From Celeribacter neptunius (lineage in GTDB: Bacteria > Pseudomonadota > Alphaproteobacteria > Rhodobacterales > Rhodobacteraceae), in the NCBI RefSeq assembly GCF_900113955.1, contig NZ_FORH01000001.1, forward strand, positions 984,395-1,048,394: a DNA stretch of 64,000 nt, given 5' to 3'. The notes beneath the pieces are model-generated. The model had not been told where the DNA came from, searched no databases, and saw nothing but the letters and a program-made list of their open reading frames with translations. Positions within the stretch are counted from its first letter, which is position 1; each line of letters starts with the position of its first letter. The translations under genes were made by a program, and so were the position numbers. Below, piece by piece: positions 1-64,000 of this stretch.

Positions 1-373
1 GGCCGAGGAAACGATGGCCCCATTCCCACCAATAGATGGATTTGAACTCCGACAGGCTCATGCCCTCGTTTTGCAGCTGATACTCCGGGATCTGCTGGTA
101 TTTCTCGAACTCGGAGGTCCAGTCGGCTTCGGACATCGGCGGGATGGCGCCCGTGACCGGCTTCCATTCGGTGATCGACAGGCCGGAATCCGTCAACCGT
201 GTCAGACCACCGACGGCGATCATCGCCATCACCAGCGCGAAAATCACGATGAGCCAGGCGCGGATGCCCTTGCGCGCGCCACCGCGCCCCTTTTCGATCA
301 ACCCGCCCTGCGGGGCGGCCTTCGGCTTTTCATCCGTTGCCACCTCTTCGAAAATGCTGCGTTTTTGCGCCAT
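1..373 (-). CDS. ctaA: Heme A synthase (COX15/CtaA), N-terminal part
   Basis: Membrane enzyme that oxidises the C8 methyl of heme O to give heme A for cytochrome aa3 oxidase. Only the first ~124 residues are inside the window; the gene runs off the left edge. The visible protein has a charged cytosolic N-terminus ([11 protein letters not shown]), a first membrane segment at about residues 37-56 ([18 protein letters not shown]), then the family signature [19 protein letters not shown] and the motif IYWWEWGHR, which contains a heme-ligand-type histidine. This combination is diagnostic of the alphaproteobacterial COX15 family. The ATG at 371-373 starts the highly typical [10 protein letters not shown] sequence. 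No other cytochrome oxidase gene is in view. Confidence 0.93.
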
Positions 374-470
374 CTGCCGCCCTCTCCTCTGTCTTGCCAG
401 AAACCTAGGCAGCGCGGGCCGGAAGGGCAAGCGGTCAAACCGTTCAAAAACACTCAGGGGCTGATCCCAG

Positions 471-494
471 TGCCGGAAATCATGCCGGAAATCA
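471..494. repeat. 12-bp tandem duplication
   Basis: TGCCGGAAATCA occurs twice head to tail between the divergent ctaA and SH3-protein genes. It is short and could be a replication-slippage product. No gene or convincing promoter pair was seen in the rest of 374-635. Confidence 0.6.
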
Positions 495-635
495 TCTTGG
501 ATTTCGCACCGGATATCGTGCCGGCGCAGCGACGGAAACCGGTTTGACAGTCGTACAATGATCAGTTGCCCCGAAAGGCACGCCCCCAAGAGTAAAGAGG
601 ACGCGAAACAGGGGCCGGACGAAGAGGAGGCATCG

Positions 636-1010
636 ATGAAACACAGTCTTCGCAAACTCACCACATTCCTGCTGATCACCACCATGGCGGCGGCGCCGAT
701 GGTCGCTTTCGCGCAAAGCGGGCCGCGCCCGATTCAGCAGCAAAGACAAATGCAAGTGCAGGTTCAGGATCGGTATTGCGTCCGTCAGGGCGTGACACTG
801 AATGGCCGGGCGGGTCCGGGCACCCAGTATCATAAAATGCTGACCCTGAGATCCGGCACACAGCTCAAACTGTTGAACCAACAACGGGGTTGGGCACAGG
901 TTGAAACGCCGCAAGGCGAACGGGTCTGGGTGTCCAGCCGTTACCTGATGTGCGACGGCACCTGTGGCCTGCAACTCGGCACACCACGCGGTCCGGCCTA
1001 TAACCGCTAG
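636..1010 (+). CDS. Exported SH3-domain protein
   Basis: Small periplasmic protein of 124 residues with a bacterial SH3 (SH3b-type) fold. Residues 1-26 are a signal peptide (basic start, hydrophobic core, cleavage near AFA-QS). A Gln-rich linker follows, then the SH3 module from about residue 45: a Cys at the start, [44 protein letters not shown], and two further Cys near CDGTCG. Such domains usually bind peptidoglycan or peptides; the specific role here is unknown. The start at 636 is favoured over upstream codons because GAAGAGGAGG lies just before it and the signal peptide begins there. A strong terminator follows at 1088, so the gene is probably monocistronic. Confidence 0.8.
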
Positions 1011-1087
1011 GGCTCAGGCCCCGAACCGCAAGAGGATGCTTGAGGCCCGTGCATCCCCTCCCCGATGACACGCGCGCCTCGCATATG

Positions 1088-1113
1088 GCCCCCGCTCCGG
1101 CGGGGGCTTTTTT
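1088..1113 (+). terminator. Rho-independent terminator of SH3-protein gene
   Basis: GCCCCCGC-TCCG-GCGGGGGC gives an 8-bp GC stem with a 4-nt loop, directly followed by six T. It lies between the convergent SH3-protein and trmJ genes. Confidence 0.88.
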
Positions 1114-1135
1114 CTGCGCCTGAGGAGCGTCTGGC

Positions 1136-1903
1136 TCAGCCGCGCTCTTTCCAGCGCTTCATCTGCCGCATCACCCCGTGCAGCATCTGCACATCGGCGC
1201 GGGTGAGCGGCATGCGCGACCAGAGGTTGCGCAGGTTGAGCTTCATATTCTCGGCCTTGTGATCCGGGAAGAAGAACCCGGCCTCTTCCATCACGTCTTC
1301 ATAGTGATCGCCGAGTTTTTCCACCTCGATATGACCGGCCCAGTCGGTCTTGGCGAGATCCATCACCTCGGGGGCGACATCCGTGGTCTGGCGGCCCCAT
1401 TCGTAGGACATCAGGAGCACGGCCTGCGCCAGATTGAGCGAGGCAAACACCGGGTTCACCGGCACGGTGACGATGGCATTGGCCTCGACCACGTCCTCAT
1501 TTTCAAGCCCTGCGCGTTCCGGGCCGAACATTACGCCGATCTTCTTGCCTTCGGCCACCATGGCGCGGGCCTGTTCCATGGCGCGCTCGGGCGTCACCAC
1601 CGGTTTGGTGATGCCGCGCATCCGTGCCGTGGTGGCAAAGACATAGTCGCAATCCGCGACCGCCGCGCGCACCGTGTCGAAATGCCCGGCCTCGTCCAAA
1701 AGACGCCCGGCGCCGGAGGCCATGGCCACGGCTTTCGGATTGGGCCAGCCGTCGCGCGGGGCGACGACCCGCATCCGGTCGAGCCCGAAATTCCACATGG
1801 CGCGTGCCGCCCCACCGATATTCTCGCCCATCTGCGGACGCACGAGGATGATCGCGGGGGTGATCATCGCCGGGGTTGGGCCAGTTTGGGCAGTATCGGA
1901 CAT
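1136..1903 (-). CDS. trmJ: tRNA (cytidine/uridine-32-2'-O-)methyltransferase TrmJ
   Basis: SAM-dependent SPOUT-class methyltransferase that 2'-O-methylates nucleotide 32 of the tRNA anticodon loop. The protein has 255 residues, the family length. The three SpoU motifs are present: NIGGAARAM (~29-36) for RNA contact, FGPERAGL (~126-133), and PVNPVFASLNLAQAV (~148-162) forming the knotted SAM site. The C-terminal helical tail is the TrmJ-type dimer extension. The ATG at 1901-1903 gives the normal N-terminus. It is convergent with the SH3-protein gene and divergent from thiE. The exact position specificity (C32/U32) is inferred from family membership. Confidence 0.88.
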   Translation of the reverse strand: MSDTAQTGPTPAMITPAIILVRPQMGENIGGAARAMWNFGLDRMRVVAPRDGWPNPKAVAMASGAGRLLDEAGHFDTVRAAVADCDYVFATTARMRGITKPVVTPERAMEQARAMVAEGKKIGVMFGPERAGLENEDVVEANAIVTVPVNPVFASLNLAQAVLLMSYEWGRQTTDVAPEVMDLAKTDWAGHIEVEKLGDHYEDVMEEAGFFFPDHKAENMKLNLRNLWSRMPLTRADVQMLHGVMRQMKRWKERG

Positions 1904-2023
1904 GAGACGGACCTGTTTTGGAAGATTTGGCGCGTGATAGGCGGATTTGACCGCACTCGCAAGGCTTCCGCCCGCCCACGGCTTGCGCTATAGGGGGCGA
2001 AACGCTTTTCAGGAGCCGCCTAA

Positions 2024-2650
2024 ATGTCCGAGCAGCCGCAAGAACGCCCGCAAATCTACCTGTCGACCCCGAGTGCCTTTGATCTCGAAGATTTCCCGGC
2101 CAGGCTCGCCGCCGTGCTGGACGCGCATGAGGTGGCCTGTGTACGGCTGGCGCTGGCCTCCAAGGACGAATACGAGCTGGGCCGCGCAGCGGATGCCTGC
2201 CGCGAGGTCTGTCATGCCCGCGATGTGGCGATCGTGATCGAGAGCCATGTGGCACTGGCCGAGCGTCACGGGCTCGACGGCGTGCATCTCACCGACGGCT
2301 CGCGCTCGGTCCGCAAGGTGCGCAAGGTCTTGGGCGATGATGCCATCGTCGGCAGCTTCTGTGGCGCGTCGAAACATGACGGTATGACCGCGGGTGAAAT
2401 CGGCGCCGATTACGTCGCCTTCGGGCCCGTTGGTGACACCGAACTGGGCGATGGCACCAAGGCGCCGCGCGATCTCTTTGAATGGTGGTCGCTGATGATC
2501 GAAGTGCCGGTGGTGGCCGAGGGTGCCCTGACCGCCGAAATCGTCAAGGACTTCACCCCGGTGACCGATTTCTTTGCCATTGGTGATGAGATCTGGTCGA
2601 CGGAAGACCCGGTGGCGGCGCTGGGCGAGCTGATCGCGGCGATGGGGTAG
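2024..2650 (+). CDS. Thiamine phosphate synthase family protein (ThiE/TenI fold)
   Basis: TIM-barrel protein of 208 residues related to ThiE, which joins the pyrimidine and thiazole halves of thiamine. Recognisable barrel elements are GVHLTDG (~86-92), YVAFGPVGDT (~130-139) and PVVAEGAL (~162-169), matching the phosphate-gripping strands of ThiE/TenI. The usual QLRxK substrate motif near strand 2 is replaced by VRLALASKD, and no other thi gene is adjacent. The enzyme assignment is therefore likely for this Rhodobacterales subfamily but not proven; a ThiE-like paralogue is possible. AGGAG at 2011-2015 sets the ATG at 2024. A weak 5-bp hairpin followed by T-rich sequence overlaps the stop codon. 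Confidence 0.75.
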   Translation: MSEQPQERPQIYLSTPSAFDLEDFPARLAAVLDAHEVACVRLALASKDEYELGRAADACREVCHARDVAIVIESHVALAERHGLDGVHLTDGSRSVRKVRKVLGDDAIVGSFCGASKHDGMTAGEIGADYVAFGPVGDTELGDGTKAPRDLFEWWSLMIEVPVVAEGALTAEIVKDFTPVTDFFAIGDEIWSTEDPVAALGELIAAMG

Positions 2651-2694
2651 CCGAAGAGCGGCTTTGCGGGATTTTTCTGCTGTTCAAACGAAAT

Positions 2695-2731
2695 ACTGTC
2701 GGGCGCGGAACAAGGCGAAGCCGCCGCGCCT
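2695..2731 (+). repeat. Dispersed palindromic repeat, copy 1
   Basis: A 37-bp element starting ACTGTCGGGCGCGGAACAAG and ending CCGCCGCGCCT. Its arms GGCGCGG and CCGCGCC are complementary, so the RNA or single strand can fold. Nearly the same 37 bp is found inverted at 5583-5619, and a shorter copy at 11986-12016. Immediately after copy 1 is a second dyad, CTGCGCT (2730-2736) / AGCGCAG (2755-2761). It lies between convergent thiE and olsA. Confidence 0.75.
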
Positions 2732-2909
2732 GCGCTGGCCCGTTCTGGCGGGCGAGCGCAGTGTCACCCGCGTAAAACGGATTGAAGTTTCTCGGATTTG
2801 GCAGGCATAAAGTGCAGACCTCTTAGGGTGTGGCGCTCCTCCACGGGCCAGCGCACGCCCTCGCGCCCAACCTCCGCCTGGGTCTCAAAACACCCCGCGC
2901 GCAACCGCC

Positions 2910-3755
2910 TCACACATTCACATAGGGGTCCGGGATCTCCGGCAGGGCTGACCGCACCGCCGCCTCGCATCTTGCGGCCATTTCCTTGCGGTCTTTGACG
3001 TCTTTCACCGCGATCGGGTCATGAAATGTCACCTCGACGCGCCCCTGTGGGCTGGCTTTCAACACATGCAGCAGCGACGGGCCGAATTCCATCTCGCCCC
3101 ACCAGCCGAAAAACCGCACATCCTGTCCCTCGGGCGCAACATAGCGCGCGGTGACCGGCTGTATCCAGACTTCTTCGCGCAACTCGGGCGTGAAGAAGGC
3201 GGCAAACAAGGTGGGCTTGAACGGCAGCACGCGCAGGCTGTCCGAGGAGGTGCCTTCCGGGAAGAACAACAGCTTGTGCCCGAGATGCAGCCGCTCTTCA
3301 AAGAGGCGCTTTTGCTTCGCCGCATCCCGGCGGTCGCGATTGATGAACACGGTTCCGGTGGCCTTGGCCATGGTGCCGATGCCGGGCCAATTGGCGACCT
3401 CGGCCTTCGACACAAAGAAAATCCGCTGCACCGCATTGAGCACGAAAATATCGAGCCAGGTCGAATGGTTCGCCACCACCGCGCCGTGATGACGCATCGG
3501 CTGGCCCTTGACGGTGAGGCTGATCCCCATCAGACGCAAGGCATTGCGCGACACGAAACGCGGGTAAAAGGACGACCAGGGCCGGCGCAGGCCGTAGAAC
3601 AGGCTTTCCACGGCCCGGGTCGCGAACATCAGCACCATGCAGATCAGGATCATAAGGATGACCGGCAGGCCACGCCGGACCATGCGCCAGGTGCCACCGC
3701 GCACCGGGGCCGGCTCCGTATAGGGGATACGGCTTTCCCAGAACGGCCCGCTCAT
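2910..3755 (-). CDS. olsA: 1-acyl-glycerol-3-phosphate / lyso-ornithine-lipid O-acyltransferase
   Basis: PlsC-family membrane acyltransferase of 281 residues. A hydrophobic segment at ~31-46 anchors it. The catalytic HX4D box is NHSTWLD (His97, Asp102), followed by the acceptor-binding GTVFINR (~134-140) and FPEGTS (~165-170). On its own it could be a phosphatidic-acid-forming PlsC. The gene overlaps the upstream olsB by 4 bp (ATGA), which strongly suggests OlsA: it esterifies a second fatty acid onto lyso-ornithine lipid, the membrane lipid many alphaproteobacteria use. In Rhodobacter relatives this enzyme is reported to act on both lipids. The start at 3755 is fixed by the overlap. Confidence 0.82.
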   Translation of the reverse strand: MSGPFWESRIPYTEPAPVRGGTWRMVRRGLPVILMILICMVLMFATRAVESLFYGLRRPWSSFYPRFVSRNALRLMGISLTVKGQPMRHHGAVVANHSTWLDIFVLNAVQRIFFVSKAEVANWPGIGTMAKATGTVFINRDRRDAAKQKRLFEERLHLGHKLLFFPEGTSSDSLRVLPFKPTLFAAFFTPELREEVWIQPVTARYVAPEGQDVRFFGWWGEMEFGPSLLHVLKASPQGRVEVTFHDPIAVKDVKDRKEMAARCEAAVRSALPEIPDPYVNV

Positions 3756-4531
3756 CCGCCGATTCCCTTGGTGTAGAGCGCGCGCTGACGCGGCGAAATC
3801 CGGTCCGTGTCGAGGATCAGCAACACATCGACGGTGTTGAACGCCCGGTCGACAAACGCCCCCTCGCCGACGGTGCCACCCATCCGCAGATAGGCCTTGA
3901 TCAGCGGCGGCACGGCCAGCATGGCGCGTTTGCGGTCGATCTGATCCTCGGGCATCAGATCCATCGACTGGAAATGCTCCGGCAGCGCCCGCGCCCGCAG
4001 CGGCTCCGGCGCGAGATGACGGTGATGCAGGAGCGAGAGCGCCTCGGCATGGCGCGCGACATCGGCCTCGAAGAAGGACGCCGTGCCAAACAGGACATCA
4101 AACCCCTCTTCGATGACGTATTTCGCCAACCCCGCCCACATCTGAAACAGCGCCGCGCCGCCGCGATACTCCTGTGCGACACAGGAGCGGCCAAGTTCCA
4201 AGAGACGCTTGCCGGAAGCCTTGAGCGGCGCCAGATCATATTCGTGCTCGGAATAGAACTGCCCGATCTCGGCGGCTTTTTCACCCGACAGCAGCCGGTA
4301 GACCGCCACGCATTGCTCCAAAGGGTCCTCGGAGCGCGCCGGATCGATCAGCATCAGATGATCGTAATGCGGATCGAAGCGATCGGCCTCGAGTTCGGCG
4401 GCATGATCGACCATTTCGCCATCGGAGCCGAGTTCCTGAACAAACACCCGGTAGCGCAATCGCTGCGCCGCGCGCAAATCCGCCTCATCTTTGGCGAATT
4501 TCAACTGGAATGGCGATGGCTCGGCGCTCAT
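3752..4531 (-). CDS. olsB: L-ornithine N(alpha)-acyltransferase
   Basis: GNAT-fold enzyme of 259 residues that transfers a 3-hydroxyacyl group from acyl-ACP to the alpha-amine of ornithine, the first step of ornithine lipid synthesis. Family marks are LRYRVFVQE (~25-33), FDPHYDHLML (~52-61) and the acyl-ACP loop LELGRSCV (~111-118). The C-terminal stretch around the FGTASFF and PPLIKAYL motifs is typical of OlsB rather than of small acetyltransferases. It forms a two-gene operon with olsA, translationally coupled by ATGA. No Pho box could be recognised in the ~200 bp upstream. Confidence 0.88.
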   Translation of the reverse strand: MSAEPSPFQLKFAKDEADLRAAQRLRYRVFVQELGSDGEMVDHAAELEADRFDPHYDHLMLIDPARSEDPLEQCVAVYRLLSGEKAAEIGQFYSEHEYDLAPLKASGKRLLELGRSCVAQEYRGGAALFQMWAGLAKYVIEEGFDVLFGTASFFEADVARHAEALSLLHHRHLAPEPLRARALPEHFQSMDLMPEDQIDRKRAMLAVPPLIKAYLRMGGTVGEGAFVDRAFNTVDVLLILDTDRISPRQRALYTKGIGG

Positions 4532-4737
4532 GCGGGTCTCACTGCTCTTTGCTGGAGGGGTTGTAGGATTTTGTTGATTTCATTGCAACAGAGCCGCGCA
4601 AACCCTTGTCGCCAGAGGCATGTCACGGTCGATTGAGCATGGTCAACGGATCGGTGATTGCCTACACTGGTCCCTGAAAGAAGCAGTATAACAAACACAG
4701 ATCACCACCACAGGCCCGCGCACGCGCAGACAGGCCC

Positions 4738-4917
4738 TCATTCGAACACAGGGAGAAGCGCAACCCGCCGGCTGTCGATCACGACCTTGCCGGCATGCTG
4801 AAACATCACCGTAATCTTGCCGCCGATATTCGACTGCACCTGACCGAGGCCCCAGTCCGCCTCGGACGGGTGGCGGACCAATTGACCCGGCTCCAGCATT
4901 GCGTTGAGATCATCCAT
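4738..4917 (-). CDS. DUF3553 small protein
   Basis: A 59-residue soluble protein (MDDLNAMLEPGQLV...). It matches the DUF3553 family, whose core is a small beta barrel with the pattern GQLVRHPSEADWGLGQVQS and KITVMFQHAGKVVID, resembling CarD/UvrD-associated SH3-like modules. Function is unknown; nucleic-acid or protein binding is a guess. The ATG at 4915-4917 is chosen because upstream codons in frame give a non-conserved tail running into chpT's leader. It is divergent from chpT with 55 bp between starts, so the two may share a control region. Confidence 0.8.
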   Translation of the reverse strand: MDDLNAMLEPGQLVRHPSEADWGLGQVQSNIGGKITVMFQHAGKVVIDSRRVALLPVFE

Positions 4918-4972
4918 TGCGACAGCGCCTTTCCCGAGACTTCTCTGAACTTTGCCCCGAATAGGAGACATC

Positions 4973-5572
4973 ATGACCCAAGACCTGACCCGCGACATCG
5001 CCGCCATGATCGGCTCCCGCATCTGTCACGACCTGATCAGCCCGGTGGGGGCGATCTCGAACGGGGTGGAGCTGATGGCCATGTCGGGGGCTGGCACCGG
5101 ACCTGAGCTTAGCCTTATCTCCGAAAGCGTCGACAATGCAAATGCAAGGGTGAAATTCTTTCGCATCGCCTTTGGCATGGCCAGCCTCGGCCAGATGGTG
5201 TCGCGCAACGAGATCTCCGGCATTCTGCACGCGCTCTCGACCCATCGGCTGAGCTATGTCTGGGCGCCCGAGGAGGATCTCGAGCGTGAAGAGGTGAAAC
5301 TCGCCTGTCTGATGCTGATGTGCATCGAGACCGCCCTGCCCCGCGGTGGCGAAATCAAGGTGAGCTACAATGGTGGCCAATGGGTGGTCCGCGCCAAGGC
5401 CGACCGGATCGAGCCCTCGCCGGATCTCTGGGCGCGTCTCGGCGCGGTGAGCAGCTCCGAAGGGCTGAAACCCTCCGAGGTGCAGTTCCTGCTGGCGCCG
5501 ATGCAGGCCGAGGCACTGGGCCGCCGGATCGTGCATTCGTCGGGCGACGGGGTGATTTCGCTGACCGCGTGA
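4973..5572 (+). CDS. chpT: Histidine phosphotransferase ChpT
   Basis: Relays phosphate from the hybrid kinase CckA to CtrA and CpdR in the alphaproteobacterial cell-cycle pathway; in Rhodobacterales this pathway also governs motility and gene transfer agents. The 199-residue protein has the dimerisation/phosphotransfer helix GSRICHDLISPVGAISNG with the phospho-accepting His19, and a degenerate C-terminal ATPase-like domain lacking the ATP-binding boxes, as expected for ChpT. The ATG at 4973 has AGGAGA at 4963-4968; an in-frame ATG at 4952 has none. CckA and CtrA are not in the window. Confidence 0.9.
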   Translation: MTQDLTRDIAAMIGSRICHDLISPVGAISNGVELMAMSGAGTGPELSLISESVDNANARVKFFRIAFGMASLGQMVSRNEISGILHALSTHRLSYVWAPEEDLEREEVKLACLMLMCIETALPRGGEIKVSYNGGQWVVRAKADRIEPSPDLWARLGAVSSSEGLKPSEVQFLLAPMQAEALGRRIVHSSGDGVISLTA

Positions 5573-5582
5573 GCCCGAGAAG

Positions 5583-5619
5583 AGGCGCGGCGGATTCGCC
5601 TTGTTTCGCGCCCGACAGT
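5583..5619 (-). repeat. Dispersed palindromic repeat, copy 2
   Basis: Inverted copy of the element at 2695-2731: read on the minus strand it begins ACTGTCGGGCGCGAAACAAG and ends CCGCCGCGCCT, with only two differences over 37 bp. It lies just past the chpT stop, between convergent chpT and proA. Confidence 0.75.
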
Positions 5620-5666
5620 GCTTCTCGAACGTCCGCTCCGCCCCGCAGGGCAGACATCTCCCGTCA

Positions 5667-5693
5667 TGAAAAAGGGGCCCGACAGGCCCCTTT
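5667..5693 (-). terminator. Rho-independent terminator of obgE-proB-proA
   Basis: AAAGGGGCC-CGACA-GGCCCCTTT gives a 9-bp stem. On the minus strand it is followed by a run of T. It sits 24 bp past the proA stop. Confidence 0.85.
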
Positions 5694-5716
5694 CCAATGC
5701 TTCATATCCTGAGAGT

Positions 5717-6994
5717 TCAGCTGCGCACCGCGCCCTCTGAGGTCACGAGATATTTGAAGCTGGTGAGCTGTTCGGCGCCGACCGGACCGCGCGCGTGCAT
5801 CTTGCCGGTGGCAATGCCGATCTCGGCGCCCATGCCGAACTCGCCACCATCCGCGAATTGCGTCGAGCTGTTGTGCATCAGGATGGCACTGTCGAGATGC
5901 GAGAAGAACTTTTCGACATTCCCGGGCGTCTCGGAGAGGATGCAATCGGTGTGCGAGGAGGAATAGCGCTGGATATGCGCGATCGCCGTATCGGCATCGG
6001 CAACCACTTTCGCGGCGATGATGCTGTCGAGATATTCGCGGCCCCAGTCCTCTTCGGTCGCCGGCGTCACCTGATCGACCAGCGCCATGACCTCGGCATC
6101 GCCGCGCACTTCGACGCCCTTCTCCACCAGCGCCTTGATCAGATCGCGGCCCAAAGTCTCGGCAATGTCCTTGTGAATGAGCAGGCATTCGGCGGCGCCA
6201 CAGATGCCGGTGCGTCGGGTTTTGGCGTTGAGCACGATCTTCATCGCCTTCTCCGGATCGGCGGAGGCGTCGACAAAGATATGCACGATGCCCTCGAGAT
6301 GCGCAAACACCGGCACCCGGGCTTCGCGCTGCACCAGACCCACGAGTCCTTTGCCGCCGCGCGGCACGATGACATCGATATAATCGGTCATGTGCAGCAT
6401 CTCAGAGACCGCGGCGCGGTCGCGGGTCGGCACCCGCTGGATCGCCGCCTCGGGCAGGCCTGCGGCCTTGAGCCCCGCGACCAGACAGTCATGGATGGCG
6501 CCGGAGCTGTGGAAACTCTCGGAACCACCACGCAGGATCACCGCATTGCCGGCCTTCAGACAGAGCGCGCCGGCATCCGCCGTCACATTCGGACGGGACT
6601 CATAAATCACGCCGATCACGCCCAAGGGCGTGCGCACGCGTTTGATATGCAGCCCGTTCGGGCGATCCCATTCGGCGATCACATCGCCCACCGGATCTTT
6701 CTGTGCCGCGATGGCCTTGAGCCCGTCGATCATGCCCTGAATGCGCGACTCGTCGAGCATCAGCCGGTCCATCATCGCATCCGTGAGACCTTTCTCACGG
6801 CCAAATTCCAGATCTTTCTTATTGGCCTCGATGATCCCGGCCCGGTTGGTCCAGAGCGCATCGGCGGCCGCCAAAAGCGCCTTTTCCTTGGCCTCGGCCG
6901 AGGCCGTGGCAAGCGCCCGCGCCGCCGTCTTGGCGTTGCGGCCGAGGGTTTCCATCATCTGTTTCACGTCGTTTTCGGTCGTCATGTTGTTCAT
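5717..6994 (-). CDS. proA: Gamma-glutamyl phosphate reductase
   Basis: Second step of proline synthesis: NADPH reduction of glutamyl-5-phosphate to glutamate-5-semialdehyde. It has 425 residues, full family length. An aldehyde-dehydrogenase-type fold is seen with the nucleotide-binding region around [15 protein letters not shown] (~124-138) and the catalytic cysteine in TGICGAAEC (Cys265). The start ATG overlaps the proB stop by 4 bp (ATGA), fixing the start and implying translational coupling, in keeping with kinase-reductase channelling of the labile acyl phosphate. Confidence 0.96.
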
Positions 6995-8114
6995 GTCACC
7001 AAATCATCTCTATGGATCAAAGCGGCCCGGCCAGAATAGCCGAGGATCGCCTGAATGTCTTCGGAATGCGCGCCCTTGATTGCTTCCGCCTCATCCGAGG
7101 TGTAGCGCGACAGCCCGAGCCCGATACGCGCCCCGTCCGGCCCGAGCACCAGCACTGGTTCGCCGCGGCCAAAATGGCCAACGACCTCCTCGACGCCGAC
7201 GGGCAACAGGGATTTTCCTTTCGCAAGCGCCAGAACGGCACCGGCATCGATCTGAATCTCGCCCTTGGGCTTCATCGCGCCGATCCAGCGTTTGCGGGCA
7301 TGGGCCGGGTCCTCGGCGGCGATGAACCATGTCGCCTGCGCGCCCTGTTCGAGCGCCAGAATGGGCCGCTCTCGCGATCCTTCGGTGATCGCCATGGTAC
7401 AGCCGCCGGAGATTGCGGTCTTGGCTGCCATCACCTTGGTCTTCATCCCGCCTTTCGAGACGCCGGAGACGGGCTCGCCCGCCATGGCTTCGATCTCGGG
7501 GGTGATCTCTTCGACCACCGGGATATGTTGCGCCGCCGGATCGACCGCAGGGTTAGCGGTGTAAAGCCCGTCGACATCGGACAGGAGCACCAGCCGGTCG
7601 GCGCCCACGGTGACGGCGATATTCGCCGCCAGCCGGTCGTTGTCGCCATAGCGGATCTCATCCGTGGCCACGGTGTCATTCTCGTTGACGATGGGCACGA
7701 CACCCAGGCCCAACAGCGCGTCGAGCGTTGCGCGGGAATTGAGATAGCGGCGGCGGTCGGCGCTGTCCTCGAGGGTCAGGAGCACCTGCGCGGTGGTGAT
7801 GCCATGCGGCTCCAACGCCTCCTGATAGGCGCGCGCCAGCCGGATCTGACCGACCGAAGCGCAGGCCTGAGATTGCTCCAAGGGCAGTTCTCCGCCGGGC
7901 AGACCGAGAATGCCACGCCCCAGAGCGATCGACCCCGACGAAACAAGGATCACCTTGGCACCGCGGGCTTTCAGCATGGCGACATCTTCGGCCAGACCGT
8001 CGAGCCAGCCACGCCGCAGCTTGCCCTTTTCGACCAGAAGCGCCGAGCCGATCTTGATCACCACGAGTGCGGCATCCGCCAGATTTGCGGTCAACGCGGC
8101 AGGGTTATGGGCCA

Positions 8115-8115
<1 letters not shown>
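6991..8115 (-). CDS. proB: Glutamate 5-kinase
   Basis: First step of proline synthesis: ATP-dependent phosphorylation of glutamate, normally feedback-inhibited by proline. The 374-residue protein has an amino-acid-kinase domain ([10 protein letters not shown] at the start, [11 protein letters not shown], then [20 protein letters not shown] for substrate and Mg) and a C-terminal PUA domain from about residue 280. I take the ATG at 8115, which overlaps the obgE stop as TGATG. A TTG four codons upstream (8127) is the alternative and would only add MATL. Confidence 0.95.
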
Positions 8116-9203
<1,088 letters not shown>

Positions 9204-9256
9204 TTAGGGCTTTCGGGCAGATGTATCCTGCCACCGCGTTAAACTCAATTGCACAT

Positions 9257-9802
9257 TCATGCTTTCGGTGCCGGGCGCGTCGCAAAGCCGTTGCGCGTCA
9301 ACTCATAAGAGCAGAGCTCCGCCGGCCCCTCACGGGCGGCGCTTTTCACCATCCGCGTTCCGATGCGGCGAAAGCCGAGCTTTGCCAGCACCCGGCCGGA
9401 GGCGGGATTGTCGGCGAAATGCCCGGCTTCGATCACTTCGGGGGCAAAACGGTCCTGCACGAATGTCAGGAAGACACGCATCGCCTCGGTGGCATAGCCC
9501 TTGCCGTGATGCACGGGGTCCAAAAGATAGGACAGGCTCGGAACCGGCCCCCCGCCGAAACCCGCCGTGCCGATAAAGCGGCCATCCTTGAGGCAAATCG
9601 CGAACCGGAACCCCGGCACGCCCCGCCAGAGCGCGGCGTCGATCCAGTCGTGCCGCGCCGCCTCGGCCCAGGGCAAGGCCACGGAACTCATCATTCGCGC
9701 CACCTCGGGATGAGAAACCGCGCGCGTCAGATCTTCGGCATCCGCATGGCTCAGCGGGCGCAGGATCAGACGGTCTGTGGTGAGTGTGGGGTGATCGGTC
9801 AT
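9257..9802 (-). CDS. GNAT family N-acetyltransferase (RimJ/RimL-like)
   Basis: 181-residue acetyltransferase. LTTDRLILRPLSHADAEDL at the N-terminus is the usual start of RimJ/RimL-like proteins. The acetyl-CoA loop is in the segment LDPVHHGKGYATEAMRVFL (~94-112), and NPASGRVLAKLGFRRIGTR is the conserved C-terminal part. The substrate cannot be told from sequence. It lies between obgE and a second, related acetyltransferase. Confidence 0.85.
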   Translation of the reverse strand: MTDHPTLTTDRLILRPLSHADAEDLTRAVSHPEVARMMSSVALPWAEAARHDWIDAALWRGVPGFRFAICLKDGRFIGTAGFGGGPVPSLSYLLDPVHHGKGYATEAMRVFLTFVQDRFAPEVIEAGHFADNPASGRVLAKLGFRRIGTRMVKSAAREGPAELCSYELTRNGFATRPAPKA

Positions 9803-9844
9803 CTCGGGGGCTTTCCTTGTGGAGGCCCCGACGATCAGGGGCGC

Positions 9845-10405
9845 TTAGAGTTTACGCAGATAGGTCCAGGTTGGGACATGGGCACCGCGGGAGACGGAAT
9901 AAGTCTCGGCATCGCCGATATATTCGAACCCTGCGGCGGTCACGACACGGGCCGAGGCCTGATTGTCCTGGAAAATCTCCGCGAACATGGTCTTGGCCCC
10001 GGTTGGGTTGGCCTCGACCAGCGCCCTGAGCGCGGCGCGCGCCAGCCCGGTGCCCCAGAACGATGGCGCGACCCAGAAGGCCACCTCGCTTTGATCGCGG
10101 TCCAGCGGTTTCAAAGAGATCACGCCGAGCACCTCGGACAGACCATGATCGGAGCCATCCAAGATCCAGACCTTTTCCGTCGCCTCGGGCTTGAGCGCGC
10201 GGTTCACGAAGGCCTCGGTCGCCCCCGGCGGCATCGGATGCGGCAGAGAGCGGGAATTGCGGGCCACGCGTTTGTCGCTGGCATACATGTTCAAAAGCCC
10301 GACATCGGAGCGACGCGGGGCGCGCAGCACGAAACGATCGGTCTCGATCACCGGCTGTTCGATCACCGCTTGCGCTTCAAGGTCTTTGACCATGTCCATT
10401 TTCAT
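9845..10405 (-). CDS. GNAT family N-acetyltransferase (RimJ/RimL-like)
   Basis: 186-residue paralogue of the downstream acetyltransferase: ETDRFVLRAPRRSDVGLLNMY at the N-terminus, VAPSFWGTGLARAALRAL as the acetyl-CoA binding region (~111-128), and NQASARVVTAAGFEYIGDA. The start ATG follows a perfect AGGAGG with a short spacer. Two GNAT genes in tandem between rpmA and obgE are a usual Rhodobacterales arrangement. Substrate unknown; protein or amino-acid acetylation is possible. Confidence 0.85.
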   Translation of the reverse strand: MKMDMVKDLEAQAVIEQPVIETDRFVLRAPRRSDVGLLNMYASDKRVARNSRSLPHPMPPGATEAFVNRALKPEATEKVWILDGSDHGLSEVLGVISLKPLDRDQSEVAFWVAPSFWGTGLARAALRALVEANPTGAKTMFAEIFQDNQASARVVTAAGFEYIGDAETYSVSRGAHVPTWTYLRKL

Positions 10406-10611
10406 CTCTCTTCCTCCTAAGAGCCTTTTGCCCCTCTTCCTCCCCGAAGAAGGTGCCGGAAACGGGACTATTGCATCCCATTACGACAGTTTCATTAAAA
10501 TCGTCTGAAACCACCGGCCGCGCGAAGGCTCATTTGGCCTAAAATATTTGCTTCATTCAAGTTTTTTCTGTGCCTCGGGCTTTTCCGACCACGGGCACAG
10601 GCCCGACGGGC

Positions 10612-10642
10612 AAAAGAAAAGGGACCGGCTCTCGCCGATCCC
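10612..10642 (-). terminator. Rho-independent terminator of rplU-rpmA
   Basis: On the minus strand GGGATCGGC-GAGA-GCCGGTCCC forms a 9-bp stem (one G-T pair) followed by TTTTCTTTT. It lies 28 bp past the rpmA stop. The rest of the gap to 10405 holds only a looser dyad, CTGTGCC/GGCACAG at 10568-10600. Confidence 0.87.
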
Positions 10643-10669
10643 TCATTTTTTCGAACCTGTGAGGTCGGC

Positions 10670-10939
10670 TTACTCGGCGGCGTCCGCCACTGGAAGCACG
10701 GACACGAAGGTGCGTTTCTTGAGACCCTTGTGGAAGGTCACTTTACCGTCGGTGGTGGCGAAGATGGTGTGGTCTTTGCCAAGACCCACGCCTTCACCCG
10801 GCCAGAATTTGGTGCCGCGCTGACGCACGATGATGTTGCCAGCGATGGCGTCCTGGCCACCGTAGAGTTTGACGCCGAGACGGCGACCTGCGGAGTCGCG
10901 ACCGTTACGGGACGAACCGCCTGCTTTTTTATGTGCCAT
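10670..10939 (-). CDS. rpmA: 50S ribosomal protein L27
   Basis: 89 residues. The N-terminal arm [24 protein letters not shown], broken here for length, is the conserved L27 tail that reaches the peptidyl transferase centre; it begins directly with MAHKKAGGS, with no cleavable leader of the Firmicutes type. Then follow the motifs [15 protein letters not shown] and [16 protein letters not shown]. It is co-transcribed with rplU, 21 bp upstream. Confidence 0.97.
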
Positions 10940-10960
10940 GGTGTTCTCTCCTTATGTCGC

Positions 10961-11557
10961 TTACTTGGCCAGTTCTTTGGCCTGTTCCACCCATTCGGGC
11001 TTCACTTTGGTGGCCTCGAACGTGTCGGCATCGACAGCGGCGAGCTGAGCGAAGGTGGTGATCCCAGCTTCAACCAGTTTTTTCGCAGCAGCCGGACCCA
11101 CACCGGTGATCGTGGTCAGATCGTCAGCGCCAGCAGCGGCTGCCGGGGCGGCCTCGGCTTTGGCGGCGGCTTTCTTCGGAGCCGCGGCAGCGGCCGGAGC
11201 GGCAGACACAGAGCCCGCGCCAACGGCAGCTTTGACACCGGATTTGTCCGCACCGGCTTCAAGAATGTCGGTGATGCGGAGCAGCGTGAGCTGCTGACGG
11301 TGGCCTTTTTTGCGCTGCGAAGAGTGCTTACGACGACGTTTGACGTAGTGGATGAGTTTCTCACCCTTGATCTGGTCGATGACTTCGGCTTGCACGCCGG
11401 CACCTTCCACGAGGGGGGCGCCGATGGTGGAACCGACCATCAGAATCTCGTTGAACTGGACTTTTTCACCAGCATCGGCCGCGAGCTTTTCCACGCGCAG
11501 AACGTCACCGCTTTGCACCTTGTATTGCTTACCGCCAGTTTTCAGAACCGCAAACAT
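10961..11557 (-). CDS. rplU: 50S ribosomal protein L21 with C-terminal HhH extension
   Basis: Residues 1-~100 are canonical L21 (MFAVLKTGGKQYKV, HYVKRRRKHSSQRKKGHRQQ), which binds 23S rRNA. Bacterial L21 usually ends there. Here an Ala/Lys-rich linker (~110-143) leads to a helix-hairpin-helix-like domain, DDLTTITGVGPAAAKKLVE and following (~145-198). Such tails occur in Rhodobacterales L21; their purpose is not known, and nucleic-acid contact is a reasonable inference. The ATG at 11557 is preceded by GGAAG; the open frame continues upstream without conservation. Confidence 0.95.
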   Translation of the reverse strand: MFAVLKTGGKQYKVQSGDVLRVEKLAADAGEKVQFNEILMVGSTIGAPLVEGAGVQAEVIDQIKGEKLIHYVKRRRKHSSQRKKGHRQQLTLLRITDILEAGADKSGVKAAVGAGSVSAAPAAAAAPKKAAAKAEAAPAAAAGADDLTTITGVGPAAAKKLVEAGITTFAQLAAVDADTFEATKVKPEWVEQAKELAK

Positions 11558-11800
11558 GCAGTCTTCCTTTCGATATACCCGCGTCCTGTGGCCCCGGCCC
11601 TGCCCTTTCTCAAGGATTTGCCGACGTTGGATGCCGCGAACAGCGCGCCCCTTTGGGGACGAGATTGTCATATAAAGATGGCTCATTTGCCCTGATTTTC
11701 AACACGGGTTCGAAAACCCTTCGGACAAAAAGACATCACCCGGTCGCACCAATGGTCCGCCGGGTGCGCGGTATATCGGGAATCATGGTCGAAAAGTCAA
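11558..11800 (-). promoter_or_regulatory. Candidate rplU promoter and ~200-nt leader
   Basis: On the minus strand TTGACT (11795-11800) and GATATA (11772-11777) are 17 bp apart, a plausible sigma-70 promoter. Transcription from it would give a leader of about 200 nt before rplU, containing a 7-bp dyad CACCCGG/CCGGGTG (11737-11766). Ribosomal protein leaders are often autoregulatory; that is inferred, not seen. In 11801-11985 I see nothing definite. Confidence 0.45.
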
Positions 11801-11985
11801 GCCTGCAATGCGTGAAGGCGGTGGTCTTTGCCGGACTGCCCCCGCCACTCTCTACGGTTCTATGGCGGTTTTCACGGATGTGCCAGATCGAACTCTTGCC
11901 AAAACCAGCCAAAACCAAAGGCATCGGCCTTTTGCGGGGCTGACTGAAAGTAAGAAAAGTGCCCTTTGGGGACGTTGGTCTTCTT

Positions 11986-12051
11986 GGCGCGGAACAAGGT
12001 CGAAGGCCGCCGCGCCTGCGGTCATGCTGAAAGCATGCCTCGGGCATGACC
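11986..12051 (+). repeat. Dispersed palindromic repeat, copy 3, with adjacent dyad
   Basis: 11986-12016 (GGCGCGGAACAAGGTCGAAG... ending CCGCCGCGCC) matches the core of the elements at 2701 and 5584 with small insertions. As in copy 1, a second dyad follows at once: GGTCATG (12020-12026) / CATGACC (12045-12051). It lies downstream of the DUF2059 gene. Confidence 0.65.
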
Positions 12052-12138
12052 TGTCCCAGCATACTTGTCACGGCTCAACGCTAAGAGGGCGAATGGCAGG
12101 AAAGTCCGCAAAACCGACCTCCTGGCCGCCGCTTGCAC

Positions 12139-13089
12139 TCAGAGCTGTTCGCCATCATAGGTCTGCATCATCACCGCCGTGCCGGCGCCAAGGCCGCGCG
12201 ACAGGTGGTCATAGACCGCGTCAAACGTGGCAAACAGCGCCATGTTGAGCCTCTGCCCCGCCTCGGTGCGGGCAAAGGCGACATAGCGCGCCAGTTCCGC
12301 ATCGCTCAGCGACGAATAGGCCAGGGTCGAGAAACCGTAGACCCATTCAGAGACATCGGCGCGCACTTCGGGTTCCGTCGACCAGATCTGGTTCAGAAGA
12401 TCGCTGTCGCTCATCCCTTCGTCCATCTCGAACCCTTCGGACCAGAGCCCCTGATAATAGGCGATGTCGCTGTTCATCGCGCCGACCACGTTCATTTCGA
12501 CCAGATCATTGACCTCGACATATTCCTCGATCAGCCGGGCGCGTTCGGTATCGGGATCGATCGCCGCCCAAGCCTCGCCCGCCGCAGCCTGCGCCGCCTC
12601 ATCCGAGAGCGCCTTGCGGGTGTCGAGCTCGAGCCGGGCAATCCGCTGCCCGAGGTCGCTGGAAAAGAACTCGACCATCGGCGCCAGCTCGGCACCATCG
12701 AGCGCCTTGGCCATTTCGTCATGAAAGGCCCGTGCCATCACCGCCGGATCGTAGAGCCGTCCCAGCATCTCGTCCCAGGCCGGTTTCGGCACGCCATAGC
12801 CGGCCTCGACGAAATCTTCGGCCATCGACCTGCCCTCGTCGGAAAGCACGGTGACGACTTCGTCAAACATCATCGCCTCCATCAGGGTCTTGAGCGCGCC
12901 CTCGTCCACCGCCGCCTCTGCCGCCTGTGGCAGGGAGAAAAGCGAGAGCGCCGCAGGCAGCGCAACCGCTGGCAGAGAAAGCGCCACGGCACCGGCGAGC
13001 AGCCCACCCCTCACGCGTCGCGCCATCCCAAGCGCCACGCCTGTCAGGCCCAGTTGTTTCGCCCCGCTCACCGTCCTTGCCTCGTGCAT
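12139..13089 (-). CDS. Exported DUF2059 domain protein
   Basis: 316-residue protein exported by a long N-terminal region (hydrophobic stretch ~29-50, cleavage probably after QAAEA near residue 58). The mature part has DUF2059-like helical repeats: LMEAMMFDEVVTVLSDEG, then LYDPAVMARAFHDEMAKAL and ELAPMVEFFSSDLGQRIARLE, with a second related half (WVYGFSTLAYSSLSDAELARYVAFARTEAGQRLN). The function of this family is unknown. The ATG at 13087-13089 is taken because AGGGGACGAG precedes it and the signal sequence follows; the frame stays open upstream without likely coding sequence. Confidence 0.75.
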   Translation of the reverse strand: MHEARTVSGAKQLGLTGVALGMARRVRGGLLAGAVALSLPAVALPAALSLFSLPQAAEAAVDEGALKTLMEAMMFDEVVTVLSDEGRSMAEDFVEAGYGVPKPAWDEMLGRLYDPAVMARAFHDEMAKALDGAELAPMVEFFSSDLGQRIARLELDTRKALSDEAAQAAAGEAWAAIDPDTERARLIEEYVEVNDLVEMNVVGAMNSDIAYYQGLWSEGFEMDEGMSDSDLLNQIWSTEPEVRADVSEWVYGFSTLAYSSLSDAELARYVAFARTEAGQRLNMALFATFDAVYDHLSRGLGAGTAVMMQTYDGEQL

Positions 13090-13338
13090 CTCGTCCCCTT
13101 TGGTTCTCTCGATGGTTCGCTCGATCCCTGAAACGCGGGATATACAGCTGTCAGCTAAACAAAGAGTGAGCGGCGGGACAAGCCCCGGACAGGCCATTGA
13201 CACAACACAAACAGGGGTTTTCGCCAACGCCAGCGGCTTCTTGCGCGGGGCGCGCATGAAATTGCCCAAAAGAATGTCACGAATAGGGGTTGCACAGGGC
13301 GCGCCACAACGATAAATCCCCGCTACCCAGACCCCCGC

Positions 13339-13428
13339 GGAGAGGTGCCGGAGTGGTCGAACGGGGCGGTCTCGAAAACCGTTGTCCCTTTACGGGGACC
13401 CAGGGTTCGAATCCCTGTCTCTCCGCCA
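13339..13428 (+). tRNA. tRNA-Ser (CGA)
   Basis: A 90-nt class II tRNA including encoded CCA. The acceptor arms GGAGAGG and TCTCTCC pair, the discriminator is G, and the long variable arm GTCCCTTTACGGGGAC is typical of serine tRNA. The T arm is CAGGG-TTCGAAT-CCCTG. The anticodon loop CTCGAAA (13371-13377) gives anticodon CGA, reading UCG codons. The 2 kb behind it is decayed mobile-element DNA. Confidence 0.97.
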
Positions 13429-13535
13429 CATCATCCCTGTATGGTATTTAAACAGTTTTTCGCGACACCGCGAAATCTGTTCCCCCTTTGGGTCCCCTTT
13501 TTGAATTCAGTGCCTGAGTTTGGACTTTCCAAAAA

Positions 13536-13580
13536 CAACGCGCCGACCACGGGGCTTCGTGACGGCGCGTTGCGTGTTTT
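13536..13580 (+). terminator. Terminator-like hairpin downstream of tRNA-Ser
   Basis: CAACGCGCCG (13536-13545) and CGGCGCGTTG (13563-13572) pair over 10 bp with a 17-nt loop, followed by CGTGTTTTGATTTT. It could end the tRNA-Ser transcript. The remainder of 13429-13780 shows no supported gene. Confidence 0.5.
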
Positions 13581-13780
13581 GATTTTGGCCCGTGTCACTG
13601 AAAGACTGCCGATCAGCGCTAGAGCCGACATTCAGTCGCCGACCTGCTGACGATCACTATGCGGACAGAGCGCCATTTCGCTGCGGATGCGCCAACGGCT
13701 GCTTATCGGATTGGCCATTCTAAACAAAGAGGAAGCAACCGAGCTATCAGCCCGGATGCCTTCTTGCGCCTATTGTTGTG

Positions 13781-14198
13781 TCACCAATGGTTTGGATCTT
13801 CAAGTGGCCCAACGCATCGCGATGGACCTGTCAGCGGGACGAATGGCCCGGCCTTCAAGGTCTGTCCCAACCATCCTTCCGGATACCGTAGCGGCAAGGG
13901 TGGTTGCGCGTCGGCTTCGTGATGTGAGCGAAACCCACCTTTGAATAGAAGTTGATGTCGCCGTAAGTCAGGGCAACATCCACCTCACGATCCAGTAGTG
14001 CTTGCAGGGCATGACTGATCAATCTTTGCCCCAGTCCTTTGCCCTGCTGAGCGGTTGCCACCGCCACGGGTGCAAGAATGAACACCGTCCGCGTATCATC
14101 GGCATAGGTCATGCGTGTGAAGATGATGCGGCGAAGGTGTCGAAGAACATCGCGATGATGGCATCGGCTTTGTCTGTGTATTCAGTCGTAAATTCCAT
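13781..14198 (-). pseudogene. Broken GNAT acetyltransferase
   Basis: Three pieces of one acetyltransferase lie in three different frames. The ATG at 14198 starts MEFTTEYTDKADAIIAMFFD; the frame stops after about 29 codons. The next piece, from ~14120, reads FTRMTYADDTRTVFILAPVA and continues through the acetyl-CoA loop QQGKGLGQRLI to NFYSKVGFAHIT. Near 13911-13920 the frame changes again, to ADAQPPLPLRYPEGWLGQTL and on to PLTGPSRCVGPL, ending at the stop 13781-13783. Compared with intact YhbS-like relatives, about 40 residues are missing at the first junction. It is therefore a deleted and twice-frameshifted gene, unlikely to give an active enzyme. Confidence 0.8.
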
Positions 14199-14227
14199 GG
14201 TCTGTTCCTGTGGATCAATTTAGCAGA

Positions 14228-14485
14228 TTATCGTTGATTGAGCTGCGCACGCACCGCTTCAATCCCTAGTTTTGAAGCCCGATATGGGCGTCCGCTTTGT
14301 GAGCGGATGAAGCGCCGTTTTTTGAGCCGCAAGAAAACCGGGAGCGTGCAATCCGTCAGGATATGCCCGTCGCGTGTGTAGCAGGTGATATCGCGAATTT
14401 TGCCGTTCTCGTATCGCTCGTAATGGATTGCTCCACCGAGCGCGAGTTCATGCAAAACACGCTGTTCGTGTTTTGAGATGTTCAA
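14228..14485 (-). CDS. YjhX family protein (UPF0386)
   Basis: 85-residue protein beginning MNISKHEQRVLHELALGG, with DITCYTRDGHILTDCTLPVF in the middle and FIRSQSGRPYRASKLGIEAV near the end. This is the whole YjhX/UPF0386 family profile: a winged-helix-like small basic protein. E. coli YjhX has been proposed to be a toxin paired with the acetyltransferase-like YjhQ. Notably an acetyltransferase gene lies directly downstream here, but it is broken. The frame is intact. Whether this copy is toxic or simply a DNA-binding relic is not known. Confidence 0.78.
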   Translation of the reverse strand: MNISKHEQRVLHELALGGAIHYERYENGKIRDITCYTRDGHILTDCTLPVFLRLKKRRFIRSQSGRPYRASKLGIEAVRAQLNQR

Positions 14486-14618
14486 CTGAGTGTCTCGATT
14501 TCATGAAGATGCAACAATAGGCCGCTCAGCGTGCCGCGTGAGCAGTCTTGGTATTAAGCGTTCCCAGTGCCTAGAGGCGGGAACAGGCTTATGCCCGGGT
14601 CTCTTGCATAAAATCTCC

Positions 14619-14646
14619 GTCTAGAGCAGCAATTGCCGCTCTAGAC
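14619..14646. repeat. 28-bp near-perfect palindrome
   Basis: GTCTAGAGC (14619-14627) and GCTCTAGAC (14638-14646) flank AGCAATTGCC, whose centre GCAATTGC is itself a palindrome; 13 of 14 base pairs match. It lies in the gene-free stretch 14486-14800, where nothing else definite was seen. It could be a regulator site or a mobile-element end. Confidence 0.6.
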
Positions 14647-14800
14647 CCCATGTAAATCCGAGCTTCAAAGAATGCAACTGTAGTCACATCAACGGGGCGG
14701 CAAAGCGCGGTCAGAGAGCGGATCTACGAGTTGATACCGGAGTACACACCACCCAAACCGGACATTCGCGCACAATGCAGCGTTCGTCAATTTTGGGCTC

Positions 14801-15115
14801 TTAATTCGCTTTCGCCGCGCTCTCCACCAATGTCTGCGTTTCAGACAGTGCCAACCCGAGCCGCCTTGCGGCCTCGCTTTCCGCCCGCTCCCGGCACATC
14901 CCGGCGTCAAATTGCAGGATTGCGGCGCGTTCTTCCCAGAGCTCAAAGAGATCAGAGGGGGCAAGCCTTACCCCCTCTGACAAAACCGACTTAACTGACA
15001 AAACCTCCCCCGAAACGCCCGGACTGGCCTCCCGCCCGGATTTGGGTTTTGTCGGTTTTGTCAGTTTTGTCATCGCCCCCGGACCCTGTCGGGCGGCATC
15101 GAGCCAGACACTCAC
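14801..15115 (-). CDS. Small mobile-element protein of unknown function
   Basis: 104 residues from a GTG whose GTGA overlaps the stop of the upstream fragment. The C-terminal half, SDLFELWEERAAILQFDAGM and CRERAESEAARRLGL, resembles small proteins encoded beside primase-like (DUF3987) genes in alphaproteobacterial islands. The N-terminal half is low complexity (TKLTKPTKPK, LSVKSVLS), encoded by repeated TGACAAAAC units on both strands (about 14980-15075). An internal ATG at 15073 (MTKLTKPTKP) is an alternative start. It is probably a survivor of a decayed element; function unknown. Confidence 0.5.
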   Translation of the reverse strand: MSVWLDAARQGPGAMTKLTKPTKPKSGREASPGVSGEVLSVKSVLSEGVRLAPSDLFELWEERAAILQFDAGMCRERAESEAARRLGLALSETQTLVESAAKAN

Positions 15116-15273
15116 GGCAGCCCTACCAAGAGCGCTGGATTGACCGCAAAGAGCCGCGTGGGGCGTCCTCCGTTGGGATTTGGCGGCGGTGCAATCGGGC
15201 GGATTGCGTCCCCATCCTCCAACACCGTCAGCGCCGCGTTGAGCTGTGCTGCGGAGTTGAGGCCGGGCGTGTT
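15112..15273 (-). pseudogene. C-terminal remnant of a primase-like (DUF3987-type) protein
   Basis: 53 codons open to a stop at 15112-15114, with an in-frame stop just upstream and no start. The translation includes QLNAALTVLEDGDAIRPIAP and NGGRPTRLFAVNPALL. The pattern of a terminal winged-helix strand followed by GGRPTxxxxVNP is what mobile-element primase/helicase proteins of this group end with. The rest of the gene is missing between here and mrcA. The assignment rests on a short stretch and is tentative. Confidence 0.45.
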
Positions 15274-15393
15274 TCAGGCCGGGCGCTGGGGCGCGTTTCC
15301 GTCGGACTTGAGGCAGCGGTCACAAAGCGCAGCGCACTCAGGGGCGCCGCAGCTCCGTGGGCTCACAGGTGCATGTAGGCCCTTCCGATCGGC

Positions 15394-17907
15394 TCAATAG
15401 AGCCCGCCGGAGGACAGCGAATTGATCGTGGCTTTCTTGGGCACTTTGATCACCCGCCCCGTCGAGGTCTGGACCTCGCGATCACCATCGTCGGAGGCAT
15501 TCTCCTCGCCCTGGAACAGCGGCAGGTCGGAGCCCATGGCAAAGCCGCCGTCATACATCAGGCCGAACACCGGTTCTTCGCCGTCGCGGAAATATTCCGC
15601 CACCACATTGGGCCCGGAGGCGCTGTCGGAGAGGCGCGCGCCGGTGTAGCGGTCGATCTTGATGAAATGGCCGCCCGGCGGCACTTTGAATTTGCCACCG
15701 CCATATTTCTTCACCGCGTCCTGCATGAAGTCATTGAACACCGGCCCGCAATAGCCACCGCCCGAGGCGCCGCGCATCGCCCGCGGCGTGTCGTAACCGA
15801 TGTAGCACCCTGCGACGATGTTCGAGGTAAAGCCCATGAACCAAGCGTCCTTGCCGTCGTTGGTGGTGCCGGTCTTGCCGGCCACAGGCACCGGCAGGTT
15901 GACCCGGCCGGCGGCGGTGCCGCGCTGCACCACGCCCTGCATCATCGAGGTGAGCTGATAGGCGGTGATCGCGTTGATCATGCGCTCGCGGTTGGCGACG
16001 ATCTTGGGCGCGACGCCGGGTTCGAGCGCGGCAACCTCGCATTCCTCACAGACCCTCTGGTCGTGACGGTAGATCGTCCGGCCATAGCGGTCCTGCACCC
16101 GGTCGACCAGCGTCGGCTCGACGCGCTCGCCGCCATTGGCGAACATGGCATAGGCCGAGACCATCTTGAACACGGTGGTCTCCTCGGCCCCGAGCGCGGA
16201 GGCGAGATATTGCCCCATATGGTCATAGACCCCGAAACGTTCGGCATAGCCCGCAACCACATCCATACCGACCTCCTGTGCGAGACGGATGGTCATCAGG
16301 TTCCGCGATTGCTCGATCCCGGTGCGCAGCGGGGTCGGACCGTAGAATTTGCGCGAGGCGTTCTTCGGCCGCCAGACGCCCTGCGGCGTGTTCACCTCGA
16401 TCGGCGCATCGACGATGATCGTCGCCGGGGTGAACCCGCTGTCGAGCGCTGCCGCATAGACGAAGGGTTTGAAGCTCGAGCCCGGCTGGCGCGTCGCCTG
16501 TGTCGCCCGGTTGAACACCGAGTTCTGATAGGAAAACCCGCCCTGCATCGCCAGGACACGGCCGGTGTTCACGTCCATGGCCATGAAGCCGCCCTGCACT
16601 TCCGGCACCTGGCGCAGCGACCAGCGGATGAGATCGCCTTGGCCATTGTCGCCCGTCGTCATGCGGCGGAGATGGACCACGTCGCCACGGCTGAAATTGT
16701 CCCTGAACGAGCCGCGCATCCATTTGATGTCCTCGCGCGGGACGGAGACCTCGCCAATGCCATCCTCGACCAGCACCGTGAGCGCGCTGTCGCCCACCGC
16801 GTTCACCGCACCGACGTACCATTTGCCGTCGAGCGTCACATCGCGGGCCACGCGGACCTCGGCCAGGGCCGCTTCCCATGTGTCATCGTCCAGGCTGGCC
16901 AGCTCGATGGTCTTGCCCGTGCCACGCCATTGGCCGAGGCTGCGGTCCAGCTCTTCAAGCCGTTTCTGAAGCGCATGCGCCGCGTTGGTCTGCATCTCCG
17001 GGTCAATCGTGGCGCGGATCGACAGGCCGCCTTCGAAGAATTCCTCTTCGCCGAAGTTCTTCGACAGCTGGCGGCGGATTTCGTCGGTGAAGTAATCGCG
17101 GGTCGGAAGACTCTCGCGGTAGCTCGGATAGTCGCCGGTCTGCACCGTCTTGATCGGCTGTTCGCGGGCCGTTTCATAGGCCGCCTGCGTCAGATAGCCG
17201 TTCTCGTACATCTCGCGCAGCACGAAATTGCGCCGCGTCAGGGCGCCATCGTAATTCTTCGCGGGATTGTAGGAATAAGGCGCCTTCGGGTGGATCGCGA
17301 GGAAGGCCGCTTCCTCAGGCGTCAGCTCCGACAGGGTCTTGTTGAAATAGCTCTGCGCCGCGGCCGTCACCCCGAAGGAGCGCACGCCGAGATCGATCTC
17401 GTTGAGATAGAGGCCGAGGATCTCGTCCTTGCTCAGGGTCTGCTCCAGACGGGTCGCCAGGATCAGCTCCTTGATCTTGCGCTCCGCCGAGCGCTCCGAG
17501 GAGAGAAGAAAGTTCTTCATCACCTGCTGGGTGATCGTCGAGGCGCCGCGCAAAGGCCCGCCCTGCGCCGCGGTCAGTGCCGCCGCCACCATGCCGCGCA
17601 GGTCATAGCCCTTGTGGTGGTAGAAATTCTTGTCCTCGGCGGAGATGAACGCATGTTTCACCAGATCCGGAATTTCCTCGGGCGGGGTGTAGAGGCGACG
17701 TTCGCGGGCGAATTCGTCGATGATCTTGCCCTCGCCGGAATAGATCCGCGAAATCGTCGGCGGCTGATACTGGGCCAGCGCCTCATGGTTCGGCAGGTCG
17801 CGCCCGTACATCCAGAACACACCGCCGATCACCAGCGCCGCCAGGAACAGACCGGTGGTGACCCACGAAAAAATCGTGCCGAAGAACGAGAGGATAAATC
17901 TGAGCAC
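15394..17907 (-). CDS. mrcA: Penicillin-binding protein 1A (bifunctional transglycosylase/transpeptidase)
   Basis: Class A PBP of 837 residues that polymerises and crosslinks peptidoglycan in the periplasm. An N-terminal membrane anchor lies at ~15-35. The GT51 transglycosylase domain has the catalytic glutamate in ISAEDKNFYHHKG (Glu91) and the motif GASTITQQVMKN (~121-132). The OB-like insert of PBP1A spans ~320-430. The transpeptidase domain has SSFK (Ser477-Lys480), SRN (534-536) and KTG (678-680). Translation starts at GTG 17907. Rhodobacterales usually have the amidase gene directly upstream; here it is 2.3 kb away, past three other genes. Confidence 0.96.
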   Translation of the reverse strand: MLRFILSFFGTIFSWVTTGLFLAALVIGGVFWMYGRDLPNHEALAQYQPPTISRIYSGEGKIIDEFARERRLYTPPEEIPDLVKHAFISAEDKNFYHHKGYDLRGMVAAALTAAQGGPLRGASTITQQVMKNFLLSSERSAERKIKELILATRLEQTLSKDEILGLYLNEIDLGVRSFGVTAAAQSYFNKTLSELTPEEAAFLAIHPKAPYSYNPAKNYDGALTRRNFVLREMYENGYLTQAAYETAREQPIKTVQTGDYPSYRESLPTRDYFTDEIRRQLSKNFGEEEFFEGGLSIRATIDPEMQTNAAHALQKRLEELDRSLGQWRGTGKTIELASLDDDTWEAALAEVRVARDVTLDGKWYVGAVNAVGDSALTVLVEDGIGEVSVPREDIKWMRGSFRDNFSRGDVVHLRRMTTGDNGQGDLIRWSLRQVPEVQGGFMAMDVNTGRVLAMQGGFSYQNSVFNRATQATRQPGSSFKPFVYAAALDSGFTPATIIVDAPIEVNTPQGVWRPKNASRKFYGPTPLRTGIEQSRNLMTIRLAQEVGMDVVAGYAERFGVYDHMGQYLASALGAEETTVFKMVSAYAMFANGGERVEPTLVDRVQDRYGRTIYRHDQRVCEECEVAALEPGVAPKIVANRERMINAITAYQLTSMMQGVVQRGTAAGRVNLPVPVAGKTGTTNDGKDAWFMGFTSNIVAGCYIGYDTPRAMRGASGGGYCGPVFNDFMQDAVKKYGGGKFKVPPGGHFIKIDRYTGARLSDSASGPNVVAEYFRDGEEPVFGLMYDGGFAMGSDLPLFQGEENASDDGDREVQTSTGRVIKVPKKATINSLSSGGLY

Positions 17908-18226
17908 TGACGAGCCTTTCCCACACCAAAATTCCGCGCTGACTCGCGATCGAGGCGCACGGCTTGCCTCTCCTTATACAGCCCCGCCGTCATGGTCAAA
18001 ACCTCCCGGCCCGCTTCGCGCGCAAATGTGAGCAGAAAGACGCCGCCCGTGATCCCGATGTGAACAGGGGCGCTTGCCCTGCCCCGCGCCACCGCCTATC
18101 TGCCTAAAGCGTTTTGCGAACACTCTGACTCGCAGATTTTCGGAAGAACGCGGCGCAACAATCATATGCTCGGGGCCTCGGGCATTTGCTTTCGGCGCCT
18201 CGGACCAATCGCAAAAGACTTTCGCC
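17908..18226. other. Divergent intergenic region, no gene seen
   Basis: About 320 bp between mrcA (minus) and the methyltransferase gene (plus). It must hold their promoters, but I cannot identify a convincing -35/-10 pair, small RNA or repeat. Confidence 0.5.
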
Positions 18227-18835
18227 ATGACACCCGAGAACATTCTTGCCACCTATGAACGTCAGGCCCGCGCTTTCGACCTGGCCCGGCAAAAGACCCT
18301 GTTCGAACGGCCCTGGCTCGACCGGCTGATCAACCATGCGCCACAGCGGGACGGCAAACGCCATGTGCTCGATCTCGGCTGCGGTTCGGGCCGGCCGATC
18401 GCGCAATACCTGTCGGACCGGCGCTGTGAGATCACCGGCGTCGACGGCGCCGCGGCGATGGTGGCACTGTTTCAGGCGAACCTGCCGCGGGCGCGGGCCA
18501 TGCACGCCGATATGCGCGGGCTCGATCTTGGCGAAACCTTCGATGCGGTGATCGCGTGGGATTCGTTCTTTCACCTCTCCGCCGAGGATCAGCGCGCCAT
18601 GTTCGCCACATTCGCCCGACATCTCGCCCCGCGCGGCGTGCTTCTGTTCACCTCGGGGCCGGATGCCGGCGAGGCCATCGGCCGGGTCGAAGAGGAAAGC
18701 GTCTATCACGCGTCCTTGTCGCCCGACGAATACCGCGCCCTCATGGCCGAACAGGGCATTGAAGTGATCCGTTTTACCCCCGAAGACCCGGAGTGCACCG
18801 GCCACTCGGTCTGGCTCGCCCGCAAATCCGCCTGA
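18227..18835 (+). CDS. Class I SAM-dependent methyltransferase
   Basis: 202-residue soluble methyltransferase. Motif I is VLDLGCGSGRPIAQYL (~45-60), motif II/post-I ITGVDGAAAMV, and motif IV FDAVIAWDSFFHL. The middle and C-terminal parts (MFATFARHLAPRGVLLFTSG, YHASLSPDEYRALMAEQGIE) match the UbiE/type-11 group. The substrate cannot be inferred. The ATG at 18227 begins MTPENILATYERQARAFD, a normal start for this group; the upstream open frame is unlikely to be coding. It lies, with the next two genes, between mrcA and its usual partner amidase gene. Confidence 0.83.
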   Translation: MTPENILATYERQARAFDLARQKTLFERPWLDRLINHAPQRDGKRHVLDLGCGSGRPIAQYLSDRRCEITGVDGAAAMVALFQANLPRARAMHADMRGLDLGETFDAVIAWDSFFHLSAEDQRAMFATFARHLAPRGVLLFTSGPDAGEAIGRVEEESVYHASLSPDEYRALMAEQGIEVIRFTPEDPECTGHSVWLARKSA

Positions 18836-18963
18836 CCCTTTCGGCCCTTCGCCTTCTACCCTCACCGGGGCACCGCGCCCCGCGTCCCGCCCCGTTCCCC
18901 GCATGGCAGAAACGGCAGAAACGTCATTGCCTCGCCGGCCTTCCTTCCCTAAGGTCGCGAATC

Positions 18964-18981
18964 GTTACGTGATAACATAAC
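18964..18981. promoter_or_regulatory. Zur operator upstream of zinT
   Basis: GTTACGTGATAACATAAC is an 18-bp imperfect palindrome differing at two positions from the alphaproteobacterial Zur consensus-type sequence GTTATGTTATAACATAAC. It ends 20 bp before the zinT ATG, where repressor binding would cover the promoter or start site. Zinc-replete Zur is therefore expected to silence zinT. Confidence 0.78.
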
Positions 18982-19001
18982 AAAACGAGGAATTGACCCC
19001 A

Positions 19002-19643
19002 ATGCAAACCGCATTCTTCCGCCCTCTGGCCATCGCCTCCGTGGCCGCGCTCTTGAGCTGTGGCGCGCAGGCCGATGATCACAGCCATGAGCATAGCCAC
19101 GCGGCCAGCTCAGACATTTACGACGGCTATTTCGAGGACAGTCAGGTCGCGGATCGCGATCTGTCCGATTGGCAGGGCGATTGGCGCTCCGTCTACCCGC
19201 TTGTGATCGACGGTACGCTCGATCCCGTGATGGCGCACAAGGCCGAGACCGGAGACAAAAGCGCCGATGCCTACAAAGCGTATTACACCAAGGGCTATGC
19301 CACGGATGTCGCACGCATCACCATCGAGGGTGAGACGGTCACCTTCTACCGTGACGGCGTGGCCACCACGGCGGATTACGCAAGCGATGGCTATGAGGTT
19401 CTGACCTATGCCAAGGGCAATCGCGGCGTCCGGTTCATCTTTGAGAAGACCGGGGGCGCGACCGCGGCACCACGGTATATCCAGTTCAGTGACCATCGCA
19501 TTTTCCCGTCGAAAGCCGATCATTACCACCTCTATTGGGGCGATGATCGTGCCGCTGTGCTCCAGGAATTGAGCAACTGGCCGACCTATTTCCCGTCCGA
19601 CCACAGTGACGCGCAGATCGTCTCCGACATGCTCGCACATTGA
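19002..19643 (+). CDS. zinT: Periplasmic zinc-binding protein ZinT
   Basis: 213 residues. A signal peptide (~1-24, ending GAQA) is followed by a His-rich flexible segment DDHSHEHSHAASS and the lipocalin-like ZinT domain: YDGYFEDSQVADRDLSDWQGD at the start, VYPLVIDGTLDPV, and the C-terminal HYHLYWGDD with zinc-ligand histidines. ZinT binds zinc in the periplasm under starvation and hands it to ZnuA; no znu gene is in this window. The ATG at 19002 is used; a TTG three codons earlier is less likely. The Zur-type palindrome just upstream fits the role. It is convergent with the GFA gene, with a GC-rich self-complementary stretch between them (around 19703). Confidence 0.92.
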   Translation: MQTAFFRPLAIASVAALLSCGAQADDHSHEHSHAASSDIYDGYFEDSQVADRDLSDWQGDWRSVYPLVIDGTLDPVMAHKAETGDKSADAYKAYYTKGYATDVARITIEGETVTFYRDGVATTADYASDGYEVLTYAKGNRGVRFIFEKTGGATAAPRYIQFSDHRIFPSKADHYHLYWGDDRAAVLQELSNWPTYFPSDHSDAQIVSDMLAH

Positions 19644-19721
19644 CCGCAGATCGATTGCAGCCGCGCTGAGCACGGCAAACCACACCTCCGGGAGCCATCC
19701 GGCGCCCGGGGCCCCGGGGGC

Positions 19722-20141
19722 TCAGCCTTCTGACTTGGAATACCGCAGAATTCCGGCGATGCCCGACCCGGTCCGGCCATCCGAGGGATGATTGACCCCG
19801 TCCTCGACCGTCAGCTCTTCGAAATCGAACGGGCTCATGCCGTCGAGACAGGCCACGTTGACCCCGTATTGATTGGGGTTCGACCGTCGCTGGTGGTGGG
19901 TGTAGATGCCGCAGACCGAGCAAAAGTAGTGTTTCGCGGTTCCGGTGTTGAACTGATAGAGCGTCAGCTTGTCGGCGCCCTTGAGGATGCGCAGGCCGTC
20001 CAGCGGCGCCGAGACCGCCACCGCCCCGCGCATCCGGCAAAAGGAACAGCTACAGCGCCGCGCCGTGTTGACCCCGTCGGTGAGTTCCACCTCGAACTGG
20101 ACCGCACCACAATGGCAGGCCCCTTGATGGGGGTGTTTCAC
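19722..20141 (-). CDS. GFA family (CENP-V/GFA) zinc-binding protein
   Basis: 139-residue protein with the glutathione-dependent formaldehyde-activating-enzyme-like fold. Zinc ligands are seen as ACHCGAV (Cys9, Cys11), CSCSFCR (Cys30, Cys32, Cys35) and CSVCG (Cys74, Cys77), with GIYTHHQRRSNPNQYGVNVACL as the conserved core, split here for length as GIYTHHQRRSNPNQYG and VNVACL. Family members are diverse, and true formaldehyde chemistry is doubtful for most; the substrate is unknown. Two zinc proteins (this and ZinT) being convergent neighbours may be coincidence. Confidence 0.85.
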   Translation of the reverse strand: MKHPHQGACHCGAVQFEVELTDGVNTARRCSCSFCRMRGAVAVSAPLDGLRILKGADKLTLYQFNTGTAKHYFCSVCGIYTHHQRRSNPNQYGVNVACLDGMSPFDFEELTVEDGVNHPSDGRTGSGIAGILRYSKSEG

Positions 20142-20220
20142 TTACGGCATCTTTCGCTCCTTTTCACAGATCCCTGTTCATCGATCCTTGTTCATCGCGT
20201 CATGCGGCCGATATTTCGGC

Positions 20221-21450
20221 TCATTTGCGCAGCTTTTCCATCACCGCCCGCTCTTCTTCCTCCCAAGACAAAAGCGCATCGCGCACCGCCCCAGCGGCCT
20301 TGGTGCGCCAGTCGGCATCCATCAGCTTGCCGCGGTCCTTGGCCGAGGACAAGAAGCCCAGCTCCAAGAGCACCGAGGGCATATCCGCCGATTTCAGCAC
20401 CGAGAACCCGGCTTCGAGCCGCGGGCGCTTGTGCATGCCGACGCTCTCTTCGAGATGCGACACCAGACTGTCGGCGAGACGATCGGTGCGCGGAGAGGTC
20501 TCGGTCCTGGCCATGTCCATCAGCACCTTGGCGATCACGTCATCCTGCCCGGTGAGATCGACCCCGGCCAGGAGATCGGAGCGGTCATGACGTTCGGCCA
20601 GCTTGCGCGAAGCGGCATCCGAGGCACGATCCGCCAGGGTGTAGACCGTCGCCCCCTCGGCCCGGCCCTCGGAAATCGCATCGGCATGGAGCGAGATAAA
20701 GACATCGGCCCCGGCTTGCCGGGCCAGCGTCAACCGGGTTTCCAGCGGCACGAACATATCGGCATCGCGGGTCAGCGTCACCTCGAACCGGCCGGAACGG
20801 CGCAGCACCTCTTGCAGCTCGCGGGCGAAGGTCAACATCAGATCGGCCTCCCGGACCCCGTCGCGTTCGGCCCCGGGATCGATGCCGCCATGTCCCGGGT
20901 CGAGCACGACGCGCAGCGGCCCTTCGCCGAATCTGCGCACCGGCGCAGGCCGCGCCGTCCCCTCACCCGAGGGCCGCACCAGCTGGGCATCGGGCGGCGT
21001 GCCGGCCCCGAGCGCGAATTCGTCCGAGGCCACCGGGTCGAGATTGAGTGTCAGCACCGCGCCCTTGTCATCGCGCGCCATTTGGGCGTGGACCAATCGG
21101 TAAGGCCCGGCGAGATCCAGCACCATGCGCGACCAGCCGGGGGTGAAACCGCCGACCCGCAGGTCGAGTATGCCTTCGGACGTGTTGAAGGCCTGCGCAT
21201 CGAACCCGGTCCAGTCGACCTCGGCGAAATCCACGACCATGCGCCGCGGCTCGGTCAGGGTGAAGATCCGGAACGGCACCGGCTGCGACAGCCGGAGCAT
21301 CATCTCGACACTGTCGCCCTGATCGACCAGCGCCGAGGCGGCGCTGTCGGCCCGCGCCAGCGCGGTCATGCCGGGATTTTGGCCCTGCGCGTGCAGCGGT
21401 TGCGAGAGAGAGAGCGCGATCAACAAAAAAACGGTTCTGAAAAACTGCAT
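20221..21450 (-). CDS. N-acetylmuramoyl-L-alanine amidase (AmiC type)
   Basis: Periplasmic zinc amidase cutting the glycan-peptide bond of peptidoglycan, usually at division. 409 residues: signal peptide (~1-21, ending LHAQG), AMIN domain (~45-140) for septal peptidoglycan targeting, then Amidase_3 from ~178. Zinc ligands and catalytic residues are visible: His187 in LDPGHGGIDPG, Glu201 in VREADL, His255 in FISLHADA and Glu363 in LLELGFLSS. An autoinhibitory-type helical insert lies at ~280-345. GAGG precedes the ATG at 21450. It is normally next to mrcA in this order. Confidence 0.93.
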   Translation of the reverse strand: MQFFRTVFLLIALSLSQPLHAQGQNPGMTALARADSAASALVDQGDSVEMMLRLSQPVPFRIFTLTEPRRMVVDFAEVDWTGFDAQAFNTSEGILDLRVGGFTPGWSRMVLDLAGPYRLVHAQMARDDKGAVLTLNLDPVASDEFALGAGTPPDAQLVRPSGEGTARPAPVRRFGEGPLRVVLDPGHGGIDPGAERDGVREADLMLTFARELQEVLRRSGRFEVTLTRDADMFVPLETRLTLARQAGADVFISLHADAISEGRAEGATVYTLADRASDAASRKLAERHDRSDLLAGVDLTGQDDVIAKVLMDMARTETSPRTDRLADSLVSHLEESVGMHKRPRLEAGFSVLKSADMPSVLLELGFLSSAKDRGKLMDADWRTKAAGAVRDALLSWEEEERAVMEKLRK

Positions 21451-21561
21451 GCGATCCTCATGGCTGGGCCGTTTGCCGGCCTTTGTTGCCTGAACCCTAC
21501 TCTGTCCGGTGAGATTTGCCCATGGGCTTTGCTCCGGATTGCCCGAAACCCGCCGGCGACC

Positions 21562-22701
21562 TCACCGACCTGCCATGAAGGCCTCGAGCCGTTTGAGCCC
21601 TTCGCTTATGTCCTCGGTCGAACGCGCGTAGGAAAACCGCAGCATCTGCGCACCGCGTTTCTGATCGAAATCCACGCCGGGGGTGACGGCCACGCCGGCC
21701 TTCTCGAGGATCTCGTCGCAGAACGCCTTGCTGTCTTCTGTGTAGGCCGAGACATCCGCGTAGATATAGAAGGCCCCGTCCGGCGGCGCGATCTTGTCGA
21801 AGCCGATCTTCGGCAATGTCTCGAGCATCAGCGCACGGTTCTCGCCATAGACATCAACCATCTGCTGACATTCCTGCCGCGCCTCCAGCGCGCCGAGCGC
21901 GGCGACCTGCGAGGCATGCGGCGGGCAGAGAAAGAAATTCTGCGCGATACGTTCGATCACCCGCACGTGATCCTCGGGCACCACCATCCAGCCGATGCGC
22001 CAGCCGGTCATCGAGAAGAATTTCGAAAACGAATTGATCACATAGACATCGTCGGAAAGCTCGAGCGCGGTGACCGCCCGGCCCTCGTATTGGATACCGT
22101 GATAGATTTCGTCGGAGATGAAGGCGATGCCCTTGTCATGACAGGCCTTGATCAGCGCGCCCATTTCCTCACGGCCCAACATGGTGCCCGAGGGGTTGCC
22201 GGGGGAAGCCACGATCATGCCGTCGAGCCCGTCGGGGATCTCACCAGGCACCGGTTGCAGACGGTTTTCCATCTGCGTCTGGATGCCCACCGGGGTGATG
22301 TTCATCGCCGAGAGAATCTGACGATAGGACGGGTAGCCCGGCTCGCCCATGCCGACCTTGGCGCCGGCATCAAACAGTGCGGTAAAGGCAAGGATGAAAG
22401 CCCCCGAGGAGCCCGGGGTGATCACCACCCGCTGCCAATCGAGGTCCACCCCGTACCAATCCTTGTACAGCCCGGCGATCGCCTTGCGCAGCTCCGGCAG
22501 GCCGAGCGCCACGGTATAGCCCAGAGGTCCCTCCTCCATCGCCTTGGCGAGCGCGGCGCGGGCCTTGGACGGCGCGCCGGTCGAGGGCTGGCCCACTTCC
22601 ATATGGATGATATGGCGCCCGGCCTCCTCGGCGGCACGGGCCGCCTCCATCACATCCATCACGATGAAGGGATCGACGACCGAGCGGCGGGAGGTTTTCA
22701 T
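21562..22701 (-). CDS. PLP-dependent class I/II aminotransferase
   Basis: 379-residue fold-type I aminotransferase. Key residues: the N-terminal VGQPSTGAPSKA, the cofactor-binding ITPGSSGAFIL (~94-104), Asn169 in SPGNPSG, Asp197 in ISDEIYHG, and the Schiff-base Lys227 in NSFSKFFSMTGWRIGW. The C-terminal RFSYARSTEDI carries the substrate-carboxylate arginine. This subgroup includes aspartate- and alanine-type enzymes, and the amino acid used is not predictable here. The ATG at 22701 gives the conserved N-terminus. It is divergent from the M48 protease with only ~58 bp between starts. Confidence 0.88.
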   Translation of the reverse strand: MKTSRRSVVDPFIVMDVMEAARAAEEAGRHIIHMEVGQPSTGAPSKARAALAKAMEEGPLGYTVALGLPELRKAIAGLYKDWYGVDLDWQRVVITPGSSGAFILAFTALFDAGAKVGMGEPGYPSYRQILSAMNITPVGIQTQMENRLQPVPGEIPDGLDGMIVASPGNPSGTMLGREEMGALIKACHDKGIAFISDEIYHGIQYEGRAVTALELSDDVYVINSFSKFFSMTGWRIGWMVVPEDHVRVIERIAQNFFLCPPHASQVAALGALEARQECQQMVDVYGENRALMLETLPKIGFDKIAPPDGAFYIYADVSAYTEDSKAFCDEILEKAGVAVTPGVDFDQKRGAQMLRFSYARSTEDISEGLKRLEAFMAGR

Positions 22702-22759
22702 GGGGCAAATCCTGTGATTATCTTCTGGCAACCCATGCCAGTCCACGAAAGGAAATGCA

Positions 22760-24121
22760 ATGTGGCGAAGCCTGCGCAGGGCCTGTGCACCCATGGTCCT
22801 CCGCATGACCCTCATCATCATGACGCTGCTCGCGCTGCCGCTGGCCGCCAGCGCCAAGGGTATCCTGCGCGATCCGGACATCGAATATGCGCTCTCGCGT
22901 CTGGCCGGGCCGATCTTTGACGCCGCCGGCCTGTCGAGCCGCCGCGTCCGGATCATCATCATCGACGACGATCAGCCCAACGCTTTCGTCGCCGACAATC
23001 AGCATGTGTTCATCCATTCCGGGCTGCTCTTGCGGCTCGACAGTGCGGCCGAACTGCAGGCGGTGATCGCCCATGAGGTGGCGCATATCACCGGCGGGCA
23101 TATCACCCAGCGCTATGGCCAGGCGAAAACCGCCTCGACCGTCGCCGGGCTGGGGCTGTTGCTCTCCGGCGCGGTGATCGCAAGCACCGGCAATGGTCAG
23201 GCCGCCGCCGGGCTGGCCATGGGCATCTCCGGCTCGGCCGCACGGGTCCTGAATGGTCACACACGGGCGCAGGAGGCCTCCGCCGATCAGGCCGGCATCC
23301 GCTACATGGCCCGCGCCGGCGTGCCGCCGCAGGCGATGCTCGACGTTCTTGACATGTTTCGCGGTCAGGAGGTGCTCTCGACCCAGCGGCAAGATCCCTA
23401 CACCCGCACGCATCCCTTGTCGCGCGAGCGGATGCGGGCGCTCAAGGGCTATGTCGCCGCCACACCCGCCGCGAACCCGCCGGACGGAGAGGCCGAGTAT
23501 TGGTACGCCCGGGCGCGCGGCAAGCTCGAGGCGTTCATCCGCCCGCCGTCTTACACGCTGCGCCGGGTCAAGCCCTCGGACAGCTCCGATATCGGGCTGA
23601 TGCGACGCGCCGTGGCGCTCCATCGGCAGCCGAAGCCCGACGAAGCGATCGCCACGATCAACAGGCTGGTCGCGGCGCGCCCGAAAGACCCTTATTATGC
23701 CGAGTTGCAAGGCCAGATCCTGTTGGAGAACCGGCAATTCGGCGCCGCGGTCTCGGCCTATGGCCGCGCCGCCGCGATGGCGCCCTCGAATGCCCAGATC
23801 CAGTCGGGCCTGGGCCGGGCGCTTCTGGCGCGTGGGCAAAGTGCCGATCTGCCGCGGGCGATCAAGGCGCTGGAGGCGGCGCGCGGCCGCGATCCCTATG
23901 ACACATTGCTTTTGCGCCATCTCGCCAGCGCCTATGCCAAATCCGGCAACGAAGGGATGGCGGCCTTGAATGCCGCCGAGGCGCATGTGTTGCGCGGCGA
24001 CTTCAAAGCCGCGCTGCCTCTGGCAAAACGTGCCTCTGCGGCCTTGGGTCACGGAACTGTTGGGTGGAACCGGGCGCAAGATGTGATAGACGCGGCTGAA
24101 CAGGCCCTGAAACGGAGATAG
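22760..24121 (+). CDS. M48 family metalloprotease with TPR domain (BepA-like)
   Basis: 453-residue exported zinc protease. Signal peptide ~14-32. The catalytic site is HEVAH (His105, His109, with Glu106), and the third ligand Glu170 lies in AQEASADQAG. After the protease domain (to ~235), a helical region with TPR units (~265-445) follows, e.g. KPDEAIATINRLVAARPKDP and DLPRAIKALEAARGRDPYDT. This order matches BepA/YfgC, which cares for outer-membrane protein assembly in the periplasm. AAAGGA precedes the ATG. The DsbA-like gene starts 5 bp after its stop, so the two form an operon linking envelope proteolysis and disulfide chemistry. Confidence 0.92.
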   Translation: MWRSLRRACAPMVLRMTLIIMTLLALPLAASAKGILRDPDIEYALSRLAGPIFDAAGLSSRRVRIIIIDDDQPNAFVADNQHVFIHSGLLLRLDSAAELQAVIAHEVAHITGGHITQRYGQAKTASTVAGLGLLLSGAVIASTGNGQAAAGLAMGISGSAARVLNGHTRAQEASADQAGIRYMARAGVPPQAMLDVLDMFRGQEVLSTQRQDPYTRTHPLSRERMRALKGYVAATPAANPPDGEAEYWYARARGKLEAFIRPPSYTLRRVKPSDSSDIGLMRRAVALHRQPKPDEAIATINRLVAARPKDPYYAELQGQILLENRQFGAAVSAYGRAAAMAPSNAQIQSGLGRALLARGQSADLPRAIKALEAARGRDPYDTLLLRHLASAYAKSGNEGMAALNAAEAHVLRGDFKAALPLAKRASAALGHGTVGWNRAQDVIDAAEQALKRR

Positions 24122-24126
24122 ACCAT

Positions 24127-24894
24127 ATGCCTTTTGCCAAAGCCATTGCCCGCCTCGGGTGTGCGGCGCTTCTGACCGCCTCCACCGCGCTTGCGGCAAA
24201 CGCCTTTGACATTTCTGACATGTCGGATGCCGAACGCGAGGCCTTCCGTGCCGAGATCCGCGCCTATCTTCTCGACAACCCGGAAGTGCTGATGGAAGCC
24301 GTCGATGTCTATCAACAGCGTCAGGAACAGCAACAGGTCGCCAATGACGCCGATCTCATCGCGCAATATGCCGAGGTGATCTACAATGACGAGAATGACG
24401 CGGTCTATGGCAACCCGGACGGCGATCTCGTGCTCGTGGAGTTCTCCGATTACCGCTGCGGCTATTGCAAGAAAGCCTATCCGGATGTTCACGCGCTGCT
24501 GGAAAAAGACGGCAATATCAAATTGATCGTCAAGGAATTTCCGATCCTGGGCGAAGCTTCGGTTCTGGCCTCGCGCTTCGCCGTGGCGACCAAGCTGGTC
24601 GTCGGCAACGAGGCCTATCTCAAGGTGCATGACGAGTTGATGCAGGCCCGCGGCGACATCAACGAGGCCGCGCTGCGCCGTCTCGCCAAATCGCTCGAGA
24701 TCGATGCCGATCCGGTCTTTGCCGAGATGGACAGCGATCCGGTCACCGCGATCCTCGCCCAGAACCATCAGCTCGCCACCGCACTGCAGGTCACCGGCAC
24801 CCCGGGGTTCATCCTCGGCGATCAGATGCTGCGCGGCTATGTGCCCTATGACGCCATGGTCGAGATCGTCGCCGAAGTGCGCAAGAACCGCTGA
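24127..24894 (+). CDS. DsbA family thioredoxin-fold protein
   Basis: 255-residue periplasmic oxidoreductase. Signal peptide ~1-26; an N-terminal helical ScsC/Com1-like region (~30-85; EIRAYLLDNPEVLMEAVDVY) that in relatives mediates oligomerisation; then a DsbA domain with active site CGYC (Cys111, Cys114) and a cis-proline loop VTGTPGFI. An isomerase or oxidase role in envelope disulfide formation is expected. It is cotranscribed with the M48 protease and followed by a strong terminator. Confidence 0.9.
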   Translation: MPFAKAIARLGCAALLTASTALAANAFDISDMSDAEREAFRAEIRAYLLDNPEVLMEAVDVYQQRQEQQQVANDADLIAQYAEVIYNDENDAVYGNPDGDLVLVEFSDYRCGYCKKAYPDVHALLEKDGNIKLIVKEFPILGEASVLASRFAVATKLVVGNEAYLKVHDELMQARGDINEAALRRLAKSLEIDADPVFAEMDSDPVTAILAQNHQLATALQVTGTPGFILGDQMLRGYVPYDAMVEIVAEVRKNR

Positions 24895-24920
24895 GACGAC
24901 CTTTCACGCCCCCAAATGAC

Positions 24921-24948
24921 AAAACCCCGCCGATTAGGCGGGGTTTTT
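24921..24948 (+). terminator. Bidirectional rho-independent terminator
   Basis: AAACCCCGCC-GATTA-GGCGGGGTTT is a 10-bp stem followed by T on both strands. It lies between the convergent dsbA-like and DUF6500 genes and can serve both. Confidence 0.9.
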
Positions 24949-24974
24949 CTTTGGCGGTTTGAGGGACGACCGCC

Positions 24975-25193
24975 TTAAAGCCCGGAGGCGATCATATCGC
25001 GGATCTTCACCGCCTTCTCAAAATGATCCAGCTCATGCGTTCGGATCCACCATTCCGCCGCTTCCATCAGCAGCTCCGGATCGTCATTCTTGTTGGCAAA
25101 GAAGGCGTAGAAGGACAGACCGACGCCCTCGCCCTTTTTCACGATCTTCTCATTGCAGACCGCGATGGCCTTGGCTCTCAAATCCGCTCTCAT
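24975..25193 (-). CDS. DUF6500 small protein
   Basis: 72-residue soluble helical protein with GEGVGLSFYAFFANKNDDPE in its centre and WWIRTHELDHFEKAVKIRDM near the end, matching the DUF6500 family. Function unknown. The ATG at 25193 fits the family N-terminus (MRADLRAKAI); the frame is open further upstream but not conserved. It lies 40 bp downstream of ispG and is probably on the same transcript. Confidence 0.72.
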   Translation of the reverse strand: MRADLRAKAIAVCNEKIVKKGEGVGLSFYAFFANKNDDPELLMEAAEWWIRTHELDHFEKAVKIRDMIASGL

Positions 25194-25233
25194 TGAGCCC
25201 CATCTGGCACTCGCCCGGCCTGACCGATCCCAG

Positions 25234-26361
25234 TCACTCGGCGGCGTCCTGCGTGGCGGCGGCATCCAGCTCCGCGGCCTTCTTCTCGACCTGTTCGACG
25301 ATATGCTCGATCATGCTGTCGTTTGACATTTTATGGGACTGCGCGCCGCCCAGGTAGACCATGCCATGACCCGCGCCGCCGCCGGTCCAGCCGACATCGG
25401 TCATCAGCGCCTCGCCCGGTCCGTTGACCACGCAGCCAATAATGGAAAGGCTCATCGGCGTCTTGATATGTTCGAGCCGGCGTTCCAACTCCTCCACCGT
25501 CTTGATCACGTCAAAGCCTTGGCGCGCACAAGACGGACAGGAAATGATATTCACCCCGCGATGGCGCAGCCCGAGGGATTTGAGGATCTCGTAGCCGACC
25601 TTGACCTCTTCCACCGGATCGGCCGACAGAGACACGCGCAGCGTATCGCCGATGCCCATCCACAACAGCTGTCCGAGACCGATGGCGGATTTGATCGTGC
25701 CGGACATCAGACCGCCGGCCTCGGTGATGCCGAGATGGATCGGCGCATCGGTGGCTTCGGCCAGTTGCTGATAGGCGGCGGAGGCCATGAAGACGTCGGA
25801 GGCTTTCACCGAGATCTTGAAATTGTGGAAATCGTTGTCTTCGAGGATCTTGATATGATCCATGCCGCTCTCGACCATGGCGTCGGGGCATGGCTCGCCA
25901 TATTTCTCCAACAGATGTTTTTCCAAAGAGCCGGCGTTGACGCCGATGCGGATCGAACAATTGTGATCGCGCGCCGCCTTGAGCACTTCCTTGACGCGTT
26001 TCTCGTCGCCGATATTGCCCGGGTTGATGCGCAGACAGGCCGCCCCCGCCTCGGCCGCCTCGATGCCGCGCATGTAATGGAAATGGATGTCGGCGACGAT
26101 CGGCACCGGGCTCTCGCGGCAGATTTCCTTGAGCGCGGCGGAGCTGTCCTTGTCCGGCACGGAGACCCGGACGATATCGGCGCCGGCTTCGGCAGCGCGG
26201 ATGATCTGATCCAGAGTGGCCTTGACGTCATGGGTCAGCGTGTTGGTCATGGTCTGCACCGTGATCGGCGCGTCGCCCCCCACCGGCACATTCCCGACCC
26301 AGATCTTGCGGCTCTCACGGCGGTCGATATTGCGCCAGGGACGAATGGGGTTGTGGGACAT
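25234..26361 (-). CDS. ispG: 4-hydroxy-3-methylbut-2-enyl diphosphate synthase
   Basis: Iron-sulfur enzyme of the non-mevalonate isoprenoid pathway, converting MEcPP to HMBPP. 375 residues. The N-terminal TIM barrel includes [20 protein letters not shown] and [20 protein letters not shown]. The C-terminal [4Fe-4S] domain has the ligands in [11 protein letters not shown] and [20 protein letters not shown] precedes the ATG. It is followed by a small DUF6500 gene and preceded by the RodZ-like gene, a common Rhodobacterales order. Confidence 0.96.
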
Positions 26362-26490
26362 GGGAGCCTCTTTGGCAGTGCCGGTTTCGCTTGTGCCCTA
26401 GATAGGACGGCAGGGCCGCGGGAGCAAGCTTCGCCCGCCCGCTCATCCGGGTTTCACAGCTGAAAAATCGATTGAACCGGAGGCCCGGGC

Positions 26491-27705
26491 CTATTCGGCG
26501 TTCTGGGCGACGCGGAAGGCCTCGGCCACCGTGTCATCCTGTGCCAGATCGACCGGCGAGAAGGCGTCAGAGACTTCCGCCACCGAGAGCGCGACGTTCT
26601 TGACCACCGAGCCGGTGGCCCCGATCGGACCATAGGCCTGACCATTGACCGCGAAATAGACGCCACCGGCATTTCCGGTGCGCAGCACGGGGGTCTTGTC
26701 CATGGCGGGCACGACATAGCTTTCGCCGGCATCGAGGATCTTTTCGAACAGCACGGAGCCATCGGCGGCCTGTACCCGCACCCAGGACGGGCGCACGGCG
26801 ACAAGCGCCAGTTCCGGCGCATCCCCGGCGGTGACCTGAACGGTCGCATCCTCGGTCGCGTCGGCAAGCGCCACCTCGGCAATCATGCTCGACATGTCAT
26901 CGAGGCGATGTTCGCGTTCGGCCGCCAGACCTTCGCCGGCCAGCGCGCCGACGGTGCGCGGGTCGAGCGAGGCGATCGGGCCATCGCGCGGCACCAGCAC
27001 CGGCACATCGAGCGCCTGCGGGCGATAGAGACGGTCCAGCGCCTCGGCGGAAGGAGTGGCCAGGTTGAGACCCTCATCGAGCGCGGCCACGGTGGTGCCG
27101 CCCTCGTCGAGCGGCGTCACTTCCGAGATCACGCCGGGGGCCTGATCCACGGGGGCCAGCTTGACCTTTTGAATTTCCTGCAACACCGACCAGCCGCCAT
27201 AGCCGATCACGCCCAAAAGCGCGAGCAGCACAGCCGTGGAGCCGAGCGCACCCGGCTCGATCCGCGCCATCAGCCCCTGCCCGCGCGGCACGAACGTGGC
27301 GTTGGGATCGGCAAAGGGGTCCTTGACCGGCGCCTTGGTGGCGGATTTGCCATCTGCCACGGTGCGTTTGGTCGAGGCCTGCGGCGACATGCCATGGGCG
27401 ACCGAAAAGCCGCTTTCCTCGCAAAATCGCGCGAAAGCCCATTCCGGGTCGAGATTGAGATAGCGGGCGTAGGAGCGGACGTAGCCGGCGATAAAGCCCT
27501 GGGTCTCGAAAACAGAGGGATCGGCATTCTCGATCGCGGCGATATAGGTCGCCTTGATCTTCAGCTCGCGTTGCACATCCAGAAGGGATTTGCCGACGGT
27601 GGCCCGTTCCCCGCGCATGACATCGCCAAGCCGCAGCTCGAAATCGTCAAAACCGCGAGGATGTTCCTGTTCCTCGACAGGTGGTTTGCTCCACCGCCTG
27701 ATCAT
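26491..27705 (-). CDS. RodZ-like transmembrane HTH protein (DUF4115)
   Basis: 404-residue bitopic protein. A cytoplasmic HTH_25 domain (~18-90; LGDVMRGERATVGKSLLDVQ, IKATYIAAIENADPSVFETQ, FIAGYVRSYARYLNL) is followed by a linker, one membrane helix at ~158-176 (TAVLLALLGVIGYGGWSVL) and a periplasmic C-terminal DUF4115 domain (~305-385; RPSWVRVQAADGSVLFEKIL). This is the architecture of RodZ, which ties MreB to the envelope in rod-shape control. MreB is not in view. The ATG at 27705 with upstream GGGGCAG is preferred to a TTG ten codons earlier. Confidence 0.82.
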   Translation of the reverse strand: MIRRWSKPPVEEQEHPRGFDDFELRLGDVMRGERATVGKSLLDVQRELKIKATYIAAIENADPSVFETQGFIAGYVRSYARYLNLDPEWAFARFCEESGFSVAHGMSPQASTKRTVADGKSATKAPVKDPFADPNATFVPRGQGLMARIEPGALGSTAVLLALLGVIGYGGWSVLQEIQKVKLAPVDQAPGVISEVTPLDEGGTTVAALDEGLNLATPSAEALDRLYRPQALDVPVLVPRDGPIASLDPRTVGALAGEGLAAEREHRLDDMSSMIAEVALADATEDATVQVTAGDAPELALVAVRPSWVRVQAADGSVLFEKILDAGESYVVPAMDKTPVLRTGNAGGVYFAVNGQAYGPIGATGSVVKNVALSVAEVSDAFSPVDLAQDDTVAEAFRVAQNAE

Positions 27706-27815
27706 ACGCTCTGCCCCAAGTTGGTCCTGTCCCAATGGACTCCCTTACGATTCGCCGGGAGTCCTTGAAAAATTGTTACCACAGGCTCAAAGGCAGCGCA
27801 CAGCAGATATCTTGT

Positions 27816-29045
27816 CTACCCGGCCAATTCGGCACGATTCAGCGCACAATGGCTCCAAAGTTCATCCAAAGCATGAACCAGCGCATCCATTTCCTTCGGC
27901 CCGTGCACCGGCGACGGGGTAAACCGCAGCCGTTCGGTGCCACGCGGCACGGTGGGGAAATTCACCGGCTGCACATAGATGCCGTATTGGTCGAGCATCA
28001 TGTCGGACATCAGCTTGGTGTGTTTCGGATCACCCACGATCAGCGGCACGATGTGAGAGCCGTTGTCGGTGATCGGCAGGCCGAGCCCCTTGAGGCGCAT
28101 CTTGAGGATTTTCGCCTGGGTCTGATGCTCTTCGCGCAGTTTCACCCCGCCCTCACCTTTCAGGAAGGCGATGGAGGCGGCGGCCCCGGCGGCAATTGCC
28201 GGCGGGATCGAGGTGGTGAAGATGAAGCCCGGCGCGTAAGAGCGCACGGCGTCACACATTTTCGCGCTCGCGGCGATATAGCCGCCGAACACGCCAAAGG
28301 CCTTGCCCAGCGTGCCGTTGATGATGTCGATGCGATCCATCAGGCCCTGCGCCTCGGCGACACCGGCGCCGCGCGGCCCGTACATGCCCACGGCATGGAC
28401 CTCGTCGATATAGGTGAGCGCATTGAATTCGTCAGCGAGATCAAGGATTTCCTTGATCGGTCCAAAGTCGCCATCCATCGAGTAGACCGACTCGAATGCG
28501 ATGAGTTTCGGGGTTTCCGGGTCCTCTGCGGCGAGAAGCTCGCGCAGATGCGCGACATCGTTGTGGCGGAAGATTCGCTTGGCCCCGCCGTTGCGGCGGA
28601 TGCCTTCGATCATCGAAGCGTGGTTCAGCTCGTCGGAATAGATGATCAGACCGGGAAAGAGCACCGGCAGGGTCGAGAGCGTCGCGTCATTGGCGATATA
28701 GGCCGAGGAGAAGACCAGCGCCGCCTCCTTGCCATGCAGATCGGCAAGCTCGGCCTCGAGACGTTTGTGATAGACGGTGGTGCCGGAAATGTTGCGGGTG
28801 CCGCCGGAACCGGCGCCGGTGGCGTCGACCGCTTCCTTCATGGCCTCGAGAACAACCGGGTTCTGGCCCATGCCGAGATAGTCGTTGCCGCACCAGACCG
28901 TCACCGGGTGCTCGGTGCCGTCGGGCTTGGTCCAGGTGGCGTGCGGGAACTGACCGCGTTTGCGCTCGATATCGATAAAGGTGCGATAGCGCCCCTCATC
29001 GTGCAGTCGTTGAAGTGCGTCCTCAAGCTTCGCCGTGTAGTCCAC
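27816..29045 (-). CDS. hemA: 5-aminolevulinate synthase (C4 pathway)
   Basis: PLP enzyme condensing glycine and succinyl-CoA to 5-aminolevulinate, the first committed step for heme and bacteriochlorophyll. Starting from GTG at 29045, the product has 409 residues, like Rhodobacter HemA (~407). Landmarks are [62 protein letters not shown] and the PLP lysine Lys248 in [13 protein letters not shown], the same position as in R. capsulatus. AAAGGAA lies 9 bp before the GTG; an in-frame ATG at 29126 would add an unconserved 27-residue tail. A possible FnrL-type site is upstream. Confidence 0.95.
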
Positions 29046-29213
29046 CGTGTTGTTCCTTTCGCGCGTCTCAGGTCTGCCTCTTTTAACGGCATAAAACGAA
29101 AATTGCGACTCATATTCACGATTCACAAGATAATAACCGTCAGGAGACCTCTATAGGCTGCATTTTCCTTGAAATGCCCATGCCTTCTTATGCCGGATAG
29201 AAACCCTTTCAGA

Positions 29214-29227
29214 ATGATTTATGTCAA
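29214..29227. promoter_or_regulatory. Possible FNR/FnrL-type site
   Basis: ATGATTTATGTCAA matches TTGAT-N4-ATCAA at 8 of 10 defined positions. It is ~170 bp upstream of hemA and ~85 bp upstream of the divergent peptidase gene. FnrL control of hemA is known in Rhodobacter; for this site it is only an inference. Confidence 0.3.
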
Positions 29228-29309
29228 GCCACCCCGCTCCTCTGGACACCAGATGTGATCGGCGTAAGCTGCGACAAAACAACCCGAGCTACCCCAAAGG
29301 TTTCCGATA

Positions 29310-30707
29310 ATGAACACACGTCTCGCCCCGGTGCTTTCTCGCATCGACGCCGATCTCGATGCCTCTCTCGACCGTTTGATGACGCTTCTGCGTATTCCGT
29401 CGATCTCCACAGACCCGGCCAACAAGGCCGATTGCCTCAAGGCCGCTGAATGGCTGGTCGCAGATCTGAAATCCCTGGGCGCCGAGGCCGAGCTTTGCGA
29501 GACCCCGGGTCACCCGATGGTCTATGGCAAGATCGGCCCGAAACAGGACAGCGGCGCACCGCATCTCTTGTTCTACGGCCACTATGACGTGCAACCGGTT
29601 GATCCGCTTGACCTTTGGGACCACGACCCGTTTGCGCCCTTCATCGAGACCCGCGACACCGGCAAGGTGATCCGCGGTCGCGGTGCCTCGGATGACAAGG
29701 GCCAGCTGATGACCTTTGTCGAGGCCTGCCGCGCCTGGATCGCGGAACATGGTGAGATGCCCTGCACCATCACCTTCTTCTTCGAAGGCGAAGAGGAAAG
29801 CGGCTCGCCCTCGCTCATCCCCTTCATGGAGGCCAACAAGGACCGGCTCAAGGCCGATCTGGCGCTGATTTGCGACACCTCGATGGTGGCGCCGGGCGTG
29901 CCCTCGATCTGCAGCCAGCTGCGCGGCATGCTCAAGGATGAGTTCACGCTCACCGGCCCGACCATGGACCTGCATTCCGGCCATTACGGCGGCCCGGCGC
30001 TCAATCCGCTGCGCGAGATTTCCAACATCGTTGCCTCTTTCCACGACGAGAACGGCCGCGTGACCGTCAAGGATTTCTATGACGGTGTCGAAGAGGTGCC
30101 GGCGGAGATCCTAGAGCAATGGAAAGGCTGCGGCTTCGACGAAGAGGACTATCTCTCCGGCGTCGGCATGAGCGAATCCCATGGCGAGGCCGGCTACAGC
30201 ACGCTGGAACAGCAATGGGCCCGCCCGACGCTCGAAATCAACGGGCTTTGGGGCGGCTATCAGGGCCCGGGCACCAAAACGGTGATCCCCTCCGAGGCGC
30301 ATTGCAAGATCACCTGTCGCCTTGTGGGCACACAGGACCCGGATGCGATCCGCGAGAACCTGCGCGCCCATGTCGAATCCCGACTGCCAAAAGATGCGAA
30401 AGTGACCTGGAATCAGGATCTCGACGGCTCCCCGGCGGCGGTGATGAACACCGCGCGGCCCGAGTTCGAAGCAGCGCGTCAGGCGCTTTCCAATGAATGG
30501 GACCGCGAGGCGGTGTTTGCCGGCATGGGCGGTTCGATCCCGATCGCCGGGTTCTTCACCACCATTCTGGGACTCGACTCGATGCTGGTGGGCTATGCCG
30601 ATGACGACGACCGCATTCACAGCCCGAATGAGAAATACGGGCTGAAGAATTTCCACAAGGGCATCCGCTCCTGGGCGCGCATTCTCGACGCCGTGTCGAA
30701 AGCCTGA
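29310..30707 (+). CDS. M20 family dipeptidase
   Basis: 465-residue zinc peptidase of the M20/ArgE-DapE group, cytoplasmic (no signal peptide). Metal ligands and catalytic residues are visible in FYGHYDVQPVDP (His-x-Asp), RGASDDKGQ (bridging Asp) and FFEGEEESGSPS (general-base Glu-Glu). A lid/dimer domain is inserted at ~200-360. GGSIPIAGFFTTILG and the terminal IHSPNEKY with a ligand His complete the site. These enzymes split dipeptides or Xaa-His peptides. AAAGG lies upstream of the ATG. It is divergent from hemA. Confidence 0.92.
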   Translation: MNTRLAPVLSRIDADLDASLDRLMTLLRIPSISTDPANKADCLKAAEWLVADLKSLGAEAELCETPGHPMVYGKIGPKQDSGAPHLLFYGHYDVQPVDPLDLWDHDPFAPFIETRDTGKVIRGRGASDDKGQLMTFVEACRAWIAEHGEMPCTITFFFEGEEESGSPSLIPFMEANKDRLKADLALICDTSMVAPGVPSICSQLRGMLKDEFTLTGPTMDLHSGHYGGPALNPLREISNIVASFHDENGRVTVKDFYDGVEEVPAEILEQWKGCGFDEEDYLSGVGMSESHGEAGYSTLEQQWARPTLEINGLWGGYQGPGTKTVIPSEAHCKITCRLVGTQDPDAIRENLRAHVESRLPKDAKVTWNQDLDGSPAAVMNTARPEFEAARQALSNEWDREAVFAGMGGSIPIAGFFTTILGLDSMLVGYADDDDRIHSPNEKYGLKNFHKGIRSWARILDAVSKA

Positions 30708-30750
30708 GGACGCGGGGGACCTACGGCCCCTGCCCTCTGACAGATGAAAA

Positions 30751-30780
30751 GCCCCGCCGGAACGCTCCGGCGGGGCTTCT
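30751..30780 (+). terminator. Bidirectional rho-independent terminator
   Basis: GCCCCGCCGGA-ACGC-TCCGGCGGGGC forms an 11-bp stem followed by TTCTTGTT; AAAA precedes it, so it can also end phoD on the minus strand. It lies between convergent peptidase and phoD genes. Confidence 0.87.
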
Positions 30781-30798
30781 TGTTCATAGCGCCTTTGC

Positions 30799-32334
30799 TC
30801 AGGCGAAGACCGGTTCCAGATCCGTCGACCAGAGCACGGTGTCGGCGGCATCGAGAAGCGAGACGGTCATCACCTGATCGGCGGCATTGATGTCGACCTT
30901 GCCGAAGAACTGATAGCCATCCGACGGCGGCAGGTTGACCTCGCCTTCCGGCGGCGCCTTGGCAAATTCGACCTTCGGGCCGAAGGTGTTGTCATACTCG
31001 TTCGGACCAAAGGTGCCGGCGTGCAGCGGGCCAGAGACGAATTCCCAGAACGGATCGAAATCCTGGAACTCGGCGCGATCCGGGCTGTAGTGATGCGCGG
31101 CGGTGTAATGCACATCGGCAGTGAGCCAGACGGTGTTGCGGATCTTGGCGTGTTTGATGAAGGACAGCACCTCGGCAATGTCGAACTCGCGGCCCAGCAC
31201 CGGACCGTCGCCATTGGCCATGTTCTCATAGGCTTCCTTGCCGTCGCGCACGATCATGCCGATCGGCATATCGGCGGCGATGACTTTCCAGGTGGCTTTC
31301 GAAGCCGCCAGCTCGGCCTTGAGCCAGGCGAGCTGTTCGGCACCTAGGAAATTGCGCGGATCGGGCTGACGGTTGCCGTCATTGTCGTCGCGATAGGTGC
31401 GCATATCGAGGAAAAACACGTCGAGCATCGGGCCGTAGGCGACTTTGCGATAGACGCGTTTCGGCTCGGCGGCATTGACCCGGATCGGGTACATTTCAAA
31501 GAAGGCCTGCGCCGAACGGGCAAAGAGTTTCTGTGCCGATTTTTCCGTGTAGCGATCGTCGCTCGAGAAGACTTCATTCGGGTACCAGTTGTTGGTGACC
31601 TCGTGGTCGTCCCACTGATAGAGCACCGGCACGTCGGCGTTGAAGGCGCGGACATTCTTGTCGAGCATGTTGTAGAGATGCTGACCACGGAATTCCGTGA
31701 GCGTCTCGGCGACCTTGGATTTCTCTTCGACCAGCACGTTCTTCCACATCGTGCCGTCTTTCAGCTCGACCTCGGCCTTGAGCGGGCCATCGGCATAGAC
31801 CGTGTCGCCTGAGTGGATCATGAAATCCGGACGGTGTTTGAGCATGGTCGCATAGGTGGTCATGCCGCCGCGGGACTCGTCGATGCCCCAGCCCTGACCG
31901 GCGGTGTCGCCCGACCAGACAAAGGAGATGTCGCGCATCGCGCCGGGCGCGGTGCGGAAATGCCCCACCGTCGGCTCGGACAAGCTGTTCACATCCGACA
32001 GATCGGCCATGGTCACGCGGTAGAAGATGTCCTGATCCGACGGCAGGCCTTCGAGCAGCATCTTGCCGGTGAAATCCGAGGTGTCGCCGATGGCGAGCGG
32101 CTGTACCCGGTTCACATGGGTGAAATTCTCGGTGGTGGACCATTCCACCATCATCTGCGCTTCGCGATCGGCGCGGGCCCAGATCATCGCGCCATCATGG
32201 GCGACATCGCCGGATTGCACCCCATGGGTGATCAGCGGACGGGTTGCGGCGCGGGACAGAGCGGGCATGGCGAGGGAGCCGGCAAGGGCGGCGCCCCCGG
32301 CGAGCGCCTGACGGCGCGTAAGACGGATGGACAT
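30799..32334 (-). CDS. phoD: Alkaline phosphatase D (PhoD), Tat-exported
   Basis: 511-residue PhoD-type phosphodiesterase/alkaline phosphatase that releases phosphate from esters outside the cell. The N-terminus has a Tat-type signal, RLTRRQALAGG followed by a hydrophobic stretch ending SRAA. The N-terminal Fn3-like domain (ITHGVQSGDVAHDGAMIWAR) precedes the metallophosphatase domain, with ligands in FVWSGDTAGQG, MIHSGDTVYADGPL, YQWDDHEVTNNW and LTADVHYTAAHH. These enzymes use Fe and Ca. The ATG at 32334 places the Tat motif correctly. Its start lies 250 bp past the stop of the next upstream small gene; no Pho box was recognised. Confidence 0.93.
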   Translation of the reverse strand: MSIRLTRRQALAGGAALAGSLAMPALSRAATRPLITHGVQSGDVAHDGAMIWARADREAQMMVEWSTTENFTHVNRVQPLAIGDTSDFTGKMLLEGLPSDQDIFYRVTMADLSDVNSLSEPTVGHFRTAPGAMRDISFVWSGDTAGQGWGIDESRGGMTTYATMLKHRPDFMIHSGDTVYADGPLKAEVELKDGTMWKNVLVEEKSKVAETLTEFRGQHLYNMLDKNVRAFNADVPVLYQWDDHEVTNNWYPNEVFSSDDRYTEKSAQKLFARSAQAFFEMYPIRVNAAEPKRVYRKVAYGPMLDVFFLDMRTYRDDNDGNRQPDPRNFLGAEQLAWLKAELAASKATWKVIAADMPIGMIVRDGKEAYENMANGDGPVLGREFDIAEVLSFIKHAKIRNTVWLTADVHYTAAHHYSPDRAEFQDFDPFWEFVSGPLHAGTFGPNEYDNTFGPKVEFAKAPPEGEVNLPPSDGYQFFGKVDINAADQVMTVSLLDAADTVLWSTDLEPVFA

Positions 32335-32583
32335 GAGGGTCTCCGAGATAGCTATGTGCGTTGAATAGTTGCGTTCGATGGACGCCGGGACATCCCGACA
32401 GCGCACAGTCTCGCCCGGCTCTGTGTCAGTTATTTTTCCGAAAGATAAAATTTCGCACACAGTTTCATGACGAAATCCTTCGTGGCGCCCCGGTCGCAGC
32501 CCATCTCTGTTCAGGATGTCCGCCTAGGATGTCTGCTCAGGATATCCCTCTGGCCGCCACAAAGAGGCACGGGATCGCCGGCC

Positions 32584-32808
32584 TCACTCTTCAGAGCTCC
32601 CTGCACCCCGCAGGAGCTTGAGCGCCAGAAGCATCCAGGGCGCACCATGGAAGACCAGATCGAAAATATCGATCGGGCGGGACAGGGTGCCGTCGGCCAG
32701 CATCTTGAGCTTTTCCCAGATGTGCGGTTCCGGCATGAAGGGCGCCAGGCCGAGCGTCAAGGCCGCCAGCAGGAAGGTCGACAGGGGAAGCGAATCAATA
32801 AATTTCAT
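32584..32808 (-). CDS. Small membrane protein (often labelled RND transporter)
   Basis: 74 residues with two hydrophobic segments (~8-24, LSTFLLAALTLGLAPFM, and ~50-68, LVFHGAPWMLLALKLLR) and a conserved-looking middle EPHIWEKLKMLADGTLSRPI. Similar short proteins are widespread in Rhodobacterales and sometimes carry the name RND transporter, for which there is no sequence reason: it is far too short. Function unknown. It lies between phoD and cheD on the same strand. Confidence 0.65.
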   Translation of the reverse strand: MKFIDSLPLSTFLLAALTLGLAPFMPEPHIWEKLKMLADGTLSRPIDIFDLVFHGAPWMLLALKLLRGAGSSEE

Positions 32809-32868
32809 TGCGCATACCTGACCGGTTTCCGGTCCCGCACCAAGGGACGATATGCCGCAGATCCGCCA

Positions 32869-32904
32869 GACCTTTCATCAGGCCTTTCACGGGACCTTTC
32901 ACAG
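32869..32904. repeat. 12-bp tandem repeat, three units
   Basis: GACCTTTCATCA, GGCCTTTCACGG and GACCTTTCACAG stand head to tail in the gap between cheD and the small membrane protein. Period 12 recurs at 471-494 and 43058-43105 with different sequences. Confidence 0.65.
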
Positions 32905-32988
32905 GCGCGCGACCTGGCCGCGAGGCCCGGTGCGACCAATGCCGCAACACAGGGCTGCACATCCCGGAGATCACAGCAAAAACAGAGA

Positions 32989-33522
32989 TCAGAACAACTC
33001 CAGATCGTGGCTCTTTTCCGGCGCCGGGACGGTTTCCACGATATGTGAATCCTCGACCAGTTTCTGTCGCGCCTTGCCAAGGGCCGGCACGAACTCGACC
33101 CGGCGCGCCTGTGTTCCGCCAAGGCTCTGACCGTCGCAGGGGATGCCTTCGCGTTCGAGATAGGACAGCACGAAAAGCCCGTTCTGATTGCCGGCGTTGG
33201 TCAGGCCCTTGTACATTTCAGCCCCGCCAAAGACCTTGGCGCGGAGCCGCTCGCGCACCGCGCCCGCGCGAATGAGCGCATTGATCAGAAGCTCCATGGC
33301 ATTGGCACCAAAGGAACTCACATCGGCGCGCGAGGGCGGCCCTTTCGGCAGGAGGAAATGATTCATCCCCCCGAGTTTCGCCACCGGATCCCAAAGACAG
33401 GTCGCCACACAGGAGCCGAGAATGGTCGAGATCACCGCCCCCTCCTCTGAGGAGATCGCATATTCTCCCTGGGCGATATAGGTCTTGGCCCCGTGGGTCT
33501 GCTTTTCCGAAATGGTTGTCAT
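32989..33522 (-). CDS. cheD: Chemoreceptor glutamine deamidase CheD
   Basis: 177-residue protein that deamidates glutamines on chemoreceptor signalling helices and tunes adaptation. The catalytic pair is seen as STILGSCVATCLWDP (Cys38) and GGMNHFLLP (His55), and FGANAMELLINALIRAGA and RVFGGAEM-like KVFGGAEMYKGL are conserved. The start codon overlaps the cheB stop by 4 bp (ATGA). It is the last gene of receptor-cheB-cheD. The 180 bp downstream contains a 12-bp tandem repeat. Confidence 0.93.
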   Translation of the reverse strand: MTTISEKQTHGAKTYIAQGEYAISSEEGAVISTILGSCVATCLWDPVAKLGGMNHFLLPKGPPSRADVSSFGANAMELLINALIRAGAVRERLRAKVFGGAEMYKGLTNAGNQNGLFVLSYLEREGIPCDGQSLGGTQARRVEFVPALGKARQKLVEDSHIVETVPAPEKSHDLELF

Positions 33523-34553
33523 AGCGCCCTCACTTTTGCGGGAACCTCGCAGAGGCGGAGCATTTCCTCTCCGAACTGATCCAGATCGGCCCATTCCTCG
33601 ACACCGCCCAGCTCGGCGGCGACACGCGGCATGCCAAAGACAACACAGGTCTCTTTGCTCTGTCCCAGGGTGCGGGCCCCGGCGGCACGCAGTTCGCGCA
33701 TCGCAGCGGCACCGTCGCGCCCCATGCCGGTCAGGATGCCCGCCGCCACCCGGGGCGCCACCTCCACCGCGGAGGAAAACATCGAGTCGACCGAGGGACG
33801 ATGCCCGGAGACCAACGGGCCTTTGTGCAGCTTCACCCGCAGATCGATCGTCCCCTCGAGATTGAGATGATAGTCCCCGCCCGGCGCGATCATCACCTGC
33901 CCGGCTTTCAGCGTCGCGCCATCGCGGGCGAGCGTCACATGCGGTCGCACCAGCTGGTCGAGTCGCGAGGCGAAACTCATCAGAAAGGGCGCCGGCATGT
34001 GCTGGGTGATCAGTGTCGGTGGGCAATCCGCCGGGAAGACCTGCAGCACCCGCTCGATCGCGTCCACCGCCCCGGTGGAGCCCCCCAAAAGACAAATGCG
34101 ATGGAACCGGCGATTGGTGACGGGGGCCGCGCGTTTCAGCTTCGGGCGGGGGCCGTTGATCCGCGCATGGGCGGCCACATAAACAGTCTCGGCCAGTTTC
34201 GAGAAATTGTCGGCGCCATCGCCACGGGTGGGTTTCTCAACGCAATCCACCGCCCCCAGAGACATCGCCTCGACCGCGACATCGCTGCCTTTGCGGGTCA
34301 GGGTCGAGACCATGACCACCGGCATCGGACGGTGGCGCATCAACCGATCGAGAAATTCCAGGCCGCTCATGTTCGGCATCTCGACATCCAACGTCATGAC
34401 ATCGGGGCGATGCTCGTTCACCGCATCGCGCGCCTCGCGTGCCGTGCCGGCCTCGGCCACCACTTTCAACCGGGTATCGGTTTCCAAAATGGAACGGATG
34501 AGGCGCCGCATCGTGGCGGAATCATCAACGATCAAAACTCGAATCGGTTTCAA
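33519..34553 (-). CDS. cheB: Chemotaxis response regulator methylesterase/deamidase CheB
   Basis: Removes methyl groups from receptor glutamates when phosphorylated. 344 residues: receiver domain 1-~125 with acidic pocket VDDS (Asp10-Asp11), phospho-site Asp56 in LDVEMPNMSG, Thr/Ser and Lys in VSTLTRKG and CVEKPTRG; linker; then the methylesterase domain with Ser159 in LLGGSTGAVDAI, His185 in ITQHMPAPF and Asp280 in GMGRDGAAAM. The start appears to be TTG at 34553, well placed after AAAGGGAG, giving MKPIRVLIVDDS; no in-frame ATG is closer. No CheR, CheA or CheY is in the window. Confidence 0.94.
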   Translation of the reverse strand: MKPIRVLIVDDSATMRRLIRSILETDTRLKVVAEAGTAREARDAVNEHRPDVMTLDVEMPNMSGLEFLDRLMRHRPMPVVMVSTLTRKGSDVAVEAMSLGAVDCVEKPTRGDGADNFSKLAETVYVAAHARINGPRPKLKRAAPVTNRRFHRICLLGGSTGAVDAIERVLQVFPADCPPTLITQHMPAPFLMSFASRLDQLVRPHVTLARDGATLKAGQVMIAPGGDYHLNLEGTIDLRVKLHKGPLVSGHRPSVDSMFSSAVEVAPRVAAGILTGMGRDGAAAMRELRAAGARTLGQSKETCVVFGMPRVAAELGGVEEWADLDQFGEEMLRLCEVPAKVRAL

Positions 34554-34624
34554 ACCAATCTCCCTTTACTTCATGAGACACAGAGACATCGCGAGGGGCG
34601 GACGAGCGCCCCTCCGCTCTGTTC

Positions 34625-37600
34625 TCAAAAATCTTCCCAGTCATCTTCGGCGGCCGGCGGCGCGGAAACCATGGGCGCATTGACCACCTGTTTGACCGGT
34701 TCGCGTTCGGCCACGGGAACCGAAGGCGCCGGAGCGTTGGAAGCTTTCGGGGCCGACATTTTCTTGACCTCGACCTTCACCGGGGCCTGTGTCGGAACCG
34801 TGCCCGTCACCGCGCCGATGGAGAATTTCGACGTTGTCGCATTCAGGTTTTCGGCCTCACGGGTCAGCGAATGGCTGGCCGCCGTGGTTTCCTCGAACAT
34901 GGCGGCGTTCTGTTGCGTCACCTGATCGAGCTGGTTGACCGCAGCGTTGATCTCGGCCAGGCCGGAAGACTGTTCGCGCGCGGACACGGCGATCTCGGAG
35001 ACATTGGCGGAGATTTCCGTGACCGAGGCGACGATGCCGCGCAGCGCGTCGCCGGTCTCGCCGACAAGCCCCACACCGCGTTTCACCAGCGTGCCGGATT
35101 TGGAAATCAGCTCGTTGATCTCGCGCGCCGCTTCCGAGGAGCGTTGCGCCAATGCGCGCACTTCGGAGGCCACCACGGCAAAGCCGCGTCCCGCCTCGCC
35201 GGCCCGTGCCGCCTCGACACCTGCGTTCAGCGCCAGGAGGTTGGTCTGGAAGGCAATATCGTCGATCACCGAGGTGATTTTCGAAATCTGGGTCGAGGAG
35301 GTCTCGATCTGGCCCATCGCCTCAACCGCTTCCTGAACCACCATACCGGAGGCTTCGGCATTGGCCTTGGCCGTGTCGACCATGTCGGAGGCCTGTTTCG
35401 CCCCTTCGGCAGCCGAACGCACCGAGGTGGTCAGCTCGTCGAGCGCGGTTGCCGTCTCTTCCAGCGTTGCCGCCTGTTTCTCGGTCCGGCGCGACAGATC
35501 ATCGGCGGCATTCGAGATCTCGGAGGCCTCGCCACGGATCATGTCGGCATTCTCGACCACGTTGCGCATGGCATTGAGCAGATTGCCGATCGCGTCGTTG
35601 AAATCCGCCCGCAAGGTCTCGTATTCGGCGGCAAATTTCTCGTCGATCCGCGAGGTCAGATCGCCATCGGCCAGACGTTTGAGACCGACACGAAGACCGT
35701 CGACCACGCGGTTCTGTTCCGCGACCATGCGCTCGCGCTCGGCCTCGGCGATCACCAGAGCCGCCTGGCTTTCGGTGATGTCGGAGCCGATCACGATGAT
35801 CCGGAACGGCCGCCCGGAGCTGTCTTTCACCGCATTGAACGTGCCGTCCAGAACCGAGGTGTTGCCTTCGGTGTCGAGCAGTTTGAAACGGCCATGCACG
35901 CTTTCGCCATTGAGCAGACGATCCCAGACCGCCCCGTTTTCTTTCGCCAGCGTCGGGTCGAAAGAGAACAGCTCATCGTAATGCTTGTCGATCAGGCTCT
36001 CAGACTCGACCCCGAGCATATGGGCAAAATTCGCGTTGGCGCGCATCATCTTGCCGTCGACGCTGAATTCGGCCTTGGCCTGGTTGGCATCCAGCGCCTC
36101 GATCACCGCCTGGTTGGTGCGGATATCGGTCACGTCTTTCCATTCCATCACACAGCCGATCATCTCGCCGTCGTGATCGATCACGGAATTCACATCGAGG
36201 GCGAAATGCACGTCACCGACTTTCATATCCGTCGAGAACGGCATCTTGGCGGGATCCGACAGGATCGTGCGGATCCGACCGGGCTCCTTGTGGAAGATGT
36301 CGATATTCTTGCCGACGATCTCGTCTGCATTGAAATCGTGGAACATCTGGCGGAAGGTGTCTTCGTGCAGCTTCATCAGGTCGCGCACCGCCGCGTTCAT
36401 ATAGGTGATCTCGAAATCCCGATTGATCATCATCAGCGAGGCCGAGGAGCCTTCGAACGCCGACCCCTTGAACAGGCCGTCGCTGGTGGCCTGTTCGGCG
36501 CGGCCGAGCGCATGGCGGAAATCGTCGAGCGCCGTGGCGATCTGACCGATCTCGTCGCCCCGTTCGATACCGGGAACCTCGACGCTGTAATCGCCCTCGG
36601 ACACGGTGCGCATCGCGGCTTCGACACGGGTCAGCGGTTTGGAAATCGCGCGGGCGATGAAATAGGCCAGAACGGCCACGATCAGGGTCATCACCGCGCC
36701 CTGGATGGCGATGGTCTTCGCCAGTTGCGTGGCGGGTTCGAGGATCTCGTCGATCGTCTGTTCGACCACGAGCCCCCATTTCACACCATGCGTGCGCACC
36801 GGCACATAGGCTGCCATCTGCTCATGATCGTGGCCGGTCTCGGCGTTGACGTCCATCTCGCGCATCACCCCGGATTCCCCGGCGATGACATTGTGAGAAG
36901 AGGCCTCATCCATCGCGGTGTGGAGAATATCATCGCCATTGCCGTGGATGGTGTTGGAGCGCAGCAACATGTCCTCGCCCACGATATAGGCATCGCCGGT
37001 CCGGCCGAGCCCGGTCGAACGGGTGGTGATCATGTCGACCCGTTCCGTCGGAAGCTGAATGGCGATCACACCGCGGGTCTCGCCGCGGCGATCCAGAACC
37101 GGCGCAGCCAGGAAGGCGGCCGGCGCGCCATTGGACGGTGCGTAATGGGTGAAATCGGCGAAGAAGCTGCGGGGCGCGGTCGCGGCGAGGGCAGAGCGCA
37201 CCACCGCACCGAGATTGCTGTCGGCATATTCACCATCGACAAAGTTGGTCGCGTAATCCTGTTCCTTGGCCATGGTATAGAGCAGGTCGCCCGTGCTCGA
37301 GAACAGGAAGACGTCGTAATAGCCTTTGTCCTTGGCGAGCTTGCGGAAATAGTCGTGGTAGAGCTTGTGAACCTGGCTGTAGGCCGATCCGTCGGCGGCA
37401 TATTCGAGCTCGTCTTTCCGACCAAGTTCATTCGGGTTCTTGTCGATGTACCAGGATTTGAGATAGCCGCTGCGATCCCCCTCGAGCGCCAGCCAGGATT
37501 CTTCGAACCCGCGCACTGCCGAAAGCACGGCCGGGTTGTCCGCCTGGCTGAGCAGATCGACGTCGAGACCGTCGAGCCAGCTCTGAAGCTCCAGAGATTT

Positions 37601-37762
37601 CGCCTCGGCCACGGTGAGAAGCGCCTCTTGCGACTCGGCCAAGAGCGCTTTCGACGCGTTGCGGTAGGACACGACATTCGAGATCGCGATGGTCAAGACT
37701 GTCAGAGCGATCATGATCGCGGGCAATTTCTGGGCCAACTTGATCCGACTAAAAACCTTCAT
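34625..37762 (-). CDS. Methyl-accepting chemotaxis protein, Cache-HAMP-PAS-PAS-MA
   Basis: 1045-residue receptor. A membrane helix lies at ~13-33; a large periplasmic dCache-type sensor follows to ~325 ([40 protein letters not shown]); a second membrane helix and HAMP come next ([20 protein letters not shown]). Two PAS domains and a second HAMP-like stretch precede the signalling helix, with the hairpin [20 protein letters not shown]. The C-terminus ends AAEDDWEDF, a WxxF-type tether resembling the NWETF peptide that docks CheR/CheB. AGGAGA precedes the ATG at 37762. cheB follows 71 bp downstream. The ligand is unknown; internal PAS domains suggest redox or energy sensing too. Confidence 0.93.
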
Positions 37763-38232
37763 TTCTGTTCTCCTGGCCTCATAACTCACATCTTCGGGTG
37801 GCAGATGCGTGGGACAAATATTGATCAACAGGCGGGCACAGAGGCCCTCGTCCCAATGATCCATGCAGAGAAGGAATGAAGATTCGTTTAAGTCGCCTGT
37901 ATTTTGCCCGCGCGTTCCGCGGGATTCTGGCCCCATTCTCGCCGCGAAAGGGTCGGCAGAGGACCGGCGCAGCGCGCGATATCGAGCCGCCGAGGCCAAA
38001 AGCAATCCGCCGGAAACCATTGCCCCTGTCCAAAAAGCCAGTTTGACACAGCTTTTGCCCGCAAAGGGAGAGCAGAATGTTGCCCTTTCAACCTAGAAGT
38101 CACTTTGCAAAGCGTAAGCCACGATGTTAATTAGTTATTTAGGAATTGCCTTCCGACAGACGATTTGGCCCGCACCGACCCTCTTTTGGGAACATCGACG
38201 TCCCTCACCCTTCCTCCAGGCGGAAAAAAACT
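37763..38232. other. Divergent control region between receptor and GGDEF-EAL genes
   Basis: 470 bp without a convincing gene. A short GC hairpin CCCGCG/CGCGGG lies near 37908-37925. A TTGACA at 38043-38048 lacks a clear partner -10. AT-rich sequence (GTTAATTAGTTATTTAGG) is seen near 38125-38143. Confidence 0.5.
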
Positions 38233-41200
38233 GTGAAAAACACAGGAGAGCCAGCAGCGACACCGAAGCCGCGCAGAGACCATGATCGGGTCCTGCTCAA
38301 TCTGCTCGGGCCAATGATCTTCCTGATGATGATGCAGGGCGTGGCGCATTTCTGGACCGGTGAGACATTGCCCCTCGCCTTTCTCGGCCTGGTGCATCCC
38401 ACCGTGCTTCTGACCATGGCCGCCGTCACCATCGATCTCGCGCTTTTGTTGCGCAACAGCGCCAGAGGCCATCACCGCCGCACCCCCTATCTGGCCTATG
38501 GTGCGCCGCTGTGCCTGGTGCTGATCATCCTGCGGCTGGCGGATTTTCAGGGGCAGCCGCTGGGGGCAAGCCGCTGGCTGATCGGCAGCGTCGCCGACAC
38601 ACCGCATGTCAGCCTGGTGACCCTCGGGTGCTTCCTGCTGCTGTCGATGGTGCCCCTGTTCGGGCGGTCACGCCGGATTGGCGCCTGGCTGAGCCTGACG
38701 ATCTTCGCCACCATCACGGCGACGGCGCTGGCCGGACTCGGCGCGGCCTTCGTCCATACCGACCTGCCGCCCTCTGCCTTTACCGCCACCGAAGCCTTCC
38801 TGTTCCTCGGGCTTGTCGGCCTGTCGGTACCGCTGTCGCGCGCCATGAACCTGTTGCACACGCCAGAGACCCCGCGGATCGACACGCTGCTGGCGCTGGT
38901 GCTCGGCGCCATCGGCTTGCGGATGTTGTCCGATTTCTGGTTCAGCAGCTGGAGCGGCTACGAGATCCCCCTGTTCATCCTCTCGACCCTGCTCGCGGTC
39001 TTCCTTGCAGAACAGGTTCTGCGCCCGCTGGAGCGCGCCGCAGCCGGCTTGGCGCCCGCCCCCTCGCGACGCCCGCCCCAGCCCTCTGCAACAGCGCGGC
39101 GAGACGTTCTCGAAGGCGCGCTCACGGCGCCCGCCCCGGCGCCGCTGCCGCATGCCCAGACCCTGGTTCAAGTTCGGGCTCAGGCTCAGGCTCAGGCGCA
39201 GGCCAAGACGCAGGCCGAGGACGACAGCAAGCTTCATGCCGTCGATGACGATCTCTCCGGCCAGACGGCGCGGTTGCCGCGACCGCTGCGCTTTCATCAC
39301 TGGCTGGTCTTTCAGGCCAGCTATCTGCAACGGTTTCTCTGGGTCGGGCTGGTGCTCTATGCCGTCAGCGTCTTGCCGGAACTGCTCTTCCAGCGCCTGA
39401 TCCCCGAGCTGACTGTGATCTGGTGGGCGGTGCCCGTTCTGGCCTATTATCTCCTGCTGACACCGATCGAGAAATGGCGCGGACAGTTCCTTGTCGGAAC
39501 CGTGGCACTGATCCTGGCGCGGTTCACCCTTGGGGCGCCGGCGCCGGTCGCCTTTGCCAGCTCGCTGTTCGACAGTGCCATCGCCGGGGCCATTGCCGCG
39601 ATCGCCGCCCAGACTCTCGAGGTCTCGCTGGTCGAACGCCGGGTGGTGCATTTCGACAGCCGGCCGCAAGCCATCATCGGCTTTTTGCTCTCGGCGCTGT
39701 TCTCCTATTTCCTGATCTCTCTGCTCGACGATGCCGCGCTCGGCATGATGGGAGAATTCCGCCCCGGCGCCGAGGTGCAATCCGACTGGCTGACCAATCT
39801 CACCGGCTTCAGCCTGCTCGCGCCACTCTTCATCGGGCTGATCTGGAAAATGCATTTCGGGCTGACCACCACGGCCCGACCGATTTTCCCGGCCATCCCC
39901 CTGACCCTGATGCTCTCAGCGCTCGCCTTCGTGGCCGGGCGCTTTCCATTCGAGGACTTCGGGGCCTCACCGGTTCTGGCCGTGGTGCTGGGCATGCTGC
40001 TGCCGCTCACCACCCTGACCCTGCCGACCCTTCTGCAGATCGGCCTCGCCAATTTCATCGTCTCCTCCGCCCTGCTCTTCGGCGCCGCGCTGAATTCGCA
40101 GCAAAGCTATTTCGAGAATTCCTTTCTGGTGATCCTGGCCTCGAGCCTCGTCGCCGTCGCCGGCGCCTACAAGCAACAGCGCACCCGCGACCGCTTGCTG
40201 CGCACCGAATTGCTCGAGAACAGCCCGTCGATGATGATCACGCTGGATTCGCAATATCGCATTTCCACCGCCTCCGACCGGATCTGTGCCTATCTCGGCG
40301 CGCCGCGCGAAGAGATCATCGGCCGCACCCCGACCGATGCCGGTTTCCTGCGCCTGCCCGAGCAGACCATCCAGTCGATGCGGCAATTCCTGCGCCATGC
40401 GCCGGACAAGAATCTCACACTCGAGATCGACCTCCGGCGCCGCGACGGCTCCATGCGCAAGGCGCTCGCGGCCATTCATCGGGCCAAGACCCCGGGCATG
40501 GCGCAATTCTATATCATCCAGATCACCGATACGACGGAGATCAGCCGCAACAGCCGTCTCTACAAGCTGACGCTGGAAGAAGGCCCGGCGCTTCTCCTGG
40601 TGCAGGACAGCGCGCGCCTCACCCTCGATATCGCACCGGCGCTGTGCAAGCTCCTGGGCTATTCCCGGGCCGAGATGCTCGGCAAGGACATGGCCGATCT
40701 GACCACGACACAATCGCGGAGCTTTGTCGACAAGATGCGGTCCCTGGGAGACGCTTTCACCCCGCCGCCCAGCAAGGTGCTCGAATTCACCACCAAATCC
40801 GGCCGGGTGTTGAAAATGACCGCAGAGCGCCGTGTGATCGACCCGCAGGCCTTTGGCGAACAGCCGAAATATGTCGTGCTCTTCTCGGATGTGACCGAGC
40901 TCGAGGCGCAGCGCAGCCTGACCGAGACGCTGTTGAACCGCAATGCCGCCATCGTGATTTCCCAGGATCGCGACTGGCGCATTCAATCCACCTCGGATGC
41001 CTGGACCGCGCATTTCGGCTACACGCGCGAAGAAACCCTCGGCCGCGATCTTCTGGACTTCATCCCCGAAGACGACCACGCCCGCTCGAAAAGCTTCCGG
41101 CGCCATGTTCTCGCCAATGTCAGCGGCAAGGAGACCATGTCCAACACCCTGTCACTGCTGACGAAATCCGGGGAACGCCGGATCGTCGAACTGCGCAGCG

Positions 41201-42606
41201 TCATTGAACAGAATGAGGACAACTGGCTCAACATCATCATGGTGGTCGACATCACCGAAGTCTCTCTGGCGCGTCAGAAACTCGAACATCTGGTGGCCCA
41301 TGACGAGCTCACCGGACTTTTGTCCCGGCGCGGCTTCAAACATCTCTTCGCCGATGGCAAACGCCGCCGTGACGTCGATCTGTTCATGATCGATGTCGAT
41401 CACTTCAAGAGCGTCAACGATGCCTATGGCCATGAGGCCGGCGACGAGCTGTTGCGCAAGATCGCCAGGGTGCTCAGCGAGATGACCGGCAAACCGGGCT
41501 ATGGCGCAAGCCGGATCGGCGGCGAGGAATTCGCCATCATCCGCCCGGCCACGCAGGGCAGGCCAAGCCGCAAATTCGCCGAGGAGCTTGCCGCCGCGAT
41601 CGCAGAAGTCTCTGTCAGCACCTCCTCGGGGCCGATTTCGCGCACCGTCTCCGTCGGCCTGATCCGGCTCGAGCGCGACGGCGGGCTCGAAGAGGCGATC
41701 AAATGGGCCGACTGGGCGCTCAGGGAAGCCAAGGCGGACGGGCGCAACAAGATCGTCGTGGCCGATGACAGCTTCTCCGAGCGGCTGCGCCAGACCGGCA
41801 TGCTGACCAGCCATCAGGACATCATCACCGCGCTCAAGCGCGACGAGATCGTCAAATATGTCCAACCGATCTTTGATGCCCGCGACGAGACGGTCGTGGG
41901 CTTCGAGGCGCTGATGCGCTGGGAACGCCCCTCGGGCGAGGTGATGTCGCCGCGGCATTTCCTGCCACAGCTGCAAAACGTGCTTCTGGCCGAGGACTTC
42001 GCCGAAGTGCCCGGACAGTTGCGCGCCAGCCTGCTCAATCGGCTCGAGGCCAGCCCCGGCTGTTACGTCAGTTTCAACACCCGGCTCGAGGCGCTCTCCT
42101 TCCCCGGCGCGGCCAAGTCGATGATCCGCGAATTCAACGCGATGCTGACCGGCCGGCATCGGGTGGTGCTCGAGATCTGCGAGGACGCGATCACCGACCG
42201 GATCGACATGGATCAGGCGATGACCGAGATCGCCATTCTGCGCAATCACGGCTTCCTCATCGCGCTGGATGATTTCGGCAAGGAGGCCTCGAACCTCAAC
42301 CGTTTGACCCATCTGCCGATCGATATCGTCAAGATCGACAAATCCCTGATCGACCGGATCGTCACCGACCGGCGCTCGCGCGAGGCGCTGCGCTCGATCA
42401 TCTATCTCGCCGATGCGCTCGAATTCGAGATCATCGCCGAAGGGGTGGAAACCACGGCACAGCGCAAGATGCTGTTGGACATGGGGCTGCACCTACATCA
42501 GGGCTTCCTCTATGCCCGTCCGATGCCCGCCACCGAAGCCAATCACCTTTACCCCGACCCTGCCGCTCTCGGCGCGCAGCACACCGAAAGTGCGGAAACC
42601 GACTGA
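38233..42606 (+). CDS. Multi-pass membrane PAS-GGDEF-EAL cyclic-di-GMP protein
   Basis: About 1457 residues from GTG 38233 (AGGCGGA upstream); TTG 38146 is the alternative. Two blocks of membrane helices (~20-260 and ~360-640, the second MASE1-like) are separated by a cytosolic linker with an Ala-Gln repeat from GCTCAG units at 39178-39201. Three PAS-like domains follow (~660-1010). The GGDEF domain has HDELTGLLSRRGF, DVDHFKSVNDAYGHEAGDE and active-site GGEEF near 1096; the RxxD inhibitory site is absent. The EAL domain starts FEALMRWERP (~1225) and keeps ICEDAI, ALDDFGKE, VKIDKSLI and EGVET (~1403), so phosphodiesterase residues look complete. It probably makes and breaks c-di-GMP, with the balance set by unknown signals. 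Confidence 0.92.
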   Translation: MKNTGEPAATPKPRRDHDRVLLNLLGPMIFLMMMQGVAHFWTGETLPLAFLGLVHPTVLLTMAAVTIDLALLLRNSARGHHRRTPYLAYGAPLCLVLIILRLADFQGQPLGASRWLIGSVADTPHVSLVTLGCFLLLSMVPLFGRSRRIGAWLSLTIFATITATALAGLGAAFVHTDLPPSAFTATEAFLFLGLVGLSVPLSRAMNLLHTPETPRIDTLLALVLGAIGLRMLSDFWFSSWSGYEIPLFILSTLLAVFLAEQVLRPLERAAAGLAPAPSRRPPQPSATARRDVLEGALTAPAPAPLPHAQTLVQVRAQAQAQAQAKTQAEDDSKLHAVDDDLSGQTARLPRPLRFHHWLVFQASYLQRFLWVGLVLYAVSVLPELLFQRLIPELTVIWWAVPVLAYYLLLTPIEKWRGQFLVGTVALILARFTLGAPAPVAFASSLFDSAIAGAIAAIAAQTLEVSLVERRVVHFDSRPQAIIGFLLSALFSYFLISLLDDAALGMMGEFRPGAEVQSDWLTNLTGFSLLAPLFIGLIWKMHFGLTTTARPIFPAIPLTLMLSALAFVAGRFPFEDFGASPVLAVVLGMLLPLTTLTLPTLLQIGLANFIVSSALLFGAALNSQQSYFENSFLVILASSLVAVAGAYKQQRTRDRLLRTELLENSPSMMITLDSQYRISTASDRICAYLGAPREEIIGRTPTDAGFLRLPEQTIQSMRQFLRHAPDKNLTLEIDLRRRDGSMRKALAAIHRAKTPGMAQFYIIQITDTTEISRNSRLYKLTLEEGPALLLVQDSARLTLDIAPALCKLLGYSRAEMLGKDMADLTTTQSRSFVDKMRSLGDAFTPPPSKVLEFTTKSGRVLKMTAERRVIDPQAFGEQPKYVVLFSDVTELEAQRSLTETLLNRNAAIVISQDRDWRIQSTSDAWTAHFGYTREETLGRDLLDFIPEDDHARSKSFRRHVLANVSGKETMSNTLSLLTKSGERRIVELRSVIEQNEDNWLNIIMVVDITEVSLARQKLEHLVAHDELTGLLSRRGFKHLFADGKRRRDVDLFMIDVDHFKSVNDAYGHEAGDELLRKIARVLSEMTGKPGYGASRIGGEEFAIIRPATQGRPSRKFAEELAAAIAEVSVSTSSGPISRTVSVGLIRLERDGGLEEAIKWADWALREAKADGRNKIVVADDSFSERLRQTGMLTSHQDIITALKRDEIVKYVQPIFDARDETVVGFEALMRWERPSGEVMSPRHFLPQLQNVLLAEDFAEVPGQLRASLLNRLEASPGCYVSFNTRLEALSFPGAAKSMIREFNAMLTGRHRVVLEICEDAITDRIDMDQAMTEIAILRNHGFLIALDDFGKEASNLNRLTHLPIDIVKIDKSLIDRIVTDRRSREALRSIIYLADALEFEIIAEGVETTAQRKMLLDMGLHLHQGFLYARPMPATEANHLYPDPAALGAQHTESAETD

Positions 42607-42862
42607 GCCCCCGCGCGGCACGGTCTGCGCTGGCCCTGTTTCCGGATGACGCCAAAGACCGCGAATTTCTCTTCGCGGCCGCGTCGCATCGGGCGGAGCC
42701 ATCGCGAAATGACTTCCAGTTTCCGGAAGGAAGAGTTTCACATTTACCCAATACCGCCGATTTATGGAAAGACCTACTGTCCCGGGGAGAAACGACGAGA
42801 GACGTAACCCCCGCCCGCGCGACGCCCGTCGCCCGTGGCGCGCCCTCACCGGGAGGACAGAC

Positions 42863-43048
42863 ATGCAAAGACCCTTCAAGACCTTCGCCCCGCTCCTCAT
42901 CACCGCGCTCCTGGGCGCCGGCGTGACCGTCACGGTCGTCAGCCTGGCCGCGATGATCGTCGGATTGGGACGTGGCTCCCTCACGGCGCAGGAGATCCTG
43001 CCCGATCCGTTACGGATCCCCCTCGCCGTCGCCATGGCGACCGCCTAG
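42863..43048 (+). CDS. Small single-pass membrane protein
   Basis: 61 residues from an ATG preceded by GGGAGGAC. One long hydrophobic segment (~9-37, FAPLLITALLGAGVTVTVV and SLAAMIVGLG) is followed by a short tail ending PLAVAMATA. I do not recognise a family. Good ribosome site, sensible hydropathy and position before a YHS-domain gene suggest it is real, but conservation is untested. A dyad CCGCGAA/TTCGCGG (42659-42678) lies upstream after the GGDEF-EAL gene. Confidence 0.5.
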   Translation: MQRPFKTFAPLLITALLGAGVTVTVVSLAAMIVGLGRGSLTAQEILPDPLRIPLAVAMATA

Positions 43049-43057
43049 CCCGATCAG

Positions 43058-43105
43058 GACCCGATACAGGGCCCGATACAGAGCCCGGTACAGGGCGCGG
43101 TACAG
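43058..43105. repeat. 12-bp tandem repeat, four units and a partial fifth
   Basis: Units GACCCGATACAG, GGCCCGATACAG, AGCCCGGTACAG and GGCGCGGTACAG are followed by a decayed GGCGCTGTTACT. It starts 10 bp past the stop of the small membrane protein. It is noncoding on the evidence here. Confidence 0.8.
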
Positions 43106-43276
43106 GGCGCTGTTACTAGCACCGGGTTTCGCCCACCGCGGCACAGGCGCCTCCACCTCTGCAAGATTGCGAATTTCCGGACGCCCGCAGCCCGCGCGGC
43201 GCCGGATCTCCCGATCCCGACGGCATGTCGCCGCGGGAAACCGCCAGCCATTGGCACTATTCAAAGGACACAGACC

Positions 43277-43759
43277 ATGATCACCAAGACCACCCTCTGC
43301 CTCGCCTCCCTCGCCTTTCTCAGCTTCGCGGCGCCGGGCTTCGCCGAGGATGAATACAACGTCTCGACCGGCTATTCGCTCGAAGGCACACCGCTGGGCC
43401 TGCGCGGTTTTGACCCCGTCGCACTGACCACGCTCAACGCCATGGCAATCGGCGACGCCACCCATGTGGTCGAACATGACGGCGTGGCCTATTATTTCGC
43501 CTCCGAGATCACCGCGAAGACATTCAGCGCCGATCCCGAAGCCTATATTCCGCAATATGGCGGCTTCTGTGCCTTTGCCATCGCCATCGGCAAGAAGCTC
43601 GACGGCGATCCGCGCTATGCCGATATCGTCGACGGCAAGCTCTACCTGTTCGTCAACGCTGCGGTGTTCGAGACCTATAAGAAAAACCCGGAGGAGACCC
43701 TGCGCAAGGCAGAAGAGATGTGGCCCTCGATCCAGCACAAGGCGGTCGGCAGCCTGTAA
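43277..43759 (+). CDS. Exported YHS-domain protein
   Basis: 160-residue periplasmic protein. Signal peptide ~1-24 (cleavage after PGFA). The body has GLRGFDPVALTTLNAMAIGD, HVVEHDGVAYYFASEITAKT and the YHS-like core DPEAYIPQYGGFCAFAIAIG with a Cys that could bind metal, then KLDGDPRYADIVDGKLYLFV. YHS proteins are often near metal transporters or redox genes; here the only neighbour is the small membrane protein upstream. Metal binding is inferred. A hairpin terminator follows, and then the left end of the integrated element. Confidence 0.82.
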   Translation: MITKTTLCLASLAFLSFAAPGFAEDEYNVSTGYSLEGTPLGLRGFDPVALTTLNAMAIGDATHVVEHDGVAYYFASEITAKTFSADPEAYIPQYGGFCAFAIAIGKKLDGDPRYADIVDGKLYLFVNAAVFETYKKNPEETLRKAEEMWPSIQHKAVGSL

Positions 43760-43794
43760 CCCTCCCGGTCCCGGCTGACACCAGGCCAAAAGAC

Positions 43795-43822
43795 GAAACG
43801 CGCCCCGCAAGGGACGCGTTTC
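43795..43822 (+). terminator. Hairpin terminator after YHS gene
   Basis: GAAACGCG (43795-43802) and CGCGTTTC (43815-43822) form an 8-bp stem, extended inside by CCC/GGG around a GCAA loop. Only a weak T run follows. It lies 8 bp before attL. Confidence 0.65.
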
Positions 43823-43830
43823 TGAAAACC

Positions 43831-43855
43831 GATGGTGGGTGATAAGAGATTTGAA
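43831..43855. repeat. attL, 25-bp direct repeat
   Basis: Starts GATGGTGGGTGATAAGAG and ends ATTTGAA; identical over 25 bp to 60829-60853. It is a copy of the last bases of tRNA-Val including the CCA-encoding TGG, left behind by site-specific integration. Confidence 0.95.
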
Positions 43856-43882
43856 TTTTGCCCCGAGTTAATGATTTCAATT

Positions 43883-43904
43883 ACTTACAAGTCATTTTGT
43901 AACC
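43883..43904. promoter_or_regulatory. Candidate integrase arm-type sites, left end
   Basis: TTGTAACC at 43897-43904, with an inverted partial copy (TTGTAAGT on the minus strand, 43883-43890). The same octamer occurs twice beside attR. It lies ~42 bp inside attL, as expected for arm sites of a tyrosine integrase. Confidence 0.55.
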
Positions 43905-44000
43905 ATGTTACCGCCCACAAAACGGACCAGATGACGTAGCGTCAACTGTGGGCAAAATTAAAGGCGAGGCACCGAAGCACCTCGCCCAAAACATTGGCTA

Positions 44001-44762
44001 TTAGTATTCCTTCCCGATAAAATCGGTAAAGAATTGAAGCTTATCGCGATCTTGCTTGAACCTAAGACTGAATGTCTCAGCGGAAGTATTGCGCGAGAGC
44101 GCCCAATAGAGACGCGCCTCGCCAGCTTGTTCTTCCGCCTCTGTCGCGTTCAACGAAAGAAGAACGTCGAACAAATTCACGTTGGACCAATTGCAGCCAA
44201 TATCTGTCACCCTCATTGTCAAAGACTTGGCACCATCCCGGTTCGGCGAAACAGTCAGCAATACCGCAGCGTTCCACTTCTGCGCCAGACGCTTCAAGCC
44301 GCGATAAGTAGCACCGCCTTCCGAAGCCATGAATTCGGGACAATCCACGACAATCAAATCAAATTCGGTTCCAGCCATTTGGCAACCGACAAGCGCAGCA
44401 TCCAATGCGCCCGCCGTCAACTCATTAAGAGGAAAATCAACAACCTTCAGAATACCGCATTCACTCGCATCACTCACGGTCTCATCGGGCATGTTATCAA
44501 TGAGCCTAGCGACGATCTCTTTTGCCACTTCAAGAGCGACATAAAGAACGTTGAAGCCAGCCTGAACTGCATTCTTGGCCATATCTCCGAGTGCGAGAGA
44601 CTTTCCGAAACCATCATTGCAAAGAAGGCAGGAAAGCTCTTTGCGGCCCCACCCACCATGATACAGGTGACGATCAAATTCCGTATAGCCTGTGGTAATG
44701 CCGGACACTGTTTGTGCCGCCGCGCCATCAATCAGAGAGTTTGTAAGCGTATCCAGAGCCAT
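44001..44762 (-). CDS. RecA/DnaB-superfamily ATPase with altered Walker A
   Basis: 253 residues with one RecA-like ATPase core. TGYTEFDRHLYHGGWGRKEL precedes a Walker A at ~48-55 reading CNDGFGKS, where the usual first glycine is cysteine. LYVALEVAKEIVARLIDN matches the helix after the DnaB H1a strand, Walker B is FDLIVVD (Asp140), and VLLTVSPNRDG and WALSRNTSAE resemble sensor and finger motifs. It looks like a shortened replicative-helicase C-domain or a KaiC-like ATPase, probably the element's replication protein. It begins 1 bp into the stop of the upstream gene (TAATG). There is no hexamer N-domain or primase. Confidence 0.7.
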   Translation of the reverse strand: MALDTLTNSLIDGAAAQTVSGITTGYTEFDRHLYHGGWGRKELSCLLCNDGFGKSLALGDMAKNAVQAGFNVLYVALEVAKEIVARLIDNMPDETVSDASECGILKVVDFPLNELTAGALDAALVGCQMAGTEFDLIVVDCPEFMASEGGATYRGLKRLAQKWNAAVLLTVSPNRDGAKSLTMRVTDIGCNWSNVNLFDVLLSLNATEAEEQAGEARLYWALSRNTSAETFSLRFKQDRDKLQFFTDFIGKEY

Positions 44763-45070
44763 TATGCCCCCTCCCCGTTCACTTCGCCCTCACCACGACC
44801 AAGAAAAAGCCGCGCGAAGCTGGCATGGGTCCGACCCTCATCAAGCCACTGTTTGAAATCAGCGGCACCAAGAGTGTCCACAACGTAGCCATTAGCGTCA
44901 TGAGACATTTCGCTATGATCATCCGAGAAGCGCGCCAAAAACTCACTGAGCATTTGGACGGCTTGCCCACTTTCAGGCATGTGCAAATAACCTTCTGCCA
45001 ACTTTTGAAGCATCTTCCTCTTAGACATTGCTTCGTTAGGATAATTGCGATATTCGATATTAGTGCTCAC
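44762..45070 (-). CDS. Hypothetical early protein, 102 aa
   Basis: Starts at GTG 45070 with AAGGAG seven bases upstream. The sequence (EAMSKRKMLQKLAEGYLHMP, FLARFSDDHSEMSHDANGYV, FKQWLDEGRTHASFARLFLG) is mostly helical and soluble; no family recognised. It overlaps the following ATPase by one base, so the two are translationally coupled and may work together in replication. Its leader is packed with dyads (45099-45231). Confidence 0.65.
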   Translation of the reverse strand: MSTNIEYRNYPNEAMSKRKMLQKLAEGYLHMPESGQAVQMLSEFLARFSDDHSEMSHDANGYVVDTLGAADFKQWLDEGRTHASFARLFLGRGEGEVNGEGA

Positions 45071-45098
45071 TGCTAATACTCCTTAGATTGAGCTTTGA

Positions 45099-45231
45099 TT
45101 AAACCGGTGCTGCAACACCGGCAGGGTTTAAGAGCAGCGAATCAAAATCGCTGTTCTTACCTTTTTCACTGACACGAACGCAAGAATTATGCCGTTGGCA
45201 TTTTGCCAATTTGGCACATGACGTAGCGTCA
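45099..45231. promoter_or_regulatory. Dyad-rich control region of the early replication genes
   Basis: Three dyads stand in 130 bp. CCGGTG/CACCGG (45104-45121) lies inside TTAAACC/GGTTTAA. TTGGCA-TTT-TGCCAA spans 45195-45209. TGACG-TAG-CGTCA spans 45219-45231, and this exact 13-mer recurs at 43932-43944 between attL and the ATPase gene. This suggests binding sites for a regulator or replication protein. Confidence 0.5.
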
Positions 45232-45252
45232 CCTGACTTTTGGGATTAAATT

Positions 45253-45420
45253 TTAGGCAGCCAACACCTCACAATCCTCACGACACATTTCCGGCATGAT
45301 CCCGGCAGACGCCAACGCCTCTTTGATCGCGGTTTCCGGGTCAATCGGGTGCGTGGCTGCGCTCGCAAGGTTCGCCGCAAGTTCAAACCACGCGGTGTCG
45401 GGAAGGTAATGGTTCTGCAT
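45253..45420 (-). CDS. Hypothetical small protein, 55 aa
   Basis: MQNHYLPDTAWFELAANLAS and following, with Cys-containing end MCREDCEVLAA. The ATG at 45420 has GGAGCAG upstream. The frame is open further back but that sequence is arginine-rich and not protein-like. No family recognised. Confidence 0.5.
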   Translation of the reverse strand: MQNHYLPDTAWFELAANLASAATHPIDPETAIKEALASAGIMPEMCREDCEVLAA

Positions 45421-45562
45421 TTCGTCTGCTCCAAATCGGTTTCGATATGGATAGATTCTAAACCTGCGCGGAATCCGAGAGCAAGACAGAAAATCACCTA
45501 AATGTATGATTTTATTGGATAAAGTAAGTAAGCACTTAGTCACTTCACAAAATAGCCAAACA

Positions 45563-46090
45563 TCAGAACATGCCATAGTTCTTTTGCGCTTCGAGTGCCG
45601 CTTGTTCCGCATCGGCTTGCGCCTTGGCTTCGCGCTTTTTCTGGCGCGCCTCTTGCTTAATCACCAACGCAGCCTGAATCCTTTCTTCGGACCAGCCCGC
45701 CTTTTTCTTCTCACGCCTAAATCGGTTGTCGCTACTCTGATCAGATTTCGCCTGCTTTTCCTCCGGCGAGAGATTGCCATAGCGCTTCTGCTCTTTTTCG
45801 GCGTGACGCTTTTTCGCATTCTCGTCGTGCTCGTCTCTCGTCTTACCTTCGATCTTCTCATACGACCGAACGACACCACCGTTCTCAGCAGCATATTCGG
45901 CCCGCTGCCTCTGCTTTTGCGCCTCGTATTCTTGCGGATCGCGCTCGGCCTTCCACCGCCTCGCATTACGCGCTGAATGGAGGTCTGCGTTCTCTTGCTT
46001 GATCTTCGCTCGCGTGTTTCTGATCAGGTCACGCTGTTGCGGTTTAAGGTTGGAACGACCTTGTGTGTCGTCGCTATTTTTGCTATTCAT
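45563..46090 (-). CDS. Hypothetical highly charged protein, 175 aa
   Basis: Lys/Arg/Glu/Gln-rich throughout, mostly predicted helix: RRWKAERDPQEYEAQKQRQR, NAKKRHAEKEQKRYGNLSPE, IKQEARQKKREAKAQADAEQ. The last part is a likely coiled coil. The composition suggests nucleic-acid binding or a scaffold, but no family is recognised. AGGA precedes the ATG. It lies directly downstream of the RHH regulator gene. Confidence 0.6.
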   Translation of the reverse strand: MNSKNSDDTQGRSNLKPQQRDLIRNTRAKIKQENADLHSARNARRWKAERDPQEYEAQKQRQRAEYAAENGGVVRSYEKIEGKTRDEHDENAKKRHAEKEQKRYGNLSPEEKQAKSDQSSDNRFRREKKKAGWSEERIQAALVIKQEARQKKREAKAQADAEQAALEAQKNYGMF

Positions 46091-46142
46091 TTCCTACACC
46101 AAGTTATCAAAGAGGTGAGCGTTCCCGCGCTCGCCTCTTTTC

Positions 46143-46589
46143 TTATTTTGCGGCCTCTTCGATCACATTTGCCAGATCGGTCGCCACGTCGAGATTGAGC
46201 GGGTATTCTTTCTTCGTGATCGGCGAGACCAGTTTGAGGCCGTTCCCTGCGCGCTTCACCTCAATACCACTCAAAGCCGCAGCACCTTCGATCCAGCGTT
46301 TCTTGCGCTCAATATCCTTCGCAGTGAAAGAACCGGCAGACGCCAAGACCTCGGCGACGGTCGGCCCCTCACCCATCGGAATGAGCGCTTCCATATCGCC
46401 CGCGACGATCTTGATACCATCCTCAGACTTGGCGACGTCCACGCCCGGAATGTCAGCCGGGATTGTTCCCGCTTCGATCTCGCTGCGGACGTAATCGCCG
46501 ATCACCTCGGAAATGGTTTTGTTTTTGGCTTCCGCGATCATGCGAAGTTGTTCAACGCGTTCACCGGGAAGACGAATGTGGTTACTCAT
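46143..46589 (-). CDS. Ribbon-helix-helix type regulator
   Basis: 148 residues. The N-terminal ~45 (IRLPGERVEQLRMIAEAKNK, TISEVIGDYVRSEIEAG) has the strand-helix-helix pattern of MetJ/Arc/CopG DNA-binding proteins. The rest (DIPGVDVAKSEDGIKIVAGD and on) is an unrecognised domain. A perfect 16-bp palindrome lies 35-50 bp upstream of its start, as expected for autoregulation by an RHH dimer pair. It is the first early gene, next to the iteron-like region, and may set lysogeny or copy control in place of a CI-type repressor. Confidence 0.68.
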   Translation of the reverse strand: MSNHIRLPGERVEQLRMIAEAKNKTISEVIGDYVRSEIEAGTIPADIPGVDVAKSEDGIKIVAGDMEALIPMGEGPTVAEVLASAGSFTAKDIERKKRWIEGAAALSGIEVKRAGNGLKLVSPITKKEYPLNLDVATDLANVIEEAAK

Positions 46590-46623
46590 AGGGTATTCCT
46601 TATTACTAAATTCAGATATAAGT

Positions 46624-46639
46624 TAACAGTTAACTGTTA
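46624..46639. promoter_or_regulatory. Perfect palindrome, candidate RHH operator
   Basis: TAACAGTTAACTGTTA is a perfect 16-bp palindrome upstream of the RHH gene, between it and the iteron-like repeats. Confidence 0.65.
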
Positions 46640-46666
46640 GTGCGTCAATCGGAAATTTGGAGAAAA

Positions 46667-46841
46667 ATGTTTCTGCGTATTTCTTGAGAGCACTTCAAAC
46701 CGGGGGAAAAGTGTTTCTGCGCATTCCGCAGGAAGGTGTTTAGACAGCCACAGGAGGAATGTTTCTGCGTATTTCTTGCCTGTTAGGTATATATATAAAT
46801 TATTAGTATTTATTAAACACTCAAGAAATACGCAGAAACAT
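46667..46841. repeat. Iteron-like array with AT-rich core, candidate origin
   Basis: ATGTTTCTGCGTATTTCTTG occurs at 46667-46686 and 46759-46778 and inverted at 46822-46841, all exact; a decayed copy is at 46711-46730. The last two exact copies are convergent and flank 43 bp of almost pure A/T (46779-46821). The layout resembles an iteron origin or a large operator. The rest of the gene-free stretch, 46842-47099, is GC-richer with no gene or repeat recognised. Confidence 0.75.
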
Positions 46842-47099
46842 TTGTTACGTCCAAAACGACACGCATCCTCATAACACCCTCCTCCGGCTAACTCTTCCTC
46901 CCTCTCCCGGCCATATCAGGCTCAGCCCCACAAGGCACCAAAACCCGCCGTTCCGGTTCTGCCACCCCTGCCCCACACGGTAGCACGCGCGCACAGTCTC
47001 ACAGAGAGTCACCAGACGCCCGTTGCGGCCTTCCGAGTCCACACCCACCGAAAGACCGCTACAGGCGCTCTAAGGCGCCTCTCAGCGCACTTTTGAAAA

Positions 47100-49085
47100 T
47101 CAGGCCGCAGACCGCCGCAACACACCACCGGGGCGCATCATCTTCGTGATTTCGGACTGGACCAACGCTTTCATACTGCGTTCGGTCTCACTGGCGATCT
47201 TGGCGGCAAGGTCACGGTTCTTTTCCGGCGATCCGCCCGAAGCGTTCACGCTGATATTCGGCGCAATGGTGATCGAAGGTGCGGCGCTCATGGTCGGCTG
47301 TGACAGGCTGCTTGCCTTCGCCGCACCGACGAACCCGCCGCTCGCATAACCGCGAAGTGCAGAGCGATGCAGCGCATCGAGGTTCGCAACTCCGAGGCGT
47401 TCGGTCGCACGCTTCGACATAACGAATTCACCTCCATGCACGACACCCTTCGGCTCAAACGTGCCACCATCGCCAGTGTAGCCACCCGAAGCGAACGGCA
47501 GGAGACCACCAACCGCAGACGACACCCCGCCAAAAGCCCCAGAAAAGAGTTGCATCAAGAGCTTGTTCATGGCCGCCTGTGCGAGCTGCGCCAGTAAATC
47601 AAGAACCGCTTGTTCGGCAGATTTTGCGCCAGAGAAGACGCTCATGAACATTCCACTCAAAGCCTCTGCACCCCGTTGGCCCGCACCTTCGACCTGTTCG
47701 AGTTTCTTCGCGGCCTGCTCCGCATTCATGCCTGCCGTGACATACGCCTTTGCAAGCCGATCAATCTCGGCACTCAATTCCGGCGTGATCGCACGGCCTT
47801 CCGCCTGAGCCGCTGCCAGAAGCTGCGCACGCACACGGGCATATTCAACCGCATCACCGTAGCCCTGCGCCTGTGTCGCCGCCTGTTGCGCGGCTTGTGC
47901 TTCCGCCACATAGGCAAGGCGCTGGCGTTCCAGAGCCGCCACTGCGCCTTCATAGCCGCCCTGAGACCCTGCGCCGCCACCTGCGCCCGGTCCGGTGCCT
48001 GACGTGCCTCCTACGGGCGTCTCTGGTGGCGTCCAAGCATCACCCGAGGGCGACCAAGCCGGGGTGTTTCGCTGGCTCAAAATACCGATGATCTTGTTTT
48101 CTTCCGCGTCCAGTTCAGCAATGCGTTCCTGAAGGATTTCCGAAGGTGTCCCACTGCGTGAGCGCTTGCGATCAGACCAACCCGATTGCTCTTGATCGGT
48201 CGCATAGAGACCGGCTTTCTCTGCCATGATTTCGGCTTGGCGGCTTTCAAGTGTGGCGGTGCGCTGCGCTTCGAACGCCCGGAACCCGTCGATAAACTCC
48301 GAGAGCGAATAGGCCGCTGAGATGATCGCAGACTTCAAAGTCGTGCCGACCGTGTTCGCAACGGTCGTGAATTGCCGGTCGAGAATATCAGCCTTTGCAA
48401 TCAAGTCATCACTCATGACCAGCCCGAGGTTCACGGCCTCGCGTTTGGTCTCTTCGATCTTGCGCGCGCCCTGCCCCAGAAGTTCAACAAAGCGCTCGCC
48501 GCCGGTGCCACCGAACAATTCGTCAGCGATCCGAATTTGCGCCGCCTTGTCCATCTGTTCGAGACGTTCGAGAATTTCGGACATGAGCGCAGACGGGTCT
48601 TTGAGTTTTCGCGCCAATTCTTCGGCGGTGTATCCGAGACGTTGAAAAGCATCCGCCCCACTGCCCTTGCCGGTCATGACGAATTCGTCGGCGCGAAGAT
48701 TGAGTTCTTTCAAGCCATCGATCAGGCTATCAACCGGAATTCGGTTTTGCTCTGCGACGTGCGCCCAGATTTGAAAGTCTTCGGCACTCACACCGGCACG
48801 GCGGGCTTCATTGCCCACGGTTGCCACTTCCCGCGCAAGCACACGGGTCTGTGCAATCGCGGTTGCCGCGGCCCCGGCGATCAAAGTCACGCCTGCGGCA
48901 ACGCCAGCGCCTGAGAATTTCACACCGCCAAACGCCTTGTTCATTTTGCCAGCGGTGCGTTTGGAACGGCTCTCAGCGTCGCGGGCAAATCTTTGCTGTG
49001 CGCGGTTTGCTTTCGCTAGTGCCTTTTCAAGTCGATCGATACGCCCCTCAATTGGGACAATCAGGCCGGGAAGTTCATTCGTCAT
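47100..49085 (-). CDS. Phage tail tape measure protein
   Basis: 661 residues. A coiled N-terminus (RIDRLEKALAKANRAQQRFA) is followed by a hydrophobic stretch at ~57-80, a helical TMP core (GVSAEDFQIWAHVAEQNRIP, LKELNLRADEFVMTGKGSGA), a Gly-rich linker around 365-385, and a C-terminal region (GYTGDGGTFEPKGVVHGGEF, VMSKRATERLG) typical of lambda-like tape measure ends. It sets tail length and passes into the host envelope in siphophages. At 661 residues it would specify a tail on the order of 100 nm by the usual rule. It lies 18 bp downstream of TerL, an unusual neighbour; no tail tube gene is beside it. Confidence 0.85.
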   Translation of the reverse strand: MTNELPGLIVPIEGRIDRLEKALAKANRAQQRFARDAESRSKRTAGKMNKAFGGVKFSGAGVAAGVTLIAGAAATAIAQTRVLAREVATVGNEARRAGVSAEDFQIWAHVAEQNRIPVDSLIDGLKELNLRADEFVMTGKGSGADAFQRLGYTAEELARKLKDPSALMSEILERLEQMDKAAQIRIADELFGGTGGERFVELLGQGARKIEETKREAVNLGLVMSDDLIAKADILDRQFTTVANTVGTTLKSAIISAAYSLSEFIDGFRAFEAQRTATLESRQAEIMAEKAGLYATDQEQSGWSDRKRSRSGTPSEILQERIAELDAEENKIIGILSQRNTPAWSPSGDAWTPPETPVGGTSGTGPGAGGGAGSQGGYEGAVAALERQRLAYVAEAQAAQQAATQAQGYGDAVEYARVRAQLLAAAQAEGRAITPELSAEIDRLAKAYVTAGMNAEQAAKKLEQVEGAGQRGAEALSGMFMSVFSGAKSAEQAVLDLLAQLAQAAMNKLLMQLFSGAFGGVSSAVGGLLPFASGGYTGDGGTFEPKGVVHGGEFVMSKRATERLGVANLDALHRSALRGYASGGFVGAAKASSLSQPTMSAAPSITIAPNISVNASGGSPEKNRDLAAKIASETERSMKALVQSEITKMMRPGGVLRRSAA

Positions 49086-49103
49086 TGTTCAAATACTCTT
49101 AGT

Positions 49104-50717
49104 TTAAAATGTAAAAAGTCCGCCCGAATTCGGGTCGTTGTAGGCACTCATGTTGGATTGACCGAGAGTCAGGCGGTAGACCGCCATGGCCGCAGCAACG
49201 GCACCGTCAATGCGGTCGGTCTTCTTGCCTTTGTGCATCTTCACCAGCCCGCTATCGGTGCGGACAGCGACCACGCTCGCGAGGTGATGCCGCAAGATCG
49301 GGTGTCCATCGTGGCGAATGAGCTTGCCGTTCACGATACGCTCAAGATCGGCACCGGCTGCGCCCATCGTCAGCGGACCTTGGCGCACTTCCACAACCGG
49401 CAAACCATCATCGTAAAGTCGTTGCATGATCCGTTGCGCAAGGTGCGGGTCAAAGCCGATTTCGCGCACGTCATACGTCGCGCACAACTCGCGAATTTCG
49501 TCTTCAACATCCTCTTCCGAGATGATCGGACCAGCACAGAGGCGAATGAGCCCTTTATCGGCCCATTCCTGATACGGCACCCCATCACGGTCAGATCGGG
49601 CTTTCAGGTCTTCCCCTGGCACAAAGAACGTGGGCTTCAACGTCACCTGCCCGTCAGGATGTTGGAACGCCGCGACAACGGCGGTCAGGTCGCCAGAGCG
49701 CGACAGGTCAACCCCAAGCCAACACGGCAGGGTTTCGAGGTCTGCCGGATCGTCATCAAACTGGCGCGCGTCATAGGTTGCGAAGTCAAAGAGCGGGTCG
49801 CGGCTGTTCGCAAACCAGCGGTTCAAGTTGTATTGTTCGAAGCTGTAACGCTCGCTCGGACTGTCCGCCGCTTTCTTCGCCACAGACCGCAGCCCGTCCA
49901 GATCGGGGAAGCCGTAAGGCAAGCCGGGGTTGACCTTGTGCCAAACCTCTTCGTCGTCCCATTGGTCGCCCTCTTCCGGCTCAAACAGGATCGGCAACAC
50001 CTCTTCGTTTTCGATCTGACCGAGGGCAACACCGCGCGCATAGTTGTAGAGATCGGCGGCAAGCCCTTCGTTTCCGCGACCGGCAGTTGTCGCAATGACC
50101 GTCAAGCCACCTGCCCGCTTCACCATGCCCGATTGCAGCGCTTCCCAAAGATCATTGCCGCGCCATGTGTGGATTTCATCGGCGAGCACAAAGGTCGGCG
50201 TCGTGCCGTGCTGTGCGCGCCCGTCCGAGGATACAGACTTGAGCGAAGACCCGTCCAACGCGCTCTTGATCGTCTTCGGCGCGTTGTGGGCGTCGTAAAT
50301 CTTGGTCACGCCTTCAAGACGTTTGTCTTGGCGCACAATCTCCGCAGCCTCACGGAAACCAATGCCCGCTTGTTCACGGTCTGACGCAGCAAAGATGATC
50401 TGACCCGCCGCTACCCGCTCAGGTCCGAGAAGATGCAGAAGTGCGAGCGCCGCAGCCAGCGAGGTCTTGCGATTACCGCGCGGGATCATGAGAAAAACCT
50501 GTTTCACGATCCGCGACCCGTCAGGTTTGCGCGGGCCGTAAATCCGGCGAACGATACGCTCTTGCCACGGCGCGAGCTGAAAGGCGCGTTTTGGTGCCGT
50601 GCTCGCCGGATGCCGCAGACGCCGCAAGAATTCCACCGCGCGCTCACCGAAGCCCATCGGATCGGGAATAGGTGAATTGTCCGTCACCCATGTCGGATAG
50701 GTGCTCTTCGTGCTCAT
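49104..50717 (-). CDS. Phage terminase large subunit
   Basis: 537-residue motor that packages DNA into the prohead and cuts it. The ATPase domain has an altered-type Walker A PRGNRKTS (~79-86) and Walker B FVLADEIHTW (Asp180, Glu181), followed by VIATTAGRGN as coupling motif. The nuclease domain has acidic residues in LGVDLSRSGDLTAVV, VREIGFDPHLAQRIM and KTDRIDGAVAAAMA. This matches the HK97-like Terminase_1 family used with cos-type packaging. The TerS stop is 3 bp upstream. Confidence 0.95.
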   Translation of the reverse strand: MSTKSTYPTWVTDNSPIPDPMGFGERAVEFLRRLRHPASTAPKRAFQLAPWQERIVRRIYGPRKPDGSRIVKQVFLMIPRGNRKTSLAAALALLHLLGPERVAAGQIIFAASDREQAGIGFREAAEIVRQDKRLEGVTKIYDAHNAPKTIKSALDGSSLKSVSSDGRAQHGTTPTFVLADEIHTWRGNDLWEALQSGMVKRAGGLTVIATTAGRGNEGLAADLYNYARGVALGQIENEEVLPILFEPEEGDQWDDEEVWHKVNPGLPYGFPDLDGLRSVAKKAADSPSERYSFEQYNLNRWFANSRDPLFDFATYDARQFDDDPADLETLPCWLGVDLSRSGDLTAVVAAFQHPDGQVTLKPTFFVPGEDLKARSDRDGVPYQEWADKGLIRLCAGPIISEEDVEDEIRELCATYDVREIGFDPHLAQRIMQRLYDDGLPVVEVRQGPLTMGAAGADLERIVNGKLIRHDGHPILRHHLASVVAVRTDSGLVKMHKGKKTDRIDGAVAAAMAVYRLTLGQSNMSAYNDPNSGGLFTF

Positions 50718-50720
50718 GGC

Positions 50721-51116
50721 TTACACCGCAAGCGGGTCGTCGTCGTCCGCATCCTCTGGCGCATTTGAGCCGATCCGGGCGCGTGACGTGGGCGTGAGGC
50801 CGTATTCGCTGGCGAACTGCCGTGCGGTCTGTGCTGCGCGGTTCATCACACCGAAGAGCTTCACGTCGATATGCCCACCGGCGGCGGCGCGTTCCTCTTC
50901 GATCTGGCGCACGATACCGACCGAGATGCAGTAACTTTCCACGCCCGCAAGATCGGCTTTCGTGATGATCCGTCGCGCGATCAGTTGCGGCATGATCCGC
51001 TTCCATTCGGCTTTGGCGTGGGCGCTAAGATATTTCGGCGCGGTCGGTGCCTTCGTCAAAGCGTCTGTGTCGGGGGTCAGGGCGGGCTTAATGCCGCGCA
51101 TGTGTATGGCGCTCAT
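50721..51116 (-). CDS. Phage terminase small subunit (P27 family)
   Basis: 131 residues; recognises the packaging site and loads TerL. LSAHAKAEWKRIMPQLIARR and ADLAGVESYCISVGIVRQIE are the P27-family core, and AAQTARQFASEYGLTPTSRA precedes an acidic tail. Its start overlaps the adaptor stop by 4 bp (ATGA). Together with TerL and HNH it makes the cos-packaging set. Confidence 0.9.
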   Translation of the reverse strand: MSAIHMRGIKPALTPDTDALTKAPTAPKYLSAHAKAEWKRIMPQLIARRIITKADLAGVESYCISVGIVRQIEEERAAAGGHIDVKLFGVMNRAAQTARQFASEYGLTPTSRARIGSNAPEDADDDDPLAV

Positions 51117-51427
51117 ACCGCTGCCCCTGTGATTTGCAGACCACCACGGCGATCAAGCTCGACAATCTGGCGAATGTCATAGCTCTGCCCTTTGTATGTC
51201 ACCCGGTCGTCGGTCGTGATCGTCGCAGGCGTCCAGCGGATCACAAAGACCCGTGTCGCTTTCTCGCCTTCACCGAGATCAAGCGTGACCTGATCCGCCA
51301 TGAGGTCACGCACTTCGGCGCGCACGGTCAGGAAGGTTTCCCACGTCTCAAGGGTCGCGCCGGTCTCTGTGATCTCTTCGGCCTTACGCTCAAAGCTCAC
51401 TTGCCGGTCAAGATTACCTGCTTTCAT
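51113..51427 (-). CDS. Phage head-tail adaptor (SPP1 gp16-like)
   Basis: 104 residues of a small beta barrel: GNLDRQVSFERKAEEITETG, TFLTVRAEVRDL, RVFVIRWTPATITTDDRVTY, GQSYDIRQIVELDRRGG. This is the head-closure/stopper profile of the Phage_H_T_join family. The ATG at 51427 sits two bases after the upstream stop with GGAAGG before it; a GTG five codons earlier is possible. Confidence 0.85.
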   Translation of the reverse strand: MKAGNLDRQVSFERKAEEITETGATLETWETFLTVRAEVRDLMADQVTLDLGEGEKATRVFVIRWTPATITTDDRVTYKGQSYDIRQIVELDRRGGLQITGAAV

Positions 51428-51429
51428 GG

Positions 51430-51852
51430 TCACACCTTCCACCGAATTACGGCCTCAAGGCTCATTGCGCCATGTGTGAGCGTCAGGTTCGGCTGCGGAT
51501 CACGCACCCAAACCACACTCGGCTTGTGCCATTCATCCACGAAAATCTCACCATTCGCATTCGGACCAAATTCCAGCGCGTCAAACACCGCCGCACCGAT
51601 CTGGTGCGCCGTGTCTGCGCCATCCTCTTGCGCCCACATGTGCAAGATCAGGGACACACGGGCGGCGCGGTTTGATCGTCCAGCACGTCCGAGGTAATCC
51701 GTCGCCGCGTTGGAAAACAGGATTGAAGGAAGGTTGTCAGGGCGACCACCAGCGGCACGAATGTTCTTCGGCTCGACAAGCGCGGTCACATCCGGCGCCG
51801 CAATCAAGGTCTGGCGAATAGCGGTCTGAAAACCAAGAACAGGGTCAAGCAT
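51430..51852 (-). CDS. DUF3168 tail completion (tail terminator-like) protein
   Basis: 140 residues. MLDPVLGFQTAIRQTLIAAP, PSILFSNAATDYLGRAGRSN, ARVSLILHMWAQEDGADTAH and the C-terminal AVIRWKV fit DUF3168, the SPP1 gp17-like protein that ends the tail or joins it to the head. The ATG at 51852 overlaps the preceding stop by 8 bp; an earlier start would only extend into the upstream gene. Confidence 0.85.
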   Translation of the reverse strand: MLDPVLGFQTAIRQTLIAAPDVTALVEPKNIRAAGGRPDNLPSILFSNAATDYLGRAGRSNRAARVSLILHMWAQEDGADTAHQIGAAVFDALEFGPNANGEIFVDEWHKPSVVWVRDPQPNLTLTHGAMSLEAVIRWKV

Positions 51853-52324
51853 TGCCGCCCCCGTTCTTCGCAGCGTTGCGCACCGCCTTACCAATGGCGC
51901 GACCGATCCGGCGCTTGTTCCGATCCTGCGTCAGACGGATTGCGGGCAAGAGAAACGGCTGTGCGTCGGTGCCGGGGTGGTCTGTGCCTTCAAACTGCCC
52001 GCCGTTCTTGTGCGGATCGGTGCCGAATTCGACAAGATGCCCGTGGCGTTGATCGGGATTACCGACCGTCACAAGGGCTTGGTTCTCATTTGCTTGGCGA
52101 CGTCCACCACCCTGCGCATAGGCTGGCGTGACACCACCGGGCGCGGTCACTTCAATGGAGTCGATCAGGTCGCCTGTGTCTTCCGGTGCGAGGGCTTTGG
52201 CGACGTTGGCGAGATCATTTGCCGAAGCGATCAGTGCGGGTTTGATCTCTGCAATGATCTCCGAGGGGATGGCTTCAAGACGTGCAGCAAGGCGTTTGGA
52301 CTGTGCTTTGAGATCGCTTGTCAT
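51845..52324 (-). CDS. HK97 gp10-like neck/tail protein
   Basis: 159 residues: a helical start (SKRLAARLEAIPSEIIAEIK), ALAPEDTGDLIDSIEV, then HLVEFGTDPHKNGGQFEG and AQPFLLPAIRLTQDRNKRRI. The ALAPxDTGxLxxSI and VEFGT...PFLxPA motifs are those of the HK97-gp10 family, a head-tail joining or tail completion protein. The start is coupled to the connector stop by ATGA. Confidence 0.87.
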   Translation of the reverse strand: MTSDLKAQSKRLAARLEAIPSEIIAEIKPALIASANDLANVAKALAPEDTGDLIDSIEVTAPGGVTPAYAQGGGRRQANENQALVTVGNPDQRHGHLVEFGTDPHKNGGQFEGTDHPGTDAQPFLLPAIRLTQDRNKRRIGRAIGKAVRNAAKNGGGNA

Positions 52325-52617
52325 GTGGCACCACCCACATTCCACTTGCGATGCGCTTGCAAGAGATCATGGACCCCGAACGGCACCACAGCGGCTTTGC
52401 TGCCAGCTTGTGCGGCTTCGCGGTTCTCATACCAAAATCCCGCAAGCATGAGCACCGCGAGCTGAATATCCGGATAATTGACGTTAACATAGGAGCTACC
52501 TGTGTAGCGGGTCGCATACTGTTCGGCGGCGTCGAGGTAGGTCGTCAAAAGATCGTCGTCGAGATCGTGCTCAAGATTCAAATGGGCTTTGAGCAAGGCC
52601 ACAGGGATAACGGACAT
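52321..52617 (-). CDS. Phage head-tail connector (gp6-like)
   Basis: 98 residues, helical: IPVALLKAHLNLEHDLDDDL, LTTYLDAAEQYATRYTG, QLAVLMLAGFWYENREAA. This is the profile of HK97 gp6/SPP1 gp15 connectors that ring the portal exit. It is the first gene of a tightly overlapping run connector-gp10-DUF3168-adaptor-TerS-TerL. An AT-rich promoter-like region with a dyad lies upstream. Confidence 0.87.
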   Translation of the reverse strand: MSVIPVALLKAHLNLEHDLDDDLLTTYLDAAEQYATRYTGSSYVNVNYPDIQLAVLMLAGFWYENREAAQAGSKAAVVPFGVHDLLQAHRKWNVGGAT

Positions 52618-52639
52618 GAAAAATCAATCGGCTTAAAGA

Positions 52640-52658
52640 ATGTTAATAAAATTAACAT
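52640..52658. promoter_or_regulatory. AT-rich dyad in divergent promoter region
   Basis: ATGTTAAT-AAA-ATTAACAT is a perfect 8-bp dyad between the connector gene (minus) and an unknown gene (plus). Its GTTAA/TTAAC halves echo the palindrome at 46624-46639, so the RHH protein might bind both. Confidence 0.45.
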
Positions 52659-52769
52659 ATAGCAAATTAAACGTATTGTGAAGTTCGCCATAGCAGACAT
52701 ATTGCTATTCAAGATTTAATGAGCGTAACTTTTAGCGCGATATTGATTTAAGCCTTGAGGAGAAAAGAT

Positions 52770-53090
52770 ATGACCAACGGCTATGCCCTCACTACATTTC
52801 TGAACGACAACCATATCGAAAAAGATCAATTTGGACGCGGGAACTTTCCTGCCGACGTATCTCTCAATTCTGCAAATCCTATTTCGGCAGAAATGACAGT
52901 CCATTTCGATCTGTTTAGCGACTTTTCTGAACACCTAACTCTTGAAGAGGTCGGTGGCTTTATCGCAGGACAGACGCCAATCGGCTTCAAAAGGGATTTC
53001 GGGGAATGGGTTCATTCCGGGAAAAAACTTACGATTTCTGGGAACTATCCAGCCACCGGCCCTTACACCGTAGAAATCTTGTTGAAGTGA
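52770..53090 (+). CDS. Hypothetical accessory protein, 106 aa
   Basis: Runs opposite to the structural genes. MTNGYALTTFLNDNHIEKDQ, NPISAEMTVHFDLFSDFSEH, TISGNYPATGPYTVEILLK; probably a soluble mixed alpha/beta protein. The ATG at 52770 has GAGGAGA upstream. No family recognised. Low GC and its opposite orientation mark it as a cargo (moron-type) gene. Confidence 0.55.
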   Translation: MTNGYALTTFLNDNHIEKDQFGRGNFPADVSLNSANPISAEMTVHFDLFSDFSEHLTLEEVGGFIAGQTPIGFKRDFGEWVHSGKKLTISGNYPATGPYTVEILLK

Positions 53091-53266
53091 TGAGACACAC
53101 GACCAAGATCCAAAAAGTTATTTAACGCAAATCGTGTGCGAACCTCCCCCCGCCGGTCCTCTGCTATAGGGCAAAGTTCAAGACTACCCCCGGCACTGTT
53201 ACCTATTGCACCCTCATACCTTCCAGCACTATGAATCAGACAAAGAACATATGAGGAACGTGCAGA

Positions 53267-53767
53267 ATGGACCTAACAAGTGTTTCCGAGATCATTGGCC
53301 TTGCCACAGGCGCAGTTGGTCTCACGGGCAAAGCCGCATCCACAGCAGAGACGATCAAAGGTTTGATCTCGTCTGACAAAGAACCAGACAAGGGCGAAAC
53401 GGCTCAGCTACTGAATACCCTAGCTTCACAGCTAACTGCCGCGAACCTAATGAACGTGCAGCTCAGTGAGGCTCTTCGATCACTAAGTGCAGACCTTCAA
53501 AAACAAGATGAATTTGAGCGAGAGAAGGCGCGTTATGAATTACATGAAACCGGAGATGAAGCGCTTGTGTTTAAGCTTCGCGAGGACGCAGCGAACGGCC
53601 AGCCGATGCACTACCTTTGCCCTGTTTGTCTTCACCGGGATAAGCTCTTTAGTTACCTACAGGGCGACAACAAGATAAAATTCTGTCAAACGGACTCAAC
53701 GCACTTCTTTCATTTCGCCCCTAGAGAGCCAAGGAAACCAAGACGGGGTTCAGCTTGGGTTGTGTGA
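53267..53767 (+). CDS. Accessory protein: helical region plus zinc-ribbon-like end
   Basis: 166 residues. The N-terminal 45 are helical and hydrophobic in places (IIGLATGAVGLTGKAASTAE); ~45-95 looks like a coiled coil (NVQLSEALRSLSADLQKQDE). The C-terminal part has ARYELHETGDEALVFKL and LCPVCLHRDKLFSYL, with a later Cys in KFCQTDSTHFFHF, suggesting a Cys/His zinc ribbon. Proteins of this layout are common in phages and proteobacterial islands without known function. It is a plus-strand cargo gene of the element. Confidence 0.6.
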   Translation: MDLTSVSEIIGLATGAVGLTGKAASTAETIKGLISSDKEPDKGETAQLLNTLASQLTAANLMNVQLSEALRSLSADLQKQDEFEREKARYELHETGDEALVFKLREDAANGQPMHYLCPVCLHRDKLFSYLQGDNKIKFCQTDSTHFFHFAPREPRKPRRGSAWVV

Positions 53768-53778
53768 TAGTGATCGCG

Positions 53779-54465
53779 TCACGCACTACGCAAATCACCC
53801 ACCGTCAGCACCTTCTCAGTCGGCATACCTTTCCGAAGGCGCGTCTTAATCGTCGCGGCGTTGATACCTGTGCGCCAAGACCATTCTTTCACAGTCAAGG
53901 TCTCGCCGTTGTGGGTAATCGTCAATTCTGGCGGTCCACGCCGCCACGTCTTCTTTTGAGCTTCGCGACAAGCACGACCCTGCACCTCTTGGCGCGCCTC
54001 TTCCTGTGCATCTTCGACACTCACCGATAGAGCTTTAGCCAGAGGCCAGCCACGGCCAAGACGCGCATGAATAGTGCTCACCTTGAGGCCCGTGCGTTCT
54101 GACCATTCCGCAAGCGTCAGGGTTTCGCCGTTGTGCGTATAGGTCGGGATTGATCGCTTCTCTTGCTCTTTCCGCTGGCTGGCGTTGAACTCAATCTTTC
54201 GCTTCTGCACACCATCCAAAAGCTCTTCTGCGGTCGGTGCCTCTGCGATCCGCTTCCGCATGTGTTCGATCACCTGCATCATATCCGGATCAGCACCATC
54301 ACAGACGATTTGTAAGTCTTCGTTCTCGGTCGTCAGGAATGTGCGTGTCTCTTCGATCATCCGCAGCTTTGTTTTTCGTGAGGAACCACTCTCGCCACCA
54401 ATGCCGAATGTGGCGTCTTCCACGGCAAGCAAGAGCACAGCGGTCCAGAGATCGCGCTCAGCCAT
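53779..54465 (-). CDS. Phage protein with two tandem HTH repeats
   Basis: 228 residues. The N-terminal ~95 (AERDLWTAVLLLAVEDATFG, DGADPDMMQVIEHMRKRIAE) is helical and resembles phage proteins found near packaging genes. The C-terminal half holds two copies of one ~40-residue unit: THNGETLTLAEWSERTGLKV / STIHARLGRGWPLAKALSV and THNGETLTVKEWSWRTGINA / ATIKTRLRKGMPTEKVLTV. Each is a helix-turn-helix of the sort often attached to homing-type nucleases. AGGGA precedes the ATG at 54465. Probably DNA-binding; role unknown. Confidence 0.65.
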   Translation of the reverse strand: MAERDLWTAVLLLAVEDATFGIGGESGSSRKTKLRMIEETRTFLTTENEDLQIVCDGADPDMMQVIEHMRKRIAEAPTAEELLDGVQKRKIEFNASQRKEQEKRSIPTYTHNGETLTLAEWSERTGLKVSTIHARLGRGWPLAKALSVSVEDAQEEARQEVQGRACREAQKKTWRRGPPELTITHNGETLTVKEWSWRTGINAATIKTRLRKGMPTEKVLTVGDLRSA

Positions 54466-54652
54466 TACTGTTCCCTTTCGATGGGAGCGAACCACCTCCA
54501 AAAAGAGACCAGAAAATCCGTATGATGATAAAATAACACATCTTAATTTGGTCACATTTACGCGATTGCCGATAAGAGAACGGCTGCATAGAAAAGCTGC
54601 ACGCAATTTCGCGTGGGAAACATTCATCTTTAGATTTCATTCGGGGGAAACT

Positions 54653-54994
54653 GTGAAAAAAGTTCTGACAGCCGCCTTTATTTCCGTTGCTGCGCTTACC
54701 GCCTGCGAACAAGCAAGCGTTCCAGAAATGACGCACTACAATGGCAGACCGCTTCAACTTGTAGCCAAAATGACACCGGGCATGTTCGATGAAGAGGTCA
54801 AGCTCTATATCGACAATGAACTCGTCATCAATGAGCGCTCGCAACCTTTCGGCGGCTCGTCTCAGACGTTTGAGGGAACTTGGAAAGGTCGCAAGGTAGT
54901 TGCCCGCGCCACCGCTGTGCAGAAGTTCATGACCAGCTACATCATGGTTGACGTCTTTATCGACGGAACACTGGTCGATACACTCACCATCTAA
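54653..54994 (+). CDS. Small lipoprotein, accessory
   Basis: 113 residues from GTG 54653 with GGGGGA five bases upstream. The signal VKKVLTAAFISVAALTAC ends in the lipobox LTAC, so Cys18 would be acylated and the protein anchored in the envelope. The mature part is a small beta-rich domain (MFDEEVKLYIDNELVINERS, KVVARATAVQKFMTSYIMVD). No family recognised. Prophage lipoproteins often block superinfection; that is a possibility, not shown. Confidence 0.62.
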   Translation: MKKVLTAAFISVAALTACEQASVPEMTHYNGRPLQLVAKMTPGMFDEEVKLYIDNELVINERSQPFGGSSQTFEGTWKGRKVVARATAVQKFMTSYIMVDVFIDGTLVDTLTI

Positions 54995-55010
54995 ATTTCG
55001 AATAGCGCGC

Positions 55011-55352
55011 TCAGACATGGGCGCGCTCTTCCCGTTGCTTCTGCCGGTCGTGGCACGGCTTGCACAGCGCTTGCCAATTGCTCTTATCCCAGAATAGCCG
55101 GTCGTCGCCTTTGTGTGGAATGATGTGATCCACCACGGTCGCGGGCGACCCGCAGCGGGCGCAAACAGGGAAGTATTTCAGGAACTCAAGACGGGCTTTG
55201 CGCCATGTGTGGTTGTAGCCCCTCTGAGCCGCCATAGGGCGTCTTTGGTCGTGGCGTTTGTTCCGGGCGCGGGTGCGGGCGATCTGACACGCACAGCGCT
55301 CGCCATGCGGCACCACGCGACCGCAGGAACAGACGTGCGGCGGTTTAGGCAT
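55011..55352 (-). CDS. HNH endonuclease
   Basis: 113 residues. Zinc-binding CxxC pairs occur as CARCG and CKPCH, the HNH core is VVDHIIPHKGDD (first His) with NWQALCKPCHDRQKQRE (Asn, final His); an extra Cys-rich N-terminus (CSCGRVVPHGERCACQ) is present. Such HNH proteins cooperate with TerL for cos cleavage in HK97-like phages and in capsid-forming satellites. Its start overlaps the upstream gene by 8 bp. Confidence 0.9.
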   Translation of the reverse strand: MPKPPHVCSCGRVVPHGERCACQIARTRARNKRHDQRRPMAAQRGYNHTWRKARLEFLKYFPVCARCGSPATVVDHIIPHKGDDRLFWDKSNWQALCKPCHDRQKQREERAHV

Positions 55353-55980
55353 TCAGCCTCGCTTTCAGGCCGTGCAGCTTGTTTCGATCAAAGGCCGGGT
55401 CGTGTCCAAGCTCTTCAATCTCTTTCAGGCGTTCCGGCGTGTAATCATTTGCTTGCGGTGCGGGGTCTTCCTCTGCGCTGCCGTGAATGGCTTTCAACAT
55501 GGCAAGCTTGCCTTTGAAGGCTTCGGTGATCTCGGTCGGTGTTGCCGCCCATGTTTCTTGCGGCGTCCAGCCAAGCCAGCCCGTGCCGATCTGGTAAAGC
55601 TCTGCGTAGGCGTCAGACCATGAGAGCGCTTTGCCGGTCTTCTTGGGTGTCTCTGCGCCCTGTCCTTCATCATCGCCGGTGGGGTTCAGGAACCTGCTCA
55701 GGAGCGCCACACAGGGGCCTTCCAGAGTCGCCTTGATCTGTTTGAGGGGTTTACCCTCCAGAGAAGACAAAAGAGCCTCAGCGGCAACGTGGGACACCGC
55801 TGAGGCTCGAATGAGCGTTTGCACCGTGTTCAAGTGGAATTGGTCGAAGTGAAGGAGAAAGCCCGACCAACCGTTATACAAACGCTCAAGGGTCATCGCA
55901 GCCCGCAAGGTCGGTCGCAGAGTCACGACATGACCACCGTGACGAACTGTGACCTCTTCCAAGCGGGCGAGCGGTGTCAT
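55345..55980 (-). CDS. Tail assembly chaperone-like protein
   Basis: 211 residues. VRHGGHVVTLRPTLRAAMTL at the start and YQIGTGWLGWTPQETWAATP with TEITEAFKGKLAMLKAIHG in the C-terminal half recall tail-chaperone proteins of alphaproteobacterial phages, whose products bind the tape measure. The similarity is by pattern, not alignment. It lies 3 bp after the capsid stop and overlaps HNH, far from the tape measure gene, which is unusual. Confidence 0.55.
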   Translation of the reverse strand: MTPLARLEEVTVRHGGHVVTLRPTLRAAMTLERLYNGWSGFLLHFDQFHLNTVQTLIRASAVSHVAAEALLSSLEGKPLKQIKATLEGPCVALLSRFLNPTGDDEGQGAETPKKTGKALSWSDAYAELYQIGTGWLGWTPQETWAATPTEITEAFKGKLAMLKAIHGSAEEDPAPQANDYTPERLKEIEELGHDPAFDRNKLHGLKARLNA

Positions 55981-55983
55981 GGC

Positions 55984-57516
55984 TTATGCAGCCATGAGCA
56001 ACTTACGGAACGCAGTCGGACGCACGACACCGGCACCAACGCGGCGGCGGGCATGGTAACGCATCAAACCGGATGTGCGCACTGTGTAGGGGTCGGCCAT
56101 CACAGCGAGAGACAGGCGGTCATAAATGCGGTAGCCGCGTTTGAAGTCACCGAAGATGATCGGTTCGGCACCGTCTGCCACGTCAGGCATGTCCACAGCT
56201 TCGACCACCGGGCGACCGAGGATCGTCTCAGGTTGACCGGACTGATAGGACGGCTGCCACAGATAGTTGCCGTTGCCGTCTTTCATGGTGCGGATCGTGG
56301 CGAGGGTCGCGCCGTTCATGACGAACGTCCCGGCGTTCCGGTAGGTCGCCGGGAGCGCATACATCATCGCGATAAGAGCGTCAGCATCGAGGTCGGTCGC
56401 GTGACCGTTCGAGGTCGCGGCGATATTGGTGTCTTGCATAAAACCGGACGGCTCAAGAGCGGTGCTGCCGTTCACGAATGACAGGGCTTCTTTCTGACCG
56501 AAGTCTTCGGACAGGGCGAGATTGACCTCACCGAGAACGTTCGCACTGTCTTCTGCAAGTTGAAGCGACAGGTCCACATAGGTCGCCATTTCCTTGATCG
56601 CCAGTTCACCTTGATCAAAGGTCGGCTCACTGCCGGTGCGGGTATCGGTTTCACCAACCCAAACGGCATTGGTCACAGAGGTCCGTTTCGGCAAAAGAAC
56701 GGTATGGGACGCGGTGGTGCGCACATCGGCAATGCCACGGATCGGCGAGAACTCGACAAGGTTGCGAATGAACTCGCTCGAAGTATCTTCCGGTGCGAGC
56801 ACATAGTTCGGATTGTCGTTCGCAACGGTCAGCGATTTCTTTTCGGCGTCGTTGCCTTGCAGGTAAGAGACGAACGCTTTCTGTTCGGGCTTCTGACCGT
56901 TCACAATAGCCGGTGCGCCGGTCGGGCGGTTCGATTTGGCTTCCAGAGCGTCAAGACGCGCGTTCACGCGGTCGAAAGCTTTGGTGTCCATTTGCGGTGC
57001 ATTGGCCGGTGCCGCTTTGGCTTCCGGCTCATTGGTTTCGATGTCTTCGTTTTCCATGAGAATTTCCTTGTTCAAATTTGAAGATTTTAAAGAGGTGATC
57101 TGCGCCCCCGGATGAGCCGGAACGGCAACAATGCTGATTTCGTGAAGTTCAAGCGCAGTAATCTTGCGCCCCTTGCCCACGCGCTTTGCGTCTTTTGTGA
57201 AGAACCCAATGGAAAGCCCTGAGATCGCACCTGATTTTACCATCGCGCGCACTTCACGGGCGCGTTCAACGTCTTCGATCAGAAGACGCCCCTTCACGGT
57301 CAAACCGGCGTCGGTTTCTGTCAGTTCATCCCAGACGCCCACCACCTGCGCTTGGTCGTGAGCGAAGAGCATGGGAAGGGTTTTCGGACCTGAGAACGCG
57401 CCCTTTTCGATCACATCGCCCACGCGGTCGGCAGAGCCGAACGGCCACGCAATGCCGGTGATCTCGCCCGTGTCCGTGACGCTCAGGTCGGCTTTGATTT
57501 CGAGACGGTCGGTCAT
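55984..57516 (-). CDS. Fused HK97-type prohead protease and major capsid protein
   Basis: 510 residues joining two proteins normally separate. Residues 1-~145 are the prohead protease: IAWPFGSADRVGDVIEKGAF, catalytic His53 in LFAHD, the serine motif SGAISGLSIGFFT (Ser99/Ser102 region) and HEISIVAVPAHPGA. From ~154 comes the HK97-fold capsid protein, with a helical delta-like region (~165-215) and the shell domain (RTTASHTVLLPKRTSVTNAV, DLSLQLAEDSANVLGEVNLA, FGDFKRGYRIYDRLSLAVM). An internal ATG at 57057 (residue 154) has AAGGAA six bases upstream, so free capsid protein can be made from the same gene. Its start overlaps the previous stop (ATGA). Confidence 0.92.
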   Translation of the reverse strand: MTDRLEIKADLSVTDTGEITGIAWPFGSADRVGDVIEKGAFSGPKTLPMLFAHDQAQVVGVWDELTETDAGLTVKGRLLIEDVERAREVRAMVKSGAISGLSIGFFTKDAKRVGKGRKITALELHEISIVAVPAHPGAQITSLKSSNLNKEILMENEDIETNEPEAKAAPANAPQMDTKAFDRVNARLDALEAKSNRPTGAPAIVNGQKPEQKAFVSYLQGNDAEKKSLTVANDNPNYVLAPEDTSSEFIRNLVEFSPIRGIADVRTTASHTVLLPKRTSVTNAVWVGETDTRTGSEPTFDQGELAIKEMATYVDLSLQLAEDSANVLGEVNLALSEDFGQKEALSFVNGSTALEPSGFMQDTNIAATSNGHATDLDADALIAMMYALPATYRNAGTFVMNGATLATIRTMKDGNGNYLWQPSYQSGQPETILGRPVVEAVDMPDVADGAEPIIFGDFKRGYRIYDRLSLAVMADPYTVRTSGLMRYHARRRVGAGVVRPTAFRKLLMAA

Positions 57517-57890
57517 GCCGCGACACTCAGGGAAGCCCCCAGATCACCGGTCGCGGCGACTTCGGTCTCTTCATCTTTGGCGCTCACACCGCTCCAACGG
57601 GCTTCCATGATCTCGAATGCGAGCGGGAAGACCTCAGACAGCGGACGGTTTGCGGCGTAGGCGTCACAGAGACGTTTCGCGTCTTCCGGGTCAGCACCGC
57701 CACCGATTAGACCGAGGCGAATGACCTCTGTGAGAAGGTTCACCGGATAGGCACCATTCACGAACTGGAAATAGAGCGCACCGACACCAAGGCCGGTAAT
57801 CCGTTCAAGTTCAGCAAGCATGGGATCGGTCAGGCAAAAGGCGTGGTCGCGATCACCGAAAAAGCCGGTGTAGGTAATCTGTTCATTCAT
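57513..57890 (-). CDS. GTA-gp10/TAC-like protein
   Basis: 125 residues: FCLTDPMLAELERITGLGVG, LTEVIRLGLIGGGADPEDAK, plus NRPLSEVFPLAFEIMEARWS. The pattern of a short beta strand, LaELE...G, then RLGLxGGGxxxxxA fits the small tail-chaperone-like protein found in gene transfer agents and related phages (GTA gp10/TAC_11 type). It is coupled on both sides by overlaps with portal and capsid genes, an unusual position. Confidence 0.65.
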   Translation of the reverse strand: MNEQITYTGFFGDRDHAFCLTDPMLAELERITGLGVGALYFQFVNGAYPVNLLTEVIRLGLIGGGADPEDAKRLCDAYAANRPLSEVFPLAFEIMEARWSGVSAKDEETEVAATGDLGASLSVAA

Positions 57891-59070
57891 TGGAAATGTC
57901 TTCTTTCTCAGGCGCGGAAATTGCGCCGGTTGTCGTGTAAGGGTTCTGCAATTCGTTGCCGTTGGCGTGGGGCTGCAAATTCAGCCCTGCCCGCACTTCA
58001 TTCGCAGTCATGACACCCATGCTGCGATATTGGCCGTAAGCGGCGGCACGGGCGGCGGTGTCGGTCGTGGTGAGATCATCGGTCACGAACTCCGCATAAA
58101 GCTCACGGCGCTCTTCCGGCGTCAGGAGACAACGCGCATAAGCCCATGCCCAATTGGTCAGCCACGGTTTGAGCGTCACTTGAAGGAACTGGCGCGCCAT
58201 TTCTTCGGTGTTCGACCATGTGCCACGGGTCAGCTCGAAAAGCATCGTGGGCGGGACACGGAAGACACGGGCGATTTCTCGGATTTGTTCGAGGCGGTTC
58301 TCGGCGAACTGTGCGTCGGTGAGCGTCATCGTCACCGCCTCATAGCTCATGCCCTCGTCAAGAATGGCCGTGCCGCCGGAATTGCCGGAACCATGTGCAG
58401 CGGTCCAGCTTGTCGCCAGATTGCGTTTGGCTTCATCACCAAGGGCTTTCTCGGATTTGATGATGCCGCCGGGTTTGCCACCATTGGCGAAGAGGCGCGC
58501 GATATGAGCCTCAAAGGCAAGCGCAAGCCCGATAGCCTCGCGACCGAGAACAATCGGTGAGACACCACCAAAGGCTTCAACGTGTAGAATGTCTGTGAAT
58601 GTGTAGCGGCGCGGACCGTCTGCATGTTGCACGATGTAGGTGGGTTCGCCGTAACTATCTGTTTCGATCTGCAAGGCGGAAGGCTCAATGCGGTGAAGCT
58701 CAACCGGGTCGCCAATGCCGTTGCGCACCACCAAAGCACAGCCACGACCGTAAAGAAGCGCGTCGGTCGTCAGTTGCTCGCGAAGAGCTTGCGCAGACGT
58801 CCACGGGTTCGCTTCGTCGTGCATGAGCTTATACGCGGGATGATCGGTAACAGACGCCCTACCCTCGCGCTCATAGAGCTTCACAGGCAAGCTGCCGACC
58901 GTCTCAGAGATCAGAGAGACCGCACAGGCCACCGCAGGAACGCGCATGGCGGACTCTGACGTGACGGTCTGACCAGTGATTGAAGGCGTAATGTTGAAAA
59001 TGGGGAAAGCGGCGGACGTCGAAACGCCCACCGCCTTCTTAGTAAATCTTGAAAGGACTTTTTGAAACAC
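57883..59070 (-). CDS. Phage portal protein (HK97 family)
   Basis: 395 residues. SESAMRVPAVACAVSLISET, GSLPVKLYEREGR, HPAYKLMHDEANPWTSAQAL, LLYGRGCALVVRNGIG, HVEAFGGVSPIVLGREAI, then RVFRVPPTMLFELTRGTWSN and EEMARQFLQVTLKPWL: the full HK97-type portal profile. It forms the dodecameric DNA gate at one capsid vertex. The likely start is GTG 59070, with no obvious ribosome site. A small dyad GGTAT-CATA-ATACC (59098-59111) lies upstream. Confidence 0.94.
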   Translation of the reverse strand: MFQKVLSRFTKKAVGVSTSAAFPIFNITPSITGQTVTSESAMRVPAVACAVSLISETVGSLPVKLYEREGRASVTDHPAYKLMHDEANPWTSAQALREQLTTDALLYGRGCALVVRNGIGDPVELHRIEPSALQIETDSYGEPTYIVQHADGPRRYTFTDILHVEAFGGVSPIVLGREAIGLALAFEAHIARLFANGGKPGGIIKSEKALGDEAKRNLATSWTAAHGSGNSGGTAILDEGMSYEAVTMTLTDAQFAENRLEQIREIARVFRVPPTMLFELTRGTWSNTEEMARQFLQVTLKPWLTNWAWAYARCLLTPEERRELYAEFVTDDLTTTDTAARAAAYGQYRSMGVMTANEVRAGLNLQPHANGNELQNPYTTTGAISAPEKEDISNE

Positions 59071-59161
59071 GAACTAAAAACACTTGAACTAAATAACGGT
59101 ATCATAATACCCCATTAAGCGCATAATGTGAATCCCTGTTCGAAAGAAAGTTTCAGGAGAT

Positions 59162-60739
59162 TTAGGTGAGATCGTATGCCGGTAGCTGATTGATCGCGTT
59201 GACCTTGGTCGCAAGCGTCACGTCGCCGTAGTTGTCGCCCGCAGTCTTTCCGGCGTGTCCTTGAATTGCATCGGCCACACGGTCAGAGATACCAAGCTCA
59301 CGGCATTGCGTTTTCAGCCGGTGCCGCCATGCGTGGTTTGGTTGCGCAAGATCATCAGGCGTCAGCTTTTCAGCGCGAAGCCATTCTGAAAGCTGGTTCG
59401 AGATACGAACCGCCTTTTGCAAATACTTCGCCGGATCGGTCCCATTGTGGAACAAGGGACCATTGCCAGAGGCTTCCACAAACGCCGGAAAACCCTCTTT
59501 GACGATCTGAGGGTGCAAAGGCACGTCACGATAGCCGCCAGCCTTCACAGTGCCCGCCTCTGGCGTGATACGGATTACCCAGACGTCACCCTCTTGCCGC
59601 ACATCCTCTTTCCGAAGCTGTGTGATCTCAGTGACCCGTGCGCCGGTGAAAGCACAGATGATAGGAACCCAACGTTTAGCGGCGACCAATTGCGGCTTTT
59701 CGCGAACCCTGCCCCATGCGTCTTCGTTTGGTTCATATGACCTAGAGGCTTTGAGCACCTTAACAGCTTCCGTGTCGGTGTAGCCCTTCTCACGGGTCAC
59801 AACCCGTTTTTGCTTGCTTTGCTTCACCGTCGCAGCGACATTCTCGGAAAGGCGCTCATTCTCAAACGCCCACTGCAACAGCGAGCGCACCGTTGAAAGG
59901 TAGACCGTGCTCACGGTTGTTGCCGACTTGCTTTTCAGAAGATCGTCACGCCATGCAATCACGTCCTTACGGGTGATTTTGGCCGCGTCGTCATGTTTGA
60001 GAAATTTGCGAAGGTTCTCAATTACCGTGGTGAGGCGCTTGCCCCCATCCTTCATGGAACCGGCTTGTTTGCGCATCGCCACATAATCAGACCAAAGGCG
60101 TTTAATGCTCACCGGCTCTGGCGTGTCTTGCGGGGGCTGTGCGTCTCTAATGATCGGCGCGCTAGGTGTGCCGGTAAAATCGCCTTCGTCGCGCTCTGCA
60201 ACCCGTCCTAAAGCCTCTAGCTCTGCACTACACAGCGCACGGGCAATCACACGCCATTCATCGCTTCCGATCTCCGCAGCGAGGTTGCCAGCCGCCCGGA
60301 ACCGTTCAACCTGATAGCCGACCAATTCCGACAACTCTGCATCGTCGGCACGTCCAGCAACCGCATTGCGAAGCCGCGAAACTAGGTCATCATCAATACC
60401 AACGTTTGCATATCGGCGATCATTCCTAAGTTCGTCATCAAAGGCGAGGCGCTGCGTGTAGTGGCTGTGCGCGATCTGTTGCGGCGTCAGGATGTAGCGA
60501 GGATCAGGCGCAATGTTCCGCCCGGTCTGTTGCGCATACATTCGTTCGGCGTCCGCGATCTCGCGTTGATGGTTCGCCACGGCACCCGGCAAAAGCTTGA
60601 GCGCTTGGCGGTAGTCACCACCGAGAGGGGTTCGCAGTTCCCACTTATTACTAAAGAAACCCCGAAGGTGTTGCGGCACAACTACCCGTGCATGATAACG
60701 CCCCGACCGATTCACTAAATGACGAACTTTTCCGGCCAT
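59162..60739 (-). CDS. Tyrosine integrase of the element
   Basis: 525 residues; integrates the element into tRNA-Val. The N-terminal ~1-70 is a DUF6538-like arm-binding region (HLVNRSGRYHARVVVPQHLR), a core-binding SAM-like domain spans ~210-300, and the catalytic domain follows. Active residues: Arg368 in AFTGARVTEITQL, Lys399 in GTVKAGGYRDVPL, His469 and Arg472 in NHAWRHRLKTQC, His495 in IQGHAGKTAGDN and the nucleophile Tyr504 in DNYGDV. The gene starts 90 bp from attR and points into the element. Confidence 0.95.
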   Translation of the reverse strand: MAGKVRHLVNRSGRYHARVVVPQHLRGFFSNKWELRTPLGGDYRQALKLLPGAVANHQREIADAERMYAQQTGRNIAPDPRYILTPQQIAHSHYTQRLAFDDELRNDRRYANVGIDDDLVSRLRNAVAGRADDAELSELVGYQVERFRAAGNLAAEIGSDEWRVIARALCSAELEALGRVAERDEGDFTGTPSAPIIRDAQPPQDTPEPVSIKRLWSDYVAMRKQAGSMKDGGKRLTTVIENLRKFLKHDDAAKITRKDVIAWRDDLLKSKSATTVSTVYLSTVRSLLQWAFENERLSENVAATVKQSKQKRVVTREKGYTDTEAVKVLKASRSYEPNEDAWGRVREKPQLVAAKRWVPIICAFTGARVTEITQLRKEDVRQEGDVWVIRITPEAGTVKAGGYRDVPLHPQIVKEGFPAFVEASGNGPLFHNGTDPAKYLQKAVRISNQLSEWLRAEKLTPDDLAQPNHAWRHRLKTQCRELGISDRVADAIQGHAGKTAGDNYGDVTLATKVNAINQLPAYDLT

Positions 60740-60752
60740 TTTTAAATCCCGT

Positions 60753-60820
60753 TTGTAACCAAAGTTGTAACCTTGAAACGGACATAAGCCCTTATTTGCA
60801 AGGGTTTTCTTTGATTACAA
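60753..60820. promoter_or_regulatory. Candidate integrase arm-type sites, right end
   Basis: TTGTAACC occurs at 60753-60760 and 60765-60772 (12-bp spacing), plus TTGTAATC inverted at 60813-60820. The octamer is also present inside attL. A small hairpin CCCTT-ATTTGC-AAGGG with trailing T (60789-60808) lies between them. Confidence 0.55.
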
Positions 60821-60828
60821 AGGGATAG

Positions 60829-60853
60829 GATGGTGGGTGATAAGAGATTTGAA
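60829..60853. repeat. attR, 25-bp direct repeat
   Basis: Identical to 43831-43855. It covers the 3' end of tRNA-Val from the CCA-encoding bases through the T-loop, so integration keeps the tRNA whole. Confidence 0.95.
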
Positions 60854-60905
60854 CTCCTGACATCTTCGATGTGAACGAAGCGCTCTACCACTGAGCTAAT
60901 CACCC
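60831..60905 (-). tRNA. tRNA-Val (CAC)
   Basis: 75 nt including encoded CCA. Acceptor GGGTGAT pairs with ATCACCC, discriminator A. The anticodon stem-loop CTTCG-TTCACAT-CGAAG has anticodon CAC (plus strand 60871-60873), reading GUG. T arm AGGAG-TTCAAAT-CTCTT. It is the integration target of the element, and stays complete because attR restores its 3' end. Confidence 0.96.
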
Positions 60906-61056
60906 AAGGGTCACTGTCACCAGTGATCCGGTGGCGCGGTTTCTAGCCTCTGGCTTGCGGGAGCGCAAGAGGGTTTTTCGAAAAATTCCGCACCTGAGTT
61001 TGCAGGCAGGAGACCGGCGCAGAGATGGCACCGATCCCGGCCTCGCGACACGGGTC

Positions 61057-61503
61057 TCAGCGCTCTTCGCTGGCGCTGCCCTCCGCGTCCTCGGCGTCCG
61101 GCGTCTCGTTCAGCATCGCCTTGGAGCGGCGCAGCTTGGCGATGATTACATGGGCACCGGTCGCCTCTTTCTGGCGATTCACGGAAATCTTGCCCAGGGG
61201 CGGCAGGTTGAGCTCCGTACCCTCCTGAAGCGCATCGCCGATGATTTTCAACGTTGCTACCATCGCCTTTTTGGCCTCGGAGCGTTTGACGCCCGACAGC
61301 TCGGCAACTTTTTCGATCATCTCTTTCTTTTTCATGGTTTCGACCACACTGGTTTTGGGCGCTTGGACCGGCGCGGGAGCGGCGCTCACGGCGATGGTCT
61401 TTTGCGGCGCGGGTTTCGGTTTCGCCGAGGCGGCAGGTGCTTTGCGCTGAGGCGTTTTTCTTGCCGTCCCGGTCGCTTTCGATGCGGATTTCCGCGGTGC
61501 CAT
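61057..61503 (-). CDS. HU family DNA-binding protein with basic N-terminal tail
   Basis: 148 residues. The first ~50 are a low-complexity Lys/Pro/Ala tail (PRKSASKATGTARKTPQRKA), then a HU/IHF-fold domain: MKKKEMIEKVAELSGVKRSE, AKKAMVATLKIIGDALQEGT, LNLPPLGKISVNRQKE with a reduced DNA-binding arm, and an acidic end (PDAEDAEGSASEER). Histone-H1-like tails on HU occur in several bacteria. It is probably nucleoid-associated. It lies between lon and tRNA-Val, the usual Rhodobacterales order, though that order more often shows a ~90-residue HU; this is a divergent paralogue. Confidence 0.85.
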   Translation of the reverse strand: MAPRKSASKATGTARKTPQRKAPAASAKPKPAPQKTIAVSAAPAPVQAPKTSVVETMKKKEMIEKVAELSGVKRSEAKKAMVATLKIIGDALQEGTELNLPPLGKISVNRQKEATGAHVIIAKLRRSKAMLNETPDAEDAEGSASEER

Positions 61504-61780
61504 GGAAGCCCCTTTCTGGACGTCCCGGTCTGAAACGCCGATCTGGATGTTGCGGGGTCATTTGCCCTCACAAGACTCTTAACGCCGGAGCCGCGCCGCG
61601 CGCAAATGGGAATTTTCGAAATCGTTTCCCCAGCGTGAAGCGCGTGGAAAATGCATCATTCTCAACAGGTTTTGCTCAACAGCCGCCCATCCGCAAAGGC
61701 TCCCGGTATCGCCATGAGCCCCATGTCGCCCACACCAAGGGACACGCCATGAAACCCACACAAAGAAAACCACGGAAAGA

Positions 61781-61807
61781 AAAAGCCGGCCCTCAAGGCC
61801 GGCTTTT
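61781..61807 (-). terminator. Rho-independent terminator of lon
   Basis: AAAAGCCGGCC-CTCAA-GGCCGGCTTTT is an 11-bp stem; on the minus strand TTTTTCTTTC follows. It lies 76 bp past the lon stop. In the rest of 61504-61882 (380 bp) I see no gene; it should hold the HU promoter. Confidence 0.9.
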
Positions 61808-61882
61808 CCGAATGTCATATCCGGCGCAGGATCAACCGTCCCCGGGCCCCTGCCCGGCGCGTGATCTCGCCGCGTTCAGGGC

Positions 61883-64000
61883 TCAATGCGCCAGAGCGCC
61901 CTGGCTTTCGCCGCTGCCGGAGAGTTTCGCCAGACGCGCGGCCTCCTCGGCCGCCTCGTCCCATTCCACCGGCTCCGGCTGACGCACCAGCGCGTGTTTC
62001 AGCACTTCGGAGACATGGGTGACAGGGATGATTTCCAGCCCTTCCTTGACGTTGTCCGGGATCTCCGCGAGATCCTTGACGTTTTCCTCGGGGATCAGAA
62101 CCGTCTTGATGCCGCCACGAAGCGCTGCGAGGAGTTTCTCCTTCAGCCCGCCGATGGCGGTGGCATTGCCGCGCAGGGACACTTCGCCGGTCATGGCGAT
62201 ATCTTTGCGCACCGGGATCTGGGTCAAAACCGAAACGATGGTGGTGACCATGGCGAGACCGGCCGAGGGGCCGTCTTTCGGCGTTGCGCCATCGGGCACG
62301 TGGACGTGGATGTCCATCGTGTCAAACAGCGGCGGTTTCACCCCGATCGAGGGCGCAATCGAGCGCACATAGGAGCTTGCCGCGTCGATCGACTCTTTCA
62401 TCACATCGCCGAGCTTGCCGGTGGTCTTCATCCGCCCCTTGCCGGGGAGTTTCAGCGCCTCGATCTGCAACAGATCGCCGCCAACGGAGGTATAGGCCAG
62501 CCCGGTGACAACCCCGATCTGATCCTCTTTCTCGGCCAGACCATAGCGGAATTTCTTCACGCCCAGGAAGTCTTCGAGATTGGCCGGCGTCACCGCGACG
62601 CTTTCCACCTCTTTCTTGACCAGTTTGGTCACCGCCTTGCGGGCGATCTTGGCAAACTCGCGCTCGAGATTCCGCACCCCGGCCTCGCGGGTGTAATAGC
62701 GGATCACATCCATGATCGCCGCGTCAGAGACCGAGAATTCCTTGGCCTTGAGGCCGTGGTTCTTGATCTGCTTCGGCAGCAAATGCTGTTTCGCGATCTC
62801 GGATTTCTCCTCTTCGGTATACCCCGAAAGCGGAATGATCTCCATCCGGTCGAGAAGCGGCCCCGGCATGTTGTAGCTGTTCGAGGTGGTCAGGAACATC
62901 ACGTTGGAGAGATCGTATTCGACCTCCATATAGTGGTCCACGAAGGTGGAGTTCTGTTCCGGATCAAGCACTTCGAGCATCGCCGACGCCGGATCGCCAC
63001 GGAAATCCTGACCCATCTTGTCGATCTCGTCCAAGAGGATCAGCGGGTTCGTGGTCTTGGCCTTTTTCAACGCCTGGATGATCTTGCCCGGCATGGAGCC
63101 AATGTAGGTCCGGCGGTGACCGCGGATCTCGGACTCGTCGCGCACACCGCCCAAGGAGATGCGAATGAACTCGCGCCCCGTGGCCTTGGCGACAGATTTG
63201 CCGAGAGAGGTCTTACCGACGCCCGGCGGGCCGACGAGGCACATGATCGGGCCTTTCAGCTTCTGCGAGCGTTGCTGCACCGCGAGATATTCGACGATGC
63301 GTTCCTTGACCTTCTCAAGCCCGTAGTGATCGGTATCGAGGATCTCCTCGGCTCGGCTCAGATCCTTTTTCACCCGCGACTTGGTGCCCCACGGAATGGA
63401 CAGCATCCAGTCGAGGTAGTTGCGCACCACCGTGGCCTCGGCCGACATCGGCGACATGTTCTTGAGCTTCTTGAGCTCGCCAAGCGCCTTTTCCTCGGCC
63501 TCTTTCGACAGCTTGGTCTCGGCGATCTTTTCCTCGAGCTCGGCAATTTCGCCTTCGCCCTCTTCGCCGTCGCCCAGCTCCTTCTGAATGGCTTTCATCT
63601 GCTCATTCAGATAATATTCGCGCTGGGTGCGCTCCATCTGGCTCTTGACCCGGGTCTTGATCTTCTTCTCGACCTGCAAGACGGACATTTCGCCCTGCAT
63701 CAAGCCATAGACAGCCTCGAGACGTTCATCGACCCCCAGGGTTTCGAGCAGTTTCTGCTTCTGCTCCACCTCGACGCCCAGATGACCGGCGACGAGATCG
63801 GCGAGTTTCGCCGGTTCACGGGTCTCGGAGACGGCGACCAGCGCCTCTTCCGGGATGTTCTTTTTGACCTTGGCGTAGCTTTCGAACTCTTCGCGCACCG
63901 AACGCAGGAGCGCCACCACGGCCTCGGCATCGCCTTCGACCTCGTCGAGCGGCACGACCTCGGCCTCGAAATAGGCGTCGTTTTCGCGGAACGCTTCAAG
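61883..64000 (-). CDS. lon: ATP-dependent protease Lon (5' end outside window)
   Basis: Cytoplasmic AAA+ serine protease degrading misfolded and regulatory proteins, including cell-cycle factors such as CcrM and DnaA in alphaproteobacteria. About 705 C-terminal residues are visible; the frame continues past the right edge, so the N-terminal substrate-binding domain is cut. Seen are the coiled middle (ERTQREYYLNEQMKAIQKEL), Walker A GPPGVGKTSLGKS, Walker B ILLDEIDKMG, the arginine/sensor region and the protease dyad: serine in KDGPSAGLAMVT and lysine in IGGLKEKLLAALRGG. The C-terminus adds a ~30-residue tail ending SGSGESQGALAH. Confidence 0.97.
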   Translation of the reverse strand, partial: LEAFRENDAYFEAEVVPLDEVEGDAEAVVALLRSVREEFESYAKVKKNIPEEALVAVSETREPAKLADLVAGHLGVEVEQKQKLLETLGVDERLEAVYGLMQGEMSVLQVEKKIKTRVKSQMERTQREYYLNEQMKAIQKELGDGEEGEGEIAELEEKIAETKLSKEAEEKALGELKKLKNMSPMSAEATVVRNYLDWMLSIPWGTKSRVKKDLSRAEEILDTDHYGLEKVKERIVEYLAVQQRSQKLKGPIMCLVGPPGVGKTSLGKSVAKATGREFIRISLGGVRDESEIRGHRRTYIGSMPGKIIQALKKAKTTNPLILLDEIDKMGQDFRGDPASAMLEVLDPEQNSTFVDHYMEVEYDLSNVMFLTTSNSYNMPGPLLDRMEIIPLSGYTEEEKSEIAKQHLLPKQIKNHGLKAKEFSVSDAAIMDVIRYYTREAGVRNLEREFAKIARKAVTKLVKKEVESVAVTPANLEDFLGVKKFRYGLAEKEDQIGVVTGLAYTSVGGDLLQIEALKLPGKGRMKTTGKLGDVMKESIDAASSYVRSIAPSIGVKPPLFDTMDIHVHVPDGATPKDGPSAGLAMVTTIVSVLTQIPVRKDIAMTGEVSLRGNATAIGGLKEKLLAALRGGIKTVLIPEENVKDLAEIPDNVKEGLEIIPVTHVSEVLKHALVRQPEPVEWDEAAEEAARLAKLSGSGESQGALAH

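Follow-up and report, generated by a model that had tools for sequence, protein, structure and literature searches.

The element at positions 43831 to 60853 of the window, the stretch of 64,000 nucleotides of Celeribacter neptunius DNA that was analysed, is probably a capsid-forming satellite with chimeric tails, of which the satellite would set the length and a helper phage would supply the tube and the tip. Its genes include a tape measure, two tail chaperones and a tail terminator, yet neither a tube nor a tip was recognised among them, and therefore a chimeric tail is most likely. The satellite reading, raised in the original prediction, is supported by our finding of a family of syntenic relatives of the same size that keep the tape measure and the chaperones and carry no recognisable hub, fibre or lysis genes.

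A repeat search of the window showed that the element is bounded by perfect 25-bp direct repeats at a tRNA-Val gene, with an att-to-att distance of 16,998 bp, bearing out the predicted 17-kb size and att repeats. The element looks real and intact. That all frames are intact, as had been claimed, holds for the core ORFs, which are of family-typical length, but ORF 54458-55018 probably does not represent a gene, and 53779-54627 probably starts inside the called ORF. The features, in window coordinates, are the following:

43831..43855, attL, 25-bp direct repeat, exact copy of 60829-60853
44001..44762 (-), DnaB/RecA-like ATPase, possible replication helicase (phrog_19, 1.5e-23)
44762..45070 (-), 102-aa protein with no assigned function (no family at E 0.01 in Pfam or PHROGs)
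45563..46090 (-), 175-aa protein rich in charged residues, no assigned function (no family above cut-off; 5 matches among the loci)
46143..46589 (-), regulator of ribbon-helix-helix type, weakly supported (DUF6364, 0.0066, 17.3 versus a cut-off of 27.3 bits)
46659..46773, three direct repeats of ~23 bp upstream of the regulator 46143-46589
47100..49085 (-), tape measure protein (TMP), 661 aa (phrog_10574, 6.5e-140 over residues 6-641; PF10145, 1.6e-8)
49104..50717 (-), terminase large subunit, TerL (PF20441, 2.9e-34; PF03354, 1e-22)
50721..51116 (-), terminase small subunit, TerS (PF05119, 7.6e-20)
51113..51442 (-), head closure protein (PF05521, 3.7e-18)
51430..51894 (-), DUF3168 (gp17) tail terminator/completion protein (PF11367, 7.4e-13; phrog_176 tail terminator, 8.4e-4)
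51845..52345 (-), HK97-gp10 neck protein (PF04883, 2.3e-10; phrog_5, 8.8e-21)
52321..52617 (-), head-tail connector, adaptor (PF05135, 1e-13)
52755..53090 (+), cargo-region ORF of 111 aa on the opposite strand (no match in PHROGs or PADLOC)
53267..53767 (+), cargo-region ORF of 166 aa (phrog_1244, 9.7e-17, no function assigned; cluster in 12 loci)
53779..54627 (-), HTH-repeat protein (phrog_3377, 3.8e-18), start probably internal
55011..55352 (-), HNH endonuclease (PF01844, 6e-9)
55345..55980 (-), second tail assembly chaperone, TAC_6 type (PF09550, 1.2e-4, slightly below cut-off)
55984..57516 (-), fusion of prohead protease and major capsid protein in a single ORF (PF04586, 1.6e-23; PF05065, 1.2e-74)
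57513..57890 (-), first tail assembly chaperone, TAC_11 / GTA-gp10 type (PF11836, 1.3e-24)
57883..59070 (-), portal protein (phrog_12, 1.2e-99)
59162..60739 (-), integrase (phrog_1, 2.5e-32)
60829..60853, attR, 25-bp repeat, overlapping tRNA-Val 60831-60905

The gene list given earlier stands for the head, packaging, tape measure and chaperone genes and the helicase-like ATPase, all recognised by Pfam or PHROGs, but less so for the RHH regulator. Matches over the Pfam cut-offs were obtained for the protease-capsid, connector, HK97-gp10, DUF3168/gp17, head closure, TerS, TerL, HNH, tape measure and Phage_TAC_11 proteins, and the portal and integrase are identified by PHROGs only. The Phage_TAC_6 match of 55345-55980 reaches 22.9 bits versus a cut-off of 23.4, and relatives have it at the same position. 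The ATPase, whose Pfam matches are below cut-off, falls into a family of DnaB-like helicases (phrog_19) and was matched in none of the other loci when 161 loci were searched. The regulator has 46 matches among the loci, typically placed after the tape measure, and the repeats upstream of it, which may be an operator or iterons, contain a 10-mer present three times, equalled in 0 of 100 shuffles. The HTH-repeat protein (98 matches among the loci) recurs between HNH and connector.

The original prediction of no recognisable tail tube, tip, lysis genes or CI repressor was confirmed by Pfam and PHROG scans of the window proteins, in which no scanned protein had the identity of a tail tip, holin, endolysin or CI-repressor family and no complete siphophage set of tube, tip and lysis genes was found; a weak match of the tape measure to an 'endolysin' PHROG corresponds to the C-terminal piece of a larger profile. 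The TAC_11 protein was considered as a hidden tail tube, as the titles of phrog_8985 and Pfam read 'tail tube', and was rejected: its AF2 model (mean pLDDT 77.7) shows a β-hairpin plus helices, and the L191 prophage has a protein of this kind next to a separate PF06199 tube gene. Judging by the model, the phrog_8985 label is most likely a naming problem. Foldseek found no significant match of this model in the PDB (best E 2.4); with VIA-align a designed protein came best (Z 4.7) and the PLE protein 5ir0 fourth, with a weak match (Z 3.3, 85 residues, rmsd 4.3). Among 124 non-core ORFs of 70 aa or more from 13 relatives with mapped ends, Pfam showed no hub, fibre, holin or endolysin (23 of 23 families), and none of hub, fibre or lysis type appeared among the 25 families listed out of 67 PHROG families matched by these ORFs. 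Among the ORFs with no assigned function, none of the size of a tube protein is shared by most window-type loci. A tube so divergent that Pfam and PHROGs miss it, or a holin of under 70 aa, may still be present.

Among 160 fetched alphaproteobacterial relatives, the gene order of the element is mostly common to those long enough to show it, and the same gene set, order and size are found across many genera. Of the 42 elements whose ends were mapped, 40 have a length of 16.2-19.1 kb and 38 are inserted at tRNA genes; members also occur as small plasmids, the closest being a circular plasmid of 17,494 bp. One head backbone carries three grades of tail genes, namely none recognised, tape measure and chaperones without tube, and tube and tape measure without hub or fibre. 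Window-type loci, in which TAC11 and TAC6 are both present (n = 101), have a tape measure in 95 cases, five of the other six ending inside TerL at a contig end, and a tube in two, as detected with a tube HMM built from members of 135-180 aa. A sister type with another chaperone has a tube in 15 of 16 loci; an excisionase-like HTH also occurs in this type, and gpM- and gpI-like genes are present in some relatives. The 'head only' grade, assigned with family HMMs only, comprises five loci (L040, which sits on a 64-kb contig, L145, L146, L147 and L161). L161 has no tape measure and holds an integrase, a Prim-Pol/VapE protein and head genes within 15.0 kb, with a transposase behind TerL; Pfam detected no tail family in ten further ORFs of L161 and L145, the matches being to integrase, Prim-Pol/VapE, transposase and acyltransferase. 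Restriction, exclusion or abortive-infection type genes occur in some members, and SieB, Abi and TIR-type proteins in single relatives.

The tape measure and the chaperones are under purifying selection: calculated over overlapping pairs, the median dN/dS is 0.158 for the tape measure (39 pairs), 0.18 for TAC11 (32) and 0.30 for TAC6 (36), as compared to 0.185 for capsid (33 pairs) and 0.169 for TerL (39). The tape measure is a mosaic, the C-terminal 161 aa of which match 1049 phage records and the N-terminal 400 aa only 27, phi2LM21 being the best; the N-terminal part is like that of GTA-tailed siphophages and the C-terminal, tip-side part like the long tape measures of other siphophages. The C-terminal helix of lambda gpH is located in the tail tip (PMC10721106); the C-terminal match of the element's protein indicates relatedness rather than docking. 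Tape measure lengths cluster at 780-797 aa in 39 of 116 proteins, and residues 241-390 have 11-22% identity to those of the window's protein. Distance matrices of 81 loci gave rho values of 0.71 for TMP-portal, 0.61 for TMP-gp10, 0.51 for TMP-TAC11, 0.43 for TMP-TAC6 and 0.34 for TMP and its neighbour TerL, with partial correlations of 0.33 (portal), 0.04 (TAC11) and 0.02 (TAC6). One exchangeable tail module was not supported by this mirror-tree comparison, which gave no clean split: the tape measure tracks portal and gp10 more than its chaperones, with which it showed no special coupling over the 81 loci.

A search of 50,697 phage records revealed no near phage parent, as identity was below 60% in all 846 records matched by capsid and all 2396 matched by TerL, the latter at about 33% among the 20 matches listed, and the alternative of a siphophage that lost its tail genes is thus not supported. 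A complete helper prophage, sought in the window's own genome via PF05065, PF20441, TMP, PF05100, PF24801, PF05939 and PF10145, was not found; that genome showed no second tape measure and no lambda-type J, L or M, and its one other HK97 capsid lies inside a GTA-like cluster in which no tape measure was matched. Prophages with tape measures of 1290-1412 aa are present in genomes G042, G046 and G023. A tape measure match of G042 near C14:141 kb, considered as a satellite, turned out to be the prophage L191, which has a tube as well as full head genes.

What is seen as tape measure, chaperones and terminator could be the remnant of the tail module of a defective siphoprophage that recently lost its tube, tip and lysis genes, yet this is highly improbable given the gene set, order and size common to many genera, the purifying selection, the lack of a near phage parent among the records searched and the grouping of the 20 tube-less TerL sequences in one clade (SH-aLRT 100). 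Slimmer still is the chance of a small phage or GTA-like particle that is self-sufficient, its tube and tip having gone unrecognised among the several window ORFs without assigned function, as a tube is easily detected in the sister type and is absent here, no tube-size ORF recurs in most window-type loci and no lysis family was seen in 13 relatives.

Two further explanations accept a satellite. Whole helper tails might be taken, with the tape measure and chaperones interfering with helper tail assembly and having no place in the satellite virion. One satellite is known to target the tape measure of its helper, Rta acting on the TMP of ICP1 (PMC12987554), and the SieB, Abi and TIR-type proteins of single relatives fit such a role; we nevertheless consider it unlikely, since the tape measure stays together with the terminator, the neck and both chaperones, and since tape measures cluster in length despite the low identity in residues 241-390, as expected of a ruler. 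Alternatively, TAC_11, a member of the GTA-gp10 family, would recruit a GTA-type tube donated by the host GTA or a GTA-tailed siphophage. The resemblance of the N-terminal part of the tape measure to phi2LM21 and the L191 prophage and the GTA-like cluster in the window's genome speak for such a donor, but the C-terminal part, like the gpM- and gpI-like genes in some relatives, points to a different kind of tail and no tape measure of that cluster was matched, which leaves this donor rather improbable.

Based on sequence, control of tail length by the satellite with a borrowed tube and tip would be the best mechanism. Upon helper induction the element would leave tRNA-Val and replicate and, with the terminase, HNH and neck that it encodes, would pack its ~17-kb genome into its own HK97-type capsid. 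While bound by the chaperones, the tape measure would dock by its C-terminal part on the helper tip complex, the helper major tail protein would polymerise round it up to the length that the satellite dictates, and the tail would be joined to the satellite head through the satellite terminator and neck, lysis being supplied by the helper. It is conceivable, and we suggest it tentatively, that a mosaic tape measure with a lambda-type tip-docking C-terminus on a ruler of different origin acts with the chaperones so that, on satellite heads, the helper tube grows to a length chosen by the satellite and probably shorter, and that tail autonomy is sliding and exchangeable on one backbone, in integrated as well as plasmid members. 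Members would range from no tail gene to a tube plus a distal ring or tip-insertion protein, hence the proposal of a sliding trait.

Satellites are usually characterised by the head components that they take over or reshape. The present family encodes its own head and varies in its share of the tail, providing natural intermediates from head-only satellite to near-complete phage, and it offers a direct test of the role of the tape measure (tip docking or length), of the way in which chaperones select the tube protein and of the generality of satellite tail control, so far shown for PLEs.

Gene transfer agents are not known to carry an integrase or att sites and hold tube and tip genes within the cluster, unlike the element, which has an integrase and att repeats and in which tube and tip were not found. 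RcGTA, phi2LM21 and the L191 prophage, the latter two of which we read as GTA-tailed siphophages from their gene order, are among the closest known systems: the tape measures of phi2LM21 and L191 are related to the element's in the N-terminal part, and L191 has a TAC_11-type protein and related DUF3168, gp10 and head closure proteins. They differ in having a tube gene and genes past the tape measure, and their TerL and capsid are distant from those of the element.

PICIs typically carry AlpA and primase/rep genes; neither AlpA nor primase was matched among the window proteins scanned with Pfam and PHROGs, and a Prim-Pol/VapE protein is found in the relative L161. The capsid-forming PICIs (cf-PICIs) are described as encoding their own capsid, protease, portal, connectors, TerS, TerL and HNH and as using helper tails (PMC10690885, PMC11389934). 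By gene content the element is like them, as it encodes all of this head and packaging set, has an integrase, att sites and small size, and shows neither a complete tail set nor any lysis gene among those recognised. It differs by its two tail chaperones, tail terminator and tape measure, and a tube, gpM or gpI is present besides in some relatives. The earlier view that it is unlike described cf-PICIs is no longer fully right, as putative tmp genes are now mapped in a sampling of cf-PICIs (ED Fig. 10 legend, PMC12987554, 2026). A literature search for cf-PICIs in Alphaproteobacteria had PMC10690885 as its sole match. The Mulch and Flayer satellites of Streptomyces phages also have their own capsid and packaging genes (PMC10690885), but they belong to other hosts and another lifestyle, and the wording 'tape measure' is absent from that paper.

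In the PLE satellites of Vibrio cholerae, TMP, TAC and BhuB are reported to form chimeric tails with helper components, the 5ir0 protein being the TAC of PLE1 according to the ED Fig. 7 legend (PMC12987554). The principle of a satellite-set tail is thus already published, in 2026, for PLEs. The element is like them in encoding its own TMP and TAC, and differs in that PLEs use the capsid of their helper, which has a contractile tail, whereas the element encodes a capsid of its own.

The element is bounded by two identical 25-bp repeats (window 43831-60853), the right one of which overlaps a tRNA-Val gene (60831-60905), and nearly all of its genes lie on the minus strand, in the following order.

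Integrase end: integrase, portal, TAC_11 protein (57513-57890, read below as a tail assembly chaperone), protease-capsid fusion, TAC_6-type chaperone, HNH
Middle: small cargo region with two opposite-strand ORFs, connector, HK97-gp10, DUF3168 terminator, head closure, TerS, TerL
Distal end: tape measure, three direct repeats, regulator (ribbon-helix-helix type, weak), small unknowns, DnaB-like ATPase

The portal and the integrase were identified by PHROGs only. The original observation that no tail tube, tip or CI repressor is recognisable held among the scanned window proteins, none of which matched hub, fibre, holin or CI-repressor families, nor, apart from the tube-titled product of 57513-57890, tube families. 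The three direct repeats (~23 bp, window 46659-46773) lie upstream of the regulator gene, and in 12/40 loci the stretch that separates tape measure and regulator contains some 10-mer in three or more copies, the sequences differing and some loci being near-copies, which suggests operators or iterons.

The product of 57513-57890 is titled 'tail tube protein' in PHROGs (phrog_8985) and its family, PF11836, carries the title 'Phage tail tube protein, GTA-gp10'; either title could lead an automated pipeline to report a tube wrongly. Tube identity was judged unlikely, as the fold of the AlphaFold2 model (six family sequences; mean pLDDT 77.7, pTM 0.71) is not a tube barrel; structure searches with the model gave no match strong enough to decide between the two. 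Based on the modelled fold, a beta-hairpin followed by helices, and on the prophage L191, in which a PF11836 protein adjoins a distinct PF06199 tube gene, we read this product as a putative chaperone.

Syntenic relatives, the search for which had been proposed as a check, were found: an IMG/VR query with the capsid yielded 192 confirmed relatives and a TerL alignment query of a genome collection yielded 259, the best 80 of each being kept, and the gene order is strikingly constant across loci. One IMG/VR locus, L003, carries a capsid identical to that of the window and is probably the same element. The IMG/VR loci carry no host, and the host range was read from the record titles of the genome collection, which among the best 80 of the 259 TerL relatives are mainly Rhodobacterales (Ruegeria, Roseovarius, Paracoccus, Yoonia) and Hyphomicrobiales (Agrobacterium, Ensifer, Mesorhizobium, Bosea, Martelella), the exceptions being one Exiguobacterium MAG and two 'Proteobacteria' MAGs. 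The former, titled Exiguobacterium profundum (L106, CP059262.1), has a family element with several genes split, and as the family is otherwise alphaproteobacterial the name is probably wrong. Two different family members (L151, L153), each having gp10, TAC11 and tape measure behind TerL, occur in one Rhodopseudomonas palustris JSC-3b genome.

Element ends were mapped by end repeats of at least 17 bp (n = 42). The median end-to-end distance is 17.5 kb, 40/42 elements measuring 16.2-19.1 kb, and as fetched genome loci did not exceed ~21.6 kb these sizes are blind to larger elements; the outliers are an 8.6-kb form (L095) and L161, of 15.0 kb and without tape measure. tRNA genes are the site of 38 of the 42 (Val 12, Gln 11, Thr 5, Pro 4, Met 2, Ser 2, Gly 1, Lys 1). 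Evidence of size that is independent of the fetch limit comes from a circular 17,494-bp plasmid of Paracoccus marcusii (L195, NZ_CP157016.1), the window's nearest row in the TerL tree (81% identity, SH-aLRT 99), which carries the head, chaperone and tape measure genes of the window element plus a replication initiation protein. Roseomonas (16,883 bp, with no tape measure match) and Methylorubrum (16,127 and 23,392 bp, the larger one matching tube and gpM and carrying a Tn3-type insertion) yielded further, less closely related plasmids (L196-L198).

Tail gene content was compared in the 126 of 161 loci (160 plus the window) that hold capsid, TerL and connector, 35 being dropped; tail families were annotated by Pfam and PHROGs scans of one or two representatives per cluster. 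Both TAC11 and TAC6 are present in 101 loci, here called window-type, near-copies included (their removal leaves 81 of 94 complete ones). The tape measure is found in 95/101, five of the remaining six being contigs that end inside TerL and the sixth L154. A tube is found in 2/101, L149 and L144, in the latter within a 550-aa open frame that spans capsid and tube sequence (L144:4536-6188, Aureimonas leprariae) and is either a fusion or a sequencing artefact. A gpM-like distal tail protein occurs in 17 window-type loci and a gpI-like tail assembly protein, at varying positions, in 14. In lambda, according to PMC10721106, both are tip-region proteins, gpM a distal ring and gpI an insertion protein, so that 'no tip' for the family means that no hub or fibre was recognised. 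The sister type, defined by a phrog_313 chaperone, comprises 16 loci, all with tape measure and 15 with tube; nine have a tandem pair of tube-like genes, and in most the tape measure is followed by another chaperone, Phage_TAC_18. Nine loci fall in neither type, 5/9 being without tape measure by the family HMM. In a quick tree built from the TerL of 60 selected rows, 20 tube-less window-type rows form one clade (support 100), and several changes of tail state are needed elsewhere, long-branch rows being unsure. Tail gene sets thus seem to have been exchanged or lost several times over on a common head backbone. Two loci are unusual in other ways: L161 (Alphaproteobacteria MAG) has 51-bp end repeats, an integrase, a Prim-Pol/VapE protein, head genes and a transposase behind TerL, and in L154 (Devosia rhodophyticola), which has no tape measure match, a second module of TerL, portal and connector comes after the satellite head module.

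In 13 relatives whose ends were mapped, the 124 ORFs outside the core, to which matches of gpM, gpI and tube had already been assigned, contained no hub, fibre or lysis families in Pfam (all 23 families) or among the 25 of 67 PHROGs families listed. Their Pfam matches were integrases (4), HTH_17 (2) and single matches to Arc, Abi_C, Abi_alpha, SieB, TIR_2, nSTAND3, NinG, a CI-repressor HTH and others. L097 carries a type IV methyl-directed restriction enzyme-like protein (7153-7989; 2.7e-19) in its cargo slot, and the cluster of this protein occurs in 7 loci.

The tail and head genes are clearly maintained. In 39 pairs with tape measure identity of 72-98%, sharing members and excluding saturated or too-close comparisons, the median dN/dS of the tape measure is 0.158 (range 0.09-0.51), with 0.18 for TAC11, 0.30 for TAC6, 0.128 for DUF3168, 0.167 for gp10, 0.185 for the capsid and 0.169 for TerL.

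The tape measure is a mosaic. Its length is 631-969 aa in 103 family members; in a set of 116, 39 are of 780-797 aa and 15, the window's (661) included, of 631-683 aa, and despite this clustering residues 241-390 show a mean identity to the window of 11-22%. The N-terminal 400 residues of the window protein matched 27 phage records, the best being the 629-aa tape measure of Sinorhizobium phage phi2LM21 (84% covered, 44.6%), after which the gene order is, as we take it, GTA-like. The C-terminal 161 residues matched 1049 phage records, 402 of them from Klebsiella and 321 from Escherichia, at 41-45% identity among the 12 rows listed. Similarly, the family HMM matches the L191 tape measure at positions 20-529, and those of the comparison loci L188-L190 (1290-1412 aa) only at positions 566-783, at their C-terminal ends. 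We call the C-terminal match lambda-type based on L188, which has a gpJ-domain and an NlpC/P60 protein (Pfam), and on the presumed identity of the matched phages. As the C-terminal helix of lambda gpH sits in the tail tip (PMC10721106), the part of the tape measure expected to touch the tip differs in origin from the remainder. A tip of lambda type would also agree with the gpM and gpI genes that some relatives carry, and together with this tip-side origin they suggest the kind of helper.

The window's genome contains, outside the window, a GTA-like cluster (L187, G000:C5:516001-536000) with portal, protease and capsid by HMM, its further genes being presumably those of a GTA. The complete helper prophage looked for in the same genome did not turn up: searches for a second tape measure, for another TerL carrying a PF20441 nuclease domain and for J, L or M of lambda found none. 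The helper need not be resident, since the cf-PICI EcCIEDL933 is mobilised by phages not native to its strain (PMC11389934). Tape measure matches at 1e-10 were found in at least 13/198 genomes of the host's family, part of them non-satellite.

In the open-licence literature searched we found no description of this alphaproteobacterial family, nor of graded tail sets, paired chaperones without tube, a mosaic tape measure or plasmid members; PMC11389934 mentions a phage-plasmid-satellite. The principle of a satellite-encoded tape measure in tails is already known, since, according to PMC12987554 (Nature 2026), the PLE satellites of Vibrio cholerae encode tape measure and chaperone, PLE11 virions contain the satellite's tape measure and lack the helper's, with tails ~10 nm shorter, tmp deletion in three PLEs lowers transduction by 96% to 99.9%, and a sampling of cf-PICIs encode putative tmp genes. 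As no AlpA or primase was found among its scanned proteins, we do not count the window element as a PICI proper, and we file it as cf-PICI-like, probably working like the chimeric-tail satellites.
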